A stretch of DNA of 64,000 bases from positions 1 through 64,000 of the forward strand of contig JAIPDO010000014.1 of the NCBI GenBank assembly GCA_021737645.1, in the 5' to 3' direction. Source of the DNA: Desulfarculaceae bacterium. GTDB lineage: Bacteria > Desulfobacterota > Desulfarculia > Desulfarculales > Desulfarculaceae. Under the pieces are notes generated by a model. The model saw only the letters and a list, made by a program, of their open reading frames with translations. It was not told the DNA's origin and did no database searches. Shown piece after piece: positions 1-64,000 of this stretch (the first letter of the stretch is position 1; every line of letters begins with the position of its first letter). A program made the position numbers and the translations under genes.

Positions 1-2042
1 TTTGGGGGCAGGTGTCCAGTTCCCTGGTGCGGGATGCACAAGGCAAGCCGCAATATTTCGTATCACACATAACCGATATCACCGCCCGCAAGCAGGCCGA
101 AGAGACTCTCCAAGCACGCGAGGCGCTGCTCAACGAGGTGGGCAGTATCGCCAAAATCGGCGGATGGGAGATGGACCTGGCCACCCGCCAGGCCACTTGG
201 ACCAAGGGCACCTACGATATCGTTGAGATCGACCCCGGCCAGCCCGTGCCCGGCCCGGACGATCACCTGGATTACTACCTGCCGGAACATAGGCCCGTGG
301 TCGCCGAGGCCATGCGCGCCCTTGTCGAGCAGGACAAGCCCCTGGCCTTCGATGCCCAACTCAAGACCGCCAAGGGGAGACAGGTTTGGGTTCGGGCGCT
401 GGGGCGGGCCGAGCGGGTGGATGGCAAGGCGGTAAAGCTCTACGGCACCCTACAGGACGTCACCGAGCGCAAAAAGGTCGAGCAAGCGCTGCAAGAAAGC
501 CAACAGCAGTTGAAGGGGATTGGAGACAACCTGCCAACCGGCATGATCTATCAGATTGTCAGAGAAAAAAATGGGCTGGAAACCTTTACCTATGTGAGCG
601 AGGGGGTTAAAGAACTTTTTAATTGCACTCCTGAAGAGGCGATGGCGGATGCCAATTACGTCTATTCCCAGGTGCTGGAAGATGATGTTCCCAATCTGGT
701 GAAGGCTCAGGAAAAGGCTGTAGCCAGCCTGTCAATTTTCGATGCTGAAATGCGTGTGAAAAAATCCGGTGGTGGCTTCCGTTGGATACGCGCGACTTCC
801 AAGCCAACTCGCATTGGAAGCGGGCGGACTTTGTGGAATGGCGTGGCGCAAGACATATCCAACGTGAAAAAGCTTGAAGAGGAACGATTTAACCTGGAAT
901 CCCAGCTCCGCCAATCCCAAAAAATGGAGGCCATAGGAACGCTTGCCGGTGGTGTGGCTCACGACTTTAATAACATCTTGTCGGCCATTATTGGTTACAC
1001 CGAGCTGACCCTGGATGACCTTGGGGATGCCTATCCCGTCCGAGACAACCTAGAGCAGGTGCTCAAGAGCAGTTGGCGAGCCCGCAACCTGGTTTCCCAA
1101 CTCCTGGCCTATAGCCGCAAGCAGGTCTTGGAGATGAAGACATTCACCCTCAATGACTTGATAAAGCAAAACCAATCCATGCTCAGCCGTATTATTGGTG
1201 AAGACATAAGGCTAAAAGTATCTTTGTCCCCGGATGCGGGGTTCGTGCGGGCCGACTTCAATCAGATCGAACAGGTAATGCTGAACCTAGTGGGCAACGC
1301 ACGTGACGCTATGCCTGAAGGGGGCAGGTTGACCATAGAAACTTCCAACGTGGAGTTGGATGAGGAATATGCCTCCAACCACCCAGGGGCCGAACCAGGC
1401 TCATACGTTATGCTGGCGGTCAGTGATGACGGCCCAGGGATTGCGGAAAATATTCGCGAGCACATATTTGATCCATTTTTTACGACCAAGGAAGTTGGGA
1501 GAGGCACCGGTTTGGGTTTGGCCACCGTGCATGGCATAGTCAAACAGCACCTCGGCAATATCTACGTTTACAGCGAGCTGGGCCATGGCAGCACTTTTAA
1601 GATTTACCTGCCGCGTACGGCGGAGCGACCTGAAATTATTACCAACCGAGGAGAGATATCAAATCTAGTTGGCGGGGCTGAGACCATACTCGTGGCAGAG
1701 GATGAAAATGTAGTGCGTGAGTTCATCGTCAGAGTTCTAACCCGGCTGGGGTACCGGGTGTTGGAGGCAGAGCACGGCCCGGCAGCCTTGGATCTGATGC
1801 GCGAAGCCGACAACCAAGTGGATATTCTTTTGACCGACGTGATCATGCCCAAAATGAATGGAAAGGAACTTTACGAGCGTCTGAGGGTGGAGAAGCCAGG
1901 GATCAAGGTGCTTTACATATCTGGCTATACCGACAACGTAATCGCCCACCACGGTGTGCTTGATGATGGGACGGCTTTTCTCCAGAAGCCCCTGGCTATC
2001 GCCACCTTGGCCAAGAAGATCCGGCAGGTGCTGGACGCGTAA
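1..2042 (+). CDS. Hybrid sensor histidine kinase with PAS domains and C-terminal receiver (5' end outside window)
   Basis: The reading frame is open to the left edge, and the first visible residues ([22 protein letters not shown]) are the C-terminal end of a PAS domain, so the gene starts upstream; the GTG at 12 is probably not the start. Counting from position 12, two more PAS domains follow (about 40-150 and 165-290). Next comes a HisKA domain with the phospho-acceptor His in GVAHDFNN (about residue 317) and an HATPase_c domain ([22 protein letters not shown]). The C-terminal receiver (about 555-670) has its acceptor Asp in LLTDVIMP (about residue 609) and the conserved Lys in LQKP. Such kinases autophosphorylate and pass phosphate to the attached receiver. 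The PAS ligand and the output partner cannot be told from the sequence; no partner regulator lies next to it. Confidence 0.93.
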
Positions 2043-2056
2043 GAAACTTTCAGATA

Positions 2057-2599
2057 TCAGCGGCAGTGGACCTTTTGGGCAGGCTGTCCGGTCCAGGGCC
2101 GTGACAGGCGCTTCACGTAGATGACCTTGTCGTCCCCCGGGGCGTAGAAATCGGCCAGCACCGCCTGGGGCGCATAGCCCAAGCTCTGGTAAAAACGCCG
2201 CGTGGGGCGGTAGCGGGGCAGGGAAGAGGTCTCCACGTAGAGCCGCTCGCCATCGGCGCTCCATACCCGCTGCTCCACCAACTCCAGCAGACCGCTGCCC
2301 AGGCCTTGGCCGCGCAGGTGTTTTTGCACCACTATCCAGTACAGGTCCCAGGAATGCAGGGTGCCCGCGATGGGCCCGTAGCAGGCGTAACCCAGCACCT
2401 GGGGGCCCTCCTGGGCAAAGATGAACAGATAGCCGCTGGCCGCGCCCTTGGCCAGGCGCTCGCTGGCCAGTTCGGCGGCCACGGCCACCTCCGCGGGGCG
2501 GAAGAAACCGCTGGCTGCCGTCATATCCTGGATCACCGCCACGTCCGAGGGCAATACGTCTTCCCGCCAAAACATGGAGGGTTGGGCATGTGCAGACAT
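2057..2599 (-). CDS. GNAT-family N-acetyltransferase in kamA/ATP-grasp operon
   Basis: A 180-residue GNAT protein. The acetyl-CoA-binding motif RGQGLGSG lies near residue 95, preceded by a WIVV strand, and the C-terminal RRFYQSLGY segment is typical of the fold. It is the last gene of a tight four-gene minus-strand operon and begins 8 nt after the stop of the upstream ATP-grasp gene. Family knowledge supports acetyl transfer from acetyl-CoA to a primary amine. The context suggests the acceptor is the product of the KamA/ATP-grasp steps. In archaeal and bacterial ablAB pairs, a lysine 2,3-aminomutase works with a beta-lysine acetyltransferase to make N-epsilon-acetyl-beta-lysine. The presence of two ligases here makes a simple AblB role uncertain. 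Confidence 0.85.
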   Translation of the reverse strand: MSAHAQPSMFWREDVLPSDVAVIQDMTAASGFFRPAEVAVAAELASERLAKGAASGYLFIFAQEGPQVLGYACYGPIAGTLHSWDLYWIVVQKHLRGQGLGSGLLELVEQRVWSADGERLYVETSSLPRYRPTRRFYQSLGYAPQAVLADFYAPGDDKVIYVKRLSRPWTGQPAQKVHCR

Positions 2600-2607
2600 G
2601 ATTGGGC

Positions 2608-3603
2608 CTAGGCCCGTCCTTGCTTGGGTTGATGGCGATCGGCCAGGATGTCGGCCACCACGGCGGCTTGATCCAGGCCGGCCTGGGATGCGGCGGCGGA
2701 GAAACCGGCGTCCGCGGCCAGGCAGGGGTTGGCGTTCACTTCCAGAATCCAGGGATTGCCTCGGCGGTCCACCCGAAAGTCCACCCGAGCCCAGCCCCGC
2801 AGATCGAACAACTTCCAGCAGGCGTGGGCCAGGTCGCGCAGACGGTCCAGCAAGGCCCGGTCACAGTCGGGAAATTCGAAGCAACGCGGGGTGTGGTGAT
2901 ACTCGTAGGAGGCGGCCTCCCACTTGGCCCGGTAGCCCACCACCCGCAGCTGACCCGAGGCGTAGCCCTCGAAGAGTATCTCCGCCGGGGGCAGCAGGCG
3001 CACCCCGCCCGGCCCGGCCACCAGGGCCAAGTTGAATTCGCGGCCCTCGATATAGGCCTCGGCAAAGCAAGGGCCGCCCACCTGGGCCTGTTTGGCGGCC
3101 AGGGCTTTGCTCAGGCGCCGGGGCCTGCCCGCCGGGACCAGGGACTCGTCGTCGATGCCCAGGGAGCCGTGCTCCCACACCGCTTTGATCAGCCAGGATC
3201 CTTCGTGCTCGCCGTGCCCCTTGCCGATAGGCGCCCGCCAGGCCGGGGTGGGCAGCCCTGCCCGCGCCAGGGCCCGCTTGGCCAGGAGCTTGTGGGAGGT
3301 GACCAGCATGGCCCGCCCCCCGGCCCCGGTGAAGGCCAAGCCTTGATGAGCCAGCCAGATGGGCGCGGTGTGAATTCGCGCCGCCCGGCCCAGGGGCTCC
3401 TCCACCAGGTTGAACACCGCGTCCGGCCTCTGAGCGGCCAGGCGCTCCAGGCTGGCCCAGGGGGAGCCCTCCCAGGGGCAGAGCGCGCCAAGGTGGCCGC
3501 CAGCCGCGAGGGCGGCAGCCACCTCGCGGGCCTGCACCAGGTTGTCGTCCTGGTCCGGGCGGGCCCCAGGGGGCAGTGCGTCGTGTAGTACCGATACTCT
3601 CAT
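2608..3603 (-). CDS. ATP-grasp ligase, D-Ala-D-Ala ligase-like (second of pair)
   Basis: A 331-residue ATP-grasp protein. The N-terminal pre-ATP-grasp region contains DAVFNLVEEP. The central ATP-binding region has LLAKRALARAGLPTP and FAEAYIEGREFNLAL. The C-terminal metal-binding strand is WILEVNANPCL, with Glu about 288 and Asn about 290. This matches the D-alanine-D-alanine ligase superfamily, which activates a carboxylate as acyl-phosphate and couples it to an amine. It begins 6 nt after the stop of the other ATP-grasp gene and is followed by the GNAT gene. A role in cell-wall Ddl synthesis is unlikely, because two divergent paralogues sit in a KamA operon rather than a mur cluster. Substrates are unknown. 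Confidence 0.87.
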   Translation of the reverse strand: MRVSVLHDALPPGARPDQDDNLVQAREVAAALAAGGHLGALCPWEGSPWASLERLAAQRPDAVFNLVEEPLGRAARIHTAPIWLAHQGLAFTGAGGRAMLVTSHKLLAKRALARAGLPTPAWRAPIGKGHGEHEGSWLIKAVWEHGSLGIDDESLVPAGRPRRLSKALAAKQAQVGGPCFAEAYIEGREFNLALVAGPGGVRLLPPAEILFEGYASGQLRVVGYRAKWEAASYEYHHTPRCFEFPDCDRALLDRLRDLAHACWKLFDLRGWARVDFRVDRRGNPWILEVNANPCLAADAGFSAAASQAGLDQAAVVADILADRHQPKQGRA

Positions 3604-3609
3604 AACCGC

Positions 3610-4632
3610 TCAGCAGTTCCCCGCCGCCAGGCGCTGGGTGGGCCGGGCGTCTGCCTGTGCTCTTTCCCAGGCCGAGGCCACGATGCGCTCGATGAGCTTC
3701 TGGTAGGGGTAGTCCACCAGGGAGCAAAGGATGGGAAGGTCCGAGTGCTCCGGGTGCAGCCCGGCCAGGGGATTGACCTCCAAAAAGTTGGGCTGGCCAT
3801 GGGCATCGCAGCGCAGATCCACCCGCCCGGCGTCGCGGCACTCCAGGCCCCGCCAAGCGGCCAGGGCCAGTTCTCCGGCCTGACCGGCTTCGAAGCCCTT
3901 GACCCTGCGATAGCGCACCAGGTCGTCGCACTCTTCCTTGTTACGCAGGGTGTAGGCGTCCGGATCGGCCCCGGACCCGGCCCTGAGGGTCACTTCCATC
4001 ACCCCGATGACCCGTGCCTTGGCCCCGGTGCCCACGATGCCCACCGTAAATTCGCGTCCCGGCAGATATGTCTCCACCAACACCGGCTGGCGGAAGCGGC
4101 CGATCAGCTCGATGCAGGCCAGGGCCAACTCCTCGGGCCCCTTCACCTTGGAGGCGGAGCCAATGCCCCGGCCGGTGCCCTCGGCCACCGGCTTGACAAA
4201 CAGGGGATAAGGCAGACGCACCCCGGCGGCCTCCTTGGGCTCGGACACCACCGCGAAATCCGCGGTGGCCAGGCCCAAGTCGCGCACCACCCGCTTGGCC
4301 ATGCCCTTGTGAAGGGTGAGGCACAGAGTCATGGGATCGGCAAAGGTGTAGGGCACCCCATAGTATTCCAGCAGGGCCGGTATCTGGGCCTCGCGGCTGT
4401 AGCGTCCCAGGCCCTCGGCGATGTTGAACACCAGGTCCCAGCGATCCCCTTGGGCCAAACGGCCCACCAGGGAAGGAAGGGAGCCGATGCGGTCGCACTG
4501 GTGCCCGGCGGCCCTCAGGGCGTCTTCTATGCCCTCCACGGTGCGGGGGCTGTCGAACTCGGCAACCTCTTCCTCGGAAAATCCTTTGGCCAGGTATTCC
4601 GAGCGCAGGTCATAGGTCATACCCACCAACAT
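3610..4632 (-). CDS. ATP-grasp ligase, D-Ala-D-Ala ligase-like (first of pair)
   Basis: A 340-residue ATP-grasp protein. The N-terminus (MTYDLRSEYLAKGFSEEEVAEF) and the segment DLVFNIAEGL belong to a recognisable Ddl-like subfamily. ATP-binding segments are LFVKPVAEGTGRGI and VETYLPGREFTVGI, and the metal-ligand motif is NFLEVNPLAGL (Glu about 285, Asn about 287). A strong AAGGAG Shine-Dalgarno 8 nt upstream supports the ATG at 4632. The gene lies 18 nt after the kamA-like stop and 6 nt before the next ATP-grasp gene. It probably forms an amide bond to an amino acid or its beta-isomer; this is inferred from family and context only. Confidence 0.88.
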   Translation of the reverse strand: MLVGMTYDLRSEYLAKGFSEEEVAEFDSPRTVEGIEDALRAAGHQCDRIGSLPSLVGRLAQGDRWDLVFNIAEGLGRYSREAQIPALLEYYGVPYTFADPMTLCLTLHKGMAKRVVRDLGLATADFAVVSEPKEAAGVRLPYPLFVKPVAEGTGRGIGSASKVKGPEELALACIELIGRFRQPVLVETYLPGREFTVGIVGTGAKARVIGVMEVTLRAGSGADPDAYTLRNKEECDDLVRYRRVKGFEAGQAGELALAAWRGLECRDAGRVDLRCDAHGQPNFLEVNPLAGLHPEHSDLPILCSLVDYPYQKLIERIVASAWERAQADARPTQRLAAGNC

Positions 4633-4650
4633 GGCCGTATCTCCTTGGGC

Positions 4651-5931
4651 TCAGCAGGCAGCCGGGCCCCATTCCCCGCCTTGGTCGGGGTAAGCGTAGG
4701 TGTCGCCTTGGTAGTTTTTCAGCAACAAGTTGCCGCCGTCGCGGCCGGCCACCGCCTCGGGGTACAGGGCCACCTTGCCGCCGCCGCCGGGGGCGTCGAT
4801 GACGAAAGTGGGCACCGCGTAACCGCTGGTGTGGCCCCTGAGGCCCTGAATGATCTCCAGACCCTTGCTGACCGGGGTGCGGAAATGCCCCGACCCGGCG
4901 ATGGGATCGCACTGGTACAGGTAGTAGGGCCTGACCCGCATCTTCAAAAGCCCTTGCATAAGCCGGCGCATCACCGGCACCGAGTCGTTGACTCCGGCCA
5001 ACAGCACCGTCTGGCTGCCCAGGGGAATGCCCGCGTCGGCCAAGCGGGCGCAGGCCCGGGCCGTCTCGGGGGTCAGCTCCGCCGGGTGGGTGAAGTGCAG
5101 GCTCATGAACAAGGGATGGAAACGTTTAAGCCGTTTCACCAGATCCTTGGTTATGCGCTGGGGCAACACCGCCGGGGTCTTGGTCCCGATGCGCAGCATC
5201 TCCACGTGGGGTATGCGGCGAAGCCTGGTCAAGAGCCACTCCAGGCGGTCGTCGGCCATAGTCAAGGGGTCGCCGCCGGAGATCAGCACGTCGCGCACCG
5301 AGGGCGTGGCCTCGATGTAGGCGATGGCCTGCTCCATGTCGCCCCGGCTGTGGGCCATGCCGTGGTTGCCGCCGCCCACCATGCGCGAGCGGGTGCAATA
5401 GCGGCAATAGGCGCTGCAAAAGCCGGTGGCCAAAAACAGCACCCGGTCCGGATAGCGGTGCACCAGCCCCGGCGCGGCCATGTCGTGCTCCTCGCCCAGG
5501 GGGTCGTTGCTCTCGCCGGGGTTCACCACTGCCTCGAACCAGGTGGGAACCATGGTGCGGCGCAGGGGATCGGCCGGATTGTCCGGGTCCATCAAACTAA
5601 GGTAATAGGGGGTGATTCCCACCGGCAGCTTGCCGGAGTTGCCGCTGAAGGCCCTCTCCTCGGCCGGGCTGAGCCGCAGATAGCGGGAAAGCCCGTTAAG
5701 GGAGGTGACCCGGTTGCGCACCTGCCAGCGCCAGTCGTTCCACTGGGTGGCGGTGAGCCCTGGGAAGAAGCGACGGCGGAATGAGGCCGCCGGGCGGATA
5801 GCGGATGGGCGAGGCTCCAGGGCCTGGCCTAGGGCCAACGCCAACGGCGCCGGCTGGGTCAGAGTTTGGGCGGAGCTGCAACCCTGATGGGGAGGCTCCG
5901 CGGCGGCAACGCTATTTTCGCTTCGACTCAT
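4651..5931 (-). CDS. KamA-family radical SAM aminomutase (lysine 2,3-aminomutase-like)
   Basis: A 426-residue radical SAM, PLP-dependent aminomutase-family protein. The SAM-cluster motif CSAYCRYC (CxxxCxxC) lies near residues 171-178, followed by TRSR. DAPGGGGK near residue 387 holds the PLP-binding Lys. The two Asp residues that bind the lysine side-chain amine in Clostridium subterminale KamA (D293 and D330) appear conserved: YQCD, then 37 residues later VIDAPGGGG. This favours a lysine-like substrate over glutamate. The start at 5931 is chosen because GGAAGG lies 7 nt upstream; an in-frame ATG at 5976 lacks this. It is the first gene of the kamA/ATP-grasp/ATP-grasp/GNAT operon. EF-P modification (EpmB) is unlikely because no epmA or efp is adjacent. 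Confidence 0.9.
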   Translation of the reverse strand: MSRSENSVAAAEPPHQGCSSAQTLTQPAPLALALGQALEPRPSAIRPAASFRRRFFPGLTATQWNDWRWQVRNRVTSLNGLSRYLRLSPAEERAFSGNSGKLPVGITPYYLSLMDPDNPADPLRRTMVPTWFEAVVNPGESNDPLGEEHDMAAPGLVHRYPDRVLFLATGFCSAYCRYCTRSRMVGGGNHGMAHSRGDMEQAIAYIEATPSVRDVLISGGDPLTMADDRLEWLLTRLRRIPHVEMLRIGTKTPAVLPQRITKDLVKRLKRFHPLFMSLHFTHPAELTPETARACARLADAGIPLGSQTVLLAGVNDSVPVMRRLMQGLLKMRVRPYYLYQCDPIAGSGHFRTPVSKGLEIIQGLRGHTSGYAVPTFVIDAPGGGGKVALYPEAVAGRDGGNLLLKNYQGDTYAYPDQGGEWGPAAC

Positions 5932-6017
5932 TGGTCGGTCCTTCCACTGCTCACCGGGCTCCCGCCCGCGGGGCAAAGCTTTTCCGCCCGGGCACGAGGC
6001 CCGGACGGAGTGCGCAC

Positions 6018-6638
6018 TTACTTCAGGCCCAGGGCCTTTTTGGTGGCCGCGTCCACCTTGCCGGTGACCTTCAGGCCGTTTTGTTTTTGGAAGGCTTTGA
6101 GGGCCATGCGGGTCTTTTTGCCCATGATGCCGTCCACCTTCAGCTTGGCGCCCTTGCTGTTCAGGGTGTCTTGCAGCATACGCACCTTGGGGCTGCGTTT
6201 TACCGCCTTCATGGCCTTGGTCTTGGCCGGTTTGGCCACTGCGGGCTTGGCTGCCGCCGGTGCGGCCATTGCCGGTTTGGTCATCGCCGGTTGAGTTGCG
6301 GCCCCTTGGTCGGCGGCTACAGCCACCGGGGCGGCAGTCAACGCCAGACCGACCACGGCCGCCAGGGCCAGACCCGTAATTTTGCCTTTGCTGCTCTTGC
6401 TCATCTCATATCCCTCTATCAAAATTGTTTTTCCATCAGCCAGACACTCCACCCGGCCCCAAACCGTCACTTCGCGCTTCAAGCGGCTCGCAAGCTCCGC
6501 CCCCAAGCCGCCCGGCGCCACCCGGTAGTTGGACTCGTCATAGGCGGCGATGGCCACGGCCTTCACCTTGCCTCGCTGGTCCCACTCCACCGGGAGAATC
6601 AGTCCCGTGATCTGTTGGGTTTCGGCTTTAGCGCCCAC
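6018..6638 (-). CDS. Exported peptidoglycan-binding-like protein with N-terminal small domain in the same frame
   Basis: A continuous frame of 206 residues from GTG 6638 (AAGGA 6 nt upstream). Residues 1-78 look like a small soluble beta-rich domain (TGLILPVEWD, AVAIAAYDES, VTVWGRVE). A typical signal peptide follows at about 79-110 (MSKSSKGK, then hydrophobic ALAAVVGLALTAAP), then a Pro/Ala/Lys-rich linker and a C-terminal PG_binding_1-type repeat (VRMLQDTLNSKG, VDGIMGKKT, ALKAFQKQNGL). ATG 6404, at the start of the signal peptide, has its own Shine-Dalgarno, so a 128-residue exported protein may be the main product or a second product. A GTG at 6698 would lie inside the sigma-54 promoter and is rejected as start. 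Function is unknown; the C-terminal fold suggests murein association. Confidence 0.7.
   Translation of the reverse strand: MGAKAETQQITGLILPVEWDQRGKVKAVAIAAYDESNYRVAPGGLGAELASRLKREVTVWGRVECLADGKTILIEGYEMSKSSKGKITGLALAAVVGLALTAAPVAVAADQGAATQPAMTKPAMAAPAAAKPAVAKPAKTKAMKAVKRSPKVRMLQDTLNSKGAKLKVDGIMGKKTRMALKAFQKQNGLKVTGKVDAATKKALGLK
6405..6417 (-). promoter_or_regulatory. Internal ribosome binding site for ATG 6404
   Basis: AGAGGGA at 6417-6411 lies 6-7 nt upstream of an in-frame ATG (6404-6402) that begins a textbook signal peptide. This site argues that the exported 128-residue protein is initiated independently inside the longer frame. Confidence 0.65.
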
Positions 6639-6681
6639 CTTTTGTCCTTTCCCGTTCAGGTGCCGGTTCTCCTGGGGGATA

Positions 6682-6697
6682 AGCAATTGGTGTGCCA
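6682..6697 (-). promoter_or_regulatory. Sigma-54 promoter for the peptidoglycan-binding-like gene
   Basis: On the minus strand the sequence reads TGGCAC-ACCAA-TTGCT, an exact match to the -24/-12 consensus with correct spacing between GG and GC. Predicted transcription start is near 6671. That leaves a short leader before the GTG at 6638 with its Shine-Dalgarno. Confidence 0.8.
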
Positions 6698-6740
6698 CAA
6701 CGTATATAGCTGTATTTTTTAGATTTATTGTAGGGCGTAG

Positions 6741-6767
6741 TTAGAAAAAGGAAGCCGGTTTTCCGGC
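6741..6767 (-). terminator. Rho-independent terminator of the sigma-54 activator gene
   Basis: On the minus strand a GCCGG-AAAA-CCGGC hairpin begins 6 nt after the stop codon (at 6773-6775) and is followed by TTCCTTTTT. Confidence 0.65.
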
Positions 6768-6772
6768 GGGGC

Positions 6773-8179
6773 CTATTTGAAGTGCTTGGAGGCCAGGCCG
6801 TATTTGGTCAGCAGGTTACGCAGTTGACGGGTGGTGACCCCGGCCTGGGCCGCGGCGTGGTCCACCCGGCCCTTTTTGGTGGTCAGCAGCCGCTCCAGAT
6901 ATCGCCGCTCCACCTCTTCCACCGCCCGGCGGCGCACCTCGGCCAGGCTCTGCCCATCGCCGGCCTCGTCGGCCTCGCCGGGATGCTCCAGGGCCACCAG
7001 GTCGGCCGGGAAGCTGGCCGGGCTCAGGCGGCTGCCCCGCTCCAGGATGTAGGCCCGCTCCAAAAGGTTTTCCAACTCGCGGATGTTGCCCGGCCAGGCA
7101 TAGGCGCCAAGGACCTGCATGGCTCGCTCGTCCACCCCGGTGATGCCCTTACTGTAGTTGCGGTTTAGCCGCTCCAAGAGGGTGGACACCAACAAGGGCA
7201 GGTCTTCGCGGCGGGCGCGCAGGGGGGGCAGCTCGATGGCAAAGACGTTGAGCCGGTAGTAGAGGTCGTCGCGGAAGCTGCCGTCGCTGATTTTCTTGGC
7301 CAAATCCACGTTGCTGGCCGCCACCACCCGCACGTCCACCGAAACGTCCTGTTCCCCGCCCACCCGGCAAAAGCTGCCTTCCTGCAGCACCTGCAAGAGC
7401 TTGATCTGGGCCGCCGGGGAGATGGTGCCCACCTCGTCCAGAAAGATGGTGCCCTGGTCGGCGATCTGAAACTTGCCCAGCTTGCGGCGCTCGGCTCCGG
7501 TAAAGGCACCCCTTTCGTGGCCGAAAAGCTCGCTTTCCACCAGGGTGTCGGGCATGGAGCCGCAGTGCACCGCCACCAAGGGGCCTCCCGAACGGGAGGA
7601 ATGCATGTGGATCAAACGCGCCAGGAGGCTTTTGCCGGTGCCGGTCTCGCCGGTTAGGAGCACCGTGGCTCTGGTGGGGGCCACCATCTCCAGTTTTTCG
7701 TAGACCTCGCGCATGAGCGGCGAACGGGTGCGCACCAGGCCTTGGGCCTCGCCCCGCCAGAAACTTTCGCGCAGATACTCCAGCTCGGATTCGATCTGCC
7801 TCCGGGCGTTGAGCCCGGCGATGACCAGTTCCACCTCATGGGGGTCCACCGGATAGGTGAGGTAGTTGTCCGCCCCTGCCTTGACCGCGGACACGGTCTG
7901 GCGGATGCGCTCGGCGGGGGTTAGCACGATGAGCGGAGGGCCGCCGCTGGAACGGCGGAAGGGCTTTAGGGCGGCGGCGTAGTCGGTATCTTCGCCGGGG
8001 ATCAGTTGCTCGTTGATAAAGGCGATATCCACGAAGGCCAAGTCGAAACGCCGCCGGGCCATGAGATCCAGGCATGCCTGGGCCGAAACGGCTTCTTCCA
8101 ACCGCTGCCCGCGCTTAAGCGCGCTACGCAGACTGGCCTTCACCGAAGAGTCGGTGGTGGCCACCAGCATCGACTTCAT
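6773..8179 (-). CDS. Sigma-54-dependent response regulator with degenerate receiver
   Basis: A 468-residue NtrC-type activator with an N-terminal receiver (about 1-125), AAA+ domain (about 150-385; GETGTGKS Walker A, GAFTGAE for sigma-54 contact, GTIFLDEVG Walker B, WPGNIRELENL) and C-terminal Fis-type helix-turn-helix (about 420-465). The receiver keeps Asp51 (FVDIAF). The usual acidic pair of strand 1 is replaced by Thr-Thr (VATTDSS), and the conserved Lys before Pro is Tyr (LTYPVDP), so normal phosphoryl control is doubtful. No kinase lies next to it. A sigma-54 promoter lies on each side, reading into the peptidoglycan-binding-like gene and the divergent glycosyltransferase, its probable targets. 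Confidence 0.93.
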   Translation of the reverse strand: MKSMLVATTDSSVKASLRSALKRGQRLEEAVSAQACLDLMARRRFDLAFVDIAFINEQLIPGEDTDYAAALKPFRRSSGGPPLIVLTPAERIRQTVSAVKAGADNYLTYPVDPHEVELVIAGLNARRQIESELEYLRESFWRGEAQGLVRTRSPLMREVYEKLEMVAPTRATVLLTGETGTGKSLLARLIHMHSSRSGGPLVAVHCGSMPDTLVESELFGHERGAFTGAERRKLGKFQIADQGTIFLDEVGTISPAAQIKLLQVLQEGSFCRVGGEQDVSVDVRVVAASNVDLAKKISDGSFRDDLYYRLNVFAIELPPLRARREDLPLLVSTLLERLNRNYSKGITGVDERAMQVLGAYAWPGNIRELENLLERAYILERGSRLSPASFPADLVALEHPGEADEAGDGQSLAEVRRRAVEEVERRYLERLLTTKKGRVDHAAAQAGVTTRQLRNLLTKYGLASKHFK

Positions 8180-8276
8180 GGCCCACCCCTTTAGTAGACA
8201 GGTTTTCAGGTCGAATATTAGCGCCGCGCCACGTTTTTTCCCACCACAAAAACGCCCACTCTCCCCGCAAGAAACT

Positions 8277-8295
8277 GAGGAATCAGCAATTCCTC
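8277..8295. promoter_or_regulatory. Palindrome, candidate upstream activating sequence
   Basis: GAGGAAT-CAGCA-ATTCCTC has perfect 7-bp arms and is centred about 85 bp upstream of the predicted start of the sigma-54 promoter at 8345. That is a usual distance for a site bound by an NtrC-type activator, and the adjacent gene encodes one. It could instead fold as a hairpin, but no plus-strand gene ends upstream. Confidence 0.5.
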
Positions 8296-8344
8296 TTTAT
8301 TTAACTTTACCAAAAATATTCAAGCAACTAGATCAGTTATCGAG

Positions 8345-8359
8345 TGGCACCTAAATTGC
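8345..8359 (+). promoter_or_regulatory. Sigma-54 promoter for the glycosyltransferase gene
   Basis: TGGCAC-CTAAA-TTGC, with correct 10-nt spacing between GG and GC. It lies 74 nt upstream of the glycosyltransferase start and reads toward it. Confidence 0.8.
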
Positions 8360-8432
8360 CTATAAGCAGGGGGAGGCTGCGAGGGCATTTTGCCCGTCCC
8401 CACGGCATAGCAACAACACACAGGATTTTTTA

Positions 8433-9884
8433 ATGGCCACTTTTCCCGCGGTTTCATCCAAAGCATTGGCGGCTCCGGCCGGCATTTTTTCCAAGACCGG
8501 CACCCTGCTCACTCTTCTGGCCCTGGCGGCCCTGGGCCTGGGAGCCTGGTATTTTGGTGACGAATTTTTGGACGAGTTGGAACTACTCAACTATCAGCTG
8601 GAGGATTCACCCTGGCTGAGCCTAGCCCGCCTTTCGCTTCTGGTAGCCATTTTTGCCATGGTATGGCGTATTTACCTGGCTGTGGCCTATCGTGACATGG
8701 CGGCGTGCCCAGACGAGGAACTTCCCGAAGTCACTGTGGTGGTTCCCTCCTACAACGAGGGGGCGCAGGTGCTGGCCACCCTCAGGAGCCTGGCGGCCAG
8801 CGACTATCCTCCCCAGAAGCTGCATCTTGTGGCCGTGGACGATGGCAGCCGCGACGACACCTGGGAGTGGATGAGCAAAGCCGGGCAAGAACTGGGCGAT
8901 CGAATGGAACTAGTGCGCCTGGCCTCCAACCGGGGCAAGCGCCACGCTTTGTATCAGGGATTCGCCAGGGCCCGCGGCTCGGTGCTGGTCACCGTGGACA
9001 GCGACTCCGAGGTGCTGCCCGCCACCCTGCGCCACCTGGTCACCCCCCTGGTGCGCGACCCCCGTTGCGGGGCGGTGGCCGGTAACGTGCGGGTGCTCAA
9101 CCGCGGCCAGGGCATCATCCCCCGCATGATGGAGGTGAGCTTCGTCTTCAGCTTCGACTTCATCCGGGCGGCCCAGAGCCGCATCAACACGGTGATGACC
9201 ACGCCCGGAGCCTTGGCCGCCTACCGCGAAGAGGCGGTGCGGCCCCATTTGGATGCTTGGCTCAACCAGCATTTCTGCGGCCGACCGGCCAACATCGGCG
9301 AAGACCGCGCCTTGACCAACCTGGTTCTCAAGAGCGGCCATCATGTCCTTTTCGCCCGTCAGGCCGTGGTGTTGACCGAGGTGCCCCTGCATTACAAGGG
9401 ACTGTGCCGCATGTTTTTGCGCTGGGCCCGCAGCAACGTCCGCGAGACCCTGGTTATGACCAGCTTTATCTTCCGGCGCTTTCGCCAGACCCCGGCCCTG
9501 GGTGCGCGGGTGAACCTGCTCATTCATCTGTTCCGCATGACCGCCGGGGAGTGGCTCAAGCTGGGTGCCCTGGGGGTGATTTTGCTCAGTCCCCAGGTCA
9601 TGGCGGTAAACCTGCTGCTTGGGGCCTTTATCGGCGGAATTCTGCCGGCCCTGGTCTATGTGCTGCGCCACCGCAACAGCAACTTTCTCTGGGCCTTCCC
9701 CTACACCCTGTTTTGGATGGTGGCCCTGTCCTGGATCAGCCTGTGGGCCCTGCTTACCCCCCACAAGAACGGTTGGCTCACCCGTGGCCTGGCCCAATCA
9801 CCCCATGAGGTCGCCGCCTCAGGGTTGGCATGTCCGGCGGCAGCCAAGGAGGAAACGGAATTTCATCCTGGCAACCGCATGTAA
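8433..9884 (+). CDS. Processive family 2 glycosyltransferase, membrane-embedded (hyaluronan/cellulose/PNAG synthase-like)
   Basis: 483 residues. Two N-terminal membrane segments (about 22-40 and 62-82) precede a GT-A catalytic domain with VVVPSYNEG, DDGSRDDT (about 135), VDSDSE (about 188), GEDRALT (about 288) and FLRWARS (about 328, the position of QxxRW). Several C-terminal membrane helices follow. This is the arrangement of synthases that polymerise a sugar and extrude the chain through the inner membrane; the sugar cannot be assigned. A sigma-54 promoter at 8345 and the divergent sigma-54 activator suggest tightly controlled exopolysaccharide production. No export partners are adjacent. 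Confidence 0.9.
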   Translation: MATFPAVSSKALAAPAGIFSKTGTLLTLLALAALGLGAWYFGDEFLDELELLNYQLEDSPWLSLARLSLLVAIFAMVWRIYLAVAYRDMAACPDEELPEVTVVVPSYNEGAQVLATLRSLAASDYPPQKLHLVAVDDGSRDDTWEWMSKAGQELGDRMELVRLASNRGKRHALYQGFARARGSVLVTVDSDSEVLPATLRHLVTPLVRDPRCGAVAGNVRVLNRGQGIIPRMMEVSFVFSFDFIRAAQSRINTVMTTPGALAAYREEAVRPHLDAWLNQHFCGRPANIGEDRALTNLVLKSGHHVLFARQAVVLTEVPLHYKGLCRMFLRWARSNVRETLVMTSFIFRRFRQTPALGARVNLLIHLFRMTAGEWLKLGALGVILLSPQVMAVNLLLGAFIGGILPALVYVLRHRNSNFLWAFPYTLFWMVALSWISLWALLTPHKNGWLTRGLAQSPHEVAASGLACPAAAKEETEFHPGNRM

Positions 9885-9938
9885 TAACAGGACAAAATTC
9901 CATCAACCATCAATCGGGCCCACGATAGCGGGCAAAAA

Positions 9939-9957
9939 GCGGAAATCGGATTTCCGC
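9939..9957. repeat. Perfect hairpin downstream of the glycosyltransferase
   Basis: GCGGAAAT-CGG-ATTTCCGC, 8-bp perfect stem, 55 nt after the glycosyltransferase stop. On the plus strand no T-run follows; on the minus strand it is followed by TTTTTG. It may limit read-through, but its role is not certain. Confidence 0.4.
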
Positions 9958-10008
9958 CAGGCCCCCTTTGCCGGTAGCGCGGTAAGTGTTTTCGGCAGGT
10001 TAGCGTTC

Positions 10009-10024
10009 TAGCACGGATATTGCT
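10009..10024 (+). promoter_or_regulatory. Weak sigma-54-like promoter
   Basis: TAGCACG-GATA-TTGCT matches the sigma-54 consensus at all fixed positions except the first G of the -24 GG, with correct spacing. It reads toward the small gene at 10073. The lost G makes activity doubtful. Confidence 0.35.
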
Positions 10025-10072
10025 AAGCACTTGGCCAGGGTTGATAAGCCCGTCACATTCAGGAGGTGACCC

Positions 10073-10459
10073 ATGTTCGGCAAGCTGTTTAAACGCGAAG
10101 ACCAGACCAAGCACGAGAAACAAGTGGCGACCGTCCAGGCTCCCGGCGGCGCGGGCAAGGGCGAAAAGCCCCGTGATATTCACGCCGCGGTGGGCCGGGA
10201 ACTGGTGGTTACCTACAAAGAAGATCCCGACTGGGTCTGGAAGCTCAAGCAGGTGCAAAAACCCTCGGCCCAAGGCAAAGACATCAGGGAGTTCCGGGCC
10301 TACGACGCCAGCATGGCCGCTGGGCGCGGCGTAGCGGTGCGCGATTTCGGTAGCCTGGACAACCACCCCGAGTTGATCGTTTACCACGGCTGGCTGAATA
10401 AAAAGAACAACGATGTTCAGGTAGTCGCCGGTATGGGTGAGCAGCAGCGGGCCAGCTAG
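10073..10459 (+). CDS. Conserved-looking hypothetical protein, 128 aa
   Basis: Not recognised. The start is well supported by an excellent AGGAGGTGA Shine-Dalgarno just upstream of the ATG. The N-terminus (MFGKLFKRED) is amphipathic and basic, without a signal peptide. It is followed by a Gly/Lys-rich linker (about 25-38) and a compact folded-looking region (DWVWKLKQV, REFRAYDASMA, VAVRDFGSLD, PELIVYHGW). No catalytic motif is visible. It is a single gene between the glycosyltransferase and the thiamine genes; a degenerate sigma-54-like element precedes it and a long hairpin follows. Confidence 0.75.
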   Translation: MFGKLFKREDQTKHEKQVATVQAPGGAGKGEKPRDIHAAVGRELVVTYKEDPDWVWKLKQVQKPSAQGKDIREFRAYDASMAAGRGVAVRDFGSLDNHPELIVYHGWLNKKNNDVQVVAGMGEQQRAS

Positions 10460-10510
10460 GCCAGGCACCAACAGAGGCCGCATCAAAGCCTGCTCGCTAG
10501 AATATTTCAA

Positions 10511-10560
10511 GGGCATTAGCCTTGGCCGGTTCGGTTTTCGCCGGCCGGCTAAGGCAGCCC
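10511..10560 (+). terminator. Extended stem-loop after the 128-aa gene
   Basis: Nested complementary blocks GGGC/GCCC, TTAGCC/GGCTAA and GGCCGG/CCGGCC enclose an 11-nt loop. No T-run follows, so it may be a terminator-like or 3'-stabilising structure rather than a classical terminator. The stretch between this hairpin and thiE holds nothing else I can identify; no TPP riboswitch was seen. Confidence 0.4.
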
Positions 10561-10746
10561 TTATGCTGCGCTCTCGCCTCCAAGCGGCGCTGTAAAAAAG
10601 CCCTGTGTCGGCGGTCCAACTTCGTCTCTCGCCACCAAAGACATCAATGGTTTATGCCCTTTGGCCTGGGCCATATTTTTGGCTCGTGCTATATTTGCGC
10701 AACCATTGCGCCGCAATTTGCCGTAAAAAATGAAGGAAGGGCCTGG

Positions 10747-11370
10747 TTGAAGAACATCGATCGATTGCACGTCCTGACGGACACTGAGTTGCAGCAGCGC
10801 TACTCCCACGAAGAGTTGGCCCAGTTGGCCATCGCCGGGGGGGCGGGCGTGATCCAGTTCCGCCAAAAGCTGGGGTCCACCCGGCAAATGATCGAGACTG
10901 CCCGCCACATGCAGGCCATCTGCCGCCGCCAAAAAGCCAAGCTCATCATCAACGACCGGCTGGACGTGGCCCTGGCCGCCGAGGCCGATGGGGTCCATCT
11001 GGGCCAAGACGACTTTCCCCTGGCCCTGGCCCGGGAAATCATGGGGCCGGACAAGATAATTGGCGGTTCGGCTTCGAACATGGACCAGGCAGGGATTTGC
11101 CTGGCGGGCGGGGTGGATTATATCGGGTTGGGCCCGGTCTATCCCACCACCTCCAAGGCCGATGCCAACCCGGTCGGCGGCCTGGATATGGTGCGCCGGG
11201 TGTCGCGCGAATTCGGCCTGCCGGTGATCGCCATAGGCGGCATCAACGCCGCCCGGGCCGCCGAGGTTATGCAGGCGGGAGCCCACGGCATGGCGGTCAT
11301 CTCGGCCGTATGTTGCCAGGCAGACCCCCAAAAGGCTGCCGCCCAGTTGCTGCGGGCCATGCTCGGCTAG
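10747..11370 (+). CDS. thiE: Thiamine-phosphate synthase
   Basis: ThiE joins hydroxymethylpyrimidine diphosphate and hydroxyethylthiazole phosphate to give thiamine monophosphate in the cytoplasm. Family signatures of the TIM barrel are present: GVIQFRQK, LIINDRLDVAL, DGVHLGQDD, IGGSASN, GVDYIGLGPVYPT and PVIAIGGI. The frame is open further upstream to 10522, but those residues do not resemble ThiE. TTG 10747 has GGAAGG upstream and gives 207 residues, the usual family length. thiM follows 62 nt downstream. A TTG start suggests modest translation. Confidence 0.9.
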   Translation: MKNIDRLHVLTDTELQQRYSHEELAQLAIAGGAGVIQFRQKLGSTRQMIETARHMQAICRRQKAKLIINDRLDVALAAEADGVHLGQDDFPLALAREIMGPDKIIGGSASNMDQAGICLAGGVDYIGLGPVYPTTSKADANPVGGLDMVRRVSREFGLPVIAIGGINAARAAEVMQAGAHGMAVISAVCCQADPQKAAAQLLRAMLG

Positions 11371-11432
11371 AATCAAACCACGAGCCGCCGCGGTGGCAAG
11401 GACTGTTCCTGTCACATTATGGGAGAGACATC

Positions 11433-12236
11433 ATGGAGACTTTGGCCCAAAAAGCGGCGGAGTGCCTGGCCAGGGTCCGCGAGAAGCAACCGCTGGTCCA
11501 CAACATCACCAACTTTGTGGTCATGAATTCCACGGCCAACGCTCTGCTGGCCTGCGGGGCCTCTCCGGTGATGGCCCACGCCATCGAAGAGGTGGAGCAA
11601 ATGGTCTCATTCGCCGGGGCGCTGGTGCTCAACATAGGCACCCTGACCCCGCCCTGGGTCGAGTCCATGCTGCTGGCCGCCAACAAAGCCCGCGCCCTGG
11701 GGGTGCCGGTGGTTCTGGACCCGGTGGGCTCCGGCGCCACCGAGCTTCGCACCAACTCCAGCCGCCGCATTATCGACGAGGCCGGGGTGAGCGTGGTGCG
11801 CGGCAACGCTTCGGAGGTGCTCTCGCTGGCCGACTACGCCGGTCAGACCAAGGGCGTGGATTCGGCCCACAGCGTTGATGAGGCCTCCCAGGCCGGCCGG
11901 GACCTGGCCCTGGCCATCGCAACCCCGGTGGCCATCACCGGCGCGGTGGACCTGATCACCGATGGCAGCCGCACCCTGCGTGTGGCCAACGGCCACCCCC
12001 TGATGACCAAGGTCACCGGCACCGGCTGCTTGGCCACCGCCATCATCGGCGCGTTTTTGGCCGTGGAGCCCGATCCCCTGGAGGCCACGGCGGCGGCCCT
12101 GGCCTACGTAGGCTTGGCCGGCGAGAAAGCCGCGGCTGTCTCCAGCGGCCCGGGCAGCCTCCAGGTGAACCTGCTGGACGCCCTGTACAACATCTCTCCC
12201 GCCGATCTGGCCCAGGGGGCCAAAATCACCGTCTAG
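11433..12236 (+). CDS. thiM: Hydroxyethylthiazole kinase
   Basis: 267 residues, normal for ThiM, which phosphorylates 4-methyl-5-(2-hydroxyethyl)thiazole for thiamine salvage. Motifs are PLVHNITNFVV at the N-terminus (about residue 20), VVLDPVGSGAT (about 95), VRGNASEV (about 122) and the C-terminal kinase motif VTGTGCLATA (about 192). A GGGAGAG Shine-Dalgarno supports ATG 11433. The pair thiE-thiM forms a thiazole salvage unit; thiD is not in the window. The gene is convergent with the molybdenum hydroxylase genes that follow. Confidence 0.93.
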   Translation: METLAQKAAECLARVREKQPLVHNITNFVVMNSTANALLACGASPVMAHAIEEVEQMVSFAGALVLNIGTLTPPWVESMLLAANKARALGVPVVLDPVGSGATELRTNSSRRIIDEAGVSVVRGNASEVLSLADYAGQTKGVDSAHSVDEASQAGRDLALAIATPVAITGAVDLITDGSRTLRVANGHPLMTKVTGTGCLATAIIGAFLAVEPDPLEATAAALAYVGLAGEKAAAVSSGPGSLQVNLLDALYNISPADLAQGAKITV

Positions 12237-12273
12237 CCCCCAGAGCGGCTGGTGGGTCGGGGCGCAGGCTTAG

Positions 12274-13326
12274 CTACGCAAGCCAGGCGCTCCGGTCCTG
12301 ATGCGACCAGTAGTCCGTGGCTCCACCATGCTCCTTGGCATCTAGGGCGCGAAGAACCACCTCCGGGGTGGCGGGCACCTCGTGAATCCAAACCCCCACC
12401 GCGTCGTGGATAGCCGAGATGATGGCAGGCACCGGCGCGGTGGCGCTGCCCTCGGAAAATCCCTTGGCTCCCTTGACCCCCATGGGGTGGGGCACCTCTT
12501 GGATGCCGTGGATCAGCTCGGGCGGGTAGTCCATGAAGGTGGGCATGGGGTAATCGGCCAGGGCCTCGATGCCGTGGGTCGGGTCCGGGTAGTGGGGGAA
12601 CAGGTTTTCCCGCAGCGCAAGGCCCATGCCTATCTGCAAGCCGCCGTTGATCTGCTGCTTGACCATAAGCGGGTTGATGGCCTTGCCCACCTCCCATACC
12701 TGCACCAGCTTGGTCACCTCCACCTCGCCGGTGCCGGTGTCCACGCTCACCTCGGCCACGCAGCAGCCAAAGGATATGACGCTCTCCTGGTCCAGATAGC
12801 CGGTCTCGGGGTCGTGGCCCTGCACCGGGGAGGGTTGCCAGGCTCCCGTTCCCACCAGGATCACGCCCTCGCCCAGGTTGGCGATCATGCCGATATCGGC
12901 GAAGGTCATGTGGTGGTGGGGATTGTCCTTGGCAAAGGCCTTGCCGTCGGCCAACTCCACATTTCCGGCGTCTATCTCCAGGCGATGCGCGGCGAAGGCG
13001 GCTATCTTGGCCCTGAGGTCCTTGGCCGCCTCCACCACCGCATGGGGGTCCACCAGGGTAACCCGGCTGGCCGCGCTGCCCGCGCTGAGCGGGGCCAGGT
13101 CGTCGGAGCGGTTGCTGGCATACACCGTGGCGATATCCACGTCCATGGCCTCGGCGGCCACCTGCCGCAGCATGGTCAAGGCCCCCTGGCCGAGATCCAC
13201 CGCCCCTACCTTTAAAAACAGGCTGCCGTCGGGTTTTAGCTGAATGATGGCCTGGCTGGGGTCGCCGCCGCCTTTTCTTCCGGTGGGGTGCAACACCAGG
13301 CACATGCCCACGCCGTTCTTTTTCAT
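12274..13326 (-). CDS. Molybdenum hydroxylase, C-terminal half of molybdopterin subunit (NdhM-like), set 1
   Basis: 350 residues corresponding to the C-terminal half of a xanthine-dehydrogenase-family large subunit. GGGDPSQA and LGQGALTMLRQ near the N-terminus and KGAKGFSEG near residue 295 are visible; the Glu of the latter matches the catalytic Glu of the family. It overlaps the N-terminal-half gene by 4 nt (ATGA) and has its own GGGAGG Shine-Dalgarno, so it is a designed split and not a frameshift. The enzyme hydroxylates a carbon beside a ring nitrogen or carbonyl using water. The set lacks a FAD subunit gene. The final residues (ATDYWSHQDRSAWLA) extend beyond the usual end. Confidence 0.9.
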   Translation of the reverse strand: MKKNGVGMCLVLHPTGRKGGGDPSQAIIQLKPDGSLFLKVGAVDLGQGALTMLRQVAAEAMDVDIATVYASNRSDDLAPLSAGSAASRVTLVDPHAVVEAAKDLRAKIAAFAAHRLEIDAGNVELADGKAFAKDNPHHHMTFADIGMIANLGEGVILVGTGAWQPSPVQGHDPETGYLDQESVISFGCCVAEVSVDTGTGEVEVTKLVQVWEVGKAINPLMVKQQINGGLQIGMGLALRENLFPHYPDPTHGIEALADYPMPTFMDYPPELIHGIQEVPHPMGVKGAKGFSEGSATAPVPAIISAIHDAVGVWIHEVPATPEVVLRALDAKEHGGATDYWSHQDRSAWLA

Positions 13327-14642
13327 GATGCCTGCCTCCCCCGCGAACTCATGGACATGAGCTTGTCCGGCAGCTTTATGCCTGCCAGTTCCGCCGCCTT
13401 TTTCATGGCTTCCAGGGCCCCGGCCCCGCGCACTTTGTAGCCGGTGACTCCCTGGTCTCCGTCGCGCCAGGCATTGGCGAAGCGCAACTCCCAGGGGTCC
13501 ATGCCCAGGGCCTCGGCCACCCGGTTCATGTGAATCTCCGAGGCGATCTGGCCGTTGATAACCGAGAAGCCGCGCATGGAGCTGGATATGGGCCGGTTGG
13601 TGAATATGGTGCGCGCCGTCACTTTGACGTGCGGGAAGTCATAGGGCCCCGGCGCGAACATGGCGCACTTTTCCAGGCCATAGGGCGACATGCCCGCATA
13701 GGCCCCGGTGTCGTGCCAGATGTCGATGCGGCAGGCAGTGAGGCGGCCGTCGTTTTTCACCCCGGTCTTGAAATCCAGCACAAAGGCCCCGCGTTTGGTG
13801 GTGAACTGCAAGTCCTCTTCCCGGCTCAGGCGGTACTTGACCGGGTGGCCGAACTTGAGCACCGCCAGGGCGGCGATGTGATCGGTGTGGATGTCGTTCT
13901 TGCCGCCAAAGGCCCCACCCACCCGGCCGCCGATATAGCGGATCTGGCTCATGGGCATGGCCAGGATGGCGCAGAGCATGCCCAGATGGGCGTAGATGGT
14001 CTGGCTGACGGTGTGGATGACCAGACGGTCCATTTCATCGCGATAGGCCACCGACACGTTGGTCTCCATGGGGGCGTGGTCCTGCACTCCGGTGGAGTAG
14101 CGGCCATGGATCACCTGATCGGCCTGGGCCATGCCCTCGTCCACCCGGCCTTTGACCATGGTCACCTCGGTGATGTCCGGCGGGTAGTGCACCCATACGT
14201 TGCTCTTGGAATCGTGACGAACCAAGGGCGCGTCGGGCTTCATGGCCTCGAACATGTCGAATACCGGTGTCTGCTCTTCTATGTCCAGGCTCACCAGGGA
14301 AAGGGCCTCCAGGGCCGTGTCCTCGTCCGCGGCCACCACTGCCGCGATAGGCTCGCCGCGGTAGCGCACCCGGTTTTCAGGAGCCAGGACCGGCATGTCC
14401 TGGAAGCGGCCGTAGGCGTTCTTGCCGGGTATGTCCTGGGCGGTGACAAAGCCCACCACGCCGGGAACCGTCATGGCCTTGGAAAAATCCAGATTTTTGA
14501 TGACACCTTTGTGCACCGGGCTGCGCAGCACCTTCACGCATTTCATGCCTGGCACCTTGATGTCGTCCACGTAACGCACTTTGCCGGTCACATGGCCTTG
14601 GGCATCGTAGCGCGGCATGGCCTTGCCGATGTATTGGTTCAT
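13323..14642 (-). CDS. Molybdenum hydroxylase, N-terminal half of molybdopterin subunit (NdhL-like), set 1
   Basis: 439 residues matching the N-terminal half of the large subunit of xanthine-dehydrogenase-family enzymes. Present are HVTGKVRYVDD (about 17), DHAPMETN (substrate or cofactor channel), RVGGAFGGKND (molybdopterin loop, about 240) and SSMRGFS. Normal large subunits are about 750-800 residues in one chain. Here the chain ends at residue 439 and continues as the next gene, as in Eubacterium barkeri nicotinate dehydrogenase. It is the middle gene of the FeS/Mo-N/Mo-C operon, transcribed away from the HAAT importer. Confidence 0.92.
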   Translation of the reverse strand: MNQYIGKAMPRYDAQGHVTGKVRYVDDIKVPGMKCVKVLRSPVHKGVIKNLDFSKAMTVPGVVGFVTAQDIPGKNAYGRFQDMPVLAPENRVRYRGEPIAAVVAADEDTALEALSLVSLDIEEQTPVFDMFEAMKPDAPLVRHDSKSNVWVHYPPDITEVTMVKGRVDEGMAQADQVIHGRYSTGVQDHAPMETNVSVAYRDEMDRLVIHTVSQTIYAHLGMLCAILAMPMSQIRYIGGRVGGAFGGKNDIHTDHIAALAVLKFGHPVKYRLSREEDLQFTTKRGAFVLDFKTGVKNDGRLTACRIDIWHDTGAYAGMSPYGLEKCAMFAPGPYDFPHVKVTARTIFTNRPISSSMRGFSVINGQIASEIHMNRVAEALGMDPWELRFANAWRDGDQGVTGYKVRGAGALEAMKKAAELAGIKLPDKLMSMSSRGRQAS

Positions 14643-14654
14643 GGCCTTGCCCCC

Positions 14655-15122
14655 CTACTCGCCCTTGCGGGCCGTGTCCAGAATGGCCTGGGTTATCTCC
14701 TCGTAGCATCCGCAACGGCACAGGTTGCCCGACATCTCCTGGGCGATCTCCTGACGCTGGGGATGAGGGTTTTTGGCGAGCAAGGCCGTGGCGCTCACCA
14801 GCATGCCCGAGGTGCAAAAGCCGCACTGGCTGCCACCGTGGGCCATGAAGGCCTCCTGCAGGGGCTGCAATTCGCCTTCCCGGCTAAGCCCCTCCACGGT
14901 GACCACCTGCTTGCCTTCCACGGTGAGCGCGCAAGTGAGGCAGGCGCGCACCGCCGTACCATCGAGCAACACGGTGCATGCCCCGCAGTCCCCGCTGTCG
15001 CACCCTCGTTTGGGGCTGGTCACGTCCAGCTTTTCCCGCAGTACGTCCAACAGGCTGTCGCTGGGCTTGACCAATGCCTGCACCGGCGCGCCATTGAGTT
15101 GAAAACTAAGTATATGAGTCAT
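14655..15122 (-). CDS. Molybdenum hydroxylase [2Fe-2S] subunit, set 1
   Basis: 155 residues with two [2Fe-2S] domains: a plant-ferredoxin-type N-terminus (GCDSGDCGACTVLLDG) and an all-helical domain (CGFCTSGM and CRCGCYEEI). The last motif is CRCGCY where most relatives have CRCTGY, which places an extra Cys near the cluster. It passes electrons from the molybdenum site to FAD. No FAD subunit gene is in this operon, so it may use the FAD subunit of set 2 (26408) or another acceptor. It is the first gene of a minus-strand operon with a candidate promoter about 320-350 nt upstream. Confidence 0.93.
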   Translation of the reverse strand: MTHILSFQLNGAPVQALVKPSDSLLDVLREKLDVTSPKRGCDSGDCGACTVLLDGTAVRACLTCALTVEGKQVVTVEGLSREGELQPLQEAFMAHGGSQCGFCTSGMLVSATALLAKNPHPQRQEIAQEMSGNLCRCGCYEEITQAILDTARKGE

Positions 15123-15430
15123 GGGGATGGAATACTCCTCCGCAAATAATGCCTCGACAAGCGCCGGGCTGGTTTTTCGGTGCGTTAAGTTCCCGCAGCC
15201 ATCCGGCCTGCCCGGCGCGCCTTGCTGAAATACTACCCTGAAGAAAGCAAAAGCGTCATGCCCTAAACGGATTGCAACGTCGGGGGCGACGCTACAATCT
15301 GCCCAACATGCGAAATATATTGATTATACACCTGACCATCTCATCCTGACCGGCTGTGAGCGACAATCACACGCATCGCATCGCCGGGCCGTCATGCCTC
15401 CAAGCCCGCCGGACACCTTTATATATCGTA

Positions 15431-15441
15431 TGATACTATCA
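15431..15441. promoter_or_regulatory. Candidate operator O1 (set 1 hydroxylase promoter)
   Basis: TGATA-C-TATCA, a perfect 5-bp inverted repeat. It shares TACTATCA with operator O2 and lies just downstream of the -10 position of the minus-strand promoter, where a bound repressor would block transcription. Confidence 0.5.
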
Positions 15442-15469
15442 ATTAGCATCCCTCTGGTTAAACTGTCAA
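15441..15469 (-). promoter_or_regulatory. Candidate sigma-70 promoter for molybdenum hydroxylase set 1
   Basis: TTGACA at 15469-15464 on the minus strand, with a weak -10 (TAATTG) 18 nt downstream. A perfect -35 with a poor -10 and an adjoining palindrome suggests a regulated promoter. Confidence 0.4.
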
Positions 15470-15618
15470 CCGAAAAGGCCAAAGCGCTTCCCACTGGCCG
15501 CCAGGGCAAGTCTATTTAGAGTTTTAATATGTTATTAATAACTGTTATGGGCCTTAAATATTTTTTGGCCATTTTGTTTTTCCCGGTTTTTTTTTACCTC
15601 TGGCCGGCACATCGGGGC

Positions 15619-15648
15619 TTGACACGCAAAATCATACTTTGATAGTAA
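15619..15648 (+). promoter_or_regulatory. Candidate sigma-70 promoter for the HAAT importer operon
   Basis: Perfect TTGACA at 15619-15624 with a TAGTAA-type -10 after 18 nt (15643-15648). The palindrome O2 overlaps the -10 and start site. Confidence 0.5.
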
Positions 15649-15657
15649 TGTACTATC
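15641..15657. promoter_or_regulatory. Candidate operator O2 (HAAT importer promoter)
   Basis: GATAGTA-ATG-TACTATC, perfect 7-bp arms. The inner GT...AC symmetry fits the general operator pattern of GntR/FCD regulators. Such a regulator is encoded at 20684, the first gene after the importer. Confidence 0.55.
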
Positions 15658-15751
15658 ATAAGACTTTATGGGGTTCCACTCGGAGCATTTCACCGGCATT
15701 CGCCCAGGGAACCTACGATTTTCCCTGCACTTTCTAGGTGTTTGGCTAACC

Positions 15752-16525
15752 ATGGCGGCAATGCTTCTGGAAGTACAACAAGTGGGGCTCAACTTCGGCG
15801 GGGTTCAGGCCCTGATGGATGTCAGCTTCTCGGTGTCTCAGGGAGAGTTGTTTTCAATTATCGGCCCCAACGGAGCAGGGAAAACTACTCTTTTCGACTG
15901 TATTTCAGGGCGTTATACGCCAAAAGGCAGCATCAGGATCAATGGGGCCGAGTTGGTGGGCCAAAAGTCACATTTGCGGCCTAAGCTAGGGATAATGCGC
16001 ACCTTTCAAAACATCGCCTTGTTCCCCAACGAAACCGTCGAGGACAACGTCCTTGTGGGTAGCGACTACCGGCTTCGCAGCGGCCTGCTGCGTTCCTGCC
16101 TTTACTGGAGCCCTTTGGGTTGCAGCCGCCAGGAAGGCCGCCACCGTGCCCAGGCGCGGGAGATCATGGCCGAGCTTGGAGTGGAGCAATTCGCCGATGT
16201 GCCCGCCTCGGAGCTGGCCTACGGCACCCAGAAAAGGGTGGAGCTGGCCCGCGCGCTGGTGGCCCAGCCCGACCTGTTGCTCTTGGATGAACCGATGGCC
16301 GGCATGACCTCCGGCGAAAAGATGGAGATAGCCGCCCTGGTGCAAAAGCTCAATCAGGATCGGGGCATCACCGTGGTGATGATCGAGCACGACATGGGGG
16401 TGGTGATGGAGATATCTCACCGCGTTTTGGTGTTGGATTTTGGCCAACGAATCGCCTTGGGCCCCCCTCTGGAAGTAATTGAAGACCCTCAAGTACGCCG
16501 GGCTTACCTGGGTGATACGGTCTGA
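15752..16525 (+). CDS. HAAT ABC transporter ATP-binding protein, LivG-type (importer 1)
   Basis: 257 residues with Walker A GPNGAGKTTLFD (about 40), ELAYGTQKRVELARAL as the signature region (LSYG-type, typical of LivG), Walker B LLLLDEPMAGM and the H-loop IEHDMGVV. LivG-type ATPases power uptake of branched-chain amino acids, amides, urea or aromatic acids. The frame extends upstream to 15668, but ATG 15752 or 15761 gives the normal family N-terminus. It is the first gene of a plus-strand operon LivG-LivH-LivM-LivK-LivF, an order with the ATPase first. The substrate is probably what the downstream enzymes degrade. Confidence 0.93.
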   Translation: MAAMLLEVQQVGLNFGGVQALMDVSFSVSQGELFSIIGPNGAGKTTLFDCISGRYTPKGSIRINGAELVGQKSHLRPKLGIMRTFQNIALFPNETVEDNVLVGSDYRLRSGLLRSCLYWSPLGCSRQEGRHRAQAREIMAELGVEQFADVPASELAYGTQKRVELARALVAQPDLLLLDEPMAGMTSGEKMEIAALVQKLNQDRGITVVMIEHDMGVVMEISHRVLVLDFGQRIALGPPLEVIEDPQVRRAYLGDTV

Positions 16526-16538
16526 GGTTAGGTAAGCA

Positions 16539-17426
16539 ATGGATTACTTCCTAGGCCTGATCATCAACGGAATCGTGGTGGGGAGCATCTATTCCATGGT
16601 CGCTCTGGGCCTGGTGCTCATCTACAAAGCCACCGAGGTGGTGAACTTCGCTCAGGGCGAGTTGCTGATGATCGGCGCCTATATTTGCCTTGAGATAATC
16701 CAGGTCACCGGCATGCCTTTTCTGGTCTCGTTTCTCATGACCATGGGATTCATGGTCATCCTGGCCCTGGCTATAGAGCGCTTGGTGCTTCGGCGCATGA
16801 TGGGCGCTCCCGCCTTGGCGGTGATCATGGTCACCATCGGCATCGGGATCATCTTGCGAGCAGTGGTGCTTGGGGTGTGGGGCGCCACCTCCATACCTTT
16901 TCCCGAGGTGTTTCCCCGCCAGGGAATCGACTTGGGTGTGGTCACGGTCAGTCAACTTTATTTGTGGTCGTTCATGCTCTCCTTGGCCTTCATGGCCATG
17001 TTCGGGGCATTTTTCAAATTCACCCGCGTGGGGTTGGTTATGCGGGCCACGGCCAGCAGCCGCAAGGCGGCTGAAAGCATGGGCGTGCCCCTGACCAAAA
17101 TATTCGCCATCGCCTGGATCATCTCGGCGGTGGTTTCCGGGGTGGGAGGGGTGCTCACCGGCAACATCGCCGGGCTAAGCCCAGAGCTTTCCTTTTATGG
17201 CGTGAAGGTGTTTCCGGCGGTGATCCTCGGTGGCCTGGACTCCATCGTGGGAGCAACGATCAGTGGGGTGATCATCGGGGTTCTGGAAAATTTGGGCGGC
17301 GGATACTTGAAGGACCTCACCGGCCTGCACGGGCTGGGTCCGGTGGCCCCATTCTTCATCCTGGTGGCGATCCTGTGGGTGCGTCCCACCGGCCTGTTCG
17401 GCCGTAAAGACATCGAGAAGCTTTAG
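16539..17426 (+). CDS. HAAT ABC transporter permease, LivH-type (importer 1)
   Basis: 295 residues and strongly hydrophobic, with about eight membrane helices and LivH signatures near the N-terminus (GIVVGSIYSMVALGLVLIYK, VVNFAQGELLMIGAY). A cytoplasmic coupling loop (MRATASSRKAAESMGVP) contacts the ATPases. It forms the channel with LivM. It starts 13 nt after LivG and is followed 11 nt later by LivM. Confidence 0.94.
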   Translation: MDYFLGLIINGIVVGSIYSMVALGLVLIYKATEVVNFAQGELLMIGAYICLEIIQVTGMPFLVSFLMTMGFMVILALAIERLVLRRMMGAPALAVIMVTIGIGIILRAVVLGVWGATSIPFPEVFPRQGIDLGVVTVSQLYLWSFMLSLAFMAMFGAFFKFTRVGLVMRATASSRKAAESMGVPLTKIFAIAWIISAVVSGVGGVLTGNIAGLSPELSFYGVKVFPAVILGGLDSIVGATISGVIIGVLENLGGGYLKDLTGLHGLGPVAPFFILVAILWVRPTGLFGRKDIEKL

Positions 17427-17437
17427 GGGATGGCGTT

Positions 17438-18469
17438 GTGATCGAAACAGTCCTCCGCGGCAGGCCCCTGTTGGCCGACAGATTCGACCGCATCGGCGCG
17501 GTGGCCCTCATCGCGTGCCTCGCCGTGGTTTCCCAGTTCATGGGGGACTACCACCTGGCCCTGCTCACCCAGATCACCGTCTTCGCCCTGTCGGCCATGG
17601 GCCTGAACATACTTTTGGGCAACACCGGCATGATTTCCATTGCCCACGCGGCCTTCATGGGAGTCGGGGCGTTTTCTTCCGCCTACCTCATTCAGAACCT
17701 GGGCCTGCCCGCCCTGCCGGCCGTTTTATTGGCCGGTCTCATCACCTCGGTGGTGGGCATGGTCTTCGGCCTTCCCAGCCTCCGCCTCAAGGGGGTGTAT
17801 CTGGCCATGGCCAGCTTCGCCGCCCAGATCATTCTTTATTGGGCCTTCGAGCAGTCCCGCTGGCTCACCGGCGGTCAGGACGGCCGCTTCGCGGAACGCC
17901 CGGTGATGCTGGGCATCAGTTTCATGGACAGCCACCGTTTCTACCTGCTGGCCCTGGCCTTTGCCGTGCTGGGAGCGGTGGCCAACCTCAATATCGAACG
18001 TTCGCGTCTGGGACGCGCCTTCAACGCGGTACGGGATCGCTCCCAGGCCGCGGAAATGATGGGCGTCAACGTTTTTCGCACCAAGATGGCTTCCTTTGGC
18101 CTGGCCACCTTTTATGCGGGAGTGGCGGGAGCCCTGTTCGGGCAATACCTGGAATTCGTGGCCATACAGGCTTTCAGCCTATCCGTGTCCATCCAATTTC
18201 TGGCCCTGGTGATTATCGGGGGGCTGGGCTCCCTGGCCGGATCGGTGCTTGGCGCGGCTTTCATCGTCCTGGTTCCAGAAATCTTGGACACCATCATTTT
18301 GATGTTTTCCCATAACACCGGCGAAATGGCCCCCATACGCCTGGGGGTGTTCGGTTTGATTGTAGTCGTTTTTTTGCTCTTCGAGCCGCAGGGCCTGGCC
18401 CGTGCCTGGAACCGTACCCGGCAATGGGCCCTGAATCACACCGGCAAGGGGAGCCAAACCCGCTCATGA
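17438..18469 (+). CDS. HAAT ABC transporter permease, LivM-type (importer 1)
   Basis: 343 residues with many membrane helices. LivM features include LNILLGNTGMISIAHAAFMG, FGLPSLRLKGVYLAMAS and the coupling segment AVRDRSQAAEMMGVN. The GTG start at 17438 lies 11 nt after LivH. It pairs with LivH as the heterodimeric translocation pore. The C-terminus is a basic tail after the last helix (FEPQGLARAWNRTRQW). Confidence 0.93.
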   Translation: MIETVLRGRPLLADRFDRIGAVALIACLAVVSQFMGDYHLALLTQITVFALSAMGLNILLGNTGMISIAHAAFMGVGAFSSAYLIQNLGLPALPAVLLAGLITSVVGMVFGLPSLRLKGVYLAMASFAAQIILYWAFEQSRWLTGGQDGRFAERPVMLGISFMDSHRFYLLALAFAVLGAVANLNIERSRLGRAFNAVRDRSQAAEMMGVNVFRTKMASFGLATFYAGVAGALFGQYLEFVAIQAFSLSVSIQFLALVIIGGLGSLAGSVLGAAFIVLVPEILDTIILMFSHNTGEMAPIRLGVFGLIVVVFLLFEPQGLARAWNRTRQWALNHTGKGSQTRS

Positions 18470-18584
18470 ATCTTCACCTCCCAGATAACTCCAGCAGCGG
18501 GAGTACTGGCAATTTTACGGCGTTTGCCCCGGCGGAAGCCGCCAGTGACCAAGCTAGAGATTTAGTAACGCAAAGGAGGAAGAC

Positions 18585-19727
18585 ATGAAACGGAAATGGT
18601 TCTTTGGCATGGCCCTGGTCGCCATGGCCCTACTCGTGGTGGGCACGACCGCTCAGGCCGAAATCGTGCTGGGCGGCATATCCAACCGCACTGCGCCCAC
18701 GTCCGACTCGGGCATCCCGCACATGGACGGGGTGCTGGCCGCCTGGAAGTGGATCAACGCCAACGGGGGCATTGACGGCGAGAAGGTTAAAGTAGTGGAG
18801 ATTGAATGCGGCTACGACGTTCCCAAGACCGTGGCCGCCTTCAAGAGGCTGGCGGGCCAGTACAAAGTGCCCCTGGTGCACGGCTTCGGCACCCCGGATT
18901 CCATCGCCGTCATTCCCTTCAGCACCAGGACCAAGACCATCTATATGCCCGTGTCCTATGCCAAGGAGATGGTGGACTCCAAAAAGGCGCCTTACTACTT
19001 CATGACCAACGCCGACTACTCCACCGCCGGCCGCAGCGCGGTGCAGTTCGTCAAGCACAAGAACGGCAACCTGGCTCTGATCTACAACCCCGGCGGCTTT
19101 GGCGAAGCCCCCATTGCCGACATCAAGGATGAAGCCAAGAAGGACGGGGTGGCCGTCGTGGCCGAGGAGAACATCGGTTACGTGCCCACCGACGCGGTGC
19201 AGCAGGTGCTCAAGTTCAAGAAAGCCGGCGCCAAGTACATCTGGATGGGCAACACCGACAGCGCCATGGCCGTCTTGGCCAAGGACCTGAAAAAGCAAGG
19301 CGACAACGCAAAGATCATCGGAAACGTATATGCGGGCACCGAGGCCTTCATCAAGAATGCCGGCCCCGATGCCGAGGGTCACTACACCATGTACGGATCG
19401 GTCCCCTACGGCAGCACCAACACCCCGGCCATGAAGGCCATCGAGGCCTCGGGCTACCCGGATAGGGCCAACACCCACTTCATCCGAGGCTGGGCGCAGG
19501 CCATGATGGCCGCCGATGCCATGCGCATGCTCAAGAAAGCGGGCAAGCCCATCAACGGGCCCAACCTTAAATGGGCCTTCGAGCAGATGAAGGATTACTC
19601 ACCCGGCGGTTTGGTGCCGCCCATCACCTTTACCCCCACCGATCACCGCGCCTCCATGGTGGTGCCGGTGTACCAGGTGCAAAACGGCAAGTGGGTGAAG
19701 GTCTGGGATAACACCCTGCCCCGGTAG
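18585..19727 (+). CDS. HAAT periplasmic substrate-binding protein (importer 1)
   Basis: 380 residues. A signal peptide (about 1-25; KRKW, hydrophobic core, TAQAEI cleavage region) is followed by a type I periplasmic-binding fold of the Peripla_BP_6 family (EIVLGGISNRTAPTSDSGIPH, NANGGIDGEKVKVVEIECGYD). A strong AGGAGG Shine-Dalgarno is present. It determines the specificity of importer 1. The ligand is unknown; the pocket differs from classical LivJ, and neighbouring enzymes suggest a cyclic or hydroxylated organic acid. A perfect stem-loop follows the gene, probably stabilising its mRNA relative to the downstream LivF. Confidence 0.93.
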   Translation: MKRKWFFGMALVAMALLVVGTTAQAEIVLGGISNRTAPTSDSGIPHMDGVLAAWKWINANGGIDGEKVKVVEIECGYDVPKTVAAFKRLAGQYKVPLVHGFGTPDSIAVIPFSTRTKTIYMPVSYAKEMVDSKKAPYYFMTNADYSTAGRSAVQFVKHKNGNLALIYNPGGFGEAPIADIKDEAKKDGVAVVAEENIGYVPTDAVQQVLKFKKAGAKYIWMGNTDSAMAVLAKDLKKQGDNAKIIGNVYAGTEAFIKNAGPDAEGHYTMYGSVPYGSTNTPAMKAIEASGYPDRANTHFIRGWAQAMMAADAMRMLKKAGKPINGPNLKWAFEQMKDYSPGGLVPPITFTPTDHRASMVVPVYQVQNGKWVKVWDNTLPR

Positions 19728-19748
19728 GGAGCCATATAAGCAATAACC

Positions 19749-19775
19749 TCCGGCCGGGCCAAGCGCCCGGCCGGA
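19749..19775 (+). other. Intercistronic stem-loop after binding-protein gene (importer 1)
   Basis: TCCGGCCGGGC-CAAGC-GCCCGGCCGGA, perfect 11-bp stem, between the binding-protein stop and LivF. No T-run follows. Such hairpins commonly protect the upstream binding-protein message and lower downstream expression. Confidence 0.6.
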
Positions 19776-19805
19776 CCGGAAACACTCAGGCGGGAAACGC
19801 GGCGC

Positions 19806-20573
19806 ATGCTACAGGTGCAGGACCTCAGGGTAATCTACAACCGGGTCGTCCGGGTGCTGGACGGCATCTCCTTCGAGGTGCCGGCCGGACGCATGGTGGC
19901 CTTGTTGGGAGCCAATGGGGCAGGCAAGTCCACCGCTCTAAAAGCGGTTTCGGGCATGTTGCGTAGCGATGGCGGGGCGGTGGCCTCCGGGCGGGTGCTT
20001 CTGGAAGGCCGGACGGTCACCGGCTACAGCGCGGTTCGCATGGTGCGCCTGGGAGTGATGCATGTCATGGAGGGCCGCTTCCTGTTTCCGGACCTGACGG
20101 TGAAGGAAAACCTGGAGATGGGCGCCTACTCGCAGAAGGACCGGCGCCGCATCGCCAAGGACTTGGCCCAGTGGCTGGAGTTCTTCCCCCGTCTGGCCGA
20201 ACGCAGATCCACCCCGGCGGGTTATCTCTCCGGCGGCGAGCAACAAATGCTGGCCATCGCCCGGGCCCTCATGAGCCGCCCCCGCATGGTTTTATTGGAT
20301 GAGCCCTCCATGGGCCTGTCCCCCCTGTTGGTGCGGGAGGTTTTCCGCATCATCCGCCAGATACAACAATCCCAGGGCCTGGCTTTTCTGTTGGTTGAAC
20401 AGAATGTGAAACTGGCCCTGGAGATAGCCAGCTACGGCTACGTGCTGGAACAAGGTTGCATTCGGATTGAGGGAACTTCGGATGAGCTTAAACAAAACAA
20501 GCATTTACAGGATTTCTACCTGGGCATCAACGGCAACGGAACCGATCGCTGCCAGCAGGCGGCGCCGCAATAA
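19806..20573 (+). CDS. HAAT ABC transporter ATP-binding protein, LivF-type (importer 1)
   Basis: 255 residues with Walker A GANGAGKSTALKAVSG, signature YLSGGEQQMLAIARAL, Walker B MVLLDEPSMGLSP and H-loop VEQNVKLAL, the VEQN form typical of LivF. It starts at the ATG at 19806 and completes the five-component importer with LivG. The C-terminal tail (NGNGTDRCQQAAPQ) is a little longer than usual. Confidence 0.93.
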   Translation: MLQVQDLRVIYNRVVRVLDGISFEVPAGRMVALLGANGAGKSTALKAVSGMLRSDGGAVASGRVLLEGRTVTGYSAVRMVRLGVMHVMEGRFLFPDLTVKENLEMGAYSQKDRRRIAKDLAQWLEFFPRLAERRSTPAGYLSGGEQQMLAIARALMSRPRMVLLDEPSMGLSPLLVREVFRIIRQIQQSQGLAFLLVEQNVKLALEIASYGYVLEQGCIRIEGTSDELKQNKHLQDFYLGINGNGTDRCQQAAPQ

Positions 20574-20683
20574 GCTCGAGGTTATTGATGCTATTGGTAT
20601 ATGATAGGACGCGTCACCCAATTAACTTGTGAGGTCTCTCAGCAACGGCCATTTGGTGACCTATAACCTGCATGCGAGGAAAA

Positions 20684-21418
20684 ATGGCGTCCATCAACAA
20701 AAAAAAACTAGCGGATCGGGTGATCGAGGAAATTAAGCGAATGATCACCGGCGGTGAGTTGTCAGCGGGAGACAAGTTGCCCAACCAAAACGAATTCGCG
20801 GCCCAGCTGGGAGTCAGCCGCACCGTGCTGCGCGAGGCCCTGCACACCCTGGCCATCTTGGGCGTGGTGGAGCAGCGCCCCAAGATAGGCACCGTCATCG
20901 TGACCAGCGCACCCTTGATATACACCGAGCACATCAACGCCCCCCTGATGGCGGATCCCAACGCCACCATGGAGCTGATCGACGCCCGCCAGGTCATAGA
21001 GGTGGGGTCGGTGGAGCTTGCCGCCCGCCACGCCACCGATGAACAGCTCCAGGAAATGGGGAAATTGATTCAACAGATGAATCTGTTGCTGGAGGCCGGC
21101 GACACCGACGGCTACAGCCAAGTGAACATGGCCTTCCACCTTCTAATCGCGGAAAGCTCCGGCAATCGTTTCATGGGTCATTTGCTGGCAACCATTCGGG
21201 GGTTCATGGAGCGCTGGACCTTGGAGTCCCTGTCGGTGCTGCCGGGGCTGTTCGGGCGCTCCACCGAGGCGCACCGCCAGATATATCGCGCGATCATCAA
21301 GCACGACCCCGCGGCGGCGGGGGAAGCCATGCGCCGTCATTTGGAAGATTTCAAGACCAGCGTAGAGGATTATTACCGGCAAAAGTCCGAAAAGGGGGCC
21401 GCTGCCGCGGGCAAGTAG
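20684..21418 (+). CDS. GntR-family transcriptional regulator, FCD (FadR) subfamily
   Basis: 244 residues. An N-terminal winged helix-turn-helix (about 8-72; KLPNQNEFAAQLGVSRTVLREALHTL) is followed by an all-helical FCD ligand domain (about 100-230) with the usual metal-site pattern (Asp in DARQVIE, His in FHLLIAE, His residues near EAHRQIY). ATG 20684 is preferred over 20672 because GAGGA lies just upstream. FCD regulators are mostly repressors released by a carboxylic acid. It lies between the importer and the enzymes, and two matching palindromes at 15431 and 15641 are candidate operators. TGATAGGA at 20604 is a possible half-site for autoregulation. Confidence 0.92.
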   Translation: MASINKKKLADRVIEEIKRMITGGELSAGDKLPNQNEFAAQLGVSRTVLREALHTLAILGVVEQRPKIGTVIVTSAPLIYTEHINAPLMADPNATMELIDARQVIEVGSVELAARHATDEQLQEMGKLIQQMNLLLEAGDTDGYSQVNMAFHLLIAESSGNRFMGHLLATIRGFMERWTLESLSVLPGLFGRSTEAHRQIYRAIIKHDPAAAGEAMRRHLEDFKTSVEDYYRQKSEKGAAAAGK

Positions 21419-21539
21419 CGTCCGGGAAAAGGCGGCGGACAGGCCCGTTGGCAACAAACGGTAATGGGGCGGAAACGATGACCCAATGCAAAATTAATTC
21501 CCCCAGACCGCCTATCCGGAAAGGGAAGGACAACTCCTC

Positions 21540-22844
21540 ATGGCAAACATACGTATCCCTTACGGCGTAAAGGGCGTCCTGGATTTCGACCTGACCGGCG
21601 AGAACCTGGCCCTGGACACCGCCAAGAGCTTCCCCGGTCCCTTGCCCGACCTGGGCCGGGCGGTGATGGACGCCCTGGAGAACCCGGTGGCGGGCCCACC
21701 CTTTAGTCAGCGTCTGGCCCAGGCGAACACCGTATGCATCCTGGTGGATAACTTCGCCCGCCTCACTCCGGCCCACAAGCTGCTGCCCCCCATCATGAAA
21801 GCCATTGCCGACGCAGGTAAAAAGGCGGAGATCCTGGTGGCCAGCGGTTTGCTTCGGGAAATGAGGCACGCCGAGCTGGAGCGCAAGCTGGGCAAGGAGA
21901 TTTTGGCCTCGGGCGTGCCGGTGTACCAGAGCAAGGCCCGGGAGACCTGGGACTTCGACTTCGTGGGGGTCACCACCTACGGCACTCCCCTTAGTTGTCA
22001 CAAACGCTTTATGGGGGCCGACCTCACCCTGGCGGTGACCATGACCCAGGCCACCCTGTGGGGCTACGGCGGGGGCGGGTCCATGGTGGTGCCGGGCGTC
22101 AGCTCCTTTGAGACGGTGGAGTGGAACCACCGGCTGATGACCTCGCCATACTCCAACGTGGGCTACGAACCGCCGCTCAACCGCATGCGCGAGGACATCG
22201 AGGACGCCTGTCGCCTAAGCGGTTTGGATATGTCCCTGCTGGCCGTGCTGAACCCGGACCTGGAAGTGATGGAACTCACCGCCGGGGAGACCATCGCCGC
22301 CCACCGGGCTTCGGTGGCCAAGTACGACCGGCACTACACCTTCGACGTGGAGAGCGCCGGGGGCAAGGTGGATCTGGCCATAGCCGGCAGCTTCCCGGGC
22401 GACTTCTTTTTCGCCCACGCCTGCTGGCCGGTGGCCAATTTGGACCACTTTGTAAAGGACGGAGGCACCATCATCCTGGCCACTCCGGTGCCCGGCGGCA
22501 TGGCCCACTATTCCTACGCCAAGGACTACATGCCCCCCACCCCGGAGGCCATCCGCCGCCTGTTTGAAGATGTTTTCTACGGCAAGCAGGCCCTTTGGCA
22601 CGCCTGCCTGTGGATGCCTATCATAGAGATCATGGCCCGCAAAGAGGTGATCGTGGTCACCGAGCCCGAACGCTTGGAAGACTTCGCTTTGAACCGCATC
22701 ACCGCGGTGACTTCCCTGGACCAGGCCTATCAACTGGCCCAGGAAAAGCACGGCCCCGCCATGCGGGTGGGCAACTTCCCCTACGGCAAGTGGGTGCTGC
22801 CCACCGGCCTGAACGACCCCAACAAAAGACCCGAAAGGTATTAG
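21540..22844 (+). CDS. LarA-like (DUF2088) protein lacking canonical nickel-pincer residues
   Basis: 434 residues resembling the lactate racemase family: N-terminal DUF2088 region with VDNFARLTPAHK and ILVASGLLREMRHAELERKLG, then GYGGGGSMVVPGVSSFETVEWNH and a C-terminal LarA_C-type domain. LarA enzymes racemise 2-hydroxy acids using a nickel-pincer nucleotide attached to a Lys. By my alignment from memory to the Lactobacillus plantarum enzyme, the cofactor Lys184 position is Ser, His108 is Leu and His174 is Ala, while the nickel ligand His200 (WNH) remains. It may use a different chemistry or substrate. It starts the enzyme part of the catabolic island and nearly abuts the next gene. Confidence 0.82.
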   Translation: MANIRIPYGVKGVLDFDLTGENLALDTAKSFPGPLPDLGRAVMDALENPVAGPPFSQRLAQANTVCILVDNFARLTPAHKLLPPIMKAIADAGKKAEILVASGLLREMRHAELERKLGKEILASGVPVYQSKARETWDFDFVGVTTYGTPLSCHKRFMGADLTLAVTMTQATLWGYGGGGSMVVPGVSSFETVEWNHRLMTSPYSNVGYEPPLNRMREDIEDACRLSGLDMSLLAVLNPDLEVMELTAGETIAAHRASVAKYDRHYTFDVESAGGKVDLAIAGSFPGDFFFAHACWPVANLDHFVKDGGTIILATPVPGGMAHYSYAKDYMPPTPEAIRRLFEDVFYGKQALWHACLWMPIIEIMARKEVIVVTEPERLEDFALNRITAVTSLDQAYQLAQEKHGPAMRVGNFPYGKWVLPTGLNDPNKRPERY

Positions 22845-22846
22845 AT

Positions 22847-23734
22847 ATGAACCTGCGCTTCACCCCCACGGTGCGGGGGCTCCTGGAAGGAGCCTGCGAT
22901 ATTCACATTCACTCCGCGCCCGACGTATACCCGCGCATCATGAACGATGTGGAGCTGGCCCAGTGCGCCCAGGAAGTGGGCATGCGCGCCATCCTCATCA
23001 AAAACCACTGGACCGAAACCGCCGCCAGGGCCCAGGTGGCCAGCGATGTCACCGGCTTCCCGGTGTTCGGCGGGGTAGCCATGAACCTGTCGGTGGGCGG
23101 GGTCAATCCCCAGGCGGTGGGCCCGGCGCTCAAGATGGGGGCCAAGACGGTGTGGATGCCCACCCTGCACGCCAGGGAGTTCGTGGCCAACAAGAGCCAC
23201 GTCAAGAACCTGGCCGGGGAGCTCAGCGCGGACCTCAAGGGCCTATACCTGCTGAAGGACGACGGCAGCCTCATGGACGAGTGCTACGCCATCTTCGACC
23301 AGATTATCGCCCACGGCTCATCCCTGGCCACCGGGCACATCAGCAAGCCCGAAGCCAAGGTGCTGGTGGCCGAGGCCGCCAAGCGCGGGGTCAAAAAGAT
23401 CGTGGTCACCCACCCCATGGCCAGCTTCGTCAACTACAGCGTGGATGAGATGAAGGAGCTGTTGGACCTGGGCGCCACCTGGCTGGAGCACGTTTTCAAC
23501 GACACCACCCGCCAGGTGGGACACCCCATCACCCGCGAGGCCATGTTTGAGGGCATGAAAGCGGTGGGCGCCGAGCACTGCATTATGAGCACCGACAGCG
23601 GCCAGTGGCTCAACCCCATCCCCGCCCAACAGATGGGCATCTACATCACCGACGTTTTGAACTTCGGCTTCAGCCAGGCCGAGGTGAAGAAAATGGTGCA
23701 AGACAACCCCGCGGCCATGCTGGGCCTGGAATAA
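22847..23734 (+). CDS. DUF6282-family, amidohydrolase-like TIM-barrel protein
   Basis: 295 residues. The N-terminal DIHIHSAPD provides an HxH metal motif. Downstream candidates are TGHIS (about residue 164), VTHP (about 188) and STDSGQ (about 248), the order of metal ligands in amidohydrolase-superfamily barrels (HxH, His, His, Asp). This supports a metal-dependent hydrolase; I know of no established reaction for the family. ATG 22847 is 2 nt after the LarA-like stop, so the two are probably translationally coupled. In this island it is the best candidate for ring or amide hydrolysis after hydroxylation. Confidence 0.8.
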   Translation: MNLRFTPTVRGLLEGACDIHIHSAPDVYPRIMNDVELAQCAQEVGMRAILIKNHWTETAARAQVASDVTGFPVFGGVAMNLSVGGVNPQAVGPALKMGAKTVWMPTLHAREFVANKSHVKNLAGELSADLKGLYLLKDDGSLMDECYAIFDQIIAHGSSLATGHISKPEAKVLVAEAAKRGVKKIVVTHPMASFVNYSVDEMKELLDLGATWLEHVFNDTTRQVGHPITREAMFEGMKAVGAEHCIMSTDSGQWLNPIPAQQMGIYITDVLNFGFSQAEVKKMVQDNPAAMLGLE

Positions 23735-23745
23735 GGACATACATC

Positions 23746-24639
23746 ATGAGCACGAAAATCGGTTTCATCGGCCTGGGCCAGATGGGCAAATGGATGGCGA
23801 TCAATCTGGTGAAGGCCGGATTCGACACCACGGTGTTCGATCTGAATCAGGCGGCGGTGGATGAGCTGATCCAGGCCGGGGCCAAGCAGGCGGCCAACCC
23901 GGCCGAGCTGGCCCAGGACAATGAGTGGGTGTTGCTCAGTCTGCCCAACACCGCCATCGTGGAAGAGGTCATTTTCGGTAAGGACGGCTTGGCCTCCACG
24001 GCCCAGCCCGGACTGATCATCTGTGACTGCGGCACCACCAGCTATCTGCCCACCCTGGAGCTGGCCGAGCGCCTGGCAGGGCAGGGCGTGGTTCTGGTGG
24101 ACGCGCCGGTGTCGGGCATGGAGGCCAGGGCCATCAGCGGTGAGCTGACCGTCATGTACGGTGGCTCATCCGAGGTGTTCCAGGCGCTCACCCCGGCCTT
24201 TGAGGCCATGGGCAACAAGGTGCTCAACATGGGCCAGGTGGGCAGCGGCCAACTTACCAAGCTGGTGAACCAGCTTCTGTTCAACATCTCTTGCGCGGCC
24301 ATCGCCGAGATACTTCCCATGGCCACCAAGCTGGGGCTGGACCCGGAGAAAGTTACCCAGGTGGTGACCACCGGCACCGGGCGCAGCTTTGCCGCCGAGT
24401 TCTTCGCGCCTCTGGCCCTGGAGGGCGTGTTCGATCAGGGCTATCCCCTCAAGCACGCCTACAAGGACATGATCAGCGCGGCCGAAATTTCGGCCAATAA
24501 ACAGATTCCCCTGCCCATGACCTCCGCCGCCACCACCACCTATCAGATGGCATTGGCCGAGGGCCATGGAGACCTGGGCAAAGGCGCCATGTTCAAGGTG
24601 TTCGAGCGGCTGCTGGACGTGGAGTTCAGGAAAGTTTAG
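23746..24639 (+). CDS. NAD(P)-dependent beta-hydroxyacid dehydrogenase (3-hydroxyisobutyrate dehydrogenase family)
   Basis: 297 residues. An N-terminal Rossmann fold ([17 protein letters not shown]; GxGxxG) is followed by a helical C-terminal domain. Catalytic signatures are [11 protein letters not shown] (substrate loop) and [13 protein letters not shown], with the catalytic Lys in the TKLVNQ segment (about residue 171). Relatives oxidise or reduce 3-hydroxyisobutyrate, tartronate semialdehyde or 2-(hydroxymethyl)glutarate. The last is made in nicotinate fermentation, which also uses a split molybdenum hydroxylase. Substrate is not assigned. It starts 11 nt after the DUF6282 gene. Confidence 0.9.
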
Positions 24640-24641
24640 GT

Positions 24642-26294
24642 ATGGCCAAACATCGCGGCGATGCCGCCGACATTACCGAAGCCTATTACCGGGGGCTCAT
24701 GCACTCGGTGGGCTACCGCTCGGCCGATTTGGCCAAACCCATGATCGCGGTGGTCAACTCCTTTACCGAGGTGAACCCGGGTCATTCGCCCCTGCGCGAT
24801 TTGGCCGCGCGGGTAAAGGAAGGCATCTGGGCCGCCGGGGGCGCGCCGGGCGAGTTCAACGTGCCCGCCCCCTGTGACGGCATGGCCCAGGGACCGGGGC
24901 AGCGCTACATTCTGCCCCAGCGCGACCTCATCGCCGGCAGCATCGAGGCCATGGTGGCGGCCCACGGATTTGAGGGCATGGTCATGCTGGCCTCCTGCGA
25001 CAAGATCATTCCCGGCATGCTCCTGGCCGCCGCCCGTCTGGATCTCCCCACGGTGTTCATCACCGCCGGTGCCATGCTGCCCTGCCGCCAGGGCGAGCGC
25101 CGGGTGGTGACCAGCGACCTCAAGGAGGCCATCGGCAAGCGGCGCAACGACGAGATGGACCAGGAGACCTTCCTGGGCTGGCAGGAGAGCTTCTGCCCCA
25201 CCGCCGGGACCTGCTCCATGATGGGCACGGCCAACACCATGGGCTGTTTCTTGGAGGCCGCTGGACTGGCCCCCTTTGGCTCGGCCACCATGCTGGCCTT
25301 TGCCGCGGCCAAGGTGCGCCAGGCCCGGGACGTGGGCGAGGCCGCGGTGGAACTGGTGCGCCGCGGGGTGAGCTTCCGATCCCTGCTGGGCCACGGCTCC
25401 CTGGCCAACGGCGTGAAGTACGTCTCCGCCTCTGGCGGCAGCACCAACGCGGTGCTGCATCTGATGGCCCTGGCCCGCCGCCTGGACCTGGAAATGGACC
25501 TGGCCGCCTTTGACCGGCTCCAGGCATCGGTGCCGGTGGTGGCCAAGTTCAAACCATCCAGCGCCTACAATCTGGAGGATTATCACGCCGCCGGCGGGGT
25601 GCCTGTTCTACTCAAGTCCATCGCCCGGCACCTGGACCTGAGCGCGCCCCTGGCCATGGGCGGCATCCTGAAGGATGCCCTGGAGGCCGCGCCCGAGCCG
25701 GACGGTCAGGTGATCCACCGCGCCGACGATCCCCTGGCCTCGGACGGCTGCTTCGGCCTGCTTACCGGCAGCCTGGCCCCGGCCGGGGCGGTGGTCAAAA
25801 AGACTGGGGTGGAGCCATCCATGCTGGTGCATCGCGGCCCGGCGGTGGTGTTCGATTCCGAAGAGGACGTGCGGCGCTTCCTTATGGAAAAACAAGTCAA
25901 GCCCGGCAGCGTGCTGGTGGTGCGCCACGAAGGGCCCAAGGGCGGGCCCGGCATGCGCGAGTTGTCCATACCGGCGGCCATGCTGGTGGGCATGGGGCTG
26001 CACACCTCGGTGGCCATGGTAACCGACGGGCGCTTCTCCGGGGCCACCCGTGGCCCTTGCGTGGGCCACGTCTCGCCCGAGGCTTGGGAGGGTGGCCCTC
26101 TGGCCTATGTGCAAGACGGCGACGAGATCGCCATAGACGTACCCGGCGGCCGTTTGGATCTGCTGGTGCCTGAGGATGAAATGAATCGCCGCAGGGATGA
26201 GGGCCTCAAGAGGCCGGAGCATCCCGCCCTCGGGGTGCTCGGGGCCTACCGGTCGGGAGTGGCCGGTGCCGAGGATGGAGCGGTTTGGTTATAG
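24642..26294 (+). CDS. IlvD/Edd-family dehydratase
   Basis: 550 residues of the dihydroxy-acid/6-phosphogluconate dehydratase family. Iron-sulfur Cys candidates are in VPAPCDGM (about 72), [10 protein letters not shown] (about 118) and [18 protein letters not shown] (about 186-203). C-terminal signatures [19 protein letters not shown] and [13 protein letters not shown] match the swivelling domain. Such enzymes remove water from a 2,3-dihydroxy acid to give a 2-keto acid. A role in isoleucine/valine synthesis is unlikely: no ilv genes are adjacent and it sits 2 nt after a catabolic dehydrogenase. It more likely acts on a sugar-acid-like or polyhydroxy intermediate. Confidence 0.88.
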
Positions 26295-26407
26295 AGTCGT
26301 TTTTTAGGTTGTAGTAAAGCGGGAAAACAAGGCCTGCTCACGATGAGTTGAAAAGTCGACACAAGGTTTTTACTTGTTTTCAATTCCATATCAGGAGGAG
26401 ATCTGTC

Positions 26408-27256
26408 ATGGCTGAAGGTGAATTCTTCCGGGCCGCCAGCCCACAGGAGGCGGCCGGTCTGCTGGCCCAACACGGCGGGTCCGCTCGTGTGTTGGCCGGG
26501 GGAACCGACCTCATGGTCGCCGTCAACAAGCGCATGTTCAAACCCCAAGTTATCATTTATCTTGGCGACGCCGGGATGAGCGGCATCAGCCAGGAAGGGG
26601 ATGCTTTGCTCATCGGCGCGGCTACGCCCCTAAGCGTGATACAGGCCTCGCCCCTGGTGGCCGACAAAACACCGCTGTTGGCCGCGGCCATCAAGCAGAT
26701 GGCTTCCCCGGCCATCCGCAACGCCGGAACCATCGGCGGCAACCTGGCCAACGCTTCTCCGGCGGCGGACACGGCCACGCCTCTGTTGGCTCTGGGCGCG
26801 TCCCTTAAGCTGGTGGGCGCCAAGGGCGAGCGCGAGGTGCCCCTGGCCGAGTTCTTCACCGGCCCTGGCCAGAGCGTGCTGGGAGCCGACGAGATCATCG
26901 CCCAGGTGAAGGTGCCGGCCCAGCCGGCCGAGGCCAAGTGGGCCTACCGCAAGGTGGGCAAGCGCAAGGCCCAGAGCCTGTCCGTGGTGTCGGTGGCGGT
27001 CTACTGTTCCATTAGTGGCGGCCAGGTGAGCGGGGCGGCCATCGCCCTGGGCGCGGTGGCCCCCACCCCCCTACTGGCCCAAGATGCGGCGGGCCTGCTC
27101 CAAGGCAAGACCCTGGACGAGGCGACCATCGCCGCGGCGGCCAAAGCAGCGGCCGAGGCCACCAGCCCCATCGATGACGCGCGAGGCACCGCCTGGTATC
27201 GCAAGCGGGCCTCCGAGGCTGTGGTCAAGCAACTTCTCACCGAGCTGGCCGGCTAG
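26408..27256 (+). CDS. Molybdenum hydroxylase FAD subunit (NdhF-like), set 2
   Basis: 282 residues of the CO-dehydrogenase-type flavoprotein family. The FAD motifs are VLAGGTDLMVA (about 28) and RNAGTIGGNLANASPAADT (about 103). It accepts electrons from the FeS subunit and passes them to NAD+ or another carrier. The ATG at 26408 has GGAGGAG upstream; the frame extends to 26348 without family similarity. A 113-nt gap after the dehydratase could hold a secondary promoter. It is the only FAD subunit in the window and could also serve the FAD-less set 1 hydroxylase. Confidence 0.92.
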   Translation: MAEGEFFRAASPQEAAGLLAQHGGSARVLAGGTDLMVAVNKRMFKPQVIIYLGDAGMSGISQEGDALLIGAATPLSVIQASPLVADKTPLLAAAIKQMASPAIRNAGTIGGNLANASPAADTATPLLALGASLKLVGAKGEREVPLAEFFTGPGQSVLGADEIIAQVKVPAQPAEAKWAYRKVGKRKAQSLSVVSVAVYCSISGGQVSGAAIALGAVAPTPLLAQDAAGLLQGKTLDEATIAAAAKAAAEATSPIDDARGTAWYRKRASEAVVKQLLTELAG

Positions 27257-27269
27257 AAAGGAGGGCTCC

Positions 27270-27737
27270 ATGCACACTCTGGAACTCACCGTAAACGGTC
27301 AGGGCCACAAGGTGGAGGTGGGCCTCAAGACCACCCTGCTGGAGGTCCTGCGCGACAAACTGCACATCACCAGCCCCAAGGTGGGCTGCAACACCGGCGA
27401 CTGCGGCACCTGCTCGGTGCTCTTAGACGGCGTTCTGGTGCGCTCTTGCATCACCAACGCCCTGTCGGTCCAGGGTAAGTCGGTCACCACCCTGGAAGGC
27501 ATCATCGAGCCCGGCGACATCCATCCGCTGCAAAAGGCCTTTCACGAGAATTACGGCAGCCAATGCGGCTTCTGCACCCCGGGCATGATCCTGGCCTCCA
27601 AGGCCCTGCTGGACGCCAACCCCTCGCCCACCCGGGACGAGGTCAAGGAGGCGCTCTCGGGCAACCTGTGCCGCTGCACCGGCTATGTCAAGATCATCGA
27701 CTCGGTGTTGGCCGCGGCCGATGAGATGAAGAGCTAA
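27270..27737 (+). CDS. Molybdenum hydroxylase [2Fe-2S] subunit (NdhS-like), set 2
   Basis: 155 residues with both [2Fe-2S] domains: GCNTGDCGTCSVLLDG (about 40-55) and CGFCTPGM plus CRCTGYVKI (canonical form, unlike CRCGCY in set 1). AAGGAGGG precedes ATG 27270, 13 nt after the FAD subunit. It links the molybdenum cofactor to FAD. Confidence 0.95.
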   Translation: MHTLELTVNGQGHKVEVGLKTTLLEVLRDKLHITSPKVGCNTGDCGTCSVLLDGVLVRSCITNALSVQGKSVTTLEGIIEPGDIHPLQKAFHENYGSQCGFCTPGMILASKALLDANPSPTRDEVKEALSGNLCRCTGYVKIIDSVLAAADEMKS

Positions 27738-27751
27738 GGGGGGGTGAGCAC

Positions 27752-29116
27752 ATGAGCAACGTAATAGGACAAAGAGTCACCCGTTACGACGGCATGGCCC
27801 ACGTTACCGGCGAAACCAAGTTCGTGGATGACCAAGTGGTGCCCGGCACCCTGACCGTCAAGGCCCTGCGCAGCCCGGTGAGCAAGGGCAAGATCAAGAA
27901 CCTGGACATCAGCGCGGCGGAGAAGATGCCCGGCGTGGCCGGTGTAATCACCGCCGCCGACGTGCCCTGCAACGCCTTCGGCCTGATTCCCGACCAGCCG
28001 GTGCTGGTTGGCGAGGACATCCGCTACAAGGGCGAGGCCATCGCCGCGGTGGCGGCGGTGGACGAAGACGCCGCCATGGAGGCCTTGGAAAAGATAGGCC
28101 TGGAGATCGAAGAGCAGCAGGCGGTGCTGGACCCCCTGGAGGCCATGAAGGATGGCGCGCCTCAGACGCGGCCCGAGGGCAACTTCCAGATTTGGGATGA
28201 CAACAACTACCGCCAGGTGAATCTGGGCGACGTGGACAAGGCCTTTGAGCAGGCCGACGAGATCGTGGAAAGCGTCCATCTGCATCCCTCGGTGGAGCAC
28301 GCTCCCATGGAGCCCATATGCTCCCTGGCGGTGCCCCACGCCGGACCCAAACTGACCATCTACACCGTCAGCCAGGCCCTGTATTTCCACCTGGGCATGC
28401 TCTGCGGCATTCTGCAGATGGAGCCCGGCGACCTGCACTGCAAGCAATGGAAGGCCAAGACCGGCAGCGCCTGGCGCCACAACACCGGCTACGCCGACCT
28501 GAACTACGTGGGCGGCACGGTGGGCGGCGGCTTCGGCGGCAAGAACGACATCATGGCCGACCACGTGGCCGCCCTGCTGGCGCTCAAGACCGGCCGGCCC
28601 TGCAAGTGGCGCTGGACCCGGGCCGAGGACCTGCTCTACAGCACCTTCCGGGGCGCCTGGCACATCACCATCAAGGACGCGGTGACCAAACAGGGCCGCA
28701 TCATCGGGCGCCAGATGACCTCCATCCGCGACGCCGGCTCCTACGCCTCGCTCAATCCCTATGTGGTGGAAAAGCACTGCTACCTAGGGGCGGGCCCCTA
28801 TTTCATACCCAACGTGAGGGTGCGAGGCTACTGCGTATATACCAACAAGCCTCCGGCCAGCTCCATGCGCGGCTTCGGCATCACCCCGGCGGCCTTCGCC
28901 ACTGAGGTGCAGATGGACCAGATCGCCGACCGCCTGGGCATGGACCCCTGGGAAGTGCGCATGACCAACGCCTTCCGCAAGGGGGAGTTCACCCCGACTA
29001 AACGAATTCTCAACAGTGTGGCGGTGATCGAGGTGCTGCAAAACCTGGCCGCCAAGGCGGGTGTGGAACTTCCCGGCCATCTGAAGGCCATGGCCTCCAC
29101 CCAGGAAAGGGGGTAG
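27752..29116 (+). CDS. Molybdenum hydroxylase, N-terminal half of molybdopterin subunit (NdhL-like), set 2
   Basis: 454 residues. Family motifs are HVTGETKFVDD, EHAPMEP (about 190), GGTVGGGFGGKND (about 255) and SSMRGFG (about 372). It ends where the large subunit would continue, and the C-terminal half follows as a separate gene 4 nt downstream. The two halves together equal a normal large subunit. This repeats the architecture of set 1, but sequence divergence between the two sets is considerable, so their substrates may differ. Confidence 0.94.
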   Translation: MSNVIGQRVTRYDGMAHVTGETKFVDDQVVPGTLTVKALRSPVSKGKIKNLDISAAEKMPGVAGVITAADVPCNAFGLIPDQPVLVGEDIRYKGEAIAAVAAVDEDAAMEALEKIGLEIEEQQAVLDPLEAMKDGAPQTRPEGNFQIWDDNNYRQVNLGDVDKAFEQADEIVESVHLHPSVEHAPMEPICSLAVPHAGPKLTIYTVSQALYFHLGMLCGILQMEPGDLHCKQWKAKTGSAWRHNTGYADLNYVGGTVGGGFGGKNDIMADHVAALLALKTGRPCKWRWTRAEDLLYSTFRGAWHITIKDAVTKQGRIIGRQMTSIRDAGSYASLNPYVVEKHCYLGAGPYFIPNVRVRGYCVYTNKPPASSMRGFGITPAAFATEVQMDQIADRLGMDPWEVRMTNAFRKGEFTPTKRILNSVAVIEVLQNLAAKAGVELPGHLKAMASTQERG

Positions 29117-29120
29117 CCAA

Positions 29121-30116
29121 ATGAAAAAGCGAGGAAAAGGACTAGCCGCGGGAATGTACCCTTCGGGCATGAGCGGCGGTGGCGACTCCAGCCAGGCCAT
29201 GGTCAAGGTGCAGCCCGACGGCTCCGCCGTGGTCACCGTGGGCTCATGCGACATCGGTCAAGGATGCAAGACCATCATGGCCCAGATCACCGCCGAGGTG
29301 CTGGGCATCGACTACGAGGCGGTGAAGGTGGTCAACGACGACACTGACAACTGCCCCCTGAGCTTCGGCACTTTTGCCAGCCGGGTCACCTACGTGGATG
29401 GCCTGGCCACCAAGTTGGCCGCCGAGGACGCCCGGCGCATCCTCTTTGAGGTGGCTGCGGTGATGTTGGAGTGCTCCGAGGACGAGTTGGAAGCGATAGA
29501 CAACCAAATCAGGGTGAAGGGCAACCCGGACAAGGCTCTGCCCATAGGCGAGGTGGCCGGAGCCGGCACCTTCGGCATGCGCAAGCTCATCCTGGGCCTG
29601 GGCCACTACATGCGCGACCCCGCAGCCATGGACCCGGAGACCGGCGAGTGCGATCCTTTCTGCACCCTGGCCTGGGCGGCAAGCTATGCCGAAGTGGAAG
29701 TGGATACCGAGACCGGCGAGGTGGAGATCTTGCGCCTGGTCAACTCCTATGACGTGGGCAAGGCCATGAACCCCACCCACCTGGAGGGCCAGATCGACGG
29801 CGGGGCCACCATGGGTGTGGGCGCGGCCATGTCCGAGAACCTGCACCCCTTCTACCCCAGCCTGGACTTCCAGCCGGACAACCTGGGCGACTACGCCATT
29901 CCCACCACCATGGACGTGCCTGACATGGAGTCGGTAATCTACGAATGCCCCTCCACCAACGGTCCCTACGGGGCCAAGGGAATCGGCGAAATGACCGCCA
30001 ACACCCCCGGTCCGGCCATAGTCAACGCCATCCACGACGCGGTGGGGATTTGGATAACCAACCTGCCGGCCACGCCGGAAAAGGTGCTGCGCGCCCTGGA
30101 CGCCAAGGGAGCCTAG
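29121..30116 (+). CDS. Molybdenum hydroxylase, C-terminal half of molybdopterin subunit (NdhM-like), set 2
   Basis: 331 residues with GGGDSSQA, CDIGQGCKT and YGAKGIGEM (about 288), whose Glu is the expected catalytic base. A strong AAAGGGGG Shine-Dalgarno lies before ATG 29121. It is the last gene of the plus-strand island and is followed by a clear terminator. Its domain order and length match the medium subunit of Eubacterium barkeri nicotinate dehydrogenase. Confidence 0.94.
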   Translation: MKKRGKGLAAGMYPSGMSGGGDSSQAMVKVQPDGSAVVTVGSCDIGQGCKTIMAQITAEVLGIDYEAVKVVNDDTDNCPLSFGTFASRVTYVDGLATKLAAEDARRILFEVAAVMLECSEDELEAIDNQIRVKGNPDKALPIGEVAGAGTFGMRKLILGLGHYMRDPAAMDPETGECDPFCTLAWAASYAEVEVDTETGEVEILRLVNSYDVGKAMNPTHLEGQIDGGATMGVGAAMSENLHPFYPSLDFQPDNLGDYAIPTTMDVPDMESVIYECPSTNGPYGAKGIGEMTANTPGPAIVNAIHDAVGIWITNLPATPEKVLRALDAKGA

Positions 30117-30136
30117 CCCAAGCCTGAAACATCGCT

Positions 30137-30173
30137 CCGCCCCGGTCCTTAATGGGCCGGGGCGGATTTTTTT
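30137..30173 (+). terminator. Rho-independent terminator of the catabolic island
   Basis: CCGCCCCGG and CCGGGGCGG form a perfect 9-bp GC stem around an 11-nt loop, followed after one A by seven T residues. It lies 20 nt after the last hydroxylase gene. Confidence 0.93.
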
Positions 30174-30264
30174 GTCCCTTGAGATGAGACAACCACAACC
30201 TTGCGTGGAGAGTGGGCCGGCTGTAGATGCTAAGTTAAACAGCAAACCACCAAGCTGACAACAG

Positions 30265-30369
30265 CTAGTCCGCGCGACCTTTTTTTATGGCCACGGCCAG
30301 GCATGCGGCAGCCCCGCCCAGAGTTACCACGAATCCGCCTATCAGCATTATCCATGCGCCCAGAGTCAT
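30265..30369 (-). CDS. MetS-like small subunit of NSS transporter, 34 aa
   Basis: A 34-residue reading frame begins 15 nt after the NSS transporter stop. AAGGAG lies 8 nt upstream of its ATG. It encodes one membrane helix (WIMLIGGFVVTLGG, then AAACLAVAI) and a basic end (KKGRAD). Small MetS proteins of this kind follow NSS transporters in many bacteria, and in Corynebacterium glutamicum MetS is needed for methionine import by MetP. The assignment rests on position, ribosome binding site and single-helix character, since so short a sequence carries little similarity signal. Confidence 0.78.
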   Translation of the reverse strand: MTLGAWIMLIGGFVVTLGGAAACLAVAIKKGRAD

Positions 30370-30384
30370 GACCAAGCTCCTTGG

Positions 30385-31845
30385 TTAGTAGGCCCAGCGT
30401 TTGGCGGCCAGCCACCAAGCGCCCAGGCCAATGGCGGCCATGAGCGCCCAGCCAAAGGCGATGAGCGCGGCCAGGGGATAGCCGCCGTAGGGCTGGGCCA
30501 AATCGCCCACCAGGTTGGACACGGCCATTACCCCCAAGGTGAGCGGGGTGACTACCTTTAGACAGAACGGCCACCAGCGGCCCAGGGGAAAGTCCGAAAC
30601 CCGGTTTATGTACCCGCGCATTTCAGCCAGGCGGCCCAACCAGGCGATCATGATGATCTCGGCCAGGCCGCCGAAGACTATGCCGAAGTTGTTGATGAAG
30701 TGGTCCACGATGTCCAAAAGCAACAGGCCGCCGCCGGTGGAAAAGGCCAAGCTGCCCACCAGACCCAAGCCGCATAACACGCCCACAGCCCGGCCCCGCG
30801 TCCAACCCAGCTTTTCCATGAGCGGGGCCACGCAGGCCTCCACGATAGACACGAAGCTGGAAAAACCGGCGAACAACAGCGCCAGGAAAAACACCCCCCC
30901 GAACAGCCCGGCGGCGGGCATCATGTTCAGGGCCGCCGGGATGGTGGCAAAGGCCAGGCCCACTCCCTGGGAGACGACCTCCTTGATGGGCACACCCTGT
31001 TGGGCCGCCATGAAGCCCAGCACTCCAAACACCATGGTGCCCGCCAACAGGCTGAAGCCGCAGTTGAGGAACACGGTGATAAAGCCGTTGTTGGCGATGT
31101 CGGCGTTGTCCGGCAGATAGCTGGAGTAGGCGATCATGATGCCGAAACCAATGGACAGGGTGAAGAATATCTGGCCGTAAGCCGCGGTCCAGACCTTGTA
31201 GTTCCACAGGTTGGAGAAGTCCGGTTTGAACAGCCAGTTCAGGCCATCGGCCGCGCCAGGCAGGGTGACGGCCCGGGCCAGGAGCGCCAGGACCAGTATG
31301 AAGAGCACCGGCATGAAAAACTTGTTCACCCGCTCGATGCCCGCCCGCACCCCCCGCCACAGAACCAACCAGGCCGCCAGCCAACACAAGACGTTGGCCG
31401 CCACGATGGGCCAGCGCATGCCTCCCGGCTCCAGGGGGCTGGCGGTGAGGTGCAGGAAGTCCTTGAAAAAATATGACGAGGGATCGCCGCCCCAGCCCTG
31501 GTGCAGACTGAGGAAGAAGTAGCACACCGTCCATCCCAGAATGACTACATAGTAGAAGGAGATGACCAGGCAGACCAGAACCTGCCACCAGCCCAGGAAC
31601 TCCCAACGGGCCTTGATGGCGTGGAAGGTCAGCGGAGCCGCGCTTTTGTAGCGGTGGCCCAGGGCGAACTCCATGATGAGGAAGGGCACTCCGGCGGTGA
31701 GCATGGCGAAGAAATAGGGGATGAGAAAAGCGCCTCCCCCGTTCTCATAGGCCATGTAGGGGAAGCGCCAGATGTTTCCCAGGCCCACCGCCGAGCCCAC
31801 CGCGGCCAAAACAAAGCCGGTGCGCGAGTTCCACTGCTCTCTCAT
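30385..31845 (-). CDS. Neurotransmitter:sodium symporter (NSS) family transporter
   Basis: 486 residues and about 11-12 membrane helices. The N-terminus has the sodium-site signature GSAVGLGNIWRFPYMAYENGGGAFL of helix 1 (residues about 17-41), and helix 6-like YGQIFFTLSIGFGIMIAYSS follows near 245. Bacterial members co-transport sodium with amino acids (Trp, Leu, Met, Ala). The 34-residue MetS-like gene directly downstream suggests a two-part methionine/alanine-type system. Substrate is not certain. It is transcribed after the sigma-54 activator gene but has its own candidate promoter. Confidence 0.93.
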   Translation of the reverse strand: MREQWNSRTGFVLAAVGSAVGLGNIWRFPYMAYENGGGAFLIPYFFAMLTAGVPFLIMEFALGHRYKSAAPLTFHAIKARWEFLGWWQVLVCLVISFYYVVILGWTVCYFFLSLHQGWGGDPSSYFFKDFLHLTASPLEPGGMRWPIVAANVLCWLAAWLVLWRGVRAGIERVNKFFMPVLFILVLALLARAVTLPGAADGLNWLFKPDFSNLWNYKVWTAAYGQIFFTLSIGFGIMIAYSSYLPDNADIANNGFITVFLNCGFSLLAGTMVFGVLGFMAAQQGVPIKEVVSQGVGLAFATIPAALNMMPAAGLFGGVFFLALLFAGFSSFVSIVEACVAPLMEKLGWTRGRAVGVLCGLGLVGSLAFSTGGGLLLLDIVDHFINNFGIVFGGLAEIIMIAWLGRLAEMRGYINRVSDFPLGRWWPFCLKVVTPLTLGVMAVSNLVGDLAQPYGGYPLAALIAFGWALMAAIGLGAWWLAAKRWAY

Positions 31846-31912
31846 GATCCTCCCGAAACCATCAGCCGCGATTACGCGGCGGCCACCTTAGTCTCGTTGC
31901 GAAACCCGGACC

Positions 31913-31941
31913 ATTATAGGACACGCCCAGTCAATAGTCAT
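31913..31941 (-). promoter_or_regulatory. Candidate sigma-70 promoter for the NSS transporter
   Basis: On the minus strand: ATGACT, 17 nt, then perfect TATAAT (31918-31913). It lies about 70 nt upstream of the transporter start. Confidence 0.55.
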
Positions 31942-31959
31942 CGCCGCATCTCCGGCGGC

Positions 31960-33330
31960 CTATAGGTCATGGTCGCAGTCTATATTCAGCCGGTTGATGC
32001 GGTTCCACACCGTGGCCCGGCACACCCCCAGCAACTCGGCGGCCTTGCTCTTGTTGCCCCCGGCCTGGCGCAGGGCCTCGATCAGCTCTTGGCGCTGGGC
32101 CATGCGCCGCCCCTCCTGGGATGCGGCGGCGGGTTGCGCGGCAATGGCGTGGCGCAGTTTGGGCGGCAGATGCTCTGCGGTGATGAGCCCGCCGGGGCAG
32201 AGCACGCAGGCGTACTCCACCGCGTGGCGCAGCTCGCGCACGTTGCCCGGCCAAGGGTAGGCGTCCAGCAGGTCAAAGGAGTCCGGAGACATTCCCACGA
32301 TGTTTTTGCCGGACTTGGCCACGGCCTGGGCCATGAAGTGCTCCACCAAGAGGGGAAGGTCCTCCCGGCGCTCGGCCAGGGAGGGCATCTGCACCGGGAC
32401 CACGTCCAGGCGGTAGAACAGGTCCTCTCTAAAGGCGCCACGGCGCACCAACTCGGCCAGGTCGCGGTTGGTGGCCGCCAGGATGCGCGCGTTCACCGGG
32501 CGGGGTCGGTTCTCGCCCACCCGCTCTATCTCCTTCTCCTGCAACACCCGAAGCAGCCTGAGTTGAGTGGCCGGGGGGATCTCGCCGATCTCGTCCAGCA
32601 GAATGTCGCCGCCCTCGGCCGCCTCGAAGCGGCCCACCCGGTCCCGGTCCGCCCCGGTGAAGGAGCCCTTTACGTGCCCGAAAAGCTCGCTCTCCAATAG
32701 GTTGGGGTTCAGGGCCGCGCAGTTCACTTTCAGATAGGGCTTGCCCGCCCGGGGCCCCCGGCGGTGGATGGCCTCGGCGGCCAGTTCCTTGCCCGTGCCG
32801 CTGGCCCCCTGGATCAGCACCGGGTAGTCGGACTGGGCCACGGTATCGATGAGGCGGTACAGGCTGGTCATGGCCGGGGAATTGCCCACCAGGCCCTCGA
32901 AACCGTCATCACCGCGCAAGGTCCGGCGCAACTGGGATATCTCGCGGTCCTTCTCATGCAGTTCGGTGAGGTCGGTGAGGGTCTCCACCGCCCCGGTGAT
33001 GTTGCCCTGGTCGTCCTTGAGCACGCTGGCTCTTTTGAGCACCACCACCCGCTCGCCCGCACGGTTGGTGATGGTGCAGCGTTTGGAGCGAACCTCACCG
33101 GCGCTGAACAGGCCGCAGTAGTCCACCCCGCTGCCCTTGCCGATGATTTTGCAGCCGGTGCAGTTGAGCACCCGGCAGGATTGCCCCTCGATCTGCTCGC
33201 GGCTGTAGCCGGTCAGCTCTTCACCGGCCTGGTTGATGCGCACGATGCGGCCTTGGGGGTCAACCACCAAAACCGTGTCGTGGAGTATGTCGGCCACTGT
33301 GCCCCAATAGGAGGCGATATTTACGTCCAT
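31960..33330 (-). CDS. Sigma-54-dependent activator with Cys-rich PAS sensor domain
   Basis: 456 residues with an N-terminal PAS domain (about 10-120), AAA+ domain (about 145-385; [15 protein letters not shown] for sigma-54 contact, [25 protein letters not shown]) and Fis-type helix-turn-helix (about 415-450; [20 protein letters not shown]). The PAS domain has Cys52, Cys57, Cys60, Cys72 and Cys85 (CRVLNCTGC...YCGLF), suggesting a bound metal cluster or thiol-based sensing; this is inference. It is divergent from the arsR-dsrE-tusA operon. That operon has a near-perfect sigma-54 promoter at 33465 and repeated TAAACA boxes between, so it is the likely target. Confidence 0.94.
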
Positions 33331-33344
33331 GTCTACCTACCGTC

Positions 33345-33381
33345 TAAACAATGTTTAAACATAAGATAGTCTACTTAAACA
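33345..33381. promoter_or_regulatory. TAAACA/TGTTTA repeats, candidate activator sites
   Basis: TAAACA at 33345, TGTTTA at 33352, TAAACA at 33356 and TAAACA at 33376. The first pair makes a palindrome with a 1-nt spacer, and 33351-33362 is a perfect 12-bp palindrome. They lie about 85-120 bp upstream of the -24 element at 33465, a usual place for sigma-54 activator binding. Confidence 0.5.
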
Positions 33382-33464
33382 CTTGTGATTGAGCAAGTCT
33401 CTCGGCCAAAAAATAAGAATAAAAATAACAGATACTTACAAGTCATATTAAAAGAATCGGCTTT

Positions 33465-33480
33465 TGGCACGTTCCCTGCT
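33465..33480 (+). promoter_or_regulatory. Sigma-54 promoter of the arsR-dsrE-tusA-dsrMK-like operon
   Basis: TGGCACG-TTCC-CTGCT matches the consensus except C for T at the first position of the -12 box, with correct spacing. Transcription should start near 33491, 50 nt before the arsR ATG. Confidence 0.82.
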
Positions 33481-33540
33481 CACATGCTGAGAGTAACAAG
33501 TTGCAGAACTTCATAACTTGGGAGCTTCAAAAGGCCGAAT

Positions 33541-33837
33541 ATGAGCAGCCTAGCCGAAAGCCAGCAACGAGCCGACGCCATCACCGAGATGGTCAAGGCC
33601 ATCGCCCACCCGGTGCGCCTGAGGATCATCTCCCTGCTGTGCCAGTCGGACCAGCGGGTGATCTTCATGGCCGAGCGCCTGGAAAGAACCCCGGCGGCCG
33701 TATCCCAACAGCTTCGCATCTTGCGCATGAGCGGGCTGGTGAGCACCGAACGCCGCGACGGCGAGGTGTACTACACCCTGGCCCGGCCTCAGTTGCGCCA
33801 ACTATTGGCCTGCCTGGACGGCTGTCAGGCCACCTGA
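33541..33837 (+). CDS. ArsR-family winged-helix regulator
   Basis: 98 residues with IAHPVRLRIISLL, AERLERTPAAVSQQLRILRMSGLV (recognition helix) and a wing RRDGEVYYTL. Cys34 in the second helix and Cys91/Cys95 in the C-terminal helix could form a dithiol or persulfide switch similar in idea to BigR/SqrR, although the first Cys is not at exactly the same place. It is the first gene of the sulfur-trafficking operon and may repress it. The start is the ATG at 33541, with AAGG upstream. Confidence 0.88.
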   Translation: MSSLAESQQRADAITEMVKAIAHPVRLRIISLLCQSDQRVIFMAERLERTPAAVSQQLRILRMSGLVSTERRDGEVYYTLARPQLRQLLACLDGCQAT

Positions 33838-33884
33838 CAAGGCCGGTCCCCAACCTTTTAGAATCAATCGCCCCTGGAGGAAAC

Positions 33885-34430
33885 ATGAACGCTGAGCCTG
33901 CACACAAACTGGAAGAAACGGCCCCCGCCCCCAAACCGGCAGGCGTGGCCTTGGAAAACAAGCTGTCCATGGTGGTCTTCTCCGGCGACCTGGACAAGCT
34001 TCTGGCCGCCATGATAATCGCCACCGGCGCCGCGGCCATGGGTATGAAGGTCGTTATGTTCTTCACCTTCTGGGGCACCGCCGCCTTGCGCGACGCCAAG
34101 AAGAAGGTGGACGGCAAGGACTTCATGTCCAAGATGTTCGGCTGGATGCTGCCCAAGGGCCGTAACGCCCTGAAGCTGAGCCAGATGCACATGGGCGGCA
34201 TGGGCACCGCCATGCTCAAAAGCCTCATGAAAAAGAAGAACGCCCCCACTCTGGACCAGCTTTTCGACATAGCGGCCCAACTGGGGGTGGAGATCAAGGT
34301 ATGCGAGATGTCCATGGACCTCATGGGCTTCAAGCATGAAGAGATCATCGACTATCCCAACATCGACTATGTGGGCGTGGCCACCTTCCTGGCCAACTCC
34401 GGCAAGTCCTCCAACCAGCTTTTCATCTAA
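33885..34430 (+). CDS. DsrE-family (DsrE2-type) sulfur-relay protein
   Basis: 181 residues. After a Pro/Ala-rich leader (about 1-22) comes a DsrE/F-like fold: KLSMVVFSGDLDKLLAAMIIATGAAAMGM, then hydrophobic VVMFFTFWGTAALR, and a single conserved Cys in KVCEMSMDLMGF (about residue 138). DsrE2 proteins transfer sulfane sulfur with TusA. An excellent GGAGG Shine-Dalgarno precedes ATG 33885. The next gene is tusA, which supports a sulfur-carrier pair. Confidence 0.88.
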   Translation: MNAEPAHKLEETAPAPKPAGVALENKLSMVVFSGDLDKLLAAMIIATGAAAMGMKVVMFFTFWGTAALRDAKKKVDGKDFMSKMFGWMLPKGRNALKLSQMHMGGMGTAMLKSLMKKKNAPTLDQLFDIAAQLGVEIKVCEMSMDLMGFKHEEIIDYPNIDYVGVATFLANSGKSSNQLFI

Positions 34431-34483
34431 ACCGTAGAAATAAACGCCTCAACTTCACGGCAAAGCCACAAGGAGAAAGAAAG

Positions 34484-34723
34484 ATGTCCGATATCAACGC
34501 CGCCAAGGTTCTGGATCTCAAAGGTCTGCCCTGCCCCATGCCCGTGGTCAAGATGAGCCAGGAAATCGGCTCGGTGAACGTGGGTGACGTCATCGAAGTC
34601 CACACCACCGATCCCGGCTCCCTCTCTGACTTCCCTGCCTGGGCCGAAACCTCGGGCAACGAGGTGCTGGACACCGAGCAGGGTGGCGAGTTCATCAAGA
34701 TCTTCGTCAAGCGCAACAGCTAG
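34484..34723 (+). CDS. TusA-family sulfur carrier protein
   Basis: 79 residues, the normal TusA size, with the signature LKGLPCPMPVVKM in which Cys17 carries persulfide sulfur. AAGGAG precedes the ATG. It lies between the DsrE-like gene and the DsrM-like membrane subunit. In sulfur oxidisers TusA and DsrE2 pass sulfur toward Dsr or sHdr systems; here the partner appears to be the DsrM/DsrK-like complex downstream. Confidence 0.93.
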   Translation: MSDINAAKVLDLKGLPCPMPVVKMSQEIGSVNVGDVIEVHTTDPGSLSDFPAWAETSGNEVLDTEQGGEFIKIFVKRNS

Positions 34724-34741
34724 GCTCGGGACGCGAAGAGC

Positions 34742-35455
34742 ATGGTCAACCAGATCTTCTATGTAATCACCGTGCCCATGGTATATGTGGCCGTGGCCTG
34801 GTGCCTCGTGGGGATCGCGGTGAAGGTGGCGCGGGTGGCCAAGGCCCCCGCCCACCCCTTCACCCTCAAGGTGTTCCCGGACAAGGACCACCCGGTGCCC
34901 AGCGCCGTGTGGGGAGCCCTGAGCATGCCCACGGTGCGCCGTTACAACCCTACCTTCTGGGTCTTCCTTATCCTGTTCCATCTGGGCGTGGCCGTGCTCA
35001 TCCTGGCCCACCTTGACCTCATGCCCTGGTTCAACATCTACCCCGCCGACTCGCCGCACATGATCGGCAACGGCGCGGTGGGAGTGGTGGTCACCGCGGC
35101 CATCCTCTATTTCCTGCTGCGCCGCTTCGCCTCACCCCTGCGCGAGATCTCGGTGCCGGCCGACTATTTGCTGCTGTTCCTGTTGTTTTGCGTGGCCATG
35201 TCCGGCGACATCATCTCCTGGGCCAACTCCTGGAGCGAGAACGGCTTCATGCTGACCAAGCAGGACTTCGGCGGCTACCTGAACGGCCTGTTCCACTTCT
35301 CCTGGGCCGACCCGGCGGAGACCATCGATGGCGGCCACTACGTGGTTCTGGTGACTCACGTTTTCCTGGCCAACCTTTTCTTAATGGTGCTGCCCTTCAG
35401 CAAAATAATGCACACCTTCTTCGCCATCCCGCTGAACAAGCTGAGGAGGGGCTAA
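34742..35455 (+). CDS. DsrM/NarI-like cytochrome b membrane subunit
   Basis: 237 residues with about five to six membrane helices. It resembles the gamma subunit of nitrate reductase and DsrM: FWVFLILFHLGVAVLILAHL with candidate heme-ligand His residues, and VVLVTHVFLANLFLMVLPFSKIMHTFF near the C-terminus. It should carry b-type haem and connect the quinone pool with the cytoplasmic iron-sulfur partner encoded next. It starts 18 nt after tusA and ends 5 nt before the DsrK-like gene. Confidence 0.87.
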   Translation: MVNQIFYVITVPMVYVAVAWCLVGIAVKVARVAKAPAHPFTLKVFPDKDHPVPSAVWGALSMPTVRRYNPTFWVFLILFHLGVAVLILAHLDLMPWFNIYPADSPHMIGNGAVGVVVTAAILYFLLRRFASPLREISVPADYLLLFLLFCVAMSGDIISWANSWSENGFMLTKQDFGGYLNGLFHFSWADPAETIDGGHYVVLVTHVFLANLFLMVLPFSKIMHTFFAIPLNKLRRG

Positions 35456-35460
35456 CCACC

Positions 35461-36708
35461 ATGGATGCCAAGCTGAAACAAGAGCTTATCCAGACCTTTT
35501 CCGAGCGCCTGAGCCAGGCGGCCAAGATGTACCTGGAAAACTGCTCCCGTTGCGGGCTGTGCATCGAGGCCTGCCACGCCTACGCCTCCTCGCCCGAGAC
35601 GCGCTACACCGCCGTGGGCCGCGCCCAGAACATCAGGCGCATCTACGAGGAGTACTTCAAGAAGGGCAAAATCGCCAAAAAACTCAACGAGGCGGTGGAG
35701 CTAAGCGACCACTGGATGGAAAAGGTCTACGAGACCGCCTACACCTGCACCGGCTGCCGCCGCTGCATGACCTACTGCCCCTTTGGCATCGACACCGGCG
35801 TGATCCAGGGCATCGCCAAGATGCTTCTTATCACCGCGGACCAGGAGCCCAAGACCCTGACCATGCTGGCGGACATGTCCATAGCCAAGGGCAAGACCAT
35901 CGAGAAGACCAAGGAAAACTTCGCCACCGCGGCCAAGAACCTGGAAAAAGAAGTGCTGGAGCGTTGGCGCTCCGAGGGCGGCGCGGAGGTGGTGCCCCTG
36001 GATGTGCAGGACGCCGACGTGCTCTACGTGGCCCTGGCCGGCAAGCACTCCATCATCCCGGCGGCGGCCATCATGAACGCAGCCGGGGAGAAATGGTCGC
36101 TCAGCTACTTCGAGGCGGTGAACTTCGGGGCCTTCGTAGGCAACCCGGCCAAGACCAAGGAGATCGCCGGGCGCATCGTCGAGGAGGCCAAGCGCCTGAA
36201 CATCAAGGAAGTGGTGATCTGCGAATGCGGCACCGCCTACCGGGTGATGAAGCACATGAGCGGCGAAAAGCCCTTCAAGGTCATCACCTTCGCCGAGCTA
36301 ATCGCCCGCTACGTGGAACAGGGGCGCATCAAGCTGGACAAGAGCAAGCTGCCCGGCAAGGTTACCTATCACGACCCCTGCCAGATCGCCCGCCAGGGGG
36401 GCATCTACGAACAGCCCCGCTACGTGCTGAACCAGCTCACCGACAACTTCGTGGAGATGACCCCCAACCGCCAGGCCAACTGGTGCTGCGGCGGGGGAGG
36501 CGGCCTGGTGGCCATGGGAGAGAAGGACTTCCGCATGAAATCGGCCAAGGTCAAGGCCGATCAGGTGAAGGCCACCGGGGCGGAGGTGCTGTGCACTGCA
36601 TGCGAAAACTGCCATACGCAGCTTTCCGACCTGAACGAACACTACGGCCTGGGAGTCAAGGTGGAGTACCTCTCCGACCTCACCGCCAAGGCCCTGGTGC
36701 AAGACTAG
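35461..36708 (+). CDS. DsrK/HdrD-like iron-sulfur protein
   Basis: 415 residues. Two N-terminal [4Fe-4S] motifs are CSRCGLCIEACH (about 28-39) and CTGCRRCMTYCP (about 97-108). The C-terminal part has the Cys-rich CCG-type set: DPCQIARQGG, WCCGGGGG and CTACENCH, the ligand set of the noncubane cluster in HdrB/HdrD/DsrK that reduces disulfides. With the preceding cytochrome b it forms a DsrMK-like unit. As no dsrC, dsrJ, dsrO or dsrP is present, the disulfide or persulfide substrate may be carried on TusA or DsrE. The ATG at 35461 is supported by the preceding GAGGAGGGG. Confidence 0.91.
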   Translation: MDAKLKQELIQTFSERLSQAAKMYLENCSRCGLCIEACHAYASSPETRYTAVGRAQNIRRIYEEYFKKGKIAKKLNEAVELSDHWMEKVYETAYTCTGCRRCMTYCPFGIDTGVIQGIAKMLLITADQEPKTLTMLADMSIAKGKTIEKTKENFATAAKNLEKEVLERWRSEGGAEVVPLDVQDADVLYVALAGKHSIIPAAAIMNAAGEKWSLSYFEAVNFGAFVGNPAKTKEIAGRIVEEAKRLNIKEVVICECGTAYRVMKHMSGEKPFKVITFAELIARYVEQGRIKLDKSKLPGKVTYHDPCQIARQGGIYEQPRYVLNQLTDNFVEMTPNRQANWCCGGGGGLVAMGEKDFRMKSAKVKADQVKATGAEVLCTACENCHTQLSDLNEHYGLGVKVEYLSDLTAKALVQD

Positions 36709-37457
36709 GGCAGGGGAGCCCGGTTGTTCAGGGGGGCTCCCTGGCCGTTGGCCGTTATTGGCGCGGACGAGGGCAATACATCACGCAGGGCGAGGCCCAG
36801 GGCGTCGAACCGCCCGAGATCGAAACGGCAGAGGTGTCGTTTGATGGCCCTGGCCTCTTCCTGCGGGACCCTGGCCAAATGCTCGGCCACGCTGGCGCCC
36901 TCGGCAAGGTTGAGCGAGGTGATATGGCACAGCGCCCCGGCCACGCGGTCCAGGCGCAGTTGGAAATCTCGGCAGGTTTTAGGGGGGCGATGAGGCCACC
37001 TGCTCAGGTCGCCCAACAGCAAAGGCAGCAGCGGTTCAACCTCGATGACCAGCATGGTCTGGCTCTTGAGCCAGAGCGGCAGATTCGCGCCGGCCGGGGC
37101 CAGGCCTCGCACCTGCTCGGTCAGGGCTTCATGACGAACCAGGCGCAAGGGGACCGGCCGGTCGCGCACATATAGCGTCTTGCGCGGCGGGTTGAGCAAC
37201 AAGTCGCCCACGGCCTGAAACTCACCGGCATCGGCCAGGCAACCGGCCCACCACAGGGCCAGCTCGCTCAGGCGCGCCAGGGTTAGCCAAAAGGATTGGC
37301 CTTTGGGGCCCGCATGTTCATGGAGCTGATCGCGCAGGCGGGTCAGGCGCTCCTCGTCGGTCCAACCGGACGAGGCCTGCCGCTGCATCTCTTGATTGAT
37401 TAGCTGAAGGCGCTGGGCGTTGGGTGCTCCAACCTTATAACAATGCTTGCTTGTCAA
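36705..37457 (-). CDS. Hypothetical protein, about 227-250 aa
   Basis: Not recognised. The sequence looks like a real cytoplasmic protein (LWWAGCLADAGEFQAVGDLLL, LVIEVEPLLPLLLGDLSRW, HLCRFDLGRFDALGLAL), rich in Leu and Arg, without membrane segments or motifs. It converges on the DsrK-like gene and overlaps its end by 4 nt. The TTG at 37457 lies within a TTGACA box and is doubtful. ATG 37388 gives 227 residues but has only a weak Shine-Dalgarno. The upstream gap to 37751 is AT-rich near the start and contains a perfect 12-bp palindrome. Confidence 0.55.
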   Translation of the reverse strand: MTSKHCYKVGAPNAQRLQLINQEMQRQASSGWTDEERLTRLRDQLHEHAGPKGQSFWLTLARLSELALWWAGCLADAGEFQAVGDLLLNPPRKTLYVRDRPVPLRLVRHEALTEQVRGLAPAGANLPLWLKSQTMLVIEVEPLLPLLLGDLSRWPHRPPKTCRDFQLRLDRVAGALCHITSLNLAEGASVAEHLARVPQEEARAIKRHLCRFDLGRFDALGLALRDVLPSSAPITANGQGAPLNNRAPLP

Positions 37458-37503
37458 ATTTTGTGCTTTCGATAAATAAACAACAATTGAATAGTAAATG
37501 ATA

Positions 37504-37515
37504 TGACATATGTCA
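37504..37515. promoter_or_regulatory. Perfect palindrome TGACATATGTCA
   Basis: A 12-bp perfect palindrome in the AT-rich region upstream of the hypothetical minus-strand gene, about 50-115 bp before its possible starts. Operator-like, but no regulator can be assigned. Confidence 0.35.
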
Positions 37516-37710
37516 CGAGTGGCATATTTGCAGAAGTGGAAGGCCTTGTCAATATTCCGATGGCCTTCCTCACGACGATTTATTTGTACGAATTATTTTG
37601 AGAAGATACGCGCCAGGACCTTGGCGCTAGACAGCCCCCCCCGGGCCGGGGCGCTTCGCTCTTTAGGGGGCGCCTCGGCCCACCTCCTTGGCCAACAGCC
37701 GCCGTCATAC

Positions 37711-37741
37711 GCCCTCCCATCCCGTCGTGGGGTGGGAGGGC
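37711..37741 (-). terminator. Strong hairpin after the crotonase gene
   Basis: GCCCTCCCATCCC and GGGGTGGGAGGGC form a 13-position stem with one wobble pair around a 5-nt loop, 10 nt beyond the crotonase stop. No T-run follows on the minus strand, so termination efficiency is uncertain. Confidence 0.5.
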
Positions 37742-37751
37742 TTTCGCTGGC

Positions 37752-38528
37752 TCAGTCCTCCCAGATCGGCTTGCGCTTTTCAAAGAACGCGGTGCGGCCT
37801 TCCTTGGAGTCGGTGGTTTCGCTGACCATAACGACCATGTTTCTCAAGTAGGAGATGGCCTTGGAGTATTCCAGGTCGCCGATGTGGTTGAAGGCCTCCA
37901 GGCCCAGGCTCATGATCGACCGGCTCAGGCCCTTTAACTGGTTGGCCACTTGCAGCACTTCGTCGCGCAGCTCGTTGCGCGAGGTCACCTTGTTGATCAT
38001 GCCGATGCGTAGCGCCTCCCGGGCGTCGATCTGCTCACCGGTGCAGATAAGCTCCAGGCCCTTTTTGCGGCCCACGGTGCGGAACAGGATGGCCATGACC
38101 ATCATGGGCCAAACCCCGACCTTGATCTCCGGAACCCCGAAGACCGAGTCATAGGTGGCTATGCTGATGTGGGGTAGCATGGCCAGGCCGCAACCTCCGG
38201 CCAGAGCGTAGCCGCTGATCATGGCTATGGACGGCGTGGTTATGCGGTTGAACACCAGGCAAAGGTCGGCATAGCCCTGTAGGTTGTTTTTACCGGCCAG
38301 CACCGAATCGGAGGCAAAATCGCCGATGTCCCCTCCGGCGCAAAAGGCCTTGCCTCCCTCGCCGCTGATGACGATCACCTTTACCCCGTGGTCTTTGTCG
38401 GCCCGCTCAACCGCTTGGGCCAATTCTCTCATGGAAGCAAAATCGAGCCGGTTCATCTTCTCCGGCTGGTTTATGGATATCCAGGCGATCTGGTCTTCCA
38501 CACGGTACAGAATCGGTGTGCCGTCCAT
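37752..38528 (-). CDS. Enoyl-CoA hydratase/isomerase (crotonase) family protein
   Basis: 258 residues with the crotonase fold: NRLDFASMRELAQAV, ISGEGGKAFCAGGDIGDF (oxyanion hole), ISGYALAGGCGLAM and FGVPEIKVGVWPMM. By alignment to rat enoyl-CoA hydratase, the first catalytic Glu (Glu144, in GGCE) is Gly, whereas the second (Glu164, in PE) is kept. A classical hydratase is therefore less likely, and an isomerase-like or other crotonase reaction is favoured. ATG 38528 has AAGGGAAG upstream and is preferred over 38549. The gene stands alone between strong hairpin and spacer; substrate unknown. Confidence 0.88.
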   Translation of the reverse strand: MDGTPILYRVEDQIAWISINQPEKMNRLDFASMRELAQAVERADKDHGVKVIVISGEGGKAFCAGGDIGDFASDSVLAGKNNLQGYADLCLVFNRITTPSIAMISGYALAGGCGLAMLPHISIATYDSVFGVPEIKVGVWPMMVMAILFRTVGRKKGLELICTGEQIDAREALRIGMINKVTSRNELRDEVLQVANQLKGLSRSIMSLGLEAFNHIGDLEYSKAISYLRNMVVMVSETTDSKEGRTAFFEKRKPIWED

Positions 38529-38717
38529 GCTGAACTTCCCTTCTTGCATGTTCTCGGAAGCGGGCCGCGCTTCAAAATAAAGGACTAAAATATACTGGTA
38601 TAGCGCCCATTGTTCAAAACAACCCAGAGGCCCTGGGCATGGGCCGCCGAGGGGGGCGCTTCCTGCGAAGTGCTCGAGGAAAAGCTGGGATATGCACCAT
38701 CAAGGCGTGGCGAGAGC

Positions 38718-39848
38718 CTAGTCCTCGCACACGCCCATGAGCTCGTCTATGAGCCCTTTACTCGGTTCGGGTCCGGCCAACACAGGCTCCACCTGGGGGA
38801 CGCCGCCCATCACCTGGAAGGCCCGGGCTAAAATCCTGTCCTGGTGCACTGAGGTCAGGTCGCGGCGCGTGAGGGCCTGGGCCGTCAGCGCCGCCCCCAA
38901 CCCGCCCAGCATGCCGGCCACCATGTGGTTGGCCAGATTGGCCACCGGTTGGCTGCTGTTGGGATCGTTGAACATGCCCAGTTGGCTCCCAGACAGCCCC
39001 CGGCGATTGAGGATAAGCCAAGCCAGGGACATGAGGTCGTGGGCCACCACCGAAGTGGAGGCCATTACCAGGCCCACCTCCGGCGACAGCACCTGGCCCT
39101 TGTCCGGCCCATAGGTGGCCAAAATCTTGTCCGCCGCGCTAACCACCAAACGCTGCTTGGCGAGCAGAGTGCTTACCGTGTTGGCCTCGGCGGTCATTTC
39201 CTGGATATGCGCTCCCTGGTGGTGGTATTGCCCGCGAGTGTCAAAGCGCATGTAGCCCACCACCGCCTTGAGGCCCAGGGTGCTGCCCAACAAGGCGTGG
39301 CGGCTGCAACGGGGCATGAGCACGATGTGGTCCACCTGGCGCAACACCAGGGGCAGCATCAGGCCGCCCTTCCAGTGGGAGTCTGGCGCGGGATGGTCCT
39401 CAAAAAAAGCATCCCAACCGGCCTCTTCAAAGAAATGCAGTTCCGCTCCTGCTTGTTCGGCGGCCTGGGCCATACCGGTGGCCACGGCCAGACGGCGGGT
39501 GCTGCCTTTTACCCCGTTCGGGCGCTGCTTGACGTGCCCGATACCGCCCATATCGCCCACCAGAACCCGGCCCGCCCCCTTTTGTTTGAGTAGGCCCACC
39601 ATGGCCGCCACGGCGGGCGGGCTGGTGGTGGCGGGGTAGGGGTTTCCCGAATTGATCACCGGTTTGATGAACACCGAGTCTCCGGGGGCCAGCCAGGCGA
39701 AATCGTCGGCCGCTTCCGCCGCCCGCCGTGTGGCTGCCTGCACCTCTGACGGCGAGGCGTCTCGCTCCACCTGGGCAAAACTCACCACCGCCTTGGGGTT
39801 ATTTGCGGTTGAGGGCAATTGGTTGCCTCCAGGCGTTGCGGCATTCAC
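38718..39848 (-). CDS. DUF362 domain-containing protein
   Basis: 376 residues of the DUF362 family: DSVFIKPVINSGNPYPATTSPPAVAAMVGLLKQ, VLVGDMGGIG, RQVDHIVLMPRCSRHALLGSTLGLKAVVGYM. Some family members carry an extra ferredoxin domain; this one does not. There is no signal peptide. The biochemical role of the family is not established. It is monocistronic and divergent from the ABC-F gene. Confidence 0.85.
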   Translation of the reverse strand: MNAATPGGNQLPSTANNPKAVVSFAQVERDASPSEVQAATRRAAEAADDFAWLAPGDSVFIKPVINSGNPYPATTSPPAVAAMVGLLKQKGAGRVLVGDMGGIGHVKQRPNGVKGSTRRLAVATGMAQAAEQAGAELHFFEEAGWDAFFEDHPAPDSHWKGGLMLPLVLRQVDHIVLMPRCSRHALLGSTLGLKAVVGYMRFDTRGQYHHQGAHIQEMTAEANTVSTLLAKQRLVVSAADKILATYGPDKGQVLSPEVGLVMASTSVVAHDLMSLAWLILNRRGLSGSQLGMFNDPNSSQPVANLANHMVAGMLGGLGAALTAQALTRRDLTSVHQDRILARAFQVMGGVPQVEPVLAGPEPSKGLIDELMGVCED

Positions 39849-40047
39849 AGATAGGCGGCGGATGGAGCCGCCATGGGTGCTAGATTAAATTCTAGCATAA
39901 GCCTGGTGAATTAAAATCGCGCATGGCTTTTCGCTACAATCGTCAAAGCGAACCCACGCCGATCATGAACAATCGCGCCAAGCAGGGTATGATTCCCCCA
40001 CCTTATTAACCGGCGAATAAAGACAGCCAACCCGGCGGAGCGCATCC

Positions 40048-41904
40048 TTGGCCCTTATCAATCTATTCGACGTCAGCCTGGCTTTTGGCGGCCCCAACCT
40101 ACTGGATCGGATCGGCTTCCGGGTGCAACCCGGCGAGCGGGTATGCCTTTTGGGCCGCAACGGGGCGGGCAAATCCAGCCTTCTCAAGGTATTGGCCGGC
40201 ACCATTCCGCCCGACTCGGGCGAGGTCAGCCGCGAGGTGGGCCTGGAAACCGGTTATTTGCCCCAAAACGTCCCCGGCGGCATGGAGGGCGAGGTTTACG
40301 AAGTGGCCGCCCAGGAGTTGGGCCCCATGGGCGATACCCTCATTGACTTGCGCCGGGGGCAGGGCGGGGCGCAAAGCGCCGAGCAAGGCAACGACCAGGA
40401 TTTGTGGCTGGCCGACCGCAGGTTGCGCACCGTGCTGACCCGCCTGGGCCTGGACCCTGGCTCGCGGGTGGAAACCCTCTCCGGCGGCCTAAAGCGCCGG
40501 GTGCTCTTGGCCAGGGCCTTGGCCATGAGCCCCCAATTATTGCTCCTGGACGAGCCCACCAACCATCTGGACATCAAAGCCATCGTGTGGCTGGAGGAGT
40601 TCCTGGCGAACTACCAGGGGGCCATGGTGTTCATCTCCCACGACCGGGCCTTTGCCCGCAACCTGGCCACCCGGGTGGTGGAATTGGACCGGGGAAGCAT
40701 CTACGACTGGAACTGCCCCTACGACGAGTTCCTGCGCCGCCGGGAAGAGGCGCTCAACATGGAGCAGGAACAGCGGGCCAAGTTCGACAAAATGATGACC
40801 CAAGAGGAGGCATGGCTGAATCGCGGCCTCAGGGCCCGGCGCACCCGCGACGAGGGCCGGGTGCGGCGGCTCATGCAGATGCGTGAGCAACGGGCCAAGC
40901 GCCGGGAGGTCCTGGGCTCGGCGAGGCTGCAAACCCAGCAGGCGGGGCTGTCGGGCAAGGTGGTGGCCGAGGTCAACGAGGTGGGCTTTGCCTATGACGA
41001 TGCCCATCCGCTGATCAAGCAGTTCAGCACCCTGATCCTCAGGGGAGACAAGATCGGCATCATGGGCCCCAACGGCTCGGGCAAGACCACCCTGCTCAAG
41101 ATCCTGCTGGGTGGGTTGGAGCCCCAGTCCGGTGATATCCGCCTGGGGGCCAACCTGGAGATAGCCTACTTCGACCAGATGCGCGAGGAGTTGGACTACG
41201 ACAAGACGGTGCAGGAGAACCTGGCCGAAGGTCAAGACACTCTGGTTATAGGCGGCCGCCAGCGTCACGTAATCAGCTACCTAAAGGATTTTCTCTTCAG
41301 CGCCGACCGGGTGCACAGCCCGGTGCGGGTGCTCTCCGGCGGGGAGCGCAACCGTCTGCTGTTGGCCAAGCTGTTCGCCAAACCGGCCAATCTCCTGGTG
41401 CTGGACGAGCCCACCAACGATCTGGACCGCGACACCCTGTTGTTGCTGGAAGACCTCCTGGTGGAGTTCGAGGGCACCGTGCTCCTGGTCAGCCACGATC
41501 GCCAGTTCCTCAACAACGTGGTGGCCGGCACCCTGGTCCTGGAAGGCGGGGGAGTGGTAGGCGAGTACGCGGGCGGCTATGACGACTGGCTGGCCCAGCG
41601 GGCTGGGGCGTCGCCATCAGAGCAGCCCAAGGCCCCCAAACCAGCCAAGGCCAAGAAGCGGCCTCCCCAGGACCGGCCCCGCAAACTGAGCTTCAACCAA
41701 AAGCGGGAGTTGGCCGGGTTGCCTCAACGCATTGAAGACCTGGAGCGGGAGCAGGCCGAACTGCACCAGCGGGTGTCCGACCCGGAGCTGTACGCCAAGG
41801 GAGGCAAAGAGGCGGCGGCCATCAGCGCCCGGCTGGAGGAACTGGAGCGGGAAATGGAAGAAGTCTTCTCCCGATGGGAAGAGCTGGAGGCGATAGAAGG
41901 GTAG
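40048..41904 (+). CDS. ABC-F family ATPase, Uup-like
   Basis: 618 residues with two ABC domains and no membrane part. The first has GRNGAGKSSLLK (about 36), LSGGLKRRVLLARAL and LLLLDEPTNHLD; the linker is rich in Glu and Arg (about 235-290); the second has GPNGSGKTTLLK (about 345), LSGGERNRLLLAKL and LLVLDEPTNDLD. A C-terminal coiled coil (about 545-615, LEREQAELHQRVSDPELYAKGG) is typical of Uup, which binds nucleic acid or ribosome. The start is TTG 40048 with GGAG upstream. It probably acts in translation or DNA stability. Confidence 0.92.
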   Translation: MALINLFDVSLAFGGPNLLDRIGFRVQPGERVCLLGRNGAGKSSLLKVLAGTIPPDSGEVSREVGLETGYLPQNVPGGMEGEVYEVAAQELGPMGDTLIDLRRGQGGAQSAEQGNDQDLWLADRRLRTVLTRLGLDPGSRVETLSGGLKRRVLLARALAMSPQLLLLDEPTNHLDIKAIVWLEEFLANYQGAMVFISHDRAFARNLATRVVELDRGSIYDWNCPYDEFLRRREEALNMEQEQRAKFDKMMTQEEAWLNRGLRARRTRDEGRVRRLMQMREQRAKRREVLGSARLQTQQAGLSGKVVAEVNEVGFAYDDAHPLIKQFSTLILRGDKIGIMGPNGSGKTTLLKILLGGLEPQSGDIRLGANLEIAYFDQMREELDYDKTVQENLAEGQDTLVIGGRQRHVISYLKDFLFSADRVHSPVRVLSGGERNRLLLAKLFAKPANLLVLDEPTNDLDRDTLLLLEDLLVEFEGTVLLVSHDRQFLNNVVAGTLVLEGGGVVGEYAGGYDDWLAQRAGASPSEQPKAPKPAKAKKRPPQDRPRKLSFNQKRELAGLPQRIEDLEREQAELHQRVSDPELYAKGGKEAAAISARLEELEREMEEVFSRWEELEAIEG

Positions 41905-41909
41905 AACCC

Positions 41910-41945
41910 GCCCAGCAAAAGCCGGTTTGCCGGGCCTCCTTTTCC
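41910..41945 (+). terminator. Terminator of the ABC-F gene
   Basis: GCCCAGCAAA and TTTGCCGGGC form a 10-position stem with one mismatch around a 6-nt loop, followed by CTCCTTTTCC, beginning 6 nt after the stop. Confidence 0.65.
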
Positions 41946-42042
41946 AACCCGCAGCGACCCTACCGCTCTTGCCATATCTCATTTCAGACGATGCTATAAT
42001 ATCTGCCGACACTCCCAAGCACCGAGCCGCAACCCGGCGATT

Positions 42043-45000
42043 GTGATGATGGATGATGGAGCTTCGTTTGTGCCTAAGCTAAGGGTTCCGCTGGTTTCAG
42101 TTGTAGTCACCAGTTTCAACTACGGGCGTTTTGTGCGCCAGGCCCTGGAGTCGGTGGTCGCGCAGGACTATCCCCACTGGGAGTGCCTGGTGGTGGACGA
42201 CTGCTCCCGCGACGACTCGGTGGAGGTGATCGCCGATTTTATCGCCCAGGAGGGTTCGGGTCGTTTTCGCCTGGTGCGCCACCCGCACAACCAGGGCCAG
42301 ATGCAGGGTTTCAAGACCGGTCTGGAGCAAACCAAGGGCCATTTTCTGGCTTACCTGGATGCCGACGACTGGTGGCTGCCCGACATGCTCTCCACCCACG
42401 TTCGGGCTCACCTCCAGGGCCAAACCCATGTGAACCTGTCCTGCGCCGATCTGGCCCAAGTGGATGCTCAGGGCCAGGTTCTGTCGTTGACCGGCAATAT
42501 CCGCCACGTGCTGGGAATAATAGCCCCGGAGCGGTCCCTGCCCGAGCCCCGGGCGCGGTGGGGCCAAGACGGGCGGTTGGCCGTGGAGCAGCAGGCCTGC
42601 GCGCCGATCTTGGTCAGGCCGGAGGATCGGGGCGGGTTCGAAAATTTGTGGACCGCCACCTCGGGGATGTTTTTTCGGCGCAGCGCCCTGGAACTGATCA
42701 TGCCCCAAGACGCAGGGGCCTTGGCGGTGTGCGCCGACAGCTACCTGGCCTACTTTGCCCACGCCCTTGGCGGCTCATTGCTCATCCCCACGGCGCACGG
42801 GTGCTACCGCCGCCATGGGGCCAACAGTTACGCCCAGAGCATCAATTCCATGTTCATTCTGACCGGCGACGTGTCCAGCCGGCTGCACACCAACCTGGTT
42901 TTCCCAGAGATTTTGCGCCATCTGGACAGTTGCTCAGACCAACTGCGCCACCGCCTGGGCCCCGACCAATACCGCAACCTTCGCCGAAGTTTTTTGCTGG
43001 AGGAGCCGCCGTGTCCAACGGCCAACGCCGGGAAGGCCCAGGTGGGCGGTGCCCAGGACGTAGGGGACGGCCTGGGTCCGCGCGGCATGGTGCGCGCCGC
43101 TGCCCGGCGTACCCTGGGACGCACGCCATGGGGGCGGGGCCGGCAAGGGCGTCGGCTTTGGGTGGCTCGGCTGCGGCGGCGCTACAATGCCCAACACCGG
43201 AGTCAGGGGCGCTTGGTGGCCGACGGCGCCTCGGCGGCTTGGCGTGCTCTGCTGACCGATGGGTCTGAAGATGGCTCCCTACCCCTGTTCGATCAGGCCT
43301 ACTACCTGAAGCACAATCCAGACGTGGCCCGCTCGGGCCAAGACCCCCTCGCGCATTTCCTGTTCCGGGGAGCCTGGGAAGGCCGCAACCCCCACCCCCT
43401 GTTTCATTCGCGCTTTTATTTGAGGCGCTATCCGGACGTGGCCCGCTCCGGGGTCAATCCCCTGGCCCATTGGCTGGTGCATGGCCAGGGCGAGGGGCGC
43501 GCCCCGCATCCGCTTTTCGACCCGGCCTGCTATGCCCGCTCCCTGGGCTGCCCCTTCACCAACGGCTTGGCGGCCTTGGCGCACCTGTCGAGCAACCAAG
43601 GGCCGGTATGGACCGACCCCCATGTTTTGTTCAACTGCCGCCACTACCTGGACAACTGCCCAGACGCCGCCTTGTACGGCAGGCATCCCCTGTTGCATTA
43701 CCTCTCCCGTGGTTGGATGGGCGGCCATTCGCCGCACCCGCTTTTCGATCACGATTTTTACGAGGCCGGCAACCCCAGCACCGCGCGTGAGGACCCGGCG
43801 CCTCTGGTGGACTTTGTGCTGCGGGGCGGGAGGGATCGCTTACGGCCCAGCCCTTTGTTTGACACCTCCTGGTATATGGACCTGCACCCTGCCCACAGCC
43901 GGACGCCGCTGAACCCTCTGGAGCACTATCTGACCCAGGCTGAGCCCTTGGGCATTCAGCCCTCCCGCTATTTCATGCCCAGCACCTATTCCGACATGAC
44001 CGGCGAGCCCCAGGACGGCGCCTGGGATCGCCTGTCGCACTTCCAGTTGAATTGGTTGAGCCAAACCGCGAGCCCTGATCAGGGGAAGACGCGGAGCAAT
44101 GGACGCAAGGCGCTGGTGGCCCTGGCAGTCAATCCTCGTGGTTATCAGGTTTTCAAAGAGTTGCAAGAAATGCTGGCCCAAGGCCTGCGTCAAACTGGAG
44201 CCGAGGTGTTGACCATGGGCTCTGACCAGGAGCCGCCGCCGCCCAAATGGCGCACCGTAATCATCGGCCCCCATGAGTTTTTCGACAGCACCCTTGGGGC
44301 GTCCTGGCTGGGATGGGAAGGCCTGGGCAACGCGGTGATGCTCAACACCGAACCCTTGCACTCATATTATTTCGAGCGTGCCGTGGCGCATTTGCTGGCC
44401 GCTCCGGCGGTGTTGGATTTGGACTGGCACAACACCCTGCGTCTACGCGAGCTGGGCATCAAGGCCCATTTCTTGCCGCCGGGATGGGTGGACGGCGGCC
44501 CGGCAGAGGCCGAGGCGCGCTGGGGAGAAGGCCTGGAGCGCCTATGGCTGCCCGAGGAAGTGCGCGGCTTTGCCAACTGGCGCGACGCCTCCTGGCGGGA
44601 CCGGCCCATCGATGTGTTGTTCCTGGGCCAAAACAGCCCCCGCCGCAGCCGCTTTTTCGCGGCCAACGCCTCCTTGTTCGCGAGGCTCAAGAGCTTTTTG
44701 CATTTGGTGGAGCCCAAGCTGCTGCTGGCCACCAGCTGGCCCCAGGCCCTGGATAGCGAGGCCTCGCTGTTTTTGGCGCGGCGGGCCAAGGTGGTGCTGC
44801 ACGTGCATCGCACCCCCAGCCGCTACCTGCCCGGCCACCGGCTGCTTTTGCACGGCATGGCCCAAGGAGCGCTGGTGCTCACCGAGACCTGCGACACCCT
44901 GCCACCCCTGGCAGCGGGCCGTGATTATCTACAGGCTCCACTGGACCGACTGCCCGGGTTGCTGGAGGAGTTGCTGACCAGCCCGGAAGGGCTGGCGCGC

Positions 45001-45096
45001 GGAGCAGGCATCGCGGCCCAGGGCGGGCAAACCATGCGCCAGCGCCTAAATCTTTCGCCCCGCCTGCGCACCCTCATCGACACGGAGGTGCTCTAG
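42043..45096 (+). CDS. Large multidomain glycosyltransferase: GT2 + six 38-residue repeats + CgeB-like GT domain
   Basis: 1017 residues. An N-terminal GT2 domain (about 8-300) has VVVTSFNYGRFVRQALESV, VVDDCSRDDS and YLDADDWW. A basic linker follows (about 320-410). Six tandem 38-residue repeats occupy residues 415-642, with consensus LFD..YYL...PDVA.SG..PL.HYL..G..EGR.PHP. The C-terminal region (about 680-1017) resembles CgeB-type GT-B transferases (VLFLGQNSPRRSRFF, LHGMAQGALVLTE). Start may be GTG 42043 or the following ATGs at 42046/42049. It opens a three-gene cluster of glycosyltransferases, translationally coupled to the next. Confidence 0.88.
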   Translation: MMMDDGASFVPKLRVPLVSVVVTSFNYGRFVRQALESVVAQDYPHWECLVVDDCSRDDSVEVIADFIAQEGSGRFRLVRHPHNQGQMQGFKTGLEQTKGHFLAYLDADDWWLPDMLSTHVRAHLQGQTHVNLSCADLAQVDAQGQVLSLTGNIRHVLGIIAPERSLPEPRARWGQDGRLAVEQQACAPILVRPEDRGGFENLWTATSGMFFRRSALELIMPQDAGALAVCADSYLAYFAHALGGSLLIPTAHGCYRRHGANSYAQSINSMFILTGDVSSRLHTNLVFPEILRHLDSCSDQLRHRLGPDQYRNLRRSFLLEEPPCPTANAGKAQVGGAQDVGDGLGPRGMVRAAARRTLGRTPWGRGRQGRRLWVARLRRRYNAQHRSQGRLVADGASAAWRALLTDGSEDGSLPLFDQAYYLKHNPDVARSGQDPLAHFLFRGAWEGRNPHPLFHSRFYLRRYPDVARSGVNPLAHWLVHGQGEGRAPHPLFDPACYARSLGCPFTNGLAALAHLSSNQGPVWTDPHVLFNCRHYLDNCPDAALYGRHPLLHYLSRGWMGGHSPHPLFDHDFYEAGNPSTAREDPAPLVDFVLRGGRDRLRPSPLFDTSWYMDLHPAHSRTPLNPLEHYLTQAEPLGIQPSRYFMPSTYSDMTGEPQDGAWDRLSHFQLNWLSQTASPDQGKTRSNGRKALVALAVNPRGYQVFKELQEMLAQGLRQTGAEVLTMGSDQEPPPPKWRTVIIGPHEFFDSTLGASWLGWEGLGNAVMLNTEPLHSYYFERAVAHLLAAPAVLDLDWHNTLRLRELGIKAHFLPPGWVDGGPAEAEARWGEGLERLWLPEEVRGFANWRDASWRDRPIDVLFLGQNSPRRSRFFAANASLFARLKSFLHLVEPKLLLATSWPQALDSEASLFLARRAKVVLHVHRTPSRYLPGHRLLLHGMAQGALVLTETCDTLPPLAAGRDYLQAPLDRLPGLLEELLTSPEGLARGAGIAAQGGQTMRQRLNLSPRLRTLIDTEVL
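43285..43968 (+). repeat. Six tandem 114-nt units encoding 38-residue repeats
   Basis: Units start at 43285, 43399, 43513, 43627, 43741 and 43855. All six are exactly 38 codons, each beginning Leu-Phe. Units 1 and 2 are most alike (PDVARSG in both); units 3 and 5 are the most diverged. The length is strictly conserved although the sequence is not. A degenerate seventh copy may follow (YFMPSTYSDMTGEP). Confidence 0.9.
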
Positions 45097-45098
45097 CC

Positions 45099-45851
45099 AT
45101 GGAATCTGTTGCCGTGGAGCGCCTTTTTTTGCAAGAAGGCCGAGCCCGGGCCAAGGTGGCGGTGGGCGTTACGGTTTACAATTACGAGCGCTATCTAGCG
45201 GCTTGCCTGGCCTCGGTGGCTGCCCAGACCCTGCCCGAGTTGGACCTGGTGGTGCTGGACGACTGCTCCGGGGATGCTTCCTGTGGCTTGGCTTTGGCTT
45301 GGCTCAAGACCCATGCTGGGCGTTTCAACCGGGTGGAACTGTTGCGCACCCAACAAAACTCCGGGGTGGCGGCGGCCCACAACGCCACGGCCACGGCGGC
45401 GCGCTGCGACAATGTGCTGCTGTTGGATGCGGACAACGAGCTGTTGCCGTGCGGCCTGGAAATGCTGCTGTCCGCCCTGGAAGGCAGCGGGGCCGATTTC
45501 GCCTTCGGCCTGCTGGAGCGTTTCGGCGAAGAGGCGGCCGTCATGCACAACGTGCTTTGGGACCCTGACCTGCTGGGCCGCTGCAACTACTGGGACACAC
45601 TGGGATTGATCAGACGCGATACCCTGTACAAACTGGGAGGCTTCAACGACCTGGAGGGCCTGGGTTGGGACGACTACGTGTTGTGGTGCAAGCTGGCTCC
45701 GGGCGGCGGCTGGGGTGTTCACGTGGCCCAGTTCGTGGGGCGGTATCGGGTGCATCCCAAATCGATCTGCTCCAGGCTGGATGACCTTGAGGTCCAGCGT
45801 CATCTAGACGTACTGAGCGCGCACTTCCCCGAGGTCTTCAAACAAAAATGA
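45099..45851 (+). CDS. Family 2 glycosyltransferase
   Basis: 250 residues with a GT-A fold: VAVGVTVYNYERYLAACLASVAAQTL (N-terminal nucleotide-sugar region), VVLDDCSGDAS, LLLDADNELLP (DxD-like) and a C-terminal acceptor part with GWDDYVLWCKL. No membrane helix. It begins 2 nt after the stop of the repeat-containing transferase and overlaps the next gene by 4 nt, so the three are one operon. Sugar specificity unknown. Confidence 0.9.
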   Translation: MESVAVERLFLQEGRARAKVAVGVTVYNYERYLAACLASVAAQTLPELDLVVLDDCSGDASCGLALAWLKTHAGRFNRVELLRTQQNSGVAAAHNATATAARCDNVLLLDADNELLPCGLEMLLSALEGSGADFAFGLLERFGEEAAVMHNVLWDPDLLGRCNYWDTLGLIRRDTLYKLGGFNDLEGLGWDDYVLWCKLAPGGGWGVHVAQFVGRYRVHPKSICSRLDDLEVQRHLDVLSAHFPEVFKQK

Positions 45852-46900
45852 ACCCGTTGCCGGCCAACTTCAGCCTGACCATCGGCCCTGGCCCTTTGCC
45901 GCCGGAGCCTCCGCTGGCCACGGTCATCATCGTAAGCTATAACAGCGGCCCCATCCTGAATCACTGTTTGCAGGCCCTGGCCGCCCAGAGCGAAAGGCGC
46001 TTTCGGGCCGTGGTGGTGGACAACGCCTCCAGCGATGGCTGGGCCGGGCGATTGCGCCTGCCCGACGCCCGCTTCGTCCTGGTGCGCTCTGGGCGCAACC
46101 TGGGCTTCGCAGCCGGGGTAAATCTTGGGGCCGCGCTGAGGCCAACGCCTTGGGTGGCCACGCTGAACCCCGACGCCTTGCCGCTCACCAATTGGCTGGC
46201 CGAGTTGCTGGCCGCGGCGCGTAACAATCCTCGGGCCGCTGCCGTGGGATCGTTGCAACTTTATTTGGATAACCCTGAAATCATCGACGGCGCGGGGGAC
46301 TGCTACCATCCCAGTGGAACCGCCTGGCGCGGGGGGCACGGCCAGCGCCTAGGTCGCTTGCCCCAGGTGGCCGAGGTGTTCGCGCCCTGCGCGGCGGCGG
46401 CGCTGTATGACGGCGCGGCCTTGCGCGAGGCGGGCGGCATGTACGAGCGATTGTTCTGCTACATGGAGGACGTGGACCTGGGGTTCCGCCTGCGCCTGGC
46501 CGGGCGCATCTGCCTGCAAGCCAACCAGGCGGTGGTGTTGCACCACGGTGATATCAGCGGAGGCAGCGCTTCGGGCCTGGCCCGTAGGCTGGGCTTTCGC
46601 AACCGCCTGTGGGTGCTGACCCGCGACATGCCCGCCCCGTTGCTGTGGGTGGCCGCACCGATGTGGCTGCTGGCCCAGGCGGCGCTTTTGGTTCAGGCCG
46701 TGGGCCAGGGACAGGGGGCCTCGGCCTGGCAAGGGCTGATGGAGGGGCTACGGGGATTGGGCGCGGTTTGGGCTGAGCGCCGCAAGGTGCAGGCCACGCG
46801 CCGGATTACCCTGGCGGGGCTGATGCGGGCCATGACCTGGCCGCCGTTGGCCGTGCTGCGCCGGGCCGTTTGCTCTACGCTCCGCCCTCCCAGGGTCTAG
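45848..46900 (+). CDS. Family 2 glycosyltransferase, rhamnosyltransferase-like
   Basis: 350 residues with VIIVSYNSGPILNHCLQAL, VVDNASSDGW, VRSGRNLGFAAGVNLG and LNPDALP, the pattern of rhamnosyl/O-antigen GT2 enzymes (WbbL-like). FCYMEDVDLGFRLRLAG near residue 200 is the acceptor motif. A hydrophobic C-terminal segment (about 260-290) may attach it to the membrane. It overlaps the previous gene by ATGA and converges on the next gene with a 26-nt overlap of 3' ends. Confidence 0.91.
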   Translation: MNPLPANFSLTIGPGPLPPEPPLATVIIVSYNSGPILNHCLQALAAQSERRFRAVVVDNASSDGWAGRLRLPDARFVLVRSGRNLGFAAGVNLGAALRPTPWVATLNPDALPLTNWLAELLAAARNNPRAAAVGSLQLYLDNPEIIDGAGDCYHPSGTAWRGGHGQRLGRLPQVAEVFAPCAAAALYDGAALREAGGMYERLFCYMEDVDLGFRLRLAGRICLQANQAVVLHHGDISGGSASGLARRLGFRNRLWVLTRDMPAPLLWVAAPMWLLAQAALLVQAVGQGQGASAWQGLMEGLRGLGAVWAERRKVQATRRITLAGLMRAMTWPPLAVLRRAVCSTLRPPRV

Positions 46901-49175
46901 CGACACGCGGGGCCACCGGGTTCTGCTGCAGGGAGCCGTAGGTCAGGTTGGGGTTGTGAAAAGGATCGGCAGCCAAAAGCTCCCCCCAACGTTGCTCCAT
47001 TAGCTCCGCCTCCTTGGCGGCGGCGCCATCTCCCTGGAGTCCCAGAAGGGCGGCCAATGGTCCGCCGTAGGCAGGCCGGGCCAAGCCCAGCCGGGCGCGT
47101 GGCGCCCACACCACCGCCAAACCCTCGCGCCTCAATCGCAAGCAATAGTCCACATCGGCAAAGGCGAGATCAAGCGCCTTAGCGTCCATGCCTCCCAAGC
47201 GCTGAAAAACTTCGCGCTTGGTGAACAGGCATGCGCCGCTCACCGCGCTGAGGCGCTGGCGGGTGGTATGGCGCATGAAGCCGCCTAGGCGCTCCAGGGT
47301 TGCGCCGTGATTCACCGGCGCGGCCACCCGGCCCGGCAGCAGAGTCAGGCCCGCCTGCAGCACCGTACCGTCTTGCTGCAACAGCAATCCTCCCAGCGCG
47401 CCGTTGCCGGGCATGGCCAGCAAGGCGGCGGCTTCTTCCAGCCAGGCCGGGCCGCCGGGGGCCAGGCCTGGGTCCACCAGCCCCAAAACACTCCCCTGGG
47501 CCACGGCGGCGGCTGCGTTGACCAGCGAGGCCCAGCCTCCCGAGGCTTCCACCAGCCGTAGCGGCACGCCTGGGTGGGGCCGTCCCGCCGTGTGGGCCTG
47601 CTCCAATCGGTGAGCCGGGCCTGCCGCGATAACCTCCAAATCCCAGCCATCGCGCAGCGGGGCCAGGCCCTTGAGCATGTGTGCCAGGGGAGGGATTTGG
47701 CCGGAGCCGTCATCGGTCAGCGGGGCCACCAGGGTGATCGATGGCCGTGGATCGGGAAGAGTGTAGCTCACCACGTAGTGGCCCCAGTTGGAGCCGATCT
47801 CCACCTGGGCGGCAACGCCGCGCCGGGTCAGGGCCTCGCTGATGGCCTGACGGGCGCGGCGGAAGGCGTAGGCCTTGGCTTGGCCGCCGCTGGCCGTGGA
47901 GGAGGCGATGGCCCGCCAGTGGTAGAGCACCCTGGGGATGTGGCGCACCCGAGTGGCGCTGCTGCGCTCCAGAGCCCGCAGACACAGGTCGTAATCCTGA
48001 GAGCCCTCCAGGCCAGGGCGGAAGTCGCCGATCTCCTCCAAAAGGCTGCGGCGGTAGACTCCCAGGTGCGAGACCATGTTTTGGCCCAGGAACAGCTCAG
48101 GGTCCCAGTCGGGCTTGAAATAGGGACCGAAGCGGCGGCCCTGCTCGTCGATTTTGTCTTCATCGCTGTAGATGATATCCGCCTCGGGGTGGGCCAGTAT
48201 TTCTTCGGCTACAAGGTACAGGGCATGGGGAGGGAGGATGTCGTCGTGGTCCATAAGGGCCACGTAGCTGCCCCGGGCCATGGCCAGGGCGCTGTTGCTG
48301 GCCGCGGAGATATGGCCGCGTTTTGGTCGGTGAATCACCCGCACCCTGGGGTCGGCCTGGGCGGTCTGGCCCAAAACGGCCGCCACCCGGGGATCGTCCG
48401 AGGCGTCGTCGGCCGCGCAAAGCTCCCAGTGTGGATATATCTGACCCTGCAGGGAGGCCAGGGCCTGGCGCAGGCAATCCGGAGGTGGGTTGAATACCGG
48501 CATCACCACCGAGATGAGGGGCGGCTGGTCCATGGCCGCCACCCGCCGGGCCATCAGCATTCGGTCGCGTTGCCCCAGGGTGTCGTGGCGGTTCACCCAG
48601 TCGGTGTAAATTTCGCGTTGCAGCAGGCCCTGCAAGAACCTGCTCTTGGTCGAGCGCCAGTTTCCGCTCACCAGCCTATCGCGCATTTGCTTGGCCAGGG
48701 ACAGGGTGGCCCGTGGACTGCGCAGGGCTTGGTGCACCTGAGGCAGGGCCAAGCGGGCCAGGGCCCAGGCCGTGCCCAGCCGCCAAAAGGCCAGCCCCTT
48801 GGGCGGCCCCGTGTGGGGCGGCAGCCACAGATACATCCCCGCGCAGCCTTCGGGCAGGCGCAGCGGTGGTCCGACGCTCAGGGCGTCCAACTCCACCACC
48901 ATGGTATCGCCGCCGAGCCTCAAGGCGACTAGGCGCCCCTTGCTCACGCCGGTCCAGCCCCGCCCGGCCAAGCTCACCCAGCGCAGAACCGGCCCAGGCT
49001 CCGGGGAGAGGGACCACCATTGGCCGGTCTCGGCCCAGGCACCGGCCAAGGCGCGCAGCTCATCTGTTGCGGCCGGTGCGGGCCGCAGCTTCACGCGTCC
49101 GATATCCCACATGCGGGCCAGACGGAGCAGGCCTGGTTGCTCTGGCGTATTCAGTTGCCTAGTCATGGGGTGCAT
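46875..49175 (-). CDS. Large family 2 glycosyltransferase with second GT2-like domain
   Basis: 766 residues. An N-terminal region of about 225 residues without clear assignment precedes a GT2 domain (about 230-450): LISVVMPVFNPPPDCLRQALASL, AADDASDDPRV, RPKRGHISAASNSAL, YVALMDHDDILPP and SQDYDLCLRAL. A second, degenerate GT2-like region (about 485-740; ITLVAPLTDDGSG, FADVDYCLRLRREG) lacks a clear DxD. Such twin enzymes add two sugars or have one inactive half. ATG 49175 has GGAAAG upstream; ATG 49166 is possible. It is the distal gene of the minus-strand exporter/GT operon. Confidence 0.9.
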   Translation of the reverse strand: MHPMTRQLNTPEQPGLLRLARMWDIGRVKLRPAPAATDELRALAGAWAETGQWWSLSPEPGPVLRWVSLAGRGWTGVSKGRLVALRLGGDTMVVELDALSVGPPLRLPEGCAGMYLWLPPHTGPPKGLAFWRLGTAWALARLALPQVHQALRSPRATLSLAKQMRDRLVSGNWRSTKSRFLQGLLQREIYTDWVNRHDTLGQRDRMLMARRVAAMDQPPLISVVMPVFNPPPDCLRQALASLQGQIYPHWELCAADDASDDPRVAAVLGQTAQADPRVRVIHRPKRGHISAASNSALAMARGSYVALMDHDDILPPHALYLVAEEILAHPEADIIYSDEDKIDEQGRRFGPYFKPDWDPELFLGQNMVSHLGVYRRSLLEEIGDFRPGLEGSQDYDLCLRALERSSATRVRHIPRVLYHWRAIASSTASGGQAKAYAFRRARQAISEALTRRGVAAQVEIGSNWGHYVVSYTLPDPRPSITLVAPLTDDGSGQIPPLAHMLKGLAPLRDGWDLEVIAAGPAHRLEQAHTAGRPHPGVPLRLVEASGGWASLVNAAAAVAQGSVLGLVDPGLAPGGPAWLEEAAALLAMPGNGALGGLLLQQDGTVLQAGLTLLPGRVAAPVNHGATLERLGGFMRHTTRQRLSAVSGACLFTKREVFQRLGGMDAKALDLAFADVDYCLRLRREGLAVVWAPRARLGLARPAYGGPLAALLGLQGDGAAAKEAELMEQRWGELLAADPFHNPNLTYGSLQQNPVAPRVARPWEGGA

Positions 49176-49213
49176 GCAAAATCTTTCCGGGTGGTGCGGC
49201 GAGCCGTATAATT

Positions 49214-50542
49214 CTAATCGTCATCGTCCGGCGGGGTGTCATAGTCTTCCAGGCGGACCTGCATACTCAAGTCAACCAGGCCGTAGGTGCGCGGGCGCGT
49301 GCCCATTATTTTCAGATGCAGGGCGTCGTAGCGCCGGTCCAGGGGAACCGCCTCGCCTTGTTCCTCGGCTGATACGCCTACGCTGACAAGGTAGTCGCCT
49401 TGGGCCAAGCGCTGTTCCATCTCAAATACGGCACGCACCACCTCTCCGGCTGCGGCGGGGCGCATCAAGGGCCCGCCGCTGAAGTCGCGGGAGTTGTCGG
49501 CGTAGACCATCACCCCATCGGGAGTCTTTATCTGCAAGCCGTAGATTGGCCTTGGCTGGGCTTGGTGGTGGCGCACCCAAACCTCCACGCGCAAAGGGCG
49601 GCCGGCTTCCAAGTTGACGCTATGGCCTGTGCTGCCGGAGCTGAGGCACACGTCCAACACCTCGGCTTGGCCGTTGCCCCAGCGGTATTCCTCGGGGTTG
49701 TAGCCCGCCCGCAGCTCCAGAGCCTCGCACACCGAAGCCGCCGGGGCCGAGGTTGGGGAGACATCTGGTTCCTCGGGCTCCGCGCCGAGCATCAGGTCAA
49801 GGTAGCGGTTCACCGCCTCACGGGGCGCGCCTTGCATTAGCGCCTCGCCGCCGTCGAGCACCAGGGCCCTGGTGCAGTGGCGGGTGACCTGCTCTGGGTC
49901 GTGGGTAACCAGGATAACCGCGCAGCCCTTGGCCAACAGGTCGTCCAGGCGGCGGAAGCATTTGGCCTGGAAGCGCACGTCGCCCACGGCAAGGGCCTCG
50001 TCCACAATGAACACCTCCGGCTCCACACAGGCTGACACCGCGAAGGCCAGGCGCACGTACATGCCGCTGGAATAGGTCCACACCGGCTGCTCCATGAAAT
50101 CGCCGATGTCGGCGAAGGCCACGATGTCCTCGTAGCGCTGCTCCAATTCGCGGCGGCTCAGGCCCATGATGCTGGCGGTTAGCTGTAGGTTTTCCCGCCC
50201 GGTGAACATGGGGTTGAATCCGGCGCCCAGCTCCAGGATAGCGGTAACTCGCCCGCTGGCGCGTACCTGCCCAGTAGTGGGGCTCAAGGTGCCGGCCAGG
50301 ATTTGCAGCAGGGTGGACTTGCCCGAGCCGTTGCGCCCCAGCACTCCCAGGCATTGGCCGCGCTCCACCTGGAGCGAGACATCGGTCAGGGCCCAAAAAG
50401 GGTGGTAATAGGCGCGCGGGGCCAAGCCCAGGGCGCGGCGCAAGCGGGGGATCACGGCCTGCTTCAGCCGGTCGGCGGGGCGCTGGTAAATGGTGTAGCA
50501 CTTGCCCACGCCCAGGGCTTCCACCGGTGGGTTAACCAGCAT
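49214..50542 (-). CDS. wzt: Polysaccharide ABC exporter ATP-binding protein with Wzt C-terminal domain
   Basis: 442 residues. The nucleotide-binding domain (about 1-250) has GRNGSGKSTLLQILAG, YSSGMYVRLAFAVSA (LSSGM-type signature of the Wzt/TagH group) and VFIVDEALAVGD. The C-terminal domain (about 280-435) is the Wzt_C beta-sandwich that reads the non-reducing end of the O-polysaccharide (IYGLQIKTPDGVMVYADNS). This implies a chain capped by a specific end group; the sulfotransferase nearby could provide it. It works with the Wzm permease encoded upstream. Confidence 0.93.
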   Translation of the reverse strand: MLVNPPVEALGVGKCYTIYQRPADRLKQAVIPRLRRALGLAPRAYYHPFWALTDVSLQVERGQCLGVLGRNGSGKSTLLQILAGTLSPTTGQVRASGRVTAILELGAGFNPMFTGRENLQLTASIMGLSRRELEQRYEDIVAFADIGDFMEQPVWTYSSGMYVRLAFAVSACVEPEVFIVDEALAVGDVRFQAKCFRRLDDLLAKGCAVILVTHDPEQVTRHCTRALVLDGGEALMQGAPREAVNRYLDLMLGAEPEEPDVSPTSAPAASVCEALELRAGYNPEEYRWGNGQAEVLDVCLSSGSTGHSVNLEAGRPLRVEVWVRHHQAQPRPIYGLQIKTPDGVMVYADNSRDFSGGPLMRPAAAGEVVRAVFEMEQRLAQGDYLVSVGVSAEEQGEAVPLDRRYDALHLKIMGTRPRTYGLVDLSMQVRLEDYDTPPDDDD

Positions 50543-50559
50543 AATTCACGAAAGCCAGG

Positions 50560-50680
50560 CGTCCGGCTGCGCAAGCCATCGGCATACGGCGTTGTTGGCT
50601 GCGCTCGTGCCTTGGCGTAGCTACGGCTACGCCTGCAGCCCTCCCTTGCCGGTCGCCTTGTCTGCCGTCGGCTGGCTGTG
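50560..50680. repeat. Imperfect inverted repeat, REP-like element between wzm and wzt
   Basis: The centre is a perfect hairpin GGCGTAGC-TACG-GCTACGCC (50614-50633). Around it are approximately complementary outer parts (CATCGGCATACGGCGTTG near 50578 and GCCTTGTCTGCCGTCGGC near 50655). No coding potential. The form is like dispersed palindromic repeats found between genes in proteobacteria. Only one copy is in this window, so the repeat nature is inferred. Confidence 0.5.
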
Positions 50681-50790
50681 CCGGTGAAGGATACAAACCG
50701 TACATTGGTAATGTGTGCACCTTTTTTATATCGGTCCCATGAATAATCGCTTGTGGCCGGGTGCCACCCAACCTTCCTGAAATATCCGGG

Positions 50791-51621
50791 TTATATGACA
50801 TCGGCGAATCCTCTGCGCACCCGCTGGAACCACCAGAACCCGGCCCATGCAACCGCCAGGCCACAGGCCAAATAGATGCCCCAAGCCATCCAGTCCGGTG
50901 ACTGGCCCAAAACGAAAACCTGGCGGGCCTGCTCGATGACCAGAGTAAGGGGATTGAGCAGCAGCAGACCCTGGAACTTTTGGGGCACCGCGCTCAGAGG
51001 ATAGAGCACCGGCGAGATGAACAGCAGCAAGGTGGAGGCCACGCCGGTTATCTGGCCCACGTCGCGCACGTAGACTCCCAGCCCGGCCAAGAACCACAAG
51101 ACGCTCAGGGCGAAAAGCGCCAGGGGAGCCAGCACCAGGGGCAATAGGGCAGCAGTCCAAGGTATGGCTTGGCCCAGCAGCAGAGAGCCCGCGAACAGAA
51201 CTATTATGTTGACGGCCAGATGGAAAAAAGCCGAAGCCAGGGTGACCACGGCCAGCACCTCCAGGGGAAAGATGACCCGCTTCACATAGCTGGCGTTGGC
51301 CAGGATCAGGCTGGGGGCCCGGCCCAGGCACTCGCAGAAAAAGCCGTGGCTGATGATGCCGATGAACAGCATGACCGCGAACTGGCCCCGGCCCTGGCCT
51401 GGCGTGTCGCCCCACCTGGCGTTAAAGACCTCGGAAAACACGAAGGTGTACACGCCGAGCATCACCAGGGGAATGAAGAACGACCAGGACAGGCCCAGGA
51501 AGGAGCCTCGGTAGCGCCCCACCACATCGCGTTTGGTCAGTTGCCAAAGCATATGACGGTGTCGCCAAAGGGTGGTGGCCAAGGCCATGGGCGAGATGCG
51601 CCGCCGGGTGTGGTGGTTCAC
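50791..51621 (-). CDS. wzm: Polysaccharide ABC exporter permease
   Basis: 276 residues with about six membrane helices and the ABC-2 export permease pattern (LTKRDVVGRYRGSFLGLSW near the N-terminus; YVKRVIFPLEVL; ISPVLYPLSAVP; NPLTLVIEQAR). GTG 51621 overlaps the stop of the sulfotransferase (GTGA) and has AAGGGA upstream; this start is preferred over longer ones that would overlap the upstream gene. With Wzt it flips the completed polysaccharide across the inner membrane. The wzm-wzt spacing of 248 nt with a REP-like element is unusual. Confidence 0.92.
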   Translation of the reverse strand: MNHHTRRRISPMALATTLWRHRHMLWQLTKRDVVGRYRGSFLGLSWSFFIPLVMLGVYTFVFSEVFNARWGDTPGQGRGQFAVMLFIGIISHGFFCECLGRAPSLILANASYVKRVIFPLEVLAVVTLASAFFHLAVNIIVLFAGSLLLGQAIPWTAALLPLVLAPLALFALSVLWFLAGLGVYVRDVGQITGVASTLLLFISPVLYPLSAVPQKFQGLLLLNPLTLVIEQARQVFVLGQSPDWMAWGIYLACGLAVAWAGFWWFQRVRRGFADVI

Positions 51622-52676
51622 TGCCGCCGTCCCTTCAGCCACCCGGCAGCCAAACGCAGTGGCTGGGTGGCGCGCCAAATCCGGCTGCCCATGATGTGCT
51701 CCAACTGACGGCTCTGGGCTGCCAGGGCCTCGGCCAGCCGCTGGTTATCAGCGGTCAGCTCTCGGATATTGGCTTGTACTTGTTGAATGGCGGCTTGGGA
51801 TTCCAATGCCTGGCGAAGGATCAGCGGAGCGCAAAGGGAGGCGGCCTGGTCCAACTCGGCCCTGGCCTGGGCCAATACCGATTCGGGCGCTCCTTCGAAG
51901 CTAGCTCCGGATTCCTGCAATATTCCATGCACTCTGGCGGCCATGTGGCCCAGGGGAGTTGCAGGTTGCTCGGCGTCTTGATTCCCGGCATGGTGATGGC
52001 GCATGCTCGGCGACAAAAACTCTTCCACCGCTGATCTGGCCTGTTCCAACTCCACGGGCCAGGTTAGGCCCAGGTCGCGCCCCAGGCGCCGGACCACGGC
52101 GGCCCAGTCTGACAACAGTTCCTCGTAACCACACATGGCGCGGGGTAGCTCCCGGGTGTGGGCCTCGGCATCCAGCACGTGGCGCAGCCACAGCAGCATG
52201 GAGAAATCATGGTCAAAGCCGTTGCGTTTGTTCAGGGAAAGAGCCACCTCCCAAGGGTGGCGGTGGATGAGGACCGTCTTGACCTCGCGCCCCTGCTGTT
52301 CGAGCACAGGTAATACCAGAGGAAGTAGGCGGCATAAGCGCGGGTCCTTGAGCACGGCCAGCCGGCCTGTTGGAAGCTCGTGGTCCAGCACCCTGGCGAG
52401 GTTGCGCTGGGCCTTGGCCACGGAAGGCCGGTCGGCGGCATCCGGGGGCAAGGGCGAAAAGTCGAACCAGACACTGTCCGTGGCCGCCAGCAACTTTTGG
52501 TTGGCCTCCAACACCGAGCTTGACTCCCAAAAGCCCGAGGTGTTGTCCGGCCCATGGGGCAACAGGTCGCTGCACAGTCCGGCTCCCAACAGGCTTATCA
52601 CCCTGGTCAAGGCCGAGGTGCCGCTACGGTGCATGCCCAGCACCAAGATGACGCTTTTGTGGTTTGCGTCGCTCAT
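51618..52676 (-). CDS. Sulfotransferase-like protein with C-terminal coiled coil
   Basis: 352 residues. The N-terminal P-loop-like PAPS 5'-phosphate motif is LVLGMHRSGTSALTRV (about 11-26), and VLIHRHPWEVALSL near 135 is the likely 3'-phosphate-binding region. The C-terminal part (about 280-340) is a predicted coiled coil (QQVQANIRELTADNQRLAEAL) followed by a basic tail. It probably transfers sulfate to a sugar of the exported polysaccharide. ATG 52676 overlaps the TGA of the upstream GT2 gene (ATGA); longer frames to 52982 are not credible. PAPS synthesis genes are not in the window. Confidence 0.86.
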   Translation of the reverse strand: MSDANHKSVILVLGMHRSGTSALTRVISLLGAGLCSDLLPHGPDNTSGFWESSSVLEANQKLLAATDSVWFDFSPLPPDAADRPSVAKAQRNLARVLDHELPTGRLAVLKDPRLCRLLPLVLPVLEQQGREVKTVLIHRHPWEVALSLNKRNGFDHDFSMLLWLRHVLDAEAHTRELPRAMCGYEELLSDWAAVVRRLGRDLGLTWPVELEQARSAVEEFLSPSMRHHHAGNQDAEQPATPLGHMAARVHGILQESGASFEGAPESVLAQARAELDQAASLCAPLILRQALESQAAIQQVQANIRELTADNQRLAEALAAQSRQLEHIMGSRIWRATQPLRLAAGWLKGRRQ

Positions 52677-53623
52677 CGCCTGGGCCTCACCTTTCGCCTT
52701 CGGTAGCGCGTTGTTTGTCTGGAGGCAATTTCCAGCCAAGCCAGCCGGGCTGTATGCATCGTAATGACCGCAGCCAGCCGCAGGCCCAGCAGCATCGCCC
52801 ACACCGGCAACAGGGCCCGTTGGGCCGGGGTGCCGTGCTTCTTGAGCCATAAAAAGGCGCTGCGGTGGAAATGCCATATGCTGCGGATCATGTTGGATCG
52901 GCGGCTGCCGCCCACCTGATGCACCACCGTGGGGCGGGGATAATAGATCACATCCCAGCCAGTTTGATGCAAGCGTGCGCACAGATCAGCGTCTTCCCAA
53001 AACAGAAAGTAGTCTTCGTCCATGCCCCCGATCTGCTCAAAGGCTTCCCGCCGCACCAGCAGGCAGGCGCCGGAGATCCAGTCACAGGCCATAGGCTCCC
53101 GCGGAGGGCCGGTTTCGGTCAGAATCTCGCGCCGGGTGGCGGCGTTGCCCGGCAGCAAGCGGCTCAGCAGGCTGGAGCGGCCGAAAAGGCCGGTCAACAC
53201 TGAGGGAAACTTGCGGGCCGAGCCCTGCACCGTGCCTTCCGGGTCCAGGATCAACGGGCCCAAGCCGCCGACCAGGGGTTTGGCTTCCATGTAAGCCAAG
53301 GCTTGGTCGCAAAAATTTGGTTGGAGAATGCAGTCCGGGTTGAGCAGCAGCAGATAGGGGGCTTTGCCGAGGCGGGCCAAGCTGTTGATGCCCCGCGAAT
53401 AGCCAATGTTCTCCTTGCCTTGGACAAGTTCCACCCCCAGCATGCCGCGCACCGCCTCGGCGCGGTCCTGTGAGGCGTTGTCGCGCACCAATATCCGCAA
53501 TCGCCCTGCCAAGTTTTGCTCAACCAACGAGGCGAGGCATTGGCGCAGGAATGGGGTGCTGTTGTAATTGACCAACAGGACATCGATCAGGATGTCTTTG
53601 CTGTGCATGCTGGATCCACTCAT
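52673..53623 (-). CDS. Family 2 glycosyltransferase, rhamnosyltransferase-like
   Basis: 316 residues with DVLLVNYNSTPFLRQCLASLV, VRDNASQDRAE, GKENIGYSRGINSLA, LLLNPDCILQP, WISGACLLVRREAF and FFWEDADLCARLHQTG. This is the O-antigen rhamnosyl/GT2 type. A hydrophobic C-terminal stretch (about 270-300) and a very basic end (TTRYRRRKVRPRR) suggest attachment to the inner face of the membrane. It is the first gene of the minus-strand operon GT2-sulfotransferase-wzm-wzt-GT2. The second ATG at 53608 is an alternative start. Confidence 0.9.
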   Translation of the reverse strand: MSGSSMHSKDILIDVLLVNYNSTPFLRQCLASLVEQNLAGRLRILVRDNASQDRAEAVRGMLGVELVQGKENIGYSRGINSLARLGKAPYLLLLNPDCILQPNFCDQALAYMEAKPLVGGLGPLILDPEGTVQGSARKFPSVLTGLFGRSSLLSRLLPGNAATRREILTETGPPREPMACDWISGACLLVRREAFEQIGGMDEDYFLFWEDADLCARLHQTGWDVIYYPRPTVVHQVGGSRRSNMIRSIWHFHRSAFLWLKKHGTPAQRALLPVWAMLLGLRLAAVITMHTARLAWLEIASRQTTRYRRRKVRPRR

Positions 53624-53869
53624 GAATATTGATTGAGGGGCCGGCCATGAGTGACGCCCCTATGTGGTCACCGCCGTAAGAGCTGGGGCCCTGTGTCGTG
53701 CCAGCGCTTTGTGTGCGGTTGTTCCCCACGCGCATAGGTTCTCAGCTTAAACTTGGGTCCGGCAAAGGTCAATGGTTTCCGGCAAATCCGCCACCAGGAG
53801 GCGCGGCTTGGCGGGGCGCTTACAGGGGGGAAATATGTCGGGAATGCCGCCGCCGGGCGGGGCGATTTC

Positions 53870-54829
53870 TCAGGCCCTGCCTTCTTGCAAGGCTTTCAGG
53901 ATGGTTAGCAGGGCCTTGTCCCGCGCCTTGCCGGGCGGGGCGTCCACCGCGCCGGGCGCGGCGTCTGCGTAGCTGAAAAAGCCTTGGCCGGACTTGGCCC
54001 CCAGTTGGCCACGTGCCACTTTTTCGCGCAAAACTTCCGGCACCTCGGTGCCGCCGGCGATGTGTCCGAACAGATAGCCGCACCCCTTGAGCATCAGGTC
54101 CAGCCCGGCCAGGTCCATGGTCTTGAGCACCCCCTGCACCGACAGGCGCAGGCCGAAGCTGCCCATTATGGCCCGGTCGATGTCTTCGGCCGAGGCCACG
54201 CCCATCTCCAAAAGGGAAAGCACTTCCCGGAACATGGCGGTTTGGATGCGGTTCACCAAAAAGCCGGGGATTTCCTGGTTCACCAGCACCGGCGTCTTGC
54301 CGATGCGGCTCAGAAGATCGCACACCGCCTTTTTGGTTTGTTGGCGGGTGCCCTGGCCCATCACCACTTCCACCACCGGCACGATGTGGGGCGGGTTGAA
54401 CCAATGGGTGATGATGAGCCTGCCGGGGTCGCGCACCTCGGAGCCGAAGCGGGAAATGGAGAGCATGGAGGTGTTGCTGGCCAGGATGGCTTGCTCGGGC
54501 GCGTGGCGATCCATATCCGCGAACAGGGCCTGCTTGAGCTCCAGAATTTCCGGGGCCGCCTCCAGGGCCAGGTCGGCGCTTTCCAGCGCCGAGGGCAGGC
54601 TGGTGGTGGTGCTTATGCGCTCCAGAGCCCTGGCCGCGCCATCGGGGGTCTCCAGGCCCATCTCCACAAAGGTGCGCAGATTTTCCTCGATAGACGCCGT
54701 AGCCTTGGTAAGCAGATCTTCGCCCAGGTCGTAGAGGGTCACTGCCAGGCCCTTTTGGGCAAAGGCCTGGGCGATGCCGTGGCCCATGAGCCCGGCTCCC
54801 ACTACGGTGATGTTGTTTATCTCGGGCAT
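53870..54829 (-). CDS. 3-hydroxyacyl-CoA-dehydrogenase-family NAD-dependent 3-hydroxyacid dehydrogenase
   Basis: 319 residues. Rossmann motif ITVVGAGLMGHGIAQAF (GxGxxG) is followed by catalytic residues in order: Ser121 (SNTS), His142 and Asn145 (THWFNPP), Glu154 (VPVVEV), and a C-terminal helical domain (PGFLVNRI, GFGLR-type GSFGLR). Family members act on 3-hydroxyacyl-CoA, L-gulonate or L-carnitine. As the last gene of an operon with BKACE, it may make the 3-keto acid used by that enzyme, similar to the CdhA/CdhC pair of carnitine degradation. Substrate not proven. Confidence 0.9.
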   Translation of the reverse strand: MPEINNITVVGAGLMGHGIAQAFAQKGLAVTLYDLGEDLLTKATASIEENLRTFVEMGLETPDGAARALERISTTTSLPSALESADLALEAAPEILELKQALFADMDRHAPEQAILASNTSMLSISRFGSEVRDPGRLIITHWFNPPHIVPVVEVVMGQGTRQQTKKAVCDLLSRIGKTPVLVNQEIPGFLVNRIQTAMFREVLSLLEMGVASAEDIDRAIMGSFGLRLSVQGVLKTMDLAGLDLMLKGCGYLFGHIAGGTEVPEVLREKVARGQLGAKSGQGFFSYADAAPGAVDAPPGKARDKALLTILKALQEGRA

Positions 54830-54845
54830 CGGCGTTCCCCTCGCG

Positions 54846-55799
54846 CTAGTTTTGCTCCATTGCCTTCATATCGGTGATAAAGTCGCGCACCATGTCCTCG
54901 GCGGTGCCTTCCAGCTTCCAGCCCCATTCCCTTTGGGCGTTGCCGCCGTCGATGTAGCGCGGGATGTACTGGAGCACCTCCACCGCCTGGGGATCGGGTT
55001 TGAAGCTGATCTGAGCGCCGGGGAAAAAGCCCTTTACGATCTCGGCCAGTTCAGCGGCCGTGGGCGAGGGGGTGATCTGCCCCAGGTTGTATATCCTGGT
55101 TTCCAGGGCTGAGGCGTCGGCCTCGTATAGCTCGGCCAGGCTGCGGATACCGTCGCTGATGTACATAAGCGGCAGCACCGTGTCCTCGGGCACCCAAACC
55201 TCGTAGGGTTTGCCCTGGGCCGCCGCCTCGATCATGCCGGGGTTGTACTGGCCGAAGCCTCCGGCGGTCACGCCCGGTCCCACGATTTGGGGCAGGCGAA
55301 CCCCCCGGAAGTCTATGCCGAACTTGCGCTGATAGTAGCGGCCCAACAGCTCACCGAAGACTTTGGTGACGCCGTAGATGATGGTGGGCTGCTGAATGGT
55401 CTCGTCGGAGATGTTGCCGTCGTGGCCCATGCCGTAGGAGCCCATGGAGCTGGAAAAGAGGAACTTGCCCACCCCGCAGATGCGGGCGGCTTCCAGGGCG
55501 TGGTAGGTGCCTTCGTTGTTTATCTTGTAGGCCCGCCAGGGGTTGGCCTCCGAGGGGGCCGAAAGAGTGGCCGCCAGGTGGAAGACCTCCTTCACGCCGT
55601 GGTCGCGGAAGGCGTTGAGCACCTCGCTGAAGTTGGTGATGTCGCCTTGGACGTGGGTGACCTTGGAGGCCAGGTCGGCGGGCAGGGCCTGGGCCGGGGT
55701 TACGTCGAAGGTCACTACCTTCCGCCCTTTTTCCACCATGATGCGCGCCAGGTTCGCGCCGATGAGCCCGCAGCCTCCCGTGATGATTATGGACACCAA
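54846..55799 (-). CDS. NAD-dependent epimerase/dehydratase-family SDR, L-threonine 3-dehydrogenase-like
   Basis: 317 residues. An N-terminal ITGGCGLIGANLARIM nucleotide site precedes SSSMGSYG (catalytic Ser) and IYGVTKVFGELL (YxxxK, about 142-146). Downstream LPLMYISDGIRSLAEL and FKPDPQAVEV recall the epimerase-type L-threonine dehydrogenases rather than sugar epimerases. A family-typical reaction would be oxidation of a 3-hydroxy group in a threonine-like amino acid. It begins 25 nt after the LivM stop and is followed by the 3-hydroxyacid dehydrogenase, giving two oxidoreductases in one operon. Confidence 0.85.
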   Translation of the reverse strand: MVSIIITGGCGLIGANLARIMVEKGRKVVTFDVTPAQALPADLASKVTHVQGDITNFSEVLNAFRDHGVKEVFHLAATLSAPSEANPWRAYKINNEGTYHALEAARICGVGKFLFSSSMGSYGMGHDGNISDETIQQPTIIYGVTKVFGELLGRYYQRKFGIDFRGVRLPQIVGPGVTAGGFGQYNPGMIEAAAQGKPYEVWVPEDTVLPLMYISDGIRSLAELYEADASALETRIYNLGQITPSPTAAELAEIVKGFFPGAQISFKPDPQAVEVLQYIPRYIDGGNAQREWGWKLEGTAEDMVRDFITDMKAMEQN

Positions 55800-55824
55800 A
55801 ATCCTCCCATGGTGATTTGACTCG

Positions 55825-56754
55825 TTACTTGAAGAAGCGTTCCTTCAACTCCTTGACCACTCCGCGCCGGAAGGTCATGACCGAACCCACATACAGGACT
55901 CCCATTATGAGAGGCCAAATATCGGTCTGGGAACTGAGCAGGTCCTTGACGTACACGATGGACATCGCGCCGATGACCGGCCCGTAGATGGTGCCCATGC
56001 CGCCGACCAGGGTCATCAGCACGATTTCGCCTGATATGTCCAGGCCCAGGCTGAACAGGGGCACGAAGTTTTGCAGCATGGCGTAAAGCCCGCCGGCCAG
56101 GGCGGCGAATCCGGCGGAGATAACGAAGGAAATCAGCTTGTACTTGCGGGGATCGTAGCCCACGCTCATGGCCCGGTCGGTGTTTTCGCGCATGGCCTGC
56201 AGGGCCTTGCCAAAGGGCGAGCGGATTATGCGCACTCCCAACACCAAGGCCAGGATGAACATCAGCAAGACAAAGTAGTAGTAAACCAGGTCCGAGCTAA
56301 GGTCCACGGGGCCCAGGGAGGGCCGGGGCACGCCTTGCAGGCCGTCGTCACCGCCGGTGAGCGAACGCCACTGAAAGGCGATGAAGTAGATGAGCTGGGC
56401 AAAGGCCAGGGTTACCATGGCGAAATAGATGCCGTGGCGCTGGGTGGAAAGAAAGCCCATGGGTATGGCCACGGCCACGGCCAGCAATATGCCCATCCCC
56501 AGGGCCAGGGGCACGGAGCTGGTCAGGTGGAGGAGGCTCAGGCCGGTGCCGTAGGCCCCCAGGCCGAAAAAGGCGGCATGCCCAAAGGACAAGAGCCCGG
56601 TGTAGCCAAAAAGGATGTCGAACCCGATGGCGAAGATAGCGAAAATGAGCATCTGGGTGGCCAGCGCCTGGTAGGGAACCAGGTAGGGCGCGGCCAGCAA
56701 AAAGACCGCGCCGACTATGATGCCGGCTATTTTATGGCGTGCCTTCAGTTGCAT
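55825..56754 (-). CDS. HAAT ABC transporter permease, LivM-type (importer 2)
   Basis: 309 residues with about nine to ten membrane helices. FDILFGYTGLLSFGHAAFFGLGAY and the coupling loop AMRENTDRAMSVGYDPRKYKL are diagnostic for LivM. It lies 12 nt after LivH and upstream of the threonine-dehydrogenase-like gene. The transporter serves the BKACE operon. Confidence 0.94.
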   Translation of the reverse strand: MQLKARHKIAGIIVGAVFLLAAPYLVPYQALATQMLIFAIFAIGFDILFGYTGLLSFGHAAFFGLGAYGTGLSLLHLTSSVPLALGMGILLAVAVAIPMGFLSTQRHGIYFAMVTLAFAQLIYFIAFQWRSLTGGDDGLQGVPRPSLGPVDLSSDLVYYYFVLLMFILALVLGVRIIRSPFGKALQAMRENTDRAMSVGYDPRKYKLISFVISAGFAALAGGLYAMLQNFVPLFSLGLDISGEIVLMTLVGGMGTIYGPVIGAMSIVYVKDLLSSQTDIWPLIMGVLYVGSVMTFRRGVVKELKERFFK

Positions 56755-56766
56755 GACAGCTCCGGA

Positions 56767-57645
56767 TTACTCAAAGAACGATACCCGCCCGAAAAAGCCT
56801 CTGGGCCGGGTCACCAGGACCAAGGCCATGAAGGCGTAGATCAAGGTGGTGGAGCCCGGCGGCCAGAACACGATGGAGAAGGTCAGGATCTGGCCTATTA
56901 CCAGGCCCGCCAGGATGGAGCCTCCGATGCTGCCCATGCCGCCGATGATCACCACCACGAAGGTCTGCACCAGGATGTCCATGCCCATGGCCGGTTGTAC
57001 GTTCTGAATGGGCGCGGCCAGCACCCCGGCCAGCCCCGAAAGACCCGCCCCCAGGCCGAAGATCAGGGTGAAGGTCCAGGAGATGTTGGTGCCCAGGGCG
57101 TCGGCCATCTCGGCGTTGTCGGTGCCCGCCCTGATGATGGCCCCCAAGCGGGTTTTCTCGATGAACAGCCACAGGCCTCCAGACAACATCGCGGTGACTA
57201 TCAAGATGAAAAGCCGGTATTTGGGGTAGTACATGAACCCCAAGTTGATCGCGCCTTGCAGCAGATCCGGGATGTTGAAAGGCTCGCCCTCGGGGCCGAA
57301 GAATATCTTGATGGCATCTTGAATAATGAACATGAGGCCGAAGGTCAGCAGCAGATTGTAATAGTGCGGCAGCTTGTAGAGCTTGCTGATCAACAATTTT
57401 TCCAAGACCATGCCGATGACGGCCACGATCACGGGGCACAAAATCAGACAGGCCAAGAAGTTCAGCTGCAAATGGGTGGCTACGGTGTAGGCCGCGTAAG
57501 CGCCCAGCATGTATAGGGCGCCGTGGGCGAAGTTGACCACCCCCAGGGTGCCGAAGACCACGGTGAGCCCCAGGGAGAGCAACACGTAGATACAGCCCAG
57601 CACCAGGCCGTTGAAAAATTGGCTGAACAGAAAAACCGGTTCCAT
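56767..57645 (-). CDS. HAAT ABC transporter permease, LivH-type (importer 2)
   Basis: 292 residues with about eight helices. GLVLGCIYVLLSLGLTVVFG, GVVNFAHGALYMLGAY and the coupling loop IRAGTDNAEMADALGTN identify LivH. GGAAG precedes ATG 57645. A perfect GC-rich stem-loop separates it from the binding-protein gene, which should make it less expressed than that gene. Confidence 0.94.
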   Translation of the reverse strand: MEPVFLFSQFFNGLVLGCIYVLLSLGLTVVFGTLGVVNFAHGALYMLGAYAAYTVATHLQLNFLACLILCPVIVAVIGMVLEKLLISKLYKLPHYYNLLLTFGLMFIIQDAIKIFFGPEGEPFNIPDLLQGAINLGFMYYPKYRLFILIVTAMLSGGLWLFIEKTRLGAIIRAGTDNAEMADALGTNISWTFTLIFGLGAGLSGLAGVLAAPIQNVQPAMGMDILVQTFVVVIIGGMGSIGGSILAGLVIGQILTFSIVFWPPGSTTLIYAFMALVLVTRPRGFFGRVSFFE

Positions 57646-57658
57646 GGCGTCTTCCAGC

Positions 57659-57688
57659 GGGGCGGGGCGTCAAATGGCGCCCCGCCCC
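57659..57688 (-). other. Intercistronic stem-loop after binding-protein gene (importer 2)
   Basis: GGGGCGGGGCG and CGCCCCGCCCC form a perfect 11-bp stem around an 8-nt loop, between the binding-protein stop (57702) and the LivH start (57645). It has the same position relative to the binding-protein gene as the hairpin at 19749 in importer 1. Confidence 0.6.
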
Positions 57689-57701
57689 ATGCCGGTTGGA
57701 G

Positions 57702-58904
57702 TTACTTGTTTAGCTTGCAGCCGAATTGGCTGGGCTTGCCGAAGGCCTGCTCCGCCGGGAGGGAGCCGACGATCTCGAAGTAGTCGTCCTTGCCCTTCAC
57801 CTGGTCGGGCTGCTTTACCCTGAGCAGATAGGCCTTGCCCACCTGCTGGTGATCCTCGGGGCGGATGTAGCCGGGGTTGGCGAACATGTCCTTGAAGGTG
57901 TGGCCTTCCAGGGCCGCGATCACCTTGTCGGGGTCGGCGCTGCCGGCCCGCTTGACCGCCAGGAGGTATTGGGTGACCGCGCTGTAGACCGCGGCGGCCA
58001 TGAAGTGGGGGCGCTCGCCGGTCTTCTTAAGATAACGATCCGCGAAATCACGGGCGCCGGGGTTGTCCACGGTCCAGTTCCAGGGGGCGGCGGTGTAGTC
58101 ACCGGCAAAGGTGGCCACGCCCGCGCCGCGAATGCTGGGCTCGAACAACAGGGCGTGCACGATGACGACTTTTTTCTTCAGGCCGTACTCGGCCGCGGCC
58201 TTGGTGGAGTTGACCGCGTCTTTGCCCACGTTCAATAGGGCCAGCACCTCGGGCTTGGCGTTCATGGCCTTGAGGATATAGGGGCTGTAGTCGGAGGTGT
58301 GCAGGGCCACCATGTCGTTGCCAACCAACTCGCCGCCCATGGACTTCACCGCTTCGCTGAAGTGCTTGAGCAGGTTGTGGCCCCAGGCGTAGTCGGAGGT
58401 GATGGAGTACCAGCGCTTGCCCAGGCGCTTGGCGCCCAGGATGCCCACGGTGGTGGCCATCATATAGTCGTTGTAATTCCACTTGAACACGTAGCGGTTG
58501 CAGGCCTTGCCGATAAGATCGGTGGTGCCGGCGGAGGTGGAGATGAACAGCTTTTTGTGGAGCTTGGCCTGCTGGGCCACGGCCAGGGCGGCGGCGCTGT
58601 TGGGGCAGGCGATGATGACATCGACCTTTTCCTTCTCATAGAGCTCCTTGGCCTTTTCATTGGCCACGCCGGGGTTGTAGGCGTGGTCCCGGACCACCAG
58701 CTCTATTTTTTTGCCCTTGATGCCCTCGAAATCGGCAACCGCCATTTCGGCGGCCCACTTTTCCCCGTTACCGATGACCGCCACCGGGCCGGAGAGCACA
58801 CTGACGATACCCACCTTGACGGTGTCCCCGGCAAGTGCGGGCACCGCGGCCATCATCAGGGCCGCGGCGGACATAAGCGCCAATACCAACTTTTTAACAG
58901 GCAT
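57702..58904 (-). CDS. HAAT periplasmic substrate-binding protein (importer 2)
   Basis: 400 residues. Signal peptide about 1-25 (KKLVLALMSAAALMMAAVPALA, cleavage before GDT), then the Peripla_BP_6 fold: VKVGIVSVLSGPVAVIG, AVADFEGIKGKKIELVVRDHAYNPGVA, IACPNSAAALAVAQ and FISTSAGTTDLIG. A strong AAGGGAAGG Shine-Dalgarno is present. It defines the substrate taken up for the BKACE pathway; relatives bind amino acids, amides and aromatic acids. Notably different from the importer 1 protein, so the two systems take up different compounds. Confidence 0.93.
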   Translation of the reverse strand: MPVKKLVLALMSAAALMMAAVPALAGDTVKVGIVSVLSGPVAVIGNGEKWAAEMAVADFEGIKGKKIELVVRDHAYNPGVANEKAKELYEKEKVDVIIACPNSAAALAVAQQAKLHKKLFISTSAGTTDLIGKACNRYVFKWNYNDYMMATTVGILGAKRLGKRWYSITSDYAWGHNLLKHFSEAVKSMGGELVGNDMVALHTSDYSPYILKAMNAKPEVLALLNVGKDAVNSTKAAAEYGLKKKVVIVHALLFEPSIRGAGVATFAGDYTAAPWNWTVDNPGARDFADRYLKKTGERPHFMAAAVYSAVTQYLLAVKRAGSADPDKVIAALEGHTFKDMFANPGYIRPEDHQQVGKAYLLRVKQPDQVKGKDDYFEIVGSLPAEQAFGKPSQFGCKLNK

Positions 58905-59008
58905 TTAACCTTCCCTTTCTAGTAAGCAACGTTCCCTCTGGGTTTTGTTCCGGCCGGTAGTCACGCCCAGGGTAGGCACCTCCCGGGTATTAAGCCCAAA
59001 GGATTGAC

Positions 59009-59710
59009 TCAAACTCCCAAATATTTGTGCTGTATCTCGGTATCGCGCATGAATTCATCATTGCTGCAGGTGTGCACGATTTTCCCGCCATAGAGGATGT
59101 TGTGCCTTTCGGCGACTTGACAAGCGAATCGGGTGTTCTGCTCCACCAGAAGCACCGTGAGCCCCGATCCCTTGATCTCCTTGAGTATGGTGCCTATGGT
59201 TTCCACCAGCAGGGGGGCGAGGCCCTCGGTAGGCTCGTCCAGAAGCAACAGATCCATCTTGGCCCTGAGGATGCGGGCGATGGCCAGCATTTGCTGCTCC
59301 CCGCCGCTGAGTTGGGAGCCCTTGTGGGAGGCTCTTTCGTGCAGCCTGGGGAAAAAGTGGAATATGCGCTCCAGGCTCCAGCCGGTTTCGCCCCGGCCCC
59401 AACTGGGGAACATCAGGTTTTCCGACACGGTCAGGCTGGGGAAGATTCCCCTTTCCTCCGGCACATAGCCCACGCCAAGCTTGGCGATGCGGTTGGGAAC
59501 CAGGCCGGTGATGGGACGGCCGTCATAGCTGATGCGGCCGGACAAAGGCGTCAGCAGCCCCATGATGGTGCGCAGAGTGGTGGTCTTGCCTGCGCCATTG
59601 CGCCCCAACAGGGTGACCAACTCGCCTTTGGCGATCTCCAGGGAGACCCCGGTCAGCACCTGGCTCTCGTCGTAGGCCGCGTGCACGTCTTCTAGTCGGA
59701 GAAGCGTCAT
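59009..59710 (-). CDS. HAAT ABC transporter ATP-binding protein, LivF-type (importer 2)
   Basis: 233 residues with Walker A GRNGAGKTTTLRTIMG, QLSGGEQQMLAIARIL, LLLLDEPTEGLAPL and VEQNTRFA (LivF form). It overlaps the LivG gene by 4 nt. The other importer 2 subunits follow downstream after a 104-nt gap, which may hold a second promoter for the highly expressed binding protein. Confidence 0.94.
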   Translation of the reverse strand: MTLLRLEDVHAAYDESQVLTGVSLEIAKGELVTLLGRNGAGKTTTLRTIMGLLTPLSGRISYDGRPITGLVPNRIAKLGVGYVPEERGIFPSLTVSENLMFPSWGRGETGWSLERIFHFFPRLHERASHKGSQLSGGEQQMLAIARILRAKMDLLLLDEPTEGLAPLLVETIGTILKEIKGSGLTVLLVEQNTRFACQVAERHNILYGGKIVHTCSNDEFMRDTEIQHKYLGV

Positions 59711-60462
59711 ACTCCCCCCAGATAGGCTTCTTGCACCTTTTGATTGCCCTTGACCTCTTCCGGCGAGCCCTCGGCGATGATCTCGCCCTGATTGAGCACC
59801 GTAATCACGTGGGAGATGGAGGTCACGATGTCTATATTGTGGTCGATGAGCACCACGGTCATGGTTTCGGCCATGTTCTCGATGAGGTGGACTATGCGCT
59901 CGTGATCGGCGGCTTGCAGCCCGGCCAGGGGTTCGTCCAGCAGGACCACTTCCGGTTCAGTGGCCTGGGATATGCCTATGTCCAGCACCCGCCGGTCGCC
60001 GTAGGAAAGGTTTTTACAAAGTTGATCCCGTTGTTCGATCAGGCCGATACTCTCCAACACGGCGTCGGCCTTGGCAGCCGCCTGCTTGAGATGCTTGTAG
60101 TTGACCAGAAAGTTGTACGGGTTCTTCTGAGTAGCCTGGGCAGAGACCCGCACGTTTTCATGCACCGAGAGCTCGGGGAAGACGCTGGTGATCTGAAAGG
60201 ATCGGGCCAGGCCCATCTTGGCGATGCGAAAGGGCGGCAGACCGGTGATGTCCTTGCCTTGGTAGATTATCTCGCCCTGGGTGGCCTTTAAAAAACCGGT
60301 GAGCAGGTTGAAAAGGGTAGTCTTGCCCGCCCCGTTGGGCCCGATTATGGAATGGATGGCCCCGCGGCGCACCTGTAGGTTCACCCCGTTGATGACCTGT
60401 AGGGCCCCAAACCATTTTTTGAGGCCCTTGGCCTCCAAGACTACCTGGCTGTCCATCTTCAA
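59707..60462 (-). CDS. HAAT ABC transporter ATP-binding protein, LivG-type (importer 2)
   Basis: 251 residues with Walker A GPNGAGKTTLFNLLTG, the signature region NLSYGDRRVLDIGISQAT (LSYG form), Walker B VVLLDEPLAGL and H-loop IDHNIDIV. It lies 17 nt after BKACE and is coupled to LivF by an ATGA overlap. The H-loop IDHN, in place of the more usual IEHD, is retained in function. Confidence 0.93.
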   Translation of the reverse strand: MKMDSQVVLEAKGLKKWFGALQVINGVNLQVRRGAIHSIIGPNGAGKTTLFNLLTGFLKATQGEIIYQGKDITGLPPFRIAKMGLARSFQITSVFPELSVHENVRVSAQATQKNPYNFLVNYKHLKQAAAKADAVLESIGLIEQRDQLCKNLSYGDRRVLDIGISQATEPEVVLLDEPLAGLQAADHERIVHLIENMAETMTVVLIDHNIDIVTSISHVITVLNQGEIIAEGSPEEVKGNQKVQEAYLGGV

Positions 60463-60479
60463 GATTCCGTGGTGTTCGG

Positions 60480-61394
60480 TTATTGCTTGGCCGGCAGGCC
60501 CAGGATTTCCCTGGCCTCTTCCGGGGTGGCGACCTCGCGGCCAAGCTCCCGGGCCATACGGACTGTCTTTTCCACCAACTCGGCGTTGCTCTTGGCCAAT
60601 ACGCCGGGGCTTAGGTAAAGGTTGTCCTCAAAACCCACCCGCACGTGGCCGCCCATGATCATGGACAGGGCGGCCATGCGGAACTCGTTCAAGCCGACGG
60701 CGCACACCGACCAGGGAGAGCCCTGGGGTATGCAGTGAACCATGTGCATCAGGTTCTCGGGAGTGGCCGGAATTTGGCCCAGTATGCCCAGCACGAACTG
60801 GAAATACATGGGTGTTTCCATGTGTCCCGTCTCGGCCAGGTGCACCGCGTTGTTGATCATGCCCACGTCGTAGCACTCCAACTCCGGCTTCACCCCGCAG
60901 GCTTTCATGGTGTCGGCCATGTGCACCATGTCCGGGAAGGAGTGCACCATCACGAACTTGAGCATGTATTCTTTTTTGCTGGCGCTGTAAATGTCGATTA
61001 CCGGTGAGCCCGCATTGAAGGAAGCCAGGTCGGGGGCGGCCGCCGGGTTCTTGCACAAATCCGGCACCACCGCCAGACGGCCCTCCACGCTCTCCAGGGG
61101 AAGCTTCTCGTAGAGATGGTCCCCGTCGCAACGCCGCCCGGATCCGCCGGTGCTCACGTTGACGATGATGTCCGTCTTTTCGCGAATGGGCAGGATGGCC
61201 TGCTCCAGCCACTCGGCCTTTTGTTCACCCCGGCCGGTCTCGGGGTTGCGGGCGTGGATGTGCACCACCGAAGCGCCCGCGTTGTAGACGTCTATGGTCG
61301 CCTGCGCCTGCTCGGCGGGAGTTTTGGGCAGGTTGGGGTTGCTCTCCGGGGACGCGCCACCGGTGATGGCTGCCGTGATGATCAACTTGTCCAC
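60480..61394 (-). CDS. Beta-keto acid cleavage enzyme (BKACE, DUF849)
   Basis: 304 residues. Typical BKACE features are NPNLPKTPAEQAQ near residue 20 and the zinc-binding His45/His47 in VVHIHARNP, with a further metal/active-site region at PELECYDVGMI. Known members (Kce of lysine fermentation, CdhC for dehydrocarnitine) convert a beta-keto acid and acetyl-CoA to acetoacetate and a new acyl-CoA. GTG 61394 has GAAAGG upstream and gives the normal N-terminus (DKLIITAAITGG); a longer frame to 61466 does not. It is the first enzyme gene behind the XRE-cupin regulator. Confidence 0.92.
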   Translation of the reverse strand: MDKLIITAAITGGASPESNPNLPKTPAEQAQATIDVYNAGASVVHIHARNPETGRGEQKAEWLEQAILPIREKTDIIVNVSTGGSGRRCDGDHLYEKLPLESVEGRLAVVPDLCKNPAAAPDLASFNAGSPVIDIYSASKKEYMLKFVMVHSFPDMVHMADTMKACGVKPELECYDVGMINNAVHLAETGHMETPMYFQFVLGILGQIPATPENLMHMVHCIPQGSPWSVCAVGLNEFRMAALSMIMGGHVRVGFEDNLYLSPGVLAKSNAELVEKTVRMARELGREVATPEEAREILGLPAKQ

Positions 61395-61485
61395 AGCGTG
61401 TTTCCTTTCAGTCTCTATATCCGTCAGTCGCTGGGGCCGTGCGGGCCGGCCCCAACCGAAATGCAATTGATGGGAAAATTACGGG

Positions 61486-62064
61486 TCAGGAGGGGCTCCC
61501 GCCACCCGCGGCAATAACCAGCATGGCCTCGACTTGCTCATCGCCCAGCGCGTAACCGTAGTGCGGGATGCTGGCATCAAGATAGACGCAATCACCAGCT
61601 TCCAGCAGAAACTTCTGTTCTCCGACATGCAGTTGGAGCCTACCGCTCAATATCAGCATCAACTCATGCCCCTTGTGCTGAAATACCTGAGCCTTTTCAG
61701 CACTAGGCAGTATGTTGATGAGGTAGGGGTCCATCAACCGTTTTGGAAAAACCGGGGCCAGCGGGGAATAGGAATAGCCGGCCTCGATTCCGTAGCGGTA
61801 GCTGGCGTGACGCTCATTTTTTTTCACCACAGTGACCATGGTCGTGGGCTCGGCGTCCGCAAAAATATCGGCGACGTGCACCCCCAAGGCCTCGGCGATG
61901 GCGGCCAGGGTTGAAACCGGGGGGGCGCTTTTGGAGTTTTCCAGTTTGGACAGATAGCTGCGGCTGAGATCGGTCCTCTCGGATACCGCCGCCAGGGTGA
62001 GGCCGCGGTCGATGCGAAGGCTCTTTATGCGAGCCCCGATTTGTTCTTCTTTGAAGGTAGCCAT
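61486..62064 (-). CDS. XRE-family regulator with cupin sensor domain
   Basis: 192 residues. An N-terminal helix-turn-helix (about 8-65; LTLAAVSERTDLSRSYLSKLENSKSAPPVSTL) is followed by a C-terminal cupin beta-barrel (about 105-185; HKGHELMLILSGRLQLHVGEQKFLLEAGDCVYLDASIPH). Such regulators control amino-acid, polyamine or carboxylate catabolism. The gene lies 91 nt upstream of BKACE on the same strand and is probably the local regulator of the whole operon. Repeats at 62150-62221 are possible binding sites. Confidence 0.93.
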   Translation of the reverse strand: MATFKEEQIGARIKSLRIDRGLTLAAVSERTDLSRSYLSKLENSKSAPPVSTLAAIAEALGVHVADIFADAEPTTMVTVVKKNERHASYRYGIEAGYSYSPLAPVFPKRLMDPYLINILPSAEKAQVFQHKGHELMLILSGRLQLHVGEQKFLLEAGDCVYLDASIPHYGYALGDEQVEAMLVIAAGGGSPS

Positions 62065-62391
62065 GCTTGGAATAACTCAACAATTTAAATCGCTGAGCAT
62101 AGGGCTGAACAATGCCGGCACACCTCTAGTTGACCCTTGTTGCCCAATTGGAAAACGCCTGTTTACTATGGGAAAACAACCGTACACTATGGAATATGGC
62201 AGGGTCAACCCCATTTGACCCCAACGCGCTTTTTCCCAAAGGCTCCCCTGGCCATGGCAAAGGGCGTTGGGCGGTGAGGCGCGGCCCCCTGACCCGCGGT
62301 AGGCCGACCCCAGCGGCGAGCGGCGCAAGGCTTGCCAAAAACAGCTTCGCCACGTTAAAACAAAGCAGCCAATCGCCGGGGAGTTAAGTTC
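62065..62391. other. Intergenic region between XRE-cupin regulator and fmdB-like gene
   Basis: 327 nt with no credible gene. It contains GGAAAAC at 62150 and 62171, GGAATAT at 62191 (about 21-bp spacing), TTGACCC at 62130 and 62215, and the inverse GGGTCAA at 62202. These suggest regulatory protein binding. The part nearest 62391 shows nothing further. Confidence 0.6.
62150..62221. promoter_or_regulatory. Phased repeats and palindrome, candidate operators of the BKACE operon
   Basis: GGAAAAC/GGAAAAC/GGAATAT lie two helical turns apart, each of the latter two preceded by CTATG. GGGTCAA-CCCCAT-TTGACCC (62202-62221) has perfect 7-bp arms. All are upstream of the XRE-cupin regulator start at 62064. 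Confidence 0.4.
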
Positions 62392-62730
62392 ATGCCCATC
62401 TACGAATACGAGCCTGTAAATGTGGAGCAAGGCTGCCCGCGATGCCGCGAGGGCTTTGAGCTGGTTCACCCCGCTGGAGAGCCTGCCTGTTCGGTCTGTC
62501 CGGATTGCGGGCGGCCGGTGCGCAAGCTTATCTCCCGGGTCAGGGTGGTGGTCAGGGAATCAGACGGAGAAAGTGCTAGAATTATAGACAAAGTTCGCGG
62601 ATATGAAAATGAGGGGATGTGGTCTCATGCCGCCGAGCTGGCCGACAGCCATGCAGCCAAGGCCAAGGACTCCGGCCTAAAGGAACGGGCTCTGGACAAC
62701 TACAAGAAGGCGGGCCTGGACCCGGAATAA
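62392..62730 (+). CDS. FmdB-family zinc ribbon protein
   Basis: 112 residues. The N-terminus MPIYEYEP with two Cys pairs (GCPRC about 15-18 and CPDC about 36-39) is the FmdB/CxxC_CXXC_SSSS zinc ribbon found in many bacteria. The C-terminal half is charged and helical (YENEGMWSHAAELADSHAAKAKDSG) without assignment. Function of the family is not firmly known; fmdB was first noted as a regulator of formamidase. It is divergent from the BKACE operon. Confidence 0.85.
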   Translation: MPIYEYEPVNVEQGCPRCREGFELVHPAGEPACSVCPDCGRPVRKLISRVRVVVRESDGESARIIDKVRGYENEGMWSHAAELADSHAAKAKDSGLKERALDNYKKAGLDPE

Positions 62731-62882
62731 TCCCACCGGTATTCGGACCGGCGCCAAGCCTTTGTCAAACCAGGCCGCGAGACAGGCGTTGTGGGGACTC
62801 GGGCCTCGCCGAATATTGGTCATCCACTTGATTCCCCGCCGGACGGCACCGGTTGCGGCGCCGGCCGACGGGGTGGCAAGTA

Positions 62883-64000
62883 TTATTCAGCCAGGGCCTC
62901 GGCTCTCATCTTGAGCCAAAACTCCTTAAAGTTCTTTTCCTTGATTTTCTTGGCCGTCTTTTCTTCCAGGGCCTTTTCCCAGACAACTTGCAGCTTGTTC
63001 ATGTGGGCCACGCGTGCGTCGTTCCAGGCCTGGGCCTCGGCGGTCCAGACACCTTTTTCCTTGAGGTAGCGGATGGCGCCCTCGTGGAAGGGGGCGTCTG
63101 CCGGGGGCACGCCGGAGTCCTTGATGTTCCACAGGGGCATTATCTTGTGGGCGCCCTTGTACATATCAAAGGTCTCGTCCATGGCCTTGATCATGTTGTA
63201 GACCCAGTTGGGGTCCTTGTCCGCATAAACGGTGATCTGGGGATAGCGGTAAGCAGGCAGCCAGACAGGCTTATCCTTGACGATGCCCGCGCCGATGGTC
63301 TCTTGGAAGGGAGTCAGATAAGGGGCCAACTTGGTCATGCGCTTCCAGCCGGCCTTGTCGTCCGGAGGGAAAGGCAGCCAATGCAGACCCCGGGATGAGG
63401 TCTCCAATTCGTACATGAGCGAAGCGCTGGTAATGACCACCGCGGCATCGGTCTTGCCCTCGATCAGGCCTCGGCAAGCAGCCCCGTAACTGGGGAACTC
63501 CACCTTTTGGACGTCCTTCCAGGTGAGGCCGCCAAAGGCCAAGAACGCGGTCATCTTGACATTGAGAGTAGGCGCGCCCGGTACATAGGTGATGCGCTTG
63601 CCCTTGAGGTCCTTGACGAATTTGATGCCGGACTCTTTGGTGGTGGCCACGGCGATGGAGGAAGGGTGGGCCAGGACCAACCTGAGGTTCTGGGGGCCCC
63701 ACTGCACGGCGGCGAAGTCATAAATGCCCTCTGCCGCGAAATAGACCTCGCTGGCCAAGAAACCGCAAGCTACCCGGTTGGCGGCCAAAGGCATCAAACG
63801 GCCGATGGAGGTTCCCGAGGGAAGCAGCCGGATTCTGGTGCCGAACTTCCTAGAAAAAGCGTCGGCAATGGCCGAGGCCTGCATATAGCCGGAAGCGCCT
63901 ACGTCATAACAACTCCAAACCATCGATTTTGGTAGTTTTGACTCGGCGTTCGCTCCTGACACCGCCAGGAAGGCGGCTAGTGCCGATGCCATAAGTGAAA
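62883..64000 (-). CDS. TAXI-family TRAP transporter solute receptor (5' end outside window)
   Basis: At least 369 residues. The visible start (MASALAAFLAVSGANAES) is the hydrophobic core and cleavage region of a signal peptide but lacks the basic n-region, and the frame is open to the right edge, so the true start lies beyond 64000. The mature part has the TAXI pattern: SMVWSCYDVGASGYMQASAIADAFSRKFG, RIRLLPSGTSIGRLMPLAANRV and VAVVITS-like AAVVITSASLMYEL. TRAP receptors deliver carboxylates to a sodium-driven membrane complex; no TRAP membrane gene is in the window. Confidence 0.88.
   Translation of the reverse strand, partial: SLMASALAAFLAVSGANAESKLPKSMVWSCYDVGASGYMQASAIADAFSRKFGTRIRLLPSGTSIGRLMPLAANRVACGFLASEVYFAAEGIYDFAAVQWGPQNLRLVLAHPSSIAVATTKESGIKFVKDLKGKRITYVPGAPTLNVKMTAFLAFGGLTWKDVQKVEFPSYGAACRGLIEGKTDAAVVITSASLMYELETSSRGLHWLPFPPDDKAGWKRMTKLAPYLTPFQETIGAGIVKDKPVWLPAYRYPQITVYADKDPNWVYNMIKAMDETFDMYKGAHKIMPLWNIKDSGVPPADAPFHEGAIRYLKEKGVWTAEAQAWNDARVAHMNKLQVVWEKALEEKTAKKIKEKNFKEFWLKMRAEALAE

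Follow-up and report, generated by a model that had tools for sequence, protein, structure and literature searches.

The window, the whole stretch of 64,000 nucleotides that we analysed from a contig of a Desulfarculaceae bacterium, carries a block of genes encoding two split molybdenum hydroxylases (sets A and B), a HAAT-type ABC importer, a GntR/FCD regulator, a DUF2088/LarA-type protein (hereafter LarA*), a DUF6282 protein, a beta-hydroxyacid dehydrogenase and an IlvD/Edd-family dehydratase (Table 1). Every gene class named in a preliminary description of this DNA was recovered, with Pfam scores exceeding the cut-offs. In a blastn comparison of a 19-kb stretch, DNA homology (∼87%) to the congener G007 covers positions 12274-15139 and 21539-30176 and stops at 12,274 and ∼30,176. 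This block, found in sediment bacteria, is therefore, judging from its sequence, a mobile island, whose gene content stands as first described and whose end moves from 30116 to ∼30,176. In the congener G005, the island is truncated by an insertion.

Table 1. Features of the island, with positions in the window, strand and basis of assignment.
Feature	Position	Strand	Basis
Mobile island	12274..30176	none	Limits of G007 DNA homology, blastn
Set A, whole	12274-15122	-	Separate MoCoBD_1 and MoCoBD_2 chains
Set A chain M (MoCoBD_2), second half of Mo-binding subunit	12274..13326	-	Pfam PF20256, 200.6 bits
Set A chain L (hammerhead + MoCoBD_1)	13323..14642	-	Pfam PF02738, PF01315
Set A [2Fe-2S] subunit	14655..15122	-	Pfam PF01799, PF00111
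HAAT-type ABC importer: livG, livH, livM, binding protein (18585-19727), livF	15668..20573	+	Pfam
GntR/FCD regulator	20672..21418	+	Pfam
DUF2088/LarA-type protein, LarA* (Lar_N)	21540..22844	+	Pfam PF09861
DUF6282 protein, proposed lactonase / ring-opening hydrolase	22847..23734	+	Pfam PF19799, 214.6 bits (on reading frame from 22841)
Beta-hydroxyacid dehydrogenase (HIBADH / tartronate semialdehyde reductase family)	23749..24639	+	Pfam PF03446, PF14833
IlvD/Edd-family dehydratase	24642..26294	+	Pfam PF00920, PF24877
Set B, whole	26408-30116	+	Separate MoCoBD_1 and MoCoBD_2 chains
Set B FAD subunit	26408..27256	+	Pfam PF00941, PF03450 (on longer ORF from 26348; start codon inferred from congener's reading frame)
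Set B [2Fe-2S] subunit	27270..27737	+	Pfam PF01799 (on longer ORF); start 27270
Set B chain L	27752..29116	+	Pfam PF02738, PF01315
Set B chain M	29121..30116	+	Pfam PF20256

Based on their Pfam domains, both hydroxylases have a Mo-binding subunit divided into separate L and M chains, which bears out the NdhL/NdhM-type split reported at first sight. An FAD subunit adjoins set B, and none lies beside set A, whose chain M is 88% and 91% identical to its counterparts in G005 and G007, respectively. In a tree of L chains, sets A and B form the two sister parts of a rare clade of split hydroxylases, and NdhL branches outside it. A grouping with NdhL was thus not recovered, and its rejection by the AU test (p = 0.0285) is only mild, since the test was chosen after the tree had been seen and the branches are long, NdhL's own placement also carrying a warning. 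Nor does the tree place the two sets with aldehyde oxidoreductases, a grouping with one of which was not rejected (AU p = 0.169). By profile score, NdhL is the solved structure most similar to the L chains (304.6 bits versus 210.4 for an aldehyde oxidoreductase). Of 395 genomes sampled from the phylum, 8 give strong matches to the A/B clade, as does one of 301 from the phylum of G441, namely G441 itself. Beyond its islands, set A has its closest kin next to sugar importers or a gluconolactonase. Further members of the A part neighbour a C-N hydrolase in G077 and, in G114, YqeB, a MoeA-like protein and a hydrolase of the 'cyclase' family; as some relatives are thus found next to amide-type hydrolases, a nitrogen compound is also conceivable as substrate. 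YqeB itself was rejected as an island marker and carries no special weight, since it is encoded in all eight genomes of the genus, with or without the island.

In LarA, Lys184 is the attachment site of the nickel-pincer nucleotide and His108 and His174 are catalytic, as given in PMC7583248. In all 11 copies of LarA* the equivalents of Lys184, His108, His174 and Asp72 are replaced by Ser, Leu, Thr and Asn, respectively, so that the label 'LarA-like' holds as a statement of homology (Pfam) but not as one of ordinary nickel-pincer racemase function. The equivalents of Arg75 and His200, which contact the cofactor, are retained (11/11). LarA* probably acts without a covalently bound nickel-pincer cofactor. 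Among published LarAH groups, 12, 13 and 16 also lack cofactor residues, and LarA* might belong to one of them. Its structure model has a pLDDT of 53.8 and was set aside.

The DUF6282 protein had been called amidohydrolase-like, and its model (pLDDT 86.8) agrees: a fold search returned amidohydrolase-superfamily barrels, near lactonases and dihydroorotase, the latter a cyclic amidase scoring equal to the lactonases. A beta/alpha barrel with an HxH motif, two further histidines and an aspartate is the mark of this superfamily, and the model together with an alignment of 19 sequences displays this pattern (H20, H22, H189 and D250 invariant, H164 nearly so). A phmmer search against the PDB gave no match up to E 10, and our literature search found no report on DUF6282. 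Considering the gene context as well, we propose that it is a lactonase-type hydrolase, the fold matches speaking for the superfamily rather than for lactonase activity.

The HIBADH-type enzyme reached no NCBIfam equivalog cut-off. Among PDB entries it is not nearer to 2-hydroxymethylglutarate dehydrogenase (184.7 bits), through which it had been tied to nicotinate fermentation, than to tartronate semialdehyde reductase (194.1 bits). The IlvD/Edd enzyme carries both the N- and C-terminal family domains (Pfam), and its nearest solved structures are dihydroxy-acid dehydratases; it falls short of the NCBIfam equivalog of that name (556.9 bits versus a cut-off of 618.15), and four other IlvD matches lie elsewhere in the genome (E up to 1e-100).

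The HAAT importer, of a type unusual for sugars, is missing at the corresponding position of the G005 and G007 islands, and its binding protein found three PDB matches, all generic binding proteins. The FCD regulator is 75.4% identical to that of G007 and 72.5% to that of G005, these two sharing 87.3%, whereas chain L of set A and LarA* are 88-93% alike across the window, G007 and G005. From these identities, the regulator was probably acquired together with the importer, which also stands beside the module described below in locus L023, and beside DUF2088 and Mo hydroxylase genes in G149/G177, a distant family.

Relatives from Desulfobacterales and Chloroflexi keep a module of ferredoxin, AFOR, MoaD, DUF2088, DUF6282, HIBADH, IlvD and Mo hydroxylase genes, whose order is conserved across phyla. 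Their AFOR is of the aldehyde-oxidoreductase type; a ring-reducing BamB-type assignment was discarded, as it scores lower. A second IlvD gene near the module falls below the ilvD cut-off in L030 and L019 (the latter cut by the locus end); that of L026 exceeds it, is probably an ordinary biosynthetic gene for this reason, and was not counted as a module part. Within the genus, an AFOR orthologue (81%) occurs only in G003. This genome, G438, G440, G441 and G442 carry that AFOR as well as A-like sets elsewhere (57-60% identity), so that the two are not mutually exclusive and set A is not simply an AFOR replacement; A-like matches as strong as these were not obtained from G439 or G443, the genomes of L023 and L028, respectively. 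The module can be incomplete: in G149/G177, DUF2088-F-S-L-M stands without an adjacent AFOR, DUF6282, HIBADH or IlvD, and a search of G003 did not recover set B.

We tentatively favour, with somewhat less than even confidence, the reading that this is a module which moves horizontally and serves to oxidise a small carboxylated compound anaerobically, via a lactone- or cyclic-amide-like ring. While the gene families and their conserved order, the missing nickel-pincer residues, the DUF6282 fold and the mobility are read from sequence or model, we infer all reactions and their order, as well as the favoured substrate class (sugar-acid- or lactone-like). An importer (HAAT here, other carriers near other DUF6282 loci) would take up the acid, and set B, a split xanthine-oxidase-family Mo enzyme, could oxidise a carbon bearing O or N to a cyclic ester or amide, or to an acid. 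DUF6282 would then hydrolyse the ring open, the HIBADH-type enzyme would convert a beta-hydroxy acid to a semialdehyde, and an aldehyde oxidoreductase (AFOR in relatives, possibly set A in this genus) would yield an acid. IlvD/Edd would finally dehydrate a 2,3-dihydroxy acid to a 2-oxo acid entering central metabolism, and LarA* may work alongside the Mo enzyme. Pfam detected neither an aldolase nor a 2-keto-3-deoxy-acid dehydratase family among the proteins of the island.

The neighbours seen in G077 and G114 fit a nitrogen compound equally well, and the preliminary description had proposed an undescribed, nicotinate-related route for an N-heterocycle. In such a route the Mo hydroxylases would act on the heterocycle, DUF6282 would be a cyclic amidase in the role of enamidase, and the HIBADH-type enzyme would catalyse a step like that of 2-hydroxymethylglutarate dehydrogenase. 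NdhL as closest solved L chain, dihydroorotase among the top fold matches, an importer of amino-acid/amide type (Pfam) and C-N hydrolase genes near DUF6282 on 3 of 11 plasmid regions all agree with it. Yet the A/B clade excludes NdhL, the dehydrogenase points no closer to 2-hydroxymethylglutarate, the redox gene added in module relatives is not of BamB type, YqeB, seen in G114, is ubiquitous in the genus, and to our knowledge the established nicotinate pathway does not involve IlvD/Edd. We consider this route unlikely: hydroxylase, amidohydrolase-type and beta-hydroxyacid dehydrogenase members of an undescribed route are indeed present, but the specific tie to nicotinate or an N-heterocycle found no support, LarA* lacking the nickel lysine and set A having kin near sugar genes.

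A route for a furan, pyrone or aromatic acid or aldehyde, in which DUF6282 opens an enol lactone as happens in pyrone-dicarboxylate and furoate degradation, seems rather improbable. It would suit the presence of DUF6282 in a Thermus aromatic cluster and in haloarchaeal BenE/CoA-ligase/Mo-hydroxylase clusters, and the carriers near DUF6282 (MFS after it in L028; TTT-like in L031 and L033, so labelled from sequences and not by a family scan). However, these plasmid-borne proteins are only 32-39% identical to that of the window, and Pfam detected no CoA ligase or ring-cleavage family among the island proteins. Independently moving cassettes (set A; importer and FCD; DUF2088 to IlvD; set B) might also share the locus through mobility only, as the importer/FCD block differing from G005 and G007, the set A kin unlinked to the module elsewhere and the insertion in G005 would suggest. 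So would partial arrangements in G002 (FCD-DUF6282-HIBADH with no DUF2088 between) and G004 (DUF6282-HIBADH with other neighbours), neither of which has an orthologue of the island's IlvD. We regard this as very improbable, given the tight spacing from DUF2088 to IlvD (2, 14 and 2 bases between successive genes) and the recurrence of DUF2088, Mo hydroxylase and the same importer in G149/G177; the gene order recurring in other bacteria makes the grouping more than chance.

The favoured oxidation of a sugar-acid- or lactone-like compound offers candidate roles for two uncharacterised protein groups, DUF6282 and those DUF2088 proteins that lack nickel-cofactor residues, as well as for a rare Mo hydroxylase clade. 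The island also cautions against annotating such proteins as lactate racemase or as nicotinate dehydrogenase from similarity alone. A bolder proposition, which we hold to be doubtful, is that LarA*, a lactate-racemase-family enzyme, gave up its covalent nickel-pincer cofactor for a new reaction linked to this distinct clade of split Mo hydroxylases, and that DUF6282 is a novel ring opener of lactonase type, both acting in an undescribed anaerobic pathway carried by mobile islands in more than one phylum. Literature searches found no report of this module or of four or more of its five gene names together, and nothing relevant on Desulfarculaceae and nicotinate.

Compared with the lactate racemase superfamily, LarA* is homologous over most of its length (120.1 bits to the malate racemase Mar2), but lacks the nickel-pincer lysine and catalytic histidines of LarA, while keeping the Arg75 and His200 equivalents. 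The DUF6282 model has the same fold as PLL-type lactonases and dihydroorotase, with ∼14-18% identity in the matches listed. Nicotinate fermentation in Eubacterium barkeri relies on NdhFSLM, a nicotinate dehydrogenase with labile selenium at its Mo, together with enamidase and 2-hydroxymethylglutarate dehydrogenase; its cluster shares with the island a split L/M Mo hydroxylase, an amidohydrolase-superfamily protein and a HIBADH-family dehydrogenase, but the island's hydroxylases belong to another clade, and the island adds IlvD/Edd and DUF2088, its relatives also AFOR. Non-phosphorylative sugar-acid pathways of the Weimberg/Dahms type and the L-ascorbate route of Cupriavidus, whose lactonase belongs to the amidohydrolase superfamily, follow the same logic of importer, lactonase, dehydratase and dehydrogenase as the island, and differ from it in their oxidation enzymes, which in the island are of the Mo type and in relatives include AFOR.

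The island (12274-30176) contains all the gene classes attributed to it in the preliminary description, as recovered by Pfam and NCBIfam scans. It carries two split molybdenum hydroxylases, sets A and B, in which chain L comprises the hammerhead and MoCoBD_1 domains and chain M the MoCoBD_2 domain. The genes from DUF2088 through IlvD are separated by 2, 14 and 2 bases, a spacing that appears operon-like. In the window, set A (12274-15122) lacks an adjacent FAD subunit gene; such a gene adjoins A-like sets in G003 (same genus), G438, G440, G441, G442 and G114, and set A may borrow the subunit of set B. Since four further IlvD matches lie elsewhere in the genome (E up to 1e-100), amino-acid synthesis need not be the role of the island's IlvD. 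Our literature search returned no mention of DUF6282, and no report in which four or more among the five searched gene names occur together. We regard the island as a catabolic module that is mobile and whose function is undescribed.

Features of the island in the window
Feature	Position	Strand
Set A chain M	12274-13326	-
Set A chain L	13323-14642	-
Set A [2Fe-2S] subunit	14655-15122	-
Importer, livG-livH-livM-binding protein-livF	15668-20573	+
GntR/FCD regulator	20672-21418	+
DUF2088/LarA-type gene	21540-22844	+
DUF6282 gene		+
HIBADH-type dehydrogenase gene		+
IlvD/Edd gene		+
Set B FAD subunit		+
Set B [2Fe-2S] subunit		+
Set B chain L		+
Set B chain M		+

The window lies in a draft genome (4.05 Mb, 114 contigs), and its island was compared with those of two congeners, G007 and G005. 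In a comparison with 19 kb of G007, homologous DNA spans 12274-15139 and 21539-30176 of the window (about 87%) and the FCD gene (73%), with no match elsewhere. The importer is missing from the islands of both congeners, and their FCD regulators, 87.3% identical to each other, share only 75.4% (G007) and 72.5% (G005) with that of the window, whereas chain L of set A (A_L) and the LarA-like protein keep 88-93% identity among all three; by this comparison, the importer and the regulator resemble a cassette that has been exchanged. The island match in G005 (L011:7660-13138) stops 38 bases inside the HIBADH gene and is followed by an istB/istA-like pair, with a second pair in opposite orientation about 2.3 kb past the other end; we take both to be IS21 from the likeness of their proteins. 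Together, the homology limits, the swap and these pairs indicate that the island moves. A hydroxyethylthiazole-kinase-family ORF (11097-12236) ends 37 bases ahead of it. To the right of the island lie an enoyl-CoA hydratase gene (37752-38549), a DUF362 gene (38721-39848) and, at 42043-50542, a probable locus for surface polysaccharide with three glycosyltransferase genes and one ABC gene of the Wzt type.

A scan with the DUF6282 alignment gave 21 loci. Seven of these loci carry the DUF2088 gene and lie outside the eight genomes of the genus; six of the seven (L022, L023, L025, L026, L027, L028; the exception being the fragmentary L036) have AFOR upstream, split into two ORFs in L028. A ferredoxin-like gene precedes AFOR in five of the six (the L022 contig starts within AFOR), and a MoaD-like gene separates AFOR from DUF2088 in L023, L025, L026 and L027. 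The AFOR of L023, from a Desulfobacteraceae MAG, scores 360 bits to aldehyde ferredoxin oxidoreductase (1aor) versus 224.1 to the benzoyl-CoA reductase BamB. DUF6282, HIBADH and IlvD follow in L022, L023, L025 and L026, the last three with set B (chain M of L025 being two ORFs); the L027 contig stops after DUF6282, and L028 carries other genes there. Shorter versions consist of DUF6282-HIBADH-IlvD (L029, L030 and L034, whose contig starts within DUF6282) or DUF6282-HIBADH (L020, L024). Of the eight genomes of the genus, only G000, G007 and G003 have an orthologue of the IlvD in the island; in G003 AFOR is present, and a search for set B found none. At L030:5016-6206 and L035:2055-3245, where no DUF2088 gene matched, a DUF362 gene follows IlvD or DUF6282; PMC11770544 places DUF362 and DUF2088 in the same Pfam clan.

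DUF6282 also occurs in other settings. On Thermus oshimai pTHEOS01 (L116) it is flanked by GntR regulator and PIG-L/aldolase genes, with a catechol 2,3-dioxygenase gene nearby, and is a candidate pyrone-lactone hydrolase. Haloarchaeal plasmids (L090, L093, L114) share a conserved cluster, BenE-DUF6282-PaaI thioesterase-CoA ligase-Mo hydroxylase, possibly serving a furoate-like acid.

We conclude that the LarA-like protein is no ordinary nickel-pincer racemase. With residue roles from PMC7583248 and positions from alignments, Asn, Leu, Thr and Ser take the places of Asp72, His108, His174 and Lys184, respectively, in 11/11 LarA-like sequences (two of them from a distant family; fragments L021 and L036 left out), while the equivalents of Arg75 and His200 are retained and that of Lys298 is K, R or E. 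In the same paper, three groups in which the cofactor residues are not conserved are set aside. The window's genome also encodes, at another place, a LarC-type nickel-insertion protein, so cofactor supply is no obvious limit. The LarA-like protein may use the cofactor non-covalently. Its AlphaFold model was poor, and no conclusion was drawn from it.

A_L and B_L are 45% identical and fall into a split-chain clade (100/100) in which A and B form sister parts and G149/G177 an early branch. Strong clade matches are rare (8/395 genomes of the phylum, E up to 1e-140), and six of the eight, all but G099 and G134, also encode DUF6282; taking the 41 genomes with DUF6282 as from the same draw, Fisher's p is 2e-5 (0.001 without the window's genus), uncorrected for kinship. 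A-like sets at 57-60% occur in 4/13 genomes of island loci, plus G003. G149 and G177, near-identical here, carry DUF2088-F-S-L-M between a CUT1 importer, which lies ahead, and the same HAAT importer as in the window, which lies behind (livH 82%, binding protein 68%); in G177 a PdxA-family gene is found beyond the CUT1 importer. L023 has this importer as well (binding protein 74%). Despite its absence from the G005 and G007 islands, the importer is thus, by gene co-location, tied to DUF2088 and Mo hydroxylase in three lineages (the window, L023 and G149/G177).

The neighbours of A-like sets bear on the substrate, for which an N-heterocyclic or similar cyclic compound had been proposed. Nearest kin of the island copies of A_L are L095 (G003), L136 (G438) and L135 (G440); CUT2 sugar importers adjoin L136 (by Pfam and NCBIfam) and L095 (71-86% identity to those of L136), and SMP-30/gluconolactonase adjoins L135. 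In the second branch of part A, the neighbours are MMSDH and Fe-ADH in G441 and G442 (near-identical there), a C-N hydrolase and a cupin in G077, and, in G114, a 'cyclase' hydrolase together with YqeB and a MoeA-like protein. On this evidence we lean towards a substrate that is carboxylated and oxygen-rich or resembles a lactone; given the amide-type neighbours seen in some relatives, an N-heterocycle is still a candidate. Pathway steps past family membership are those that we infer.

Comparison with characterised hydroxylases upholds only part of the suggested likeness to the nicotinate dehydrogenase of Eubacterium barkeri. The chains are split as in that enzyme, and NdhL is the top-scoring solved chain for the L chains, but in the trees it lies outside the A/B clade, in a separate group that also holds MOP, fused chains and the split chains L125 and L134 (98/98 and 100/99), and where long branches meet at NdhL. 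In tests chosen after the tree was seen, a forced grouping of A and B with NdhL was mildly rejected (p 0.0285), and one with MOP was not (p 0.169).
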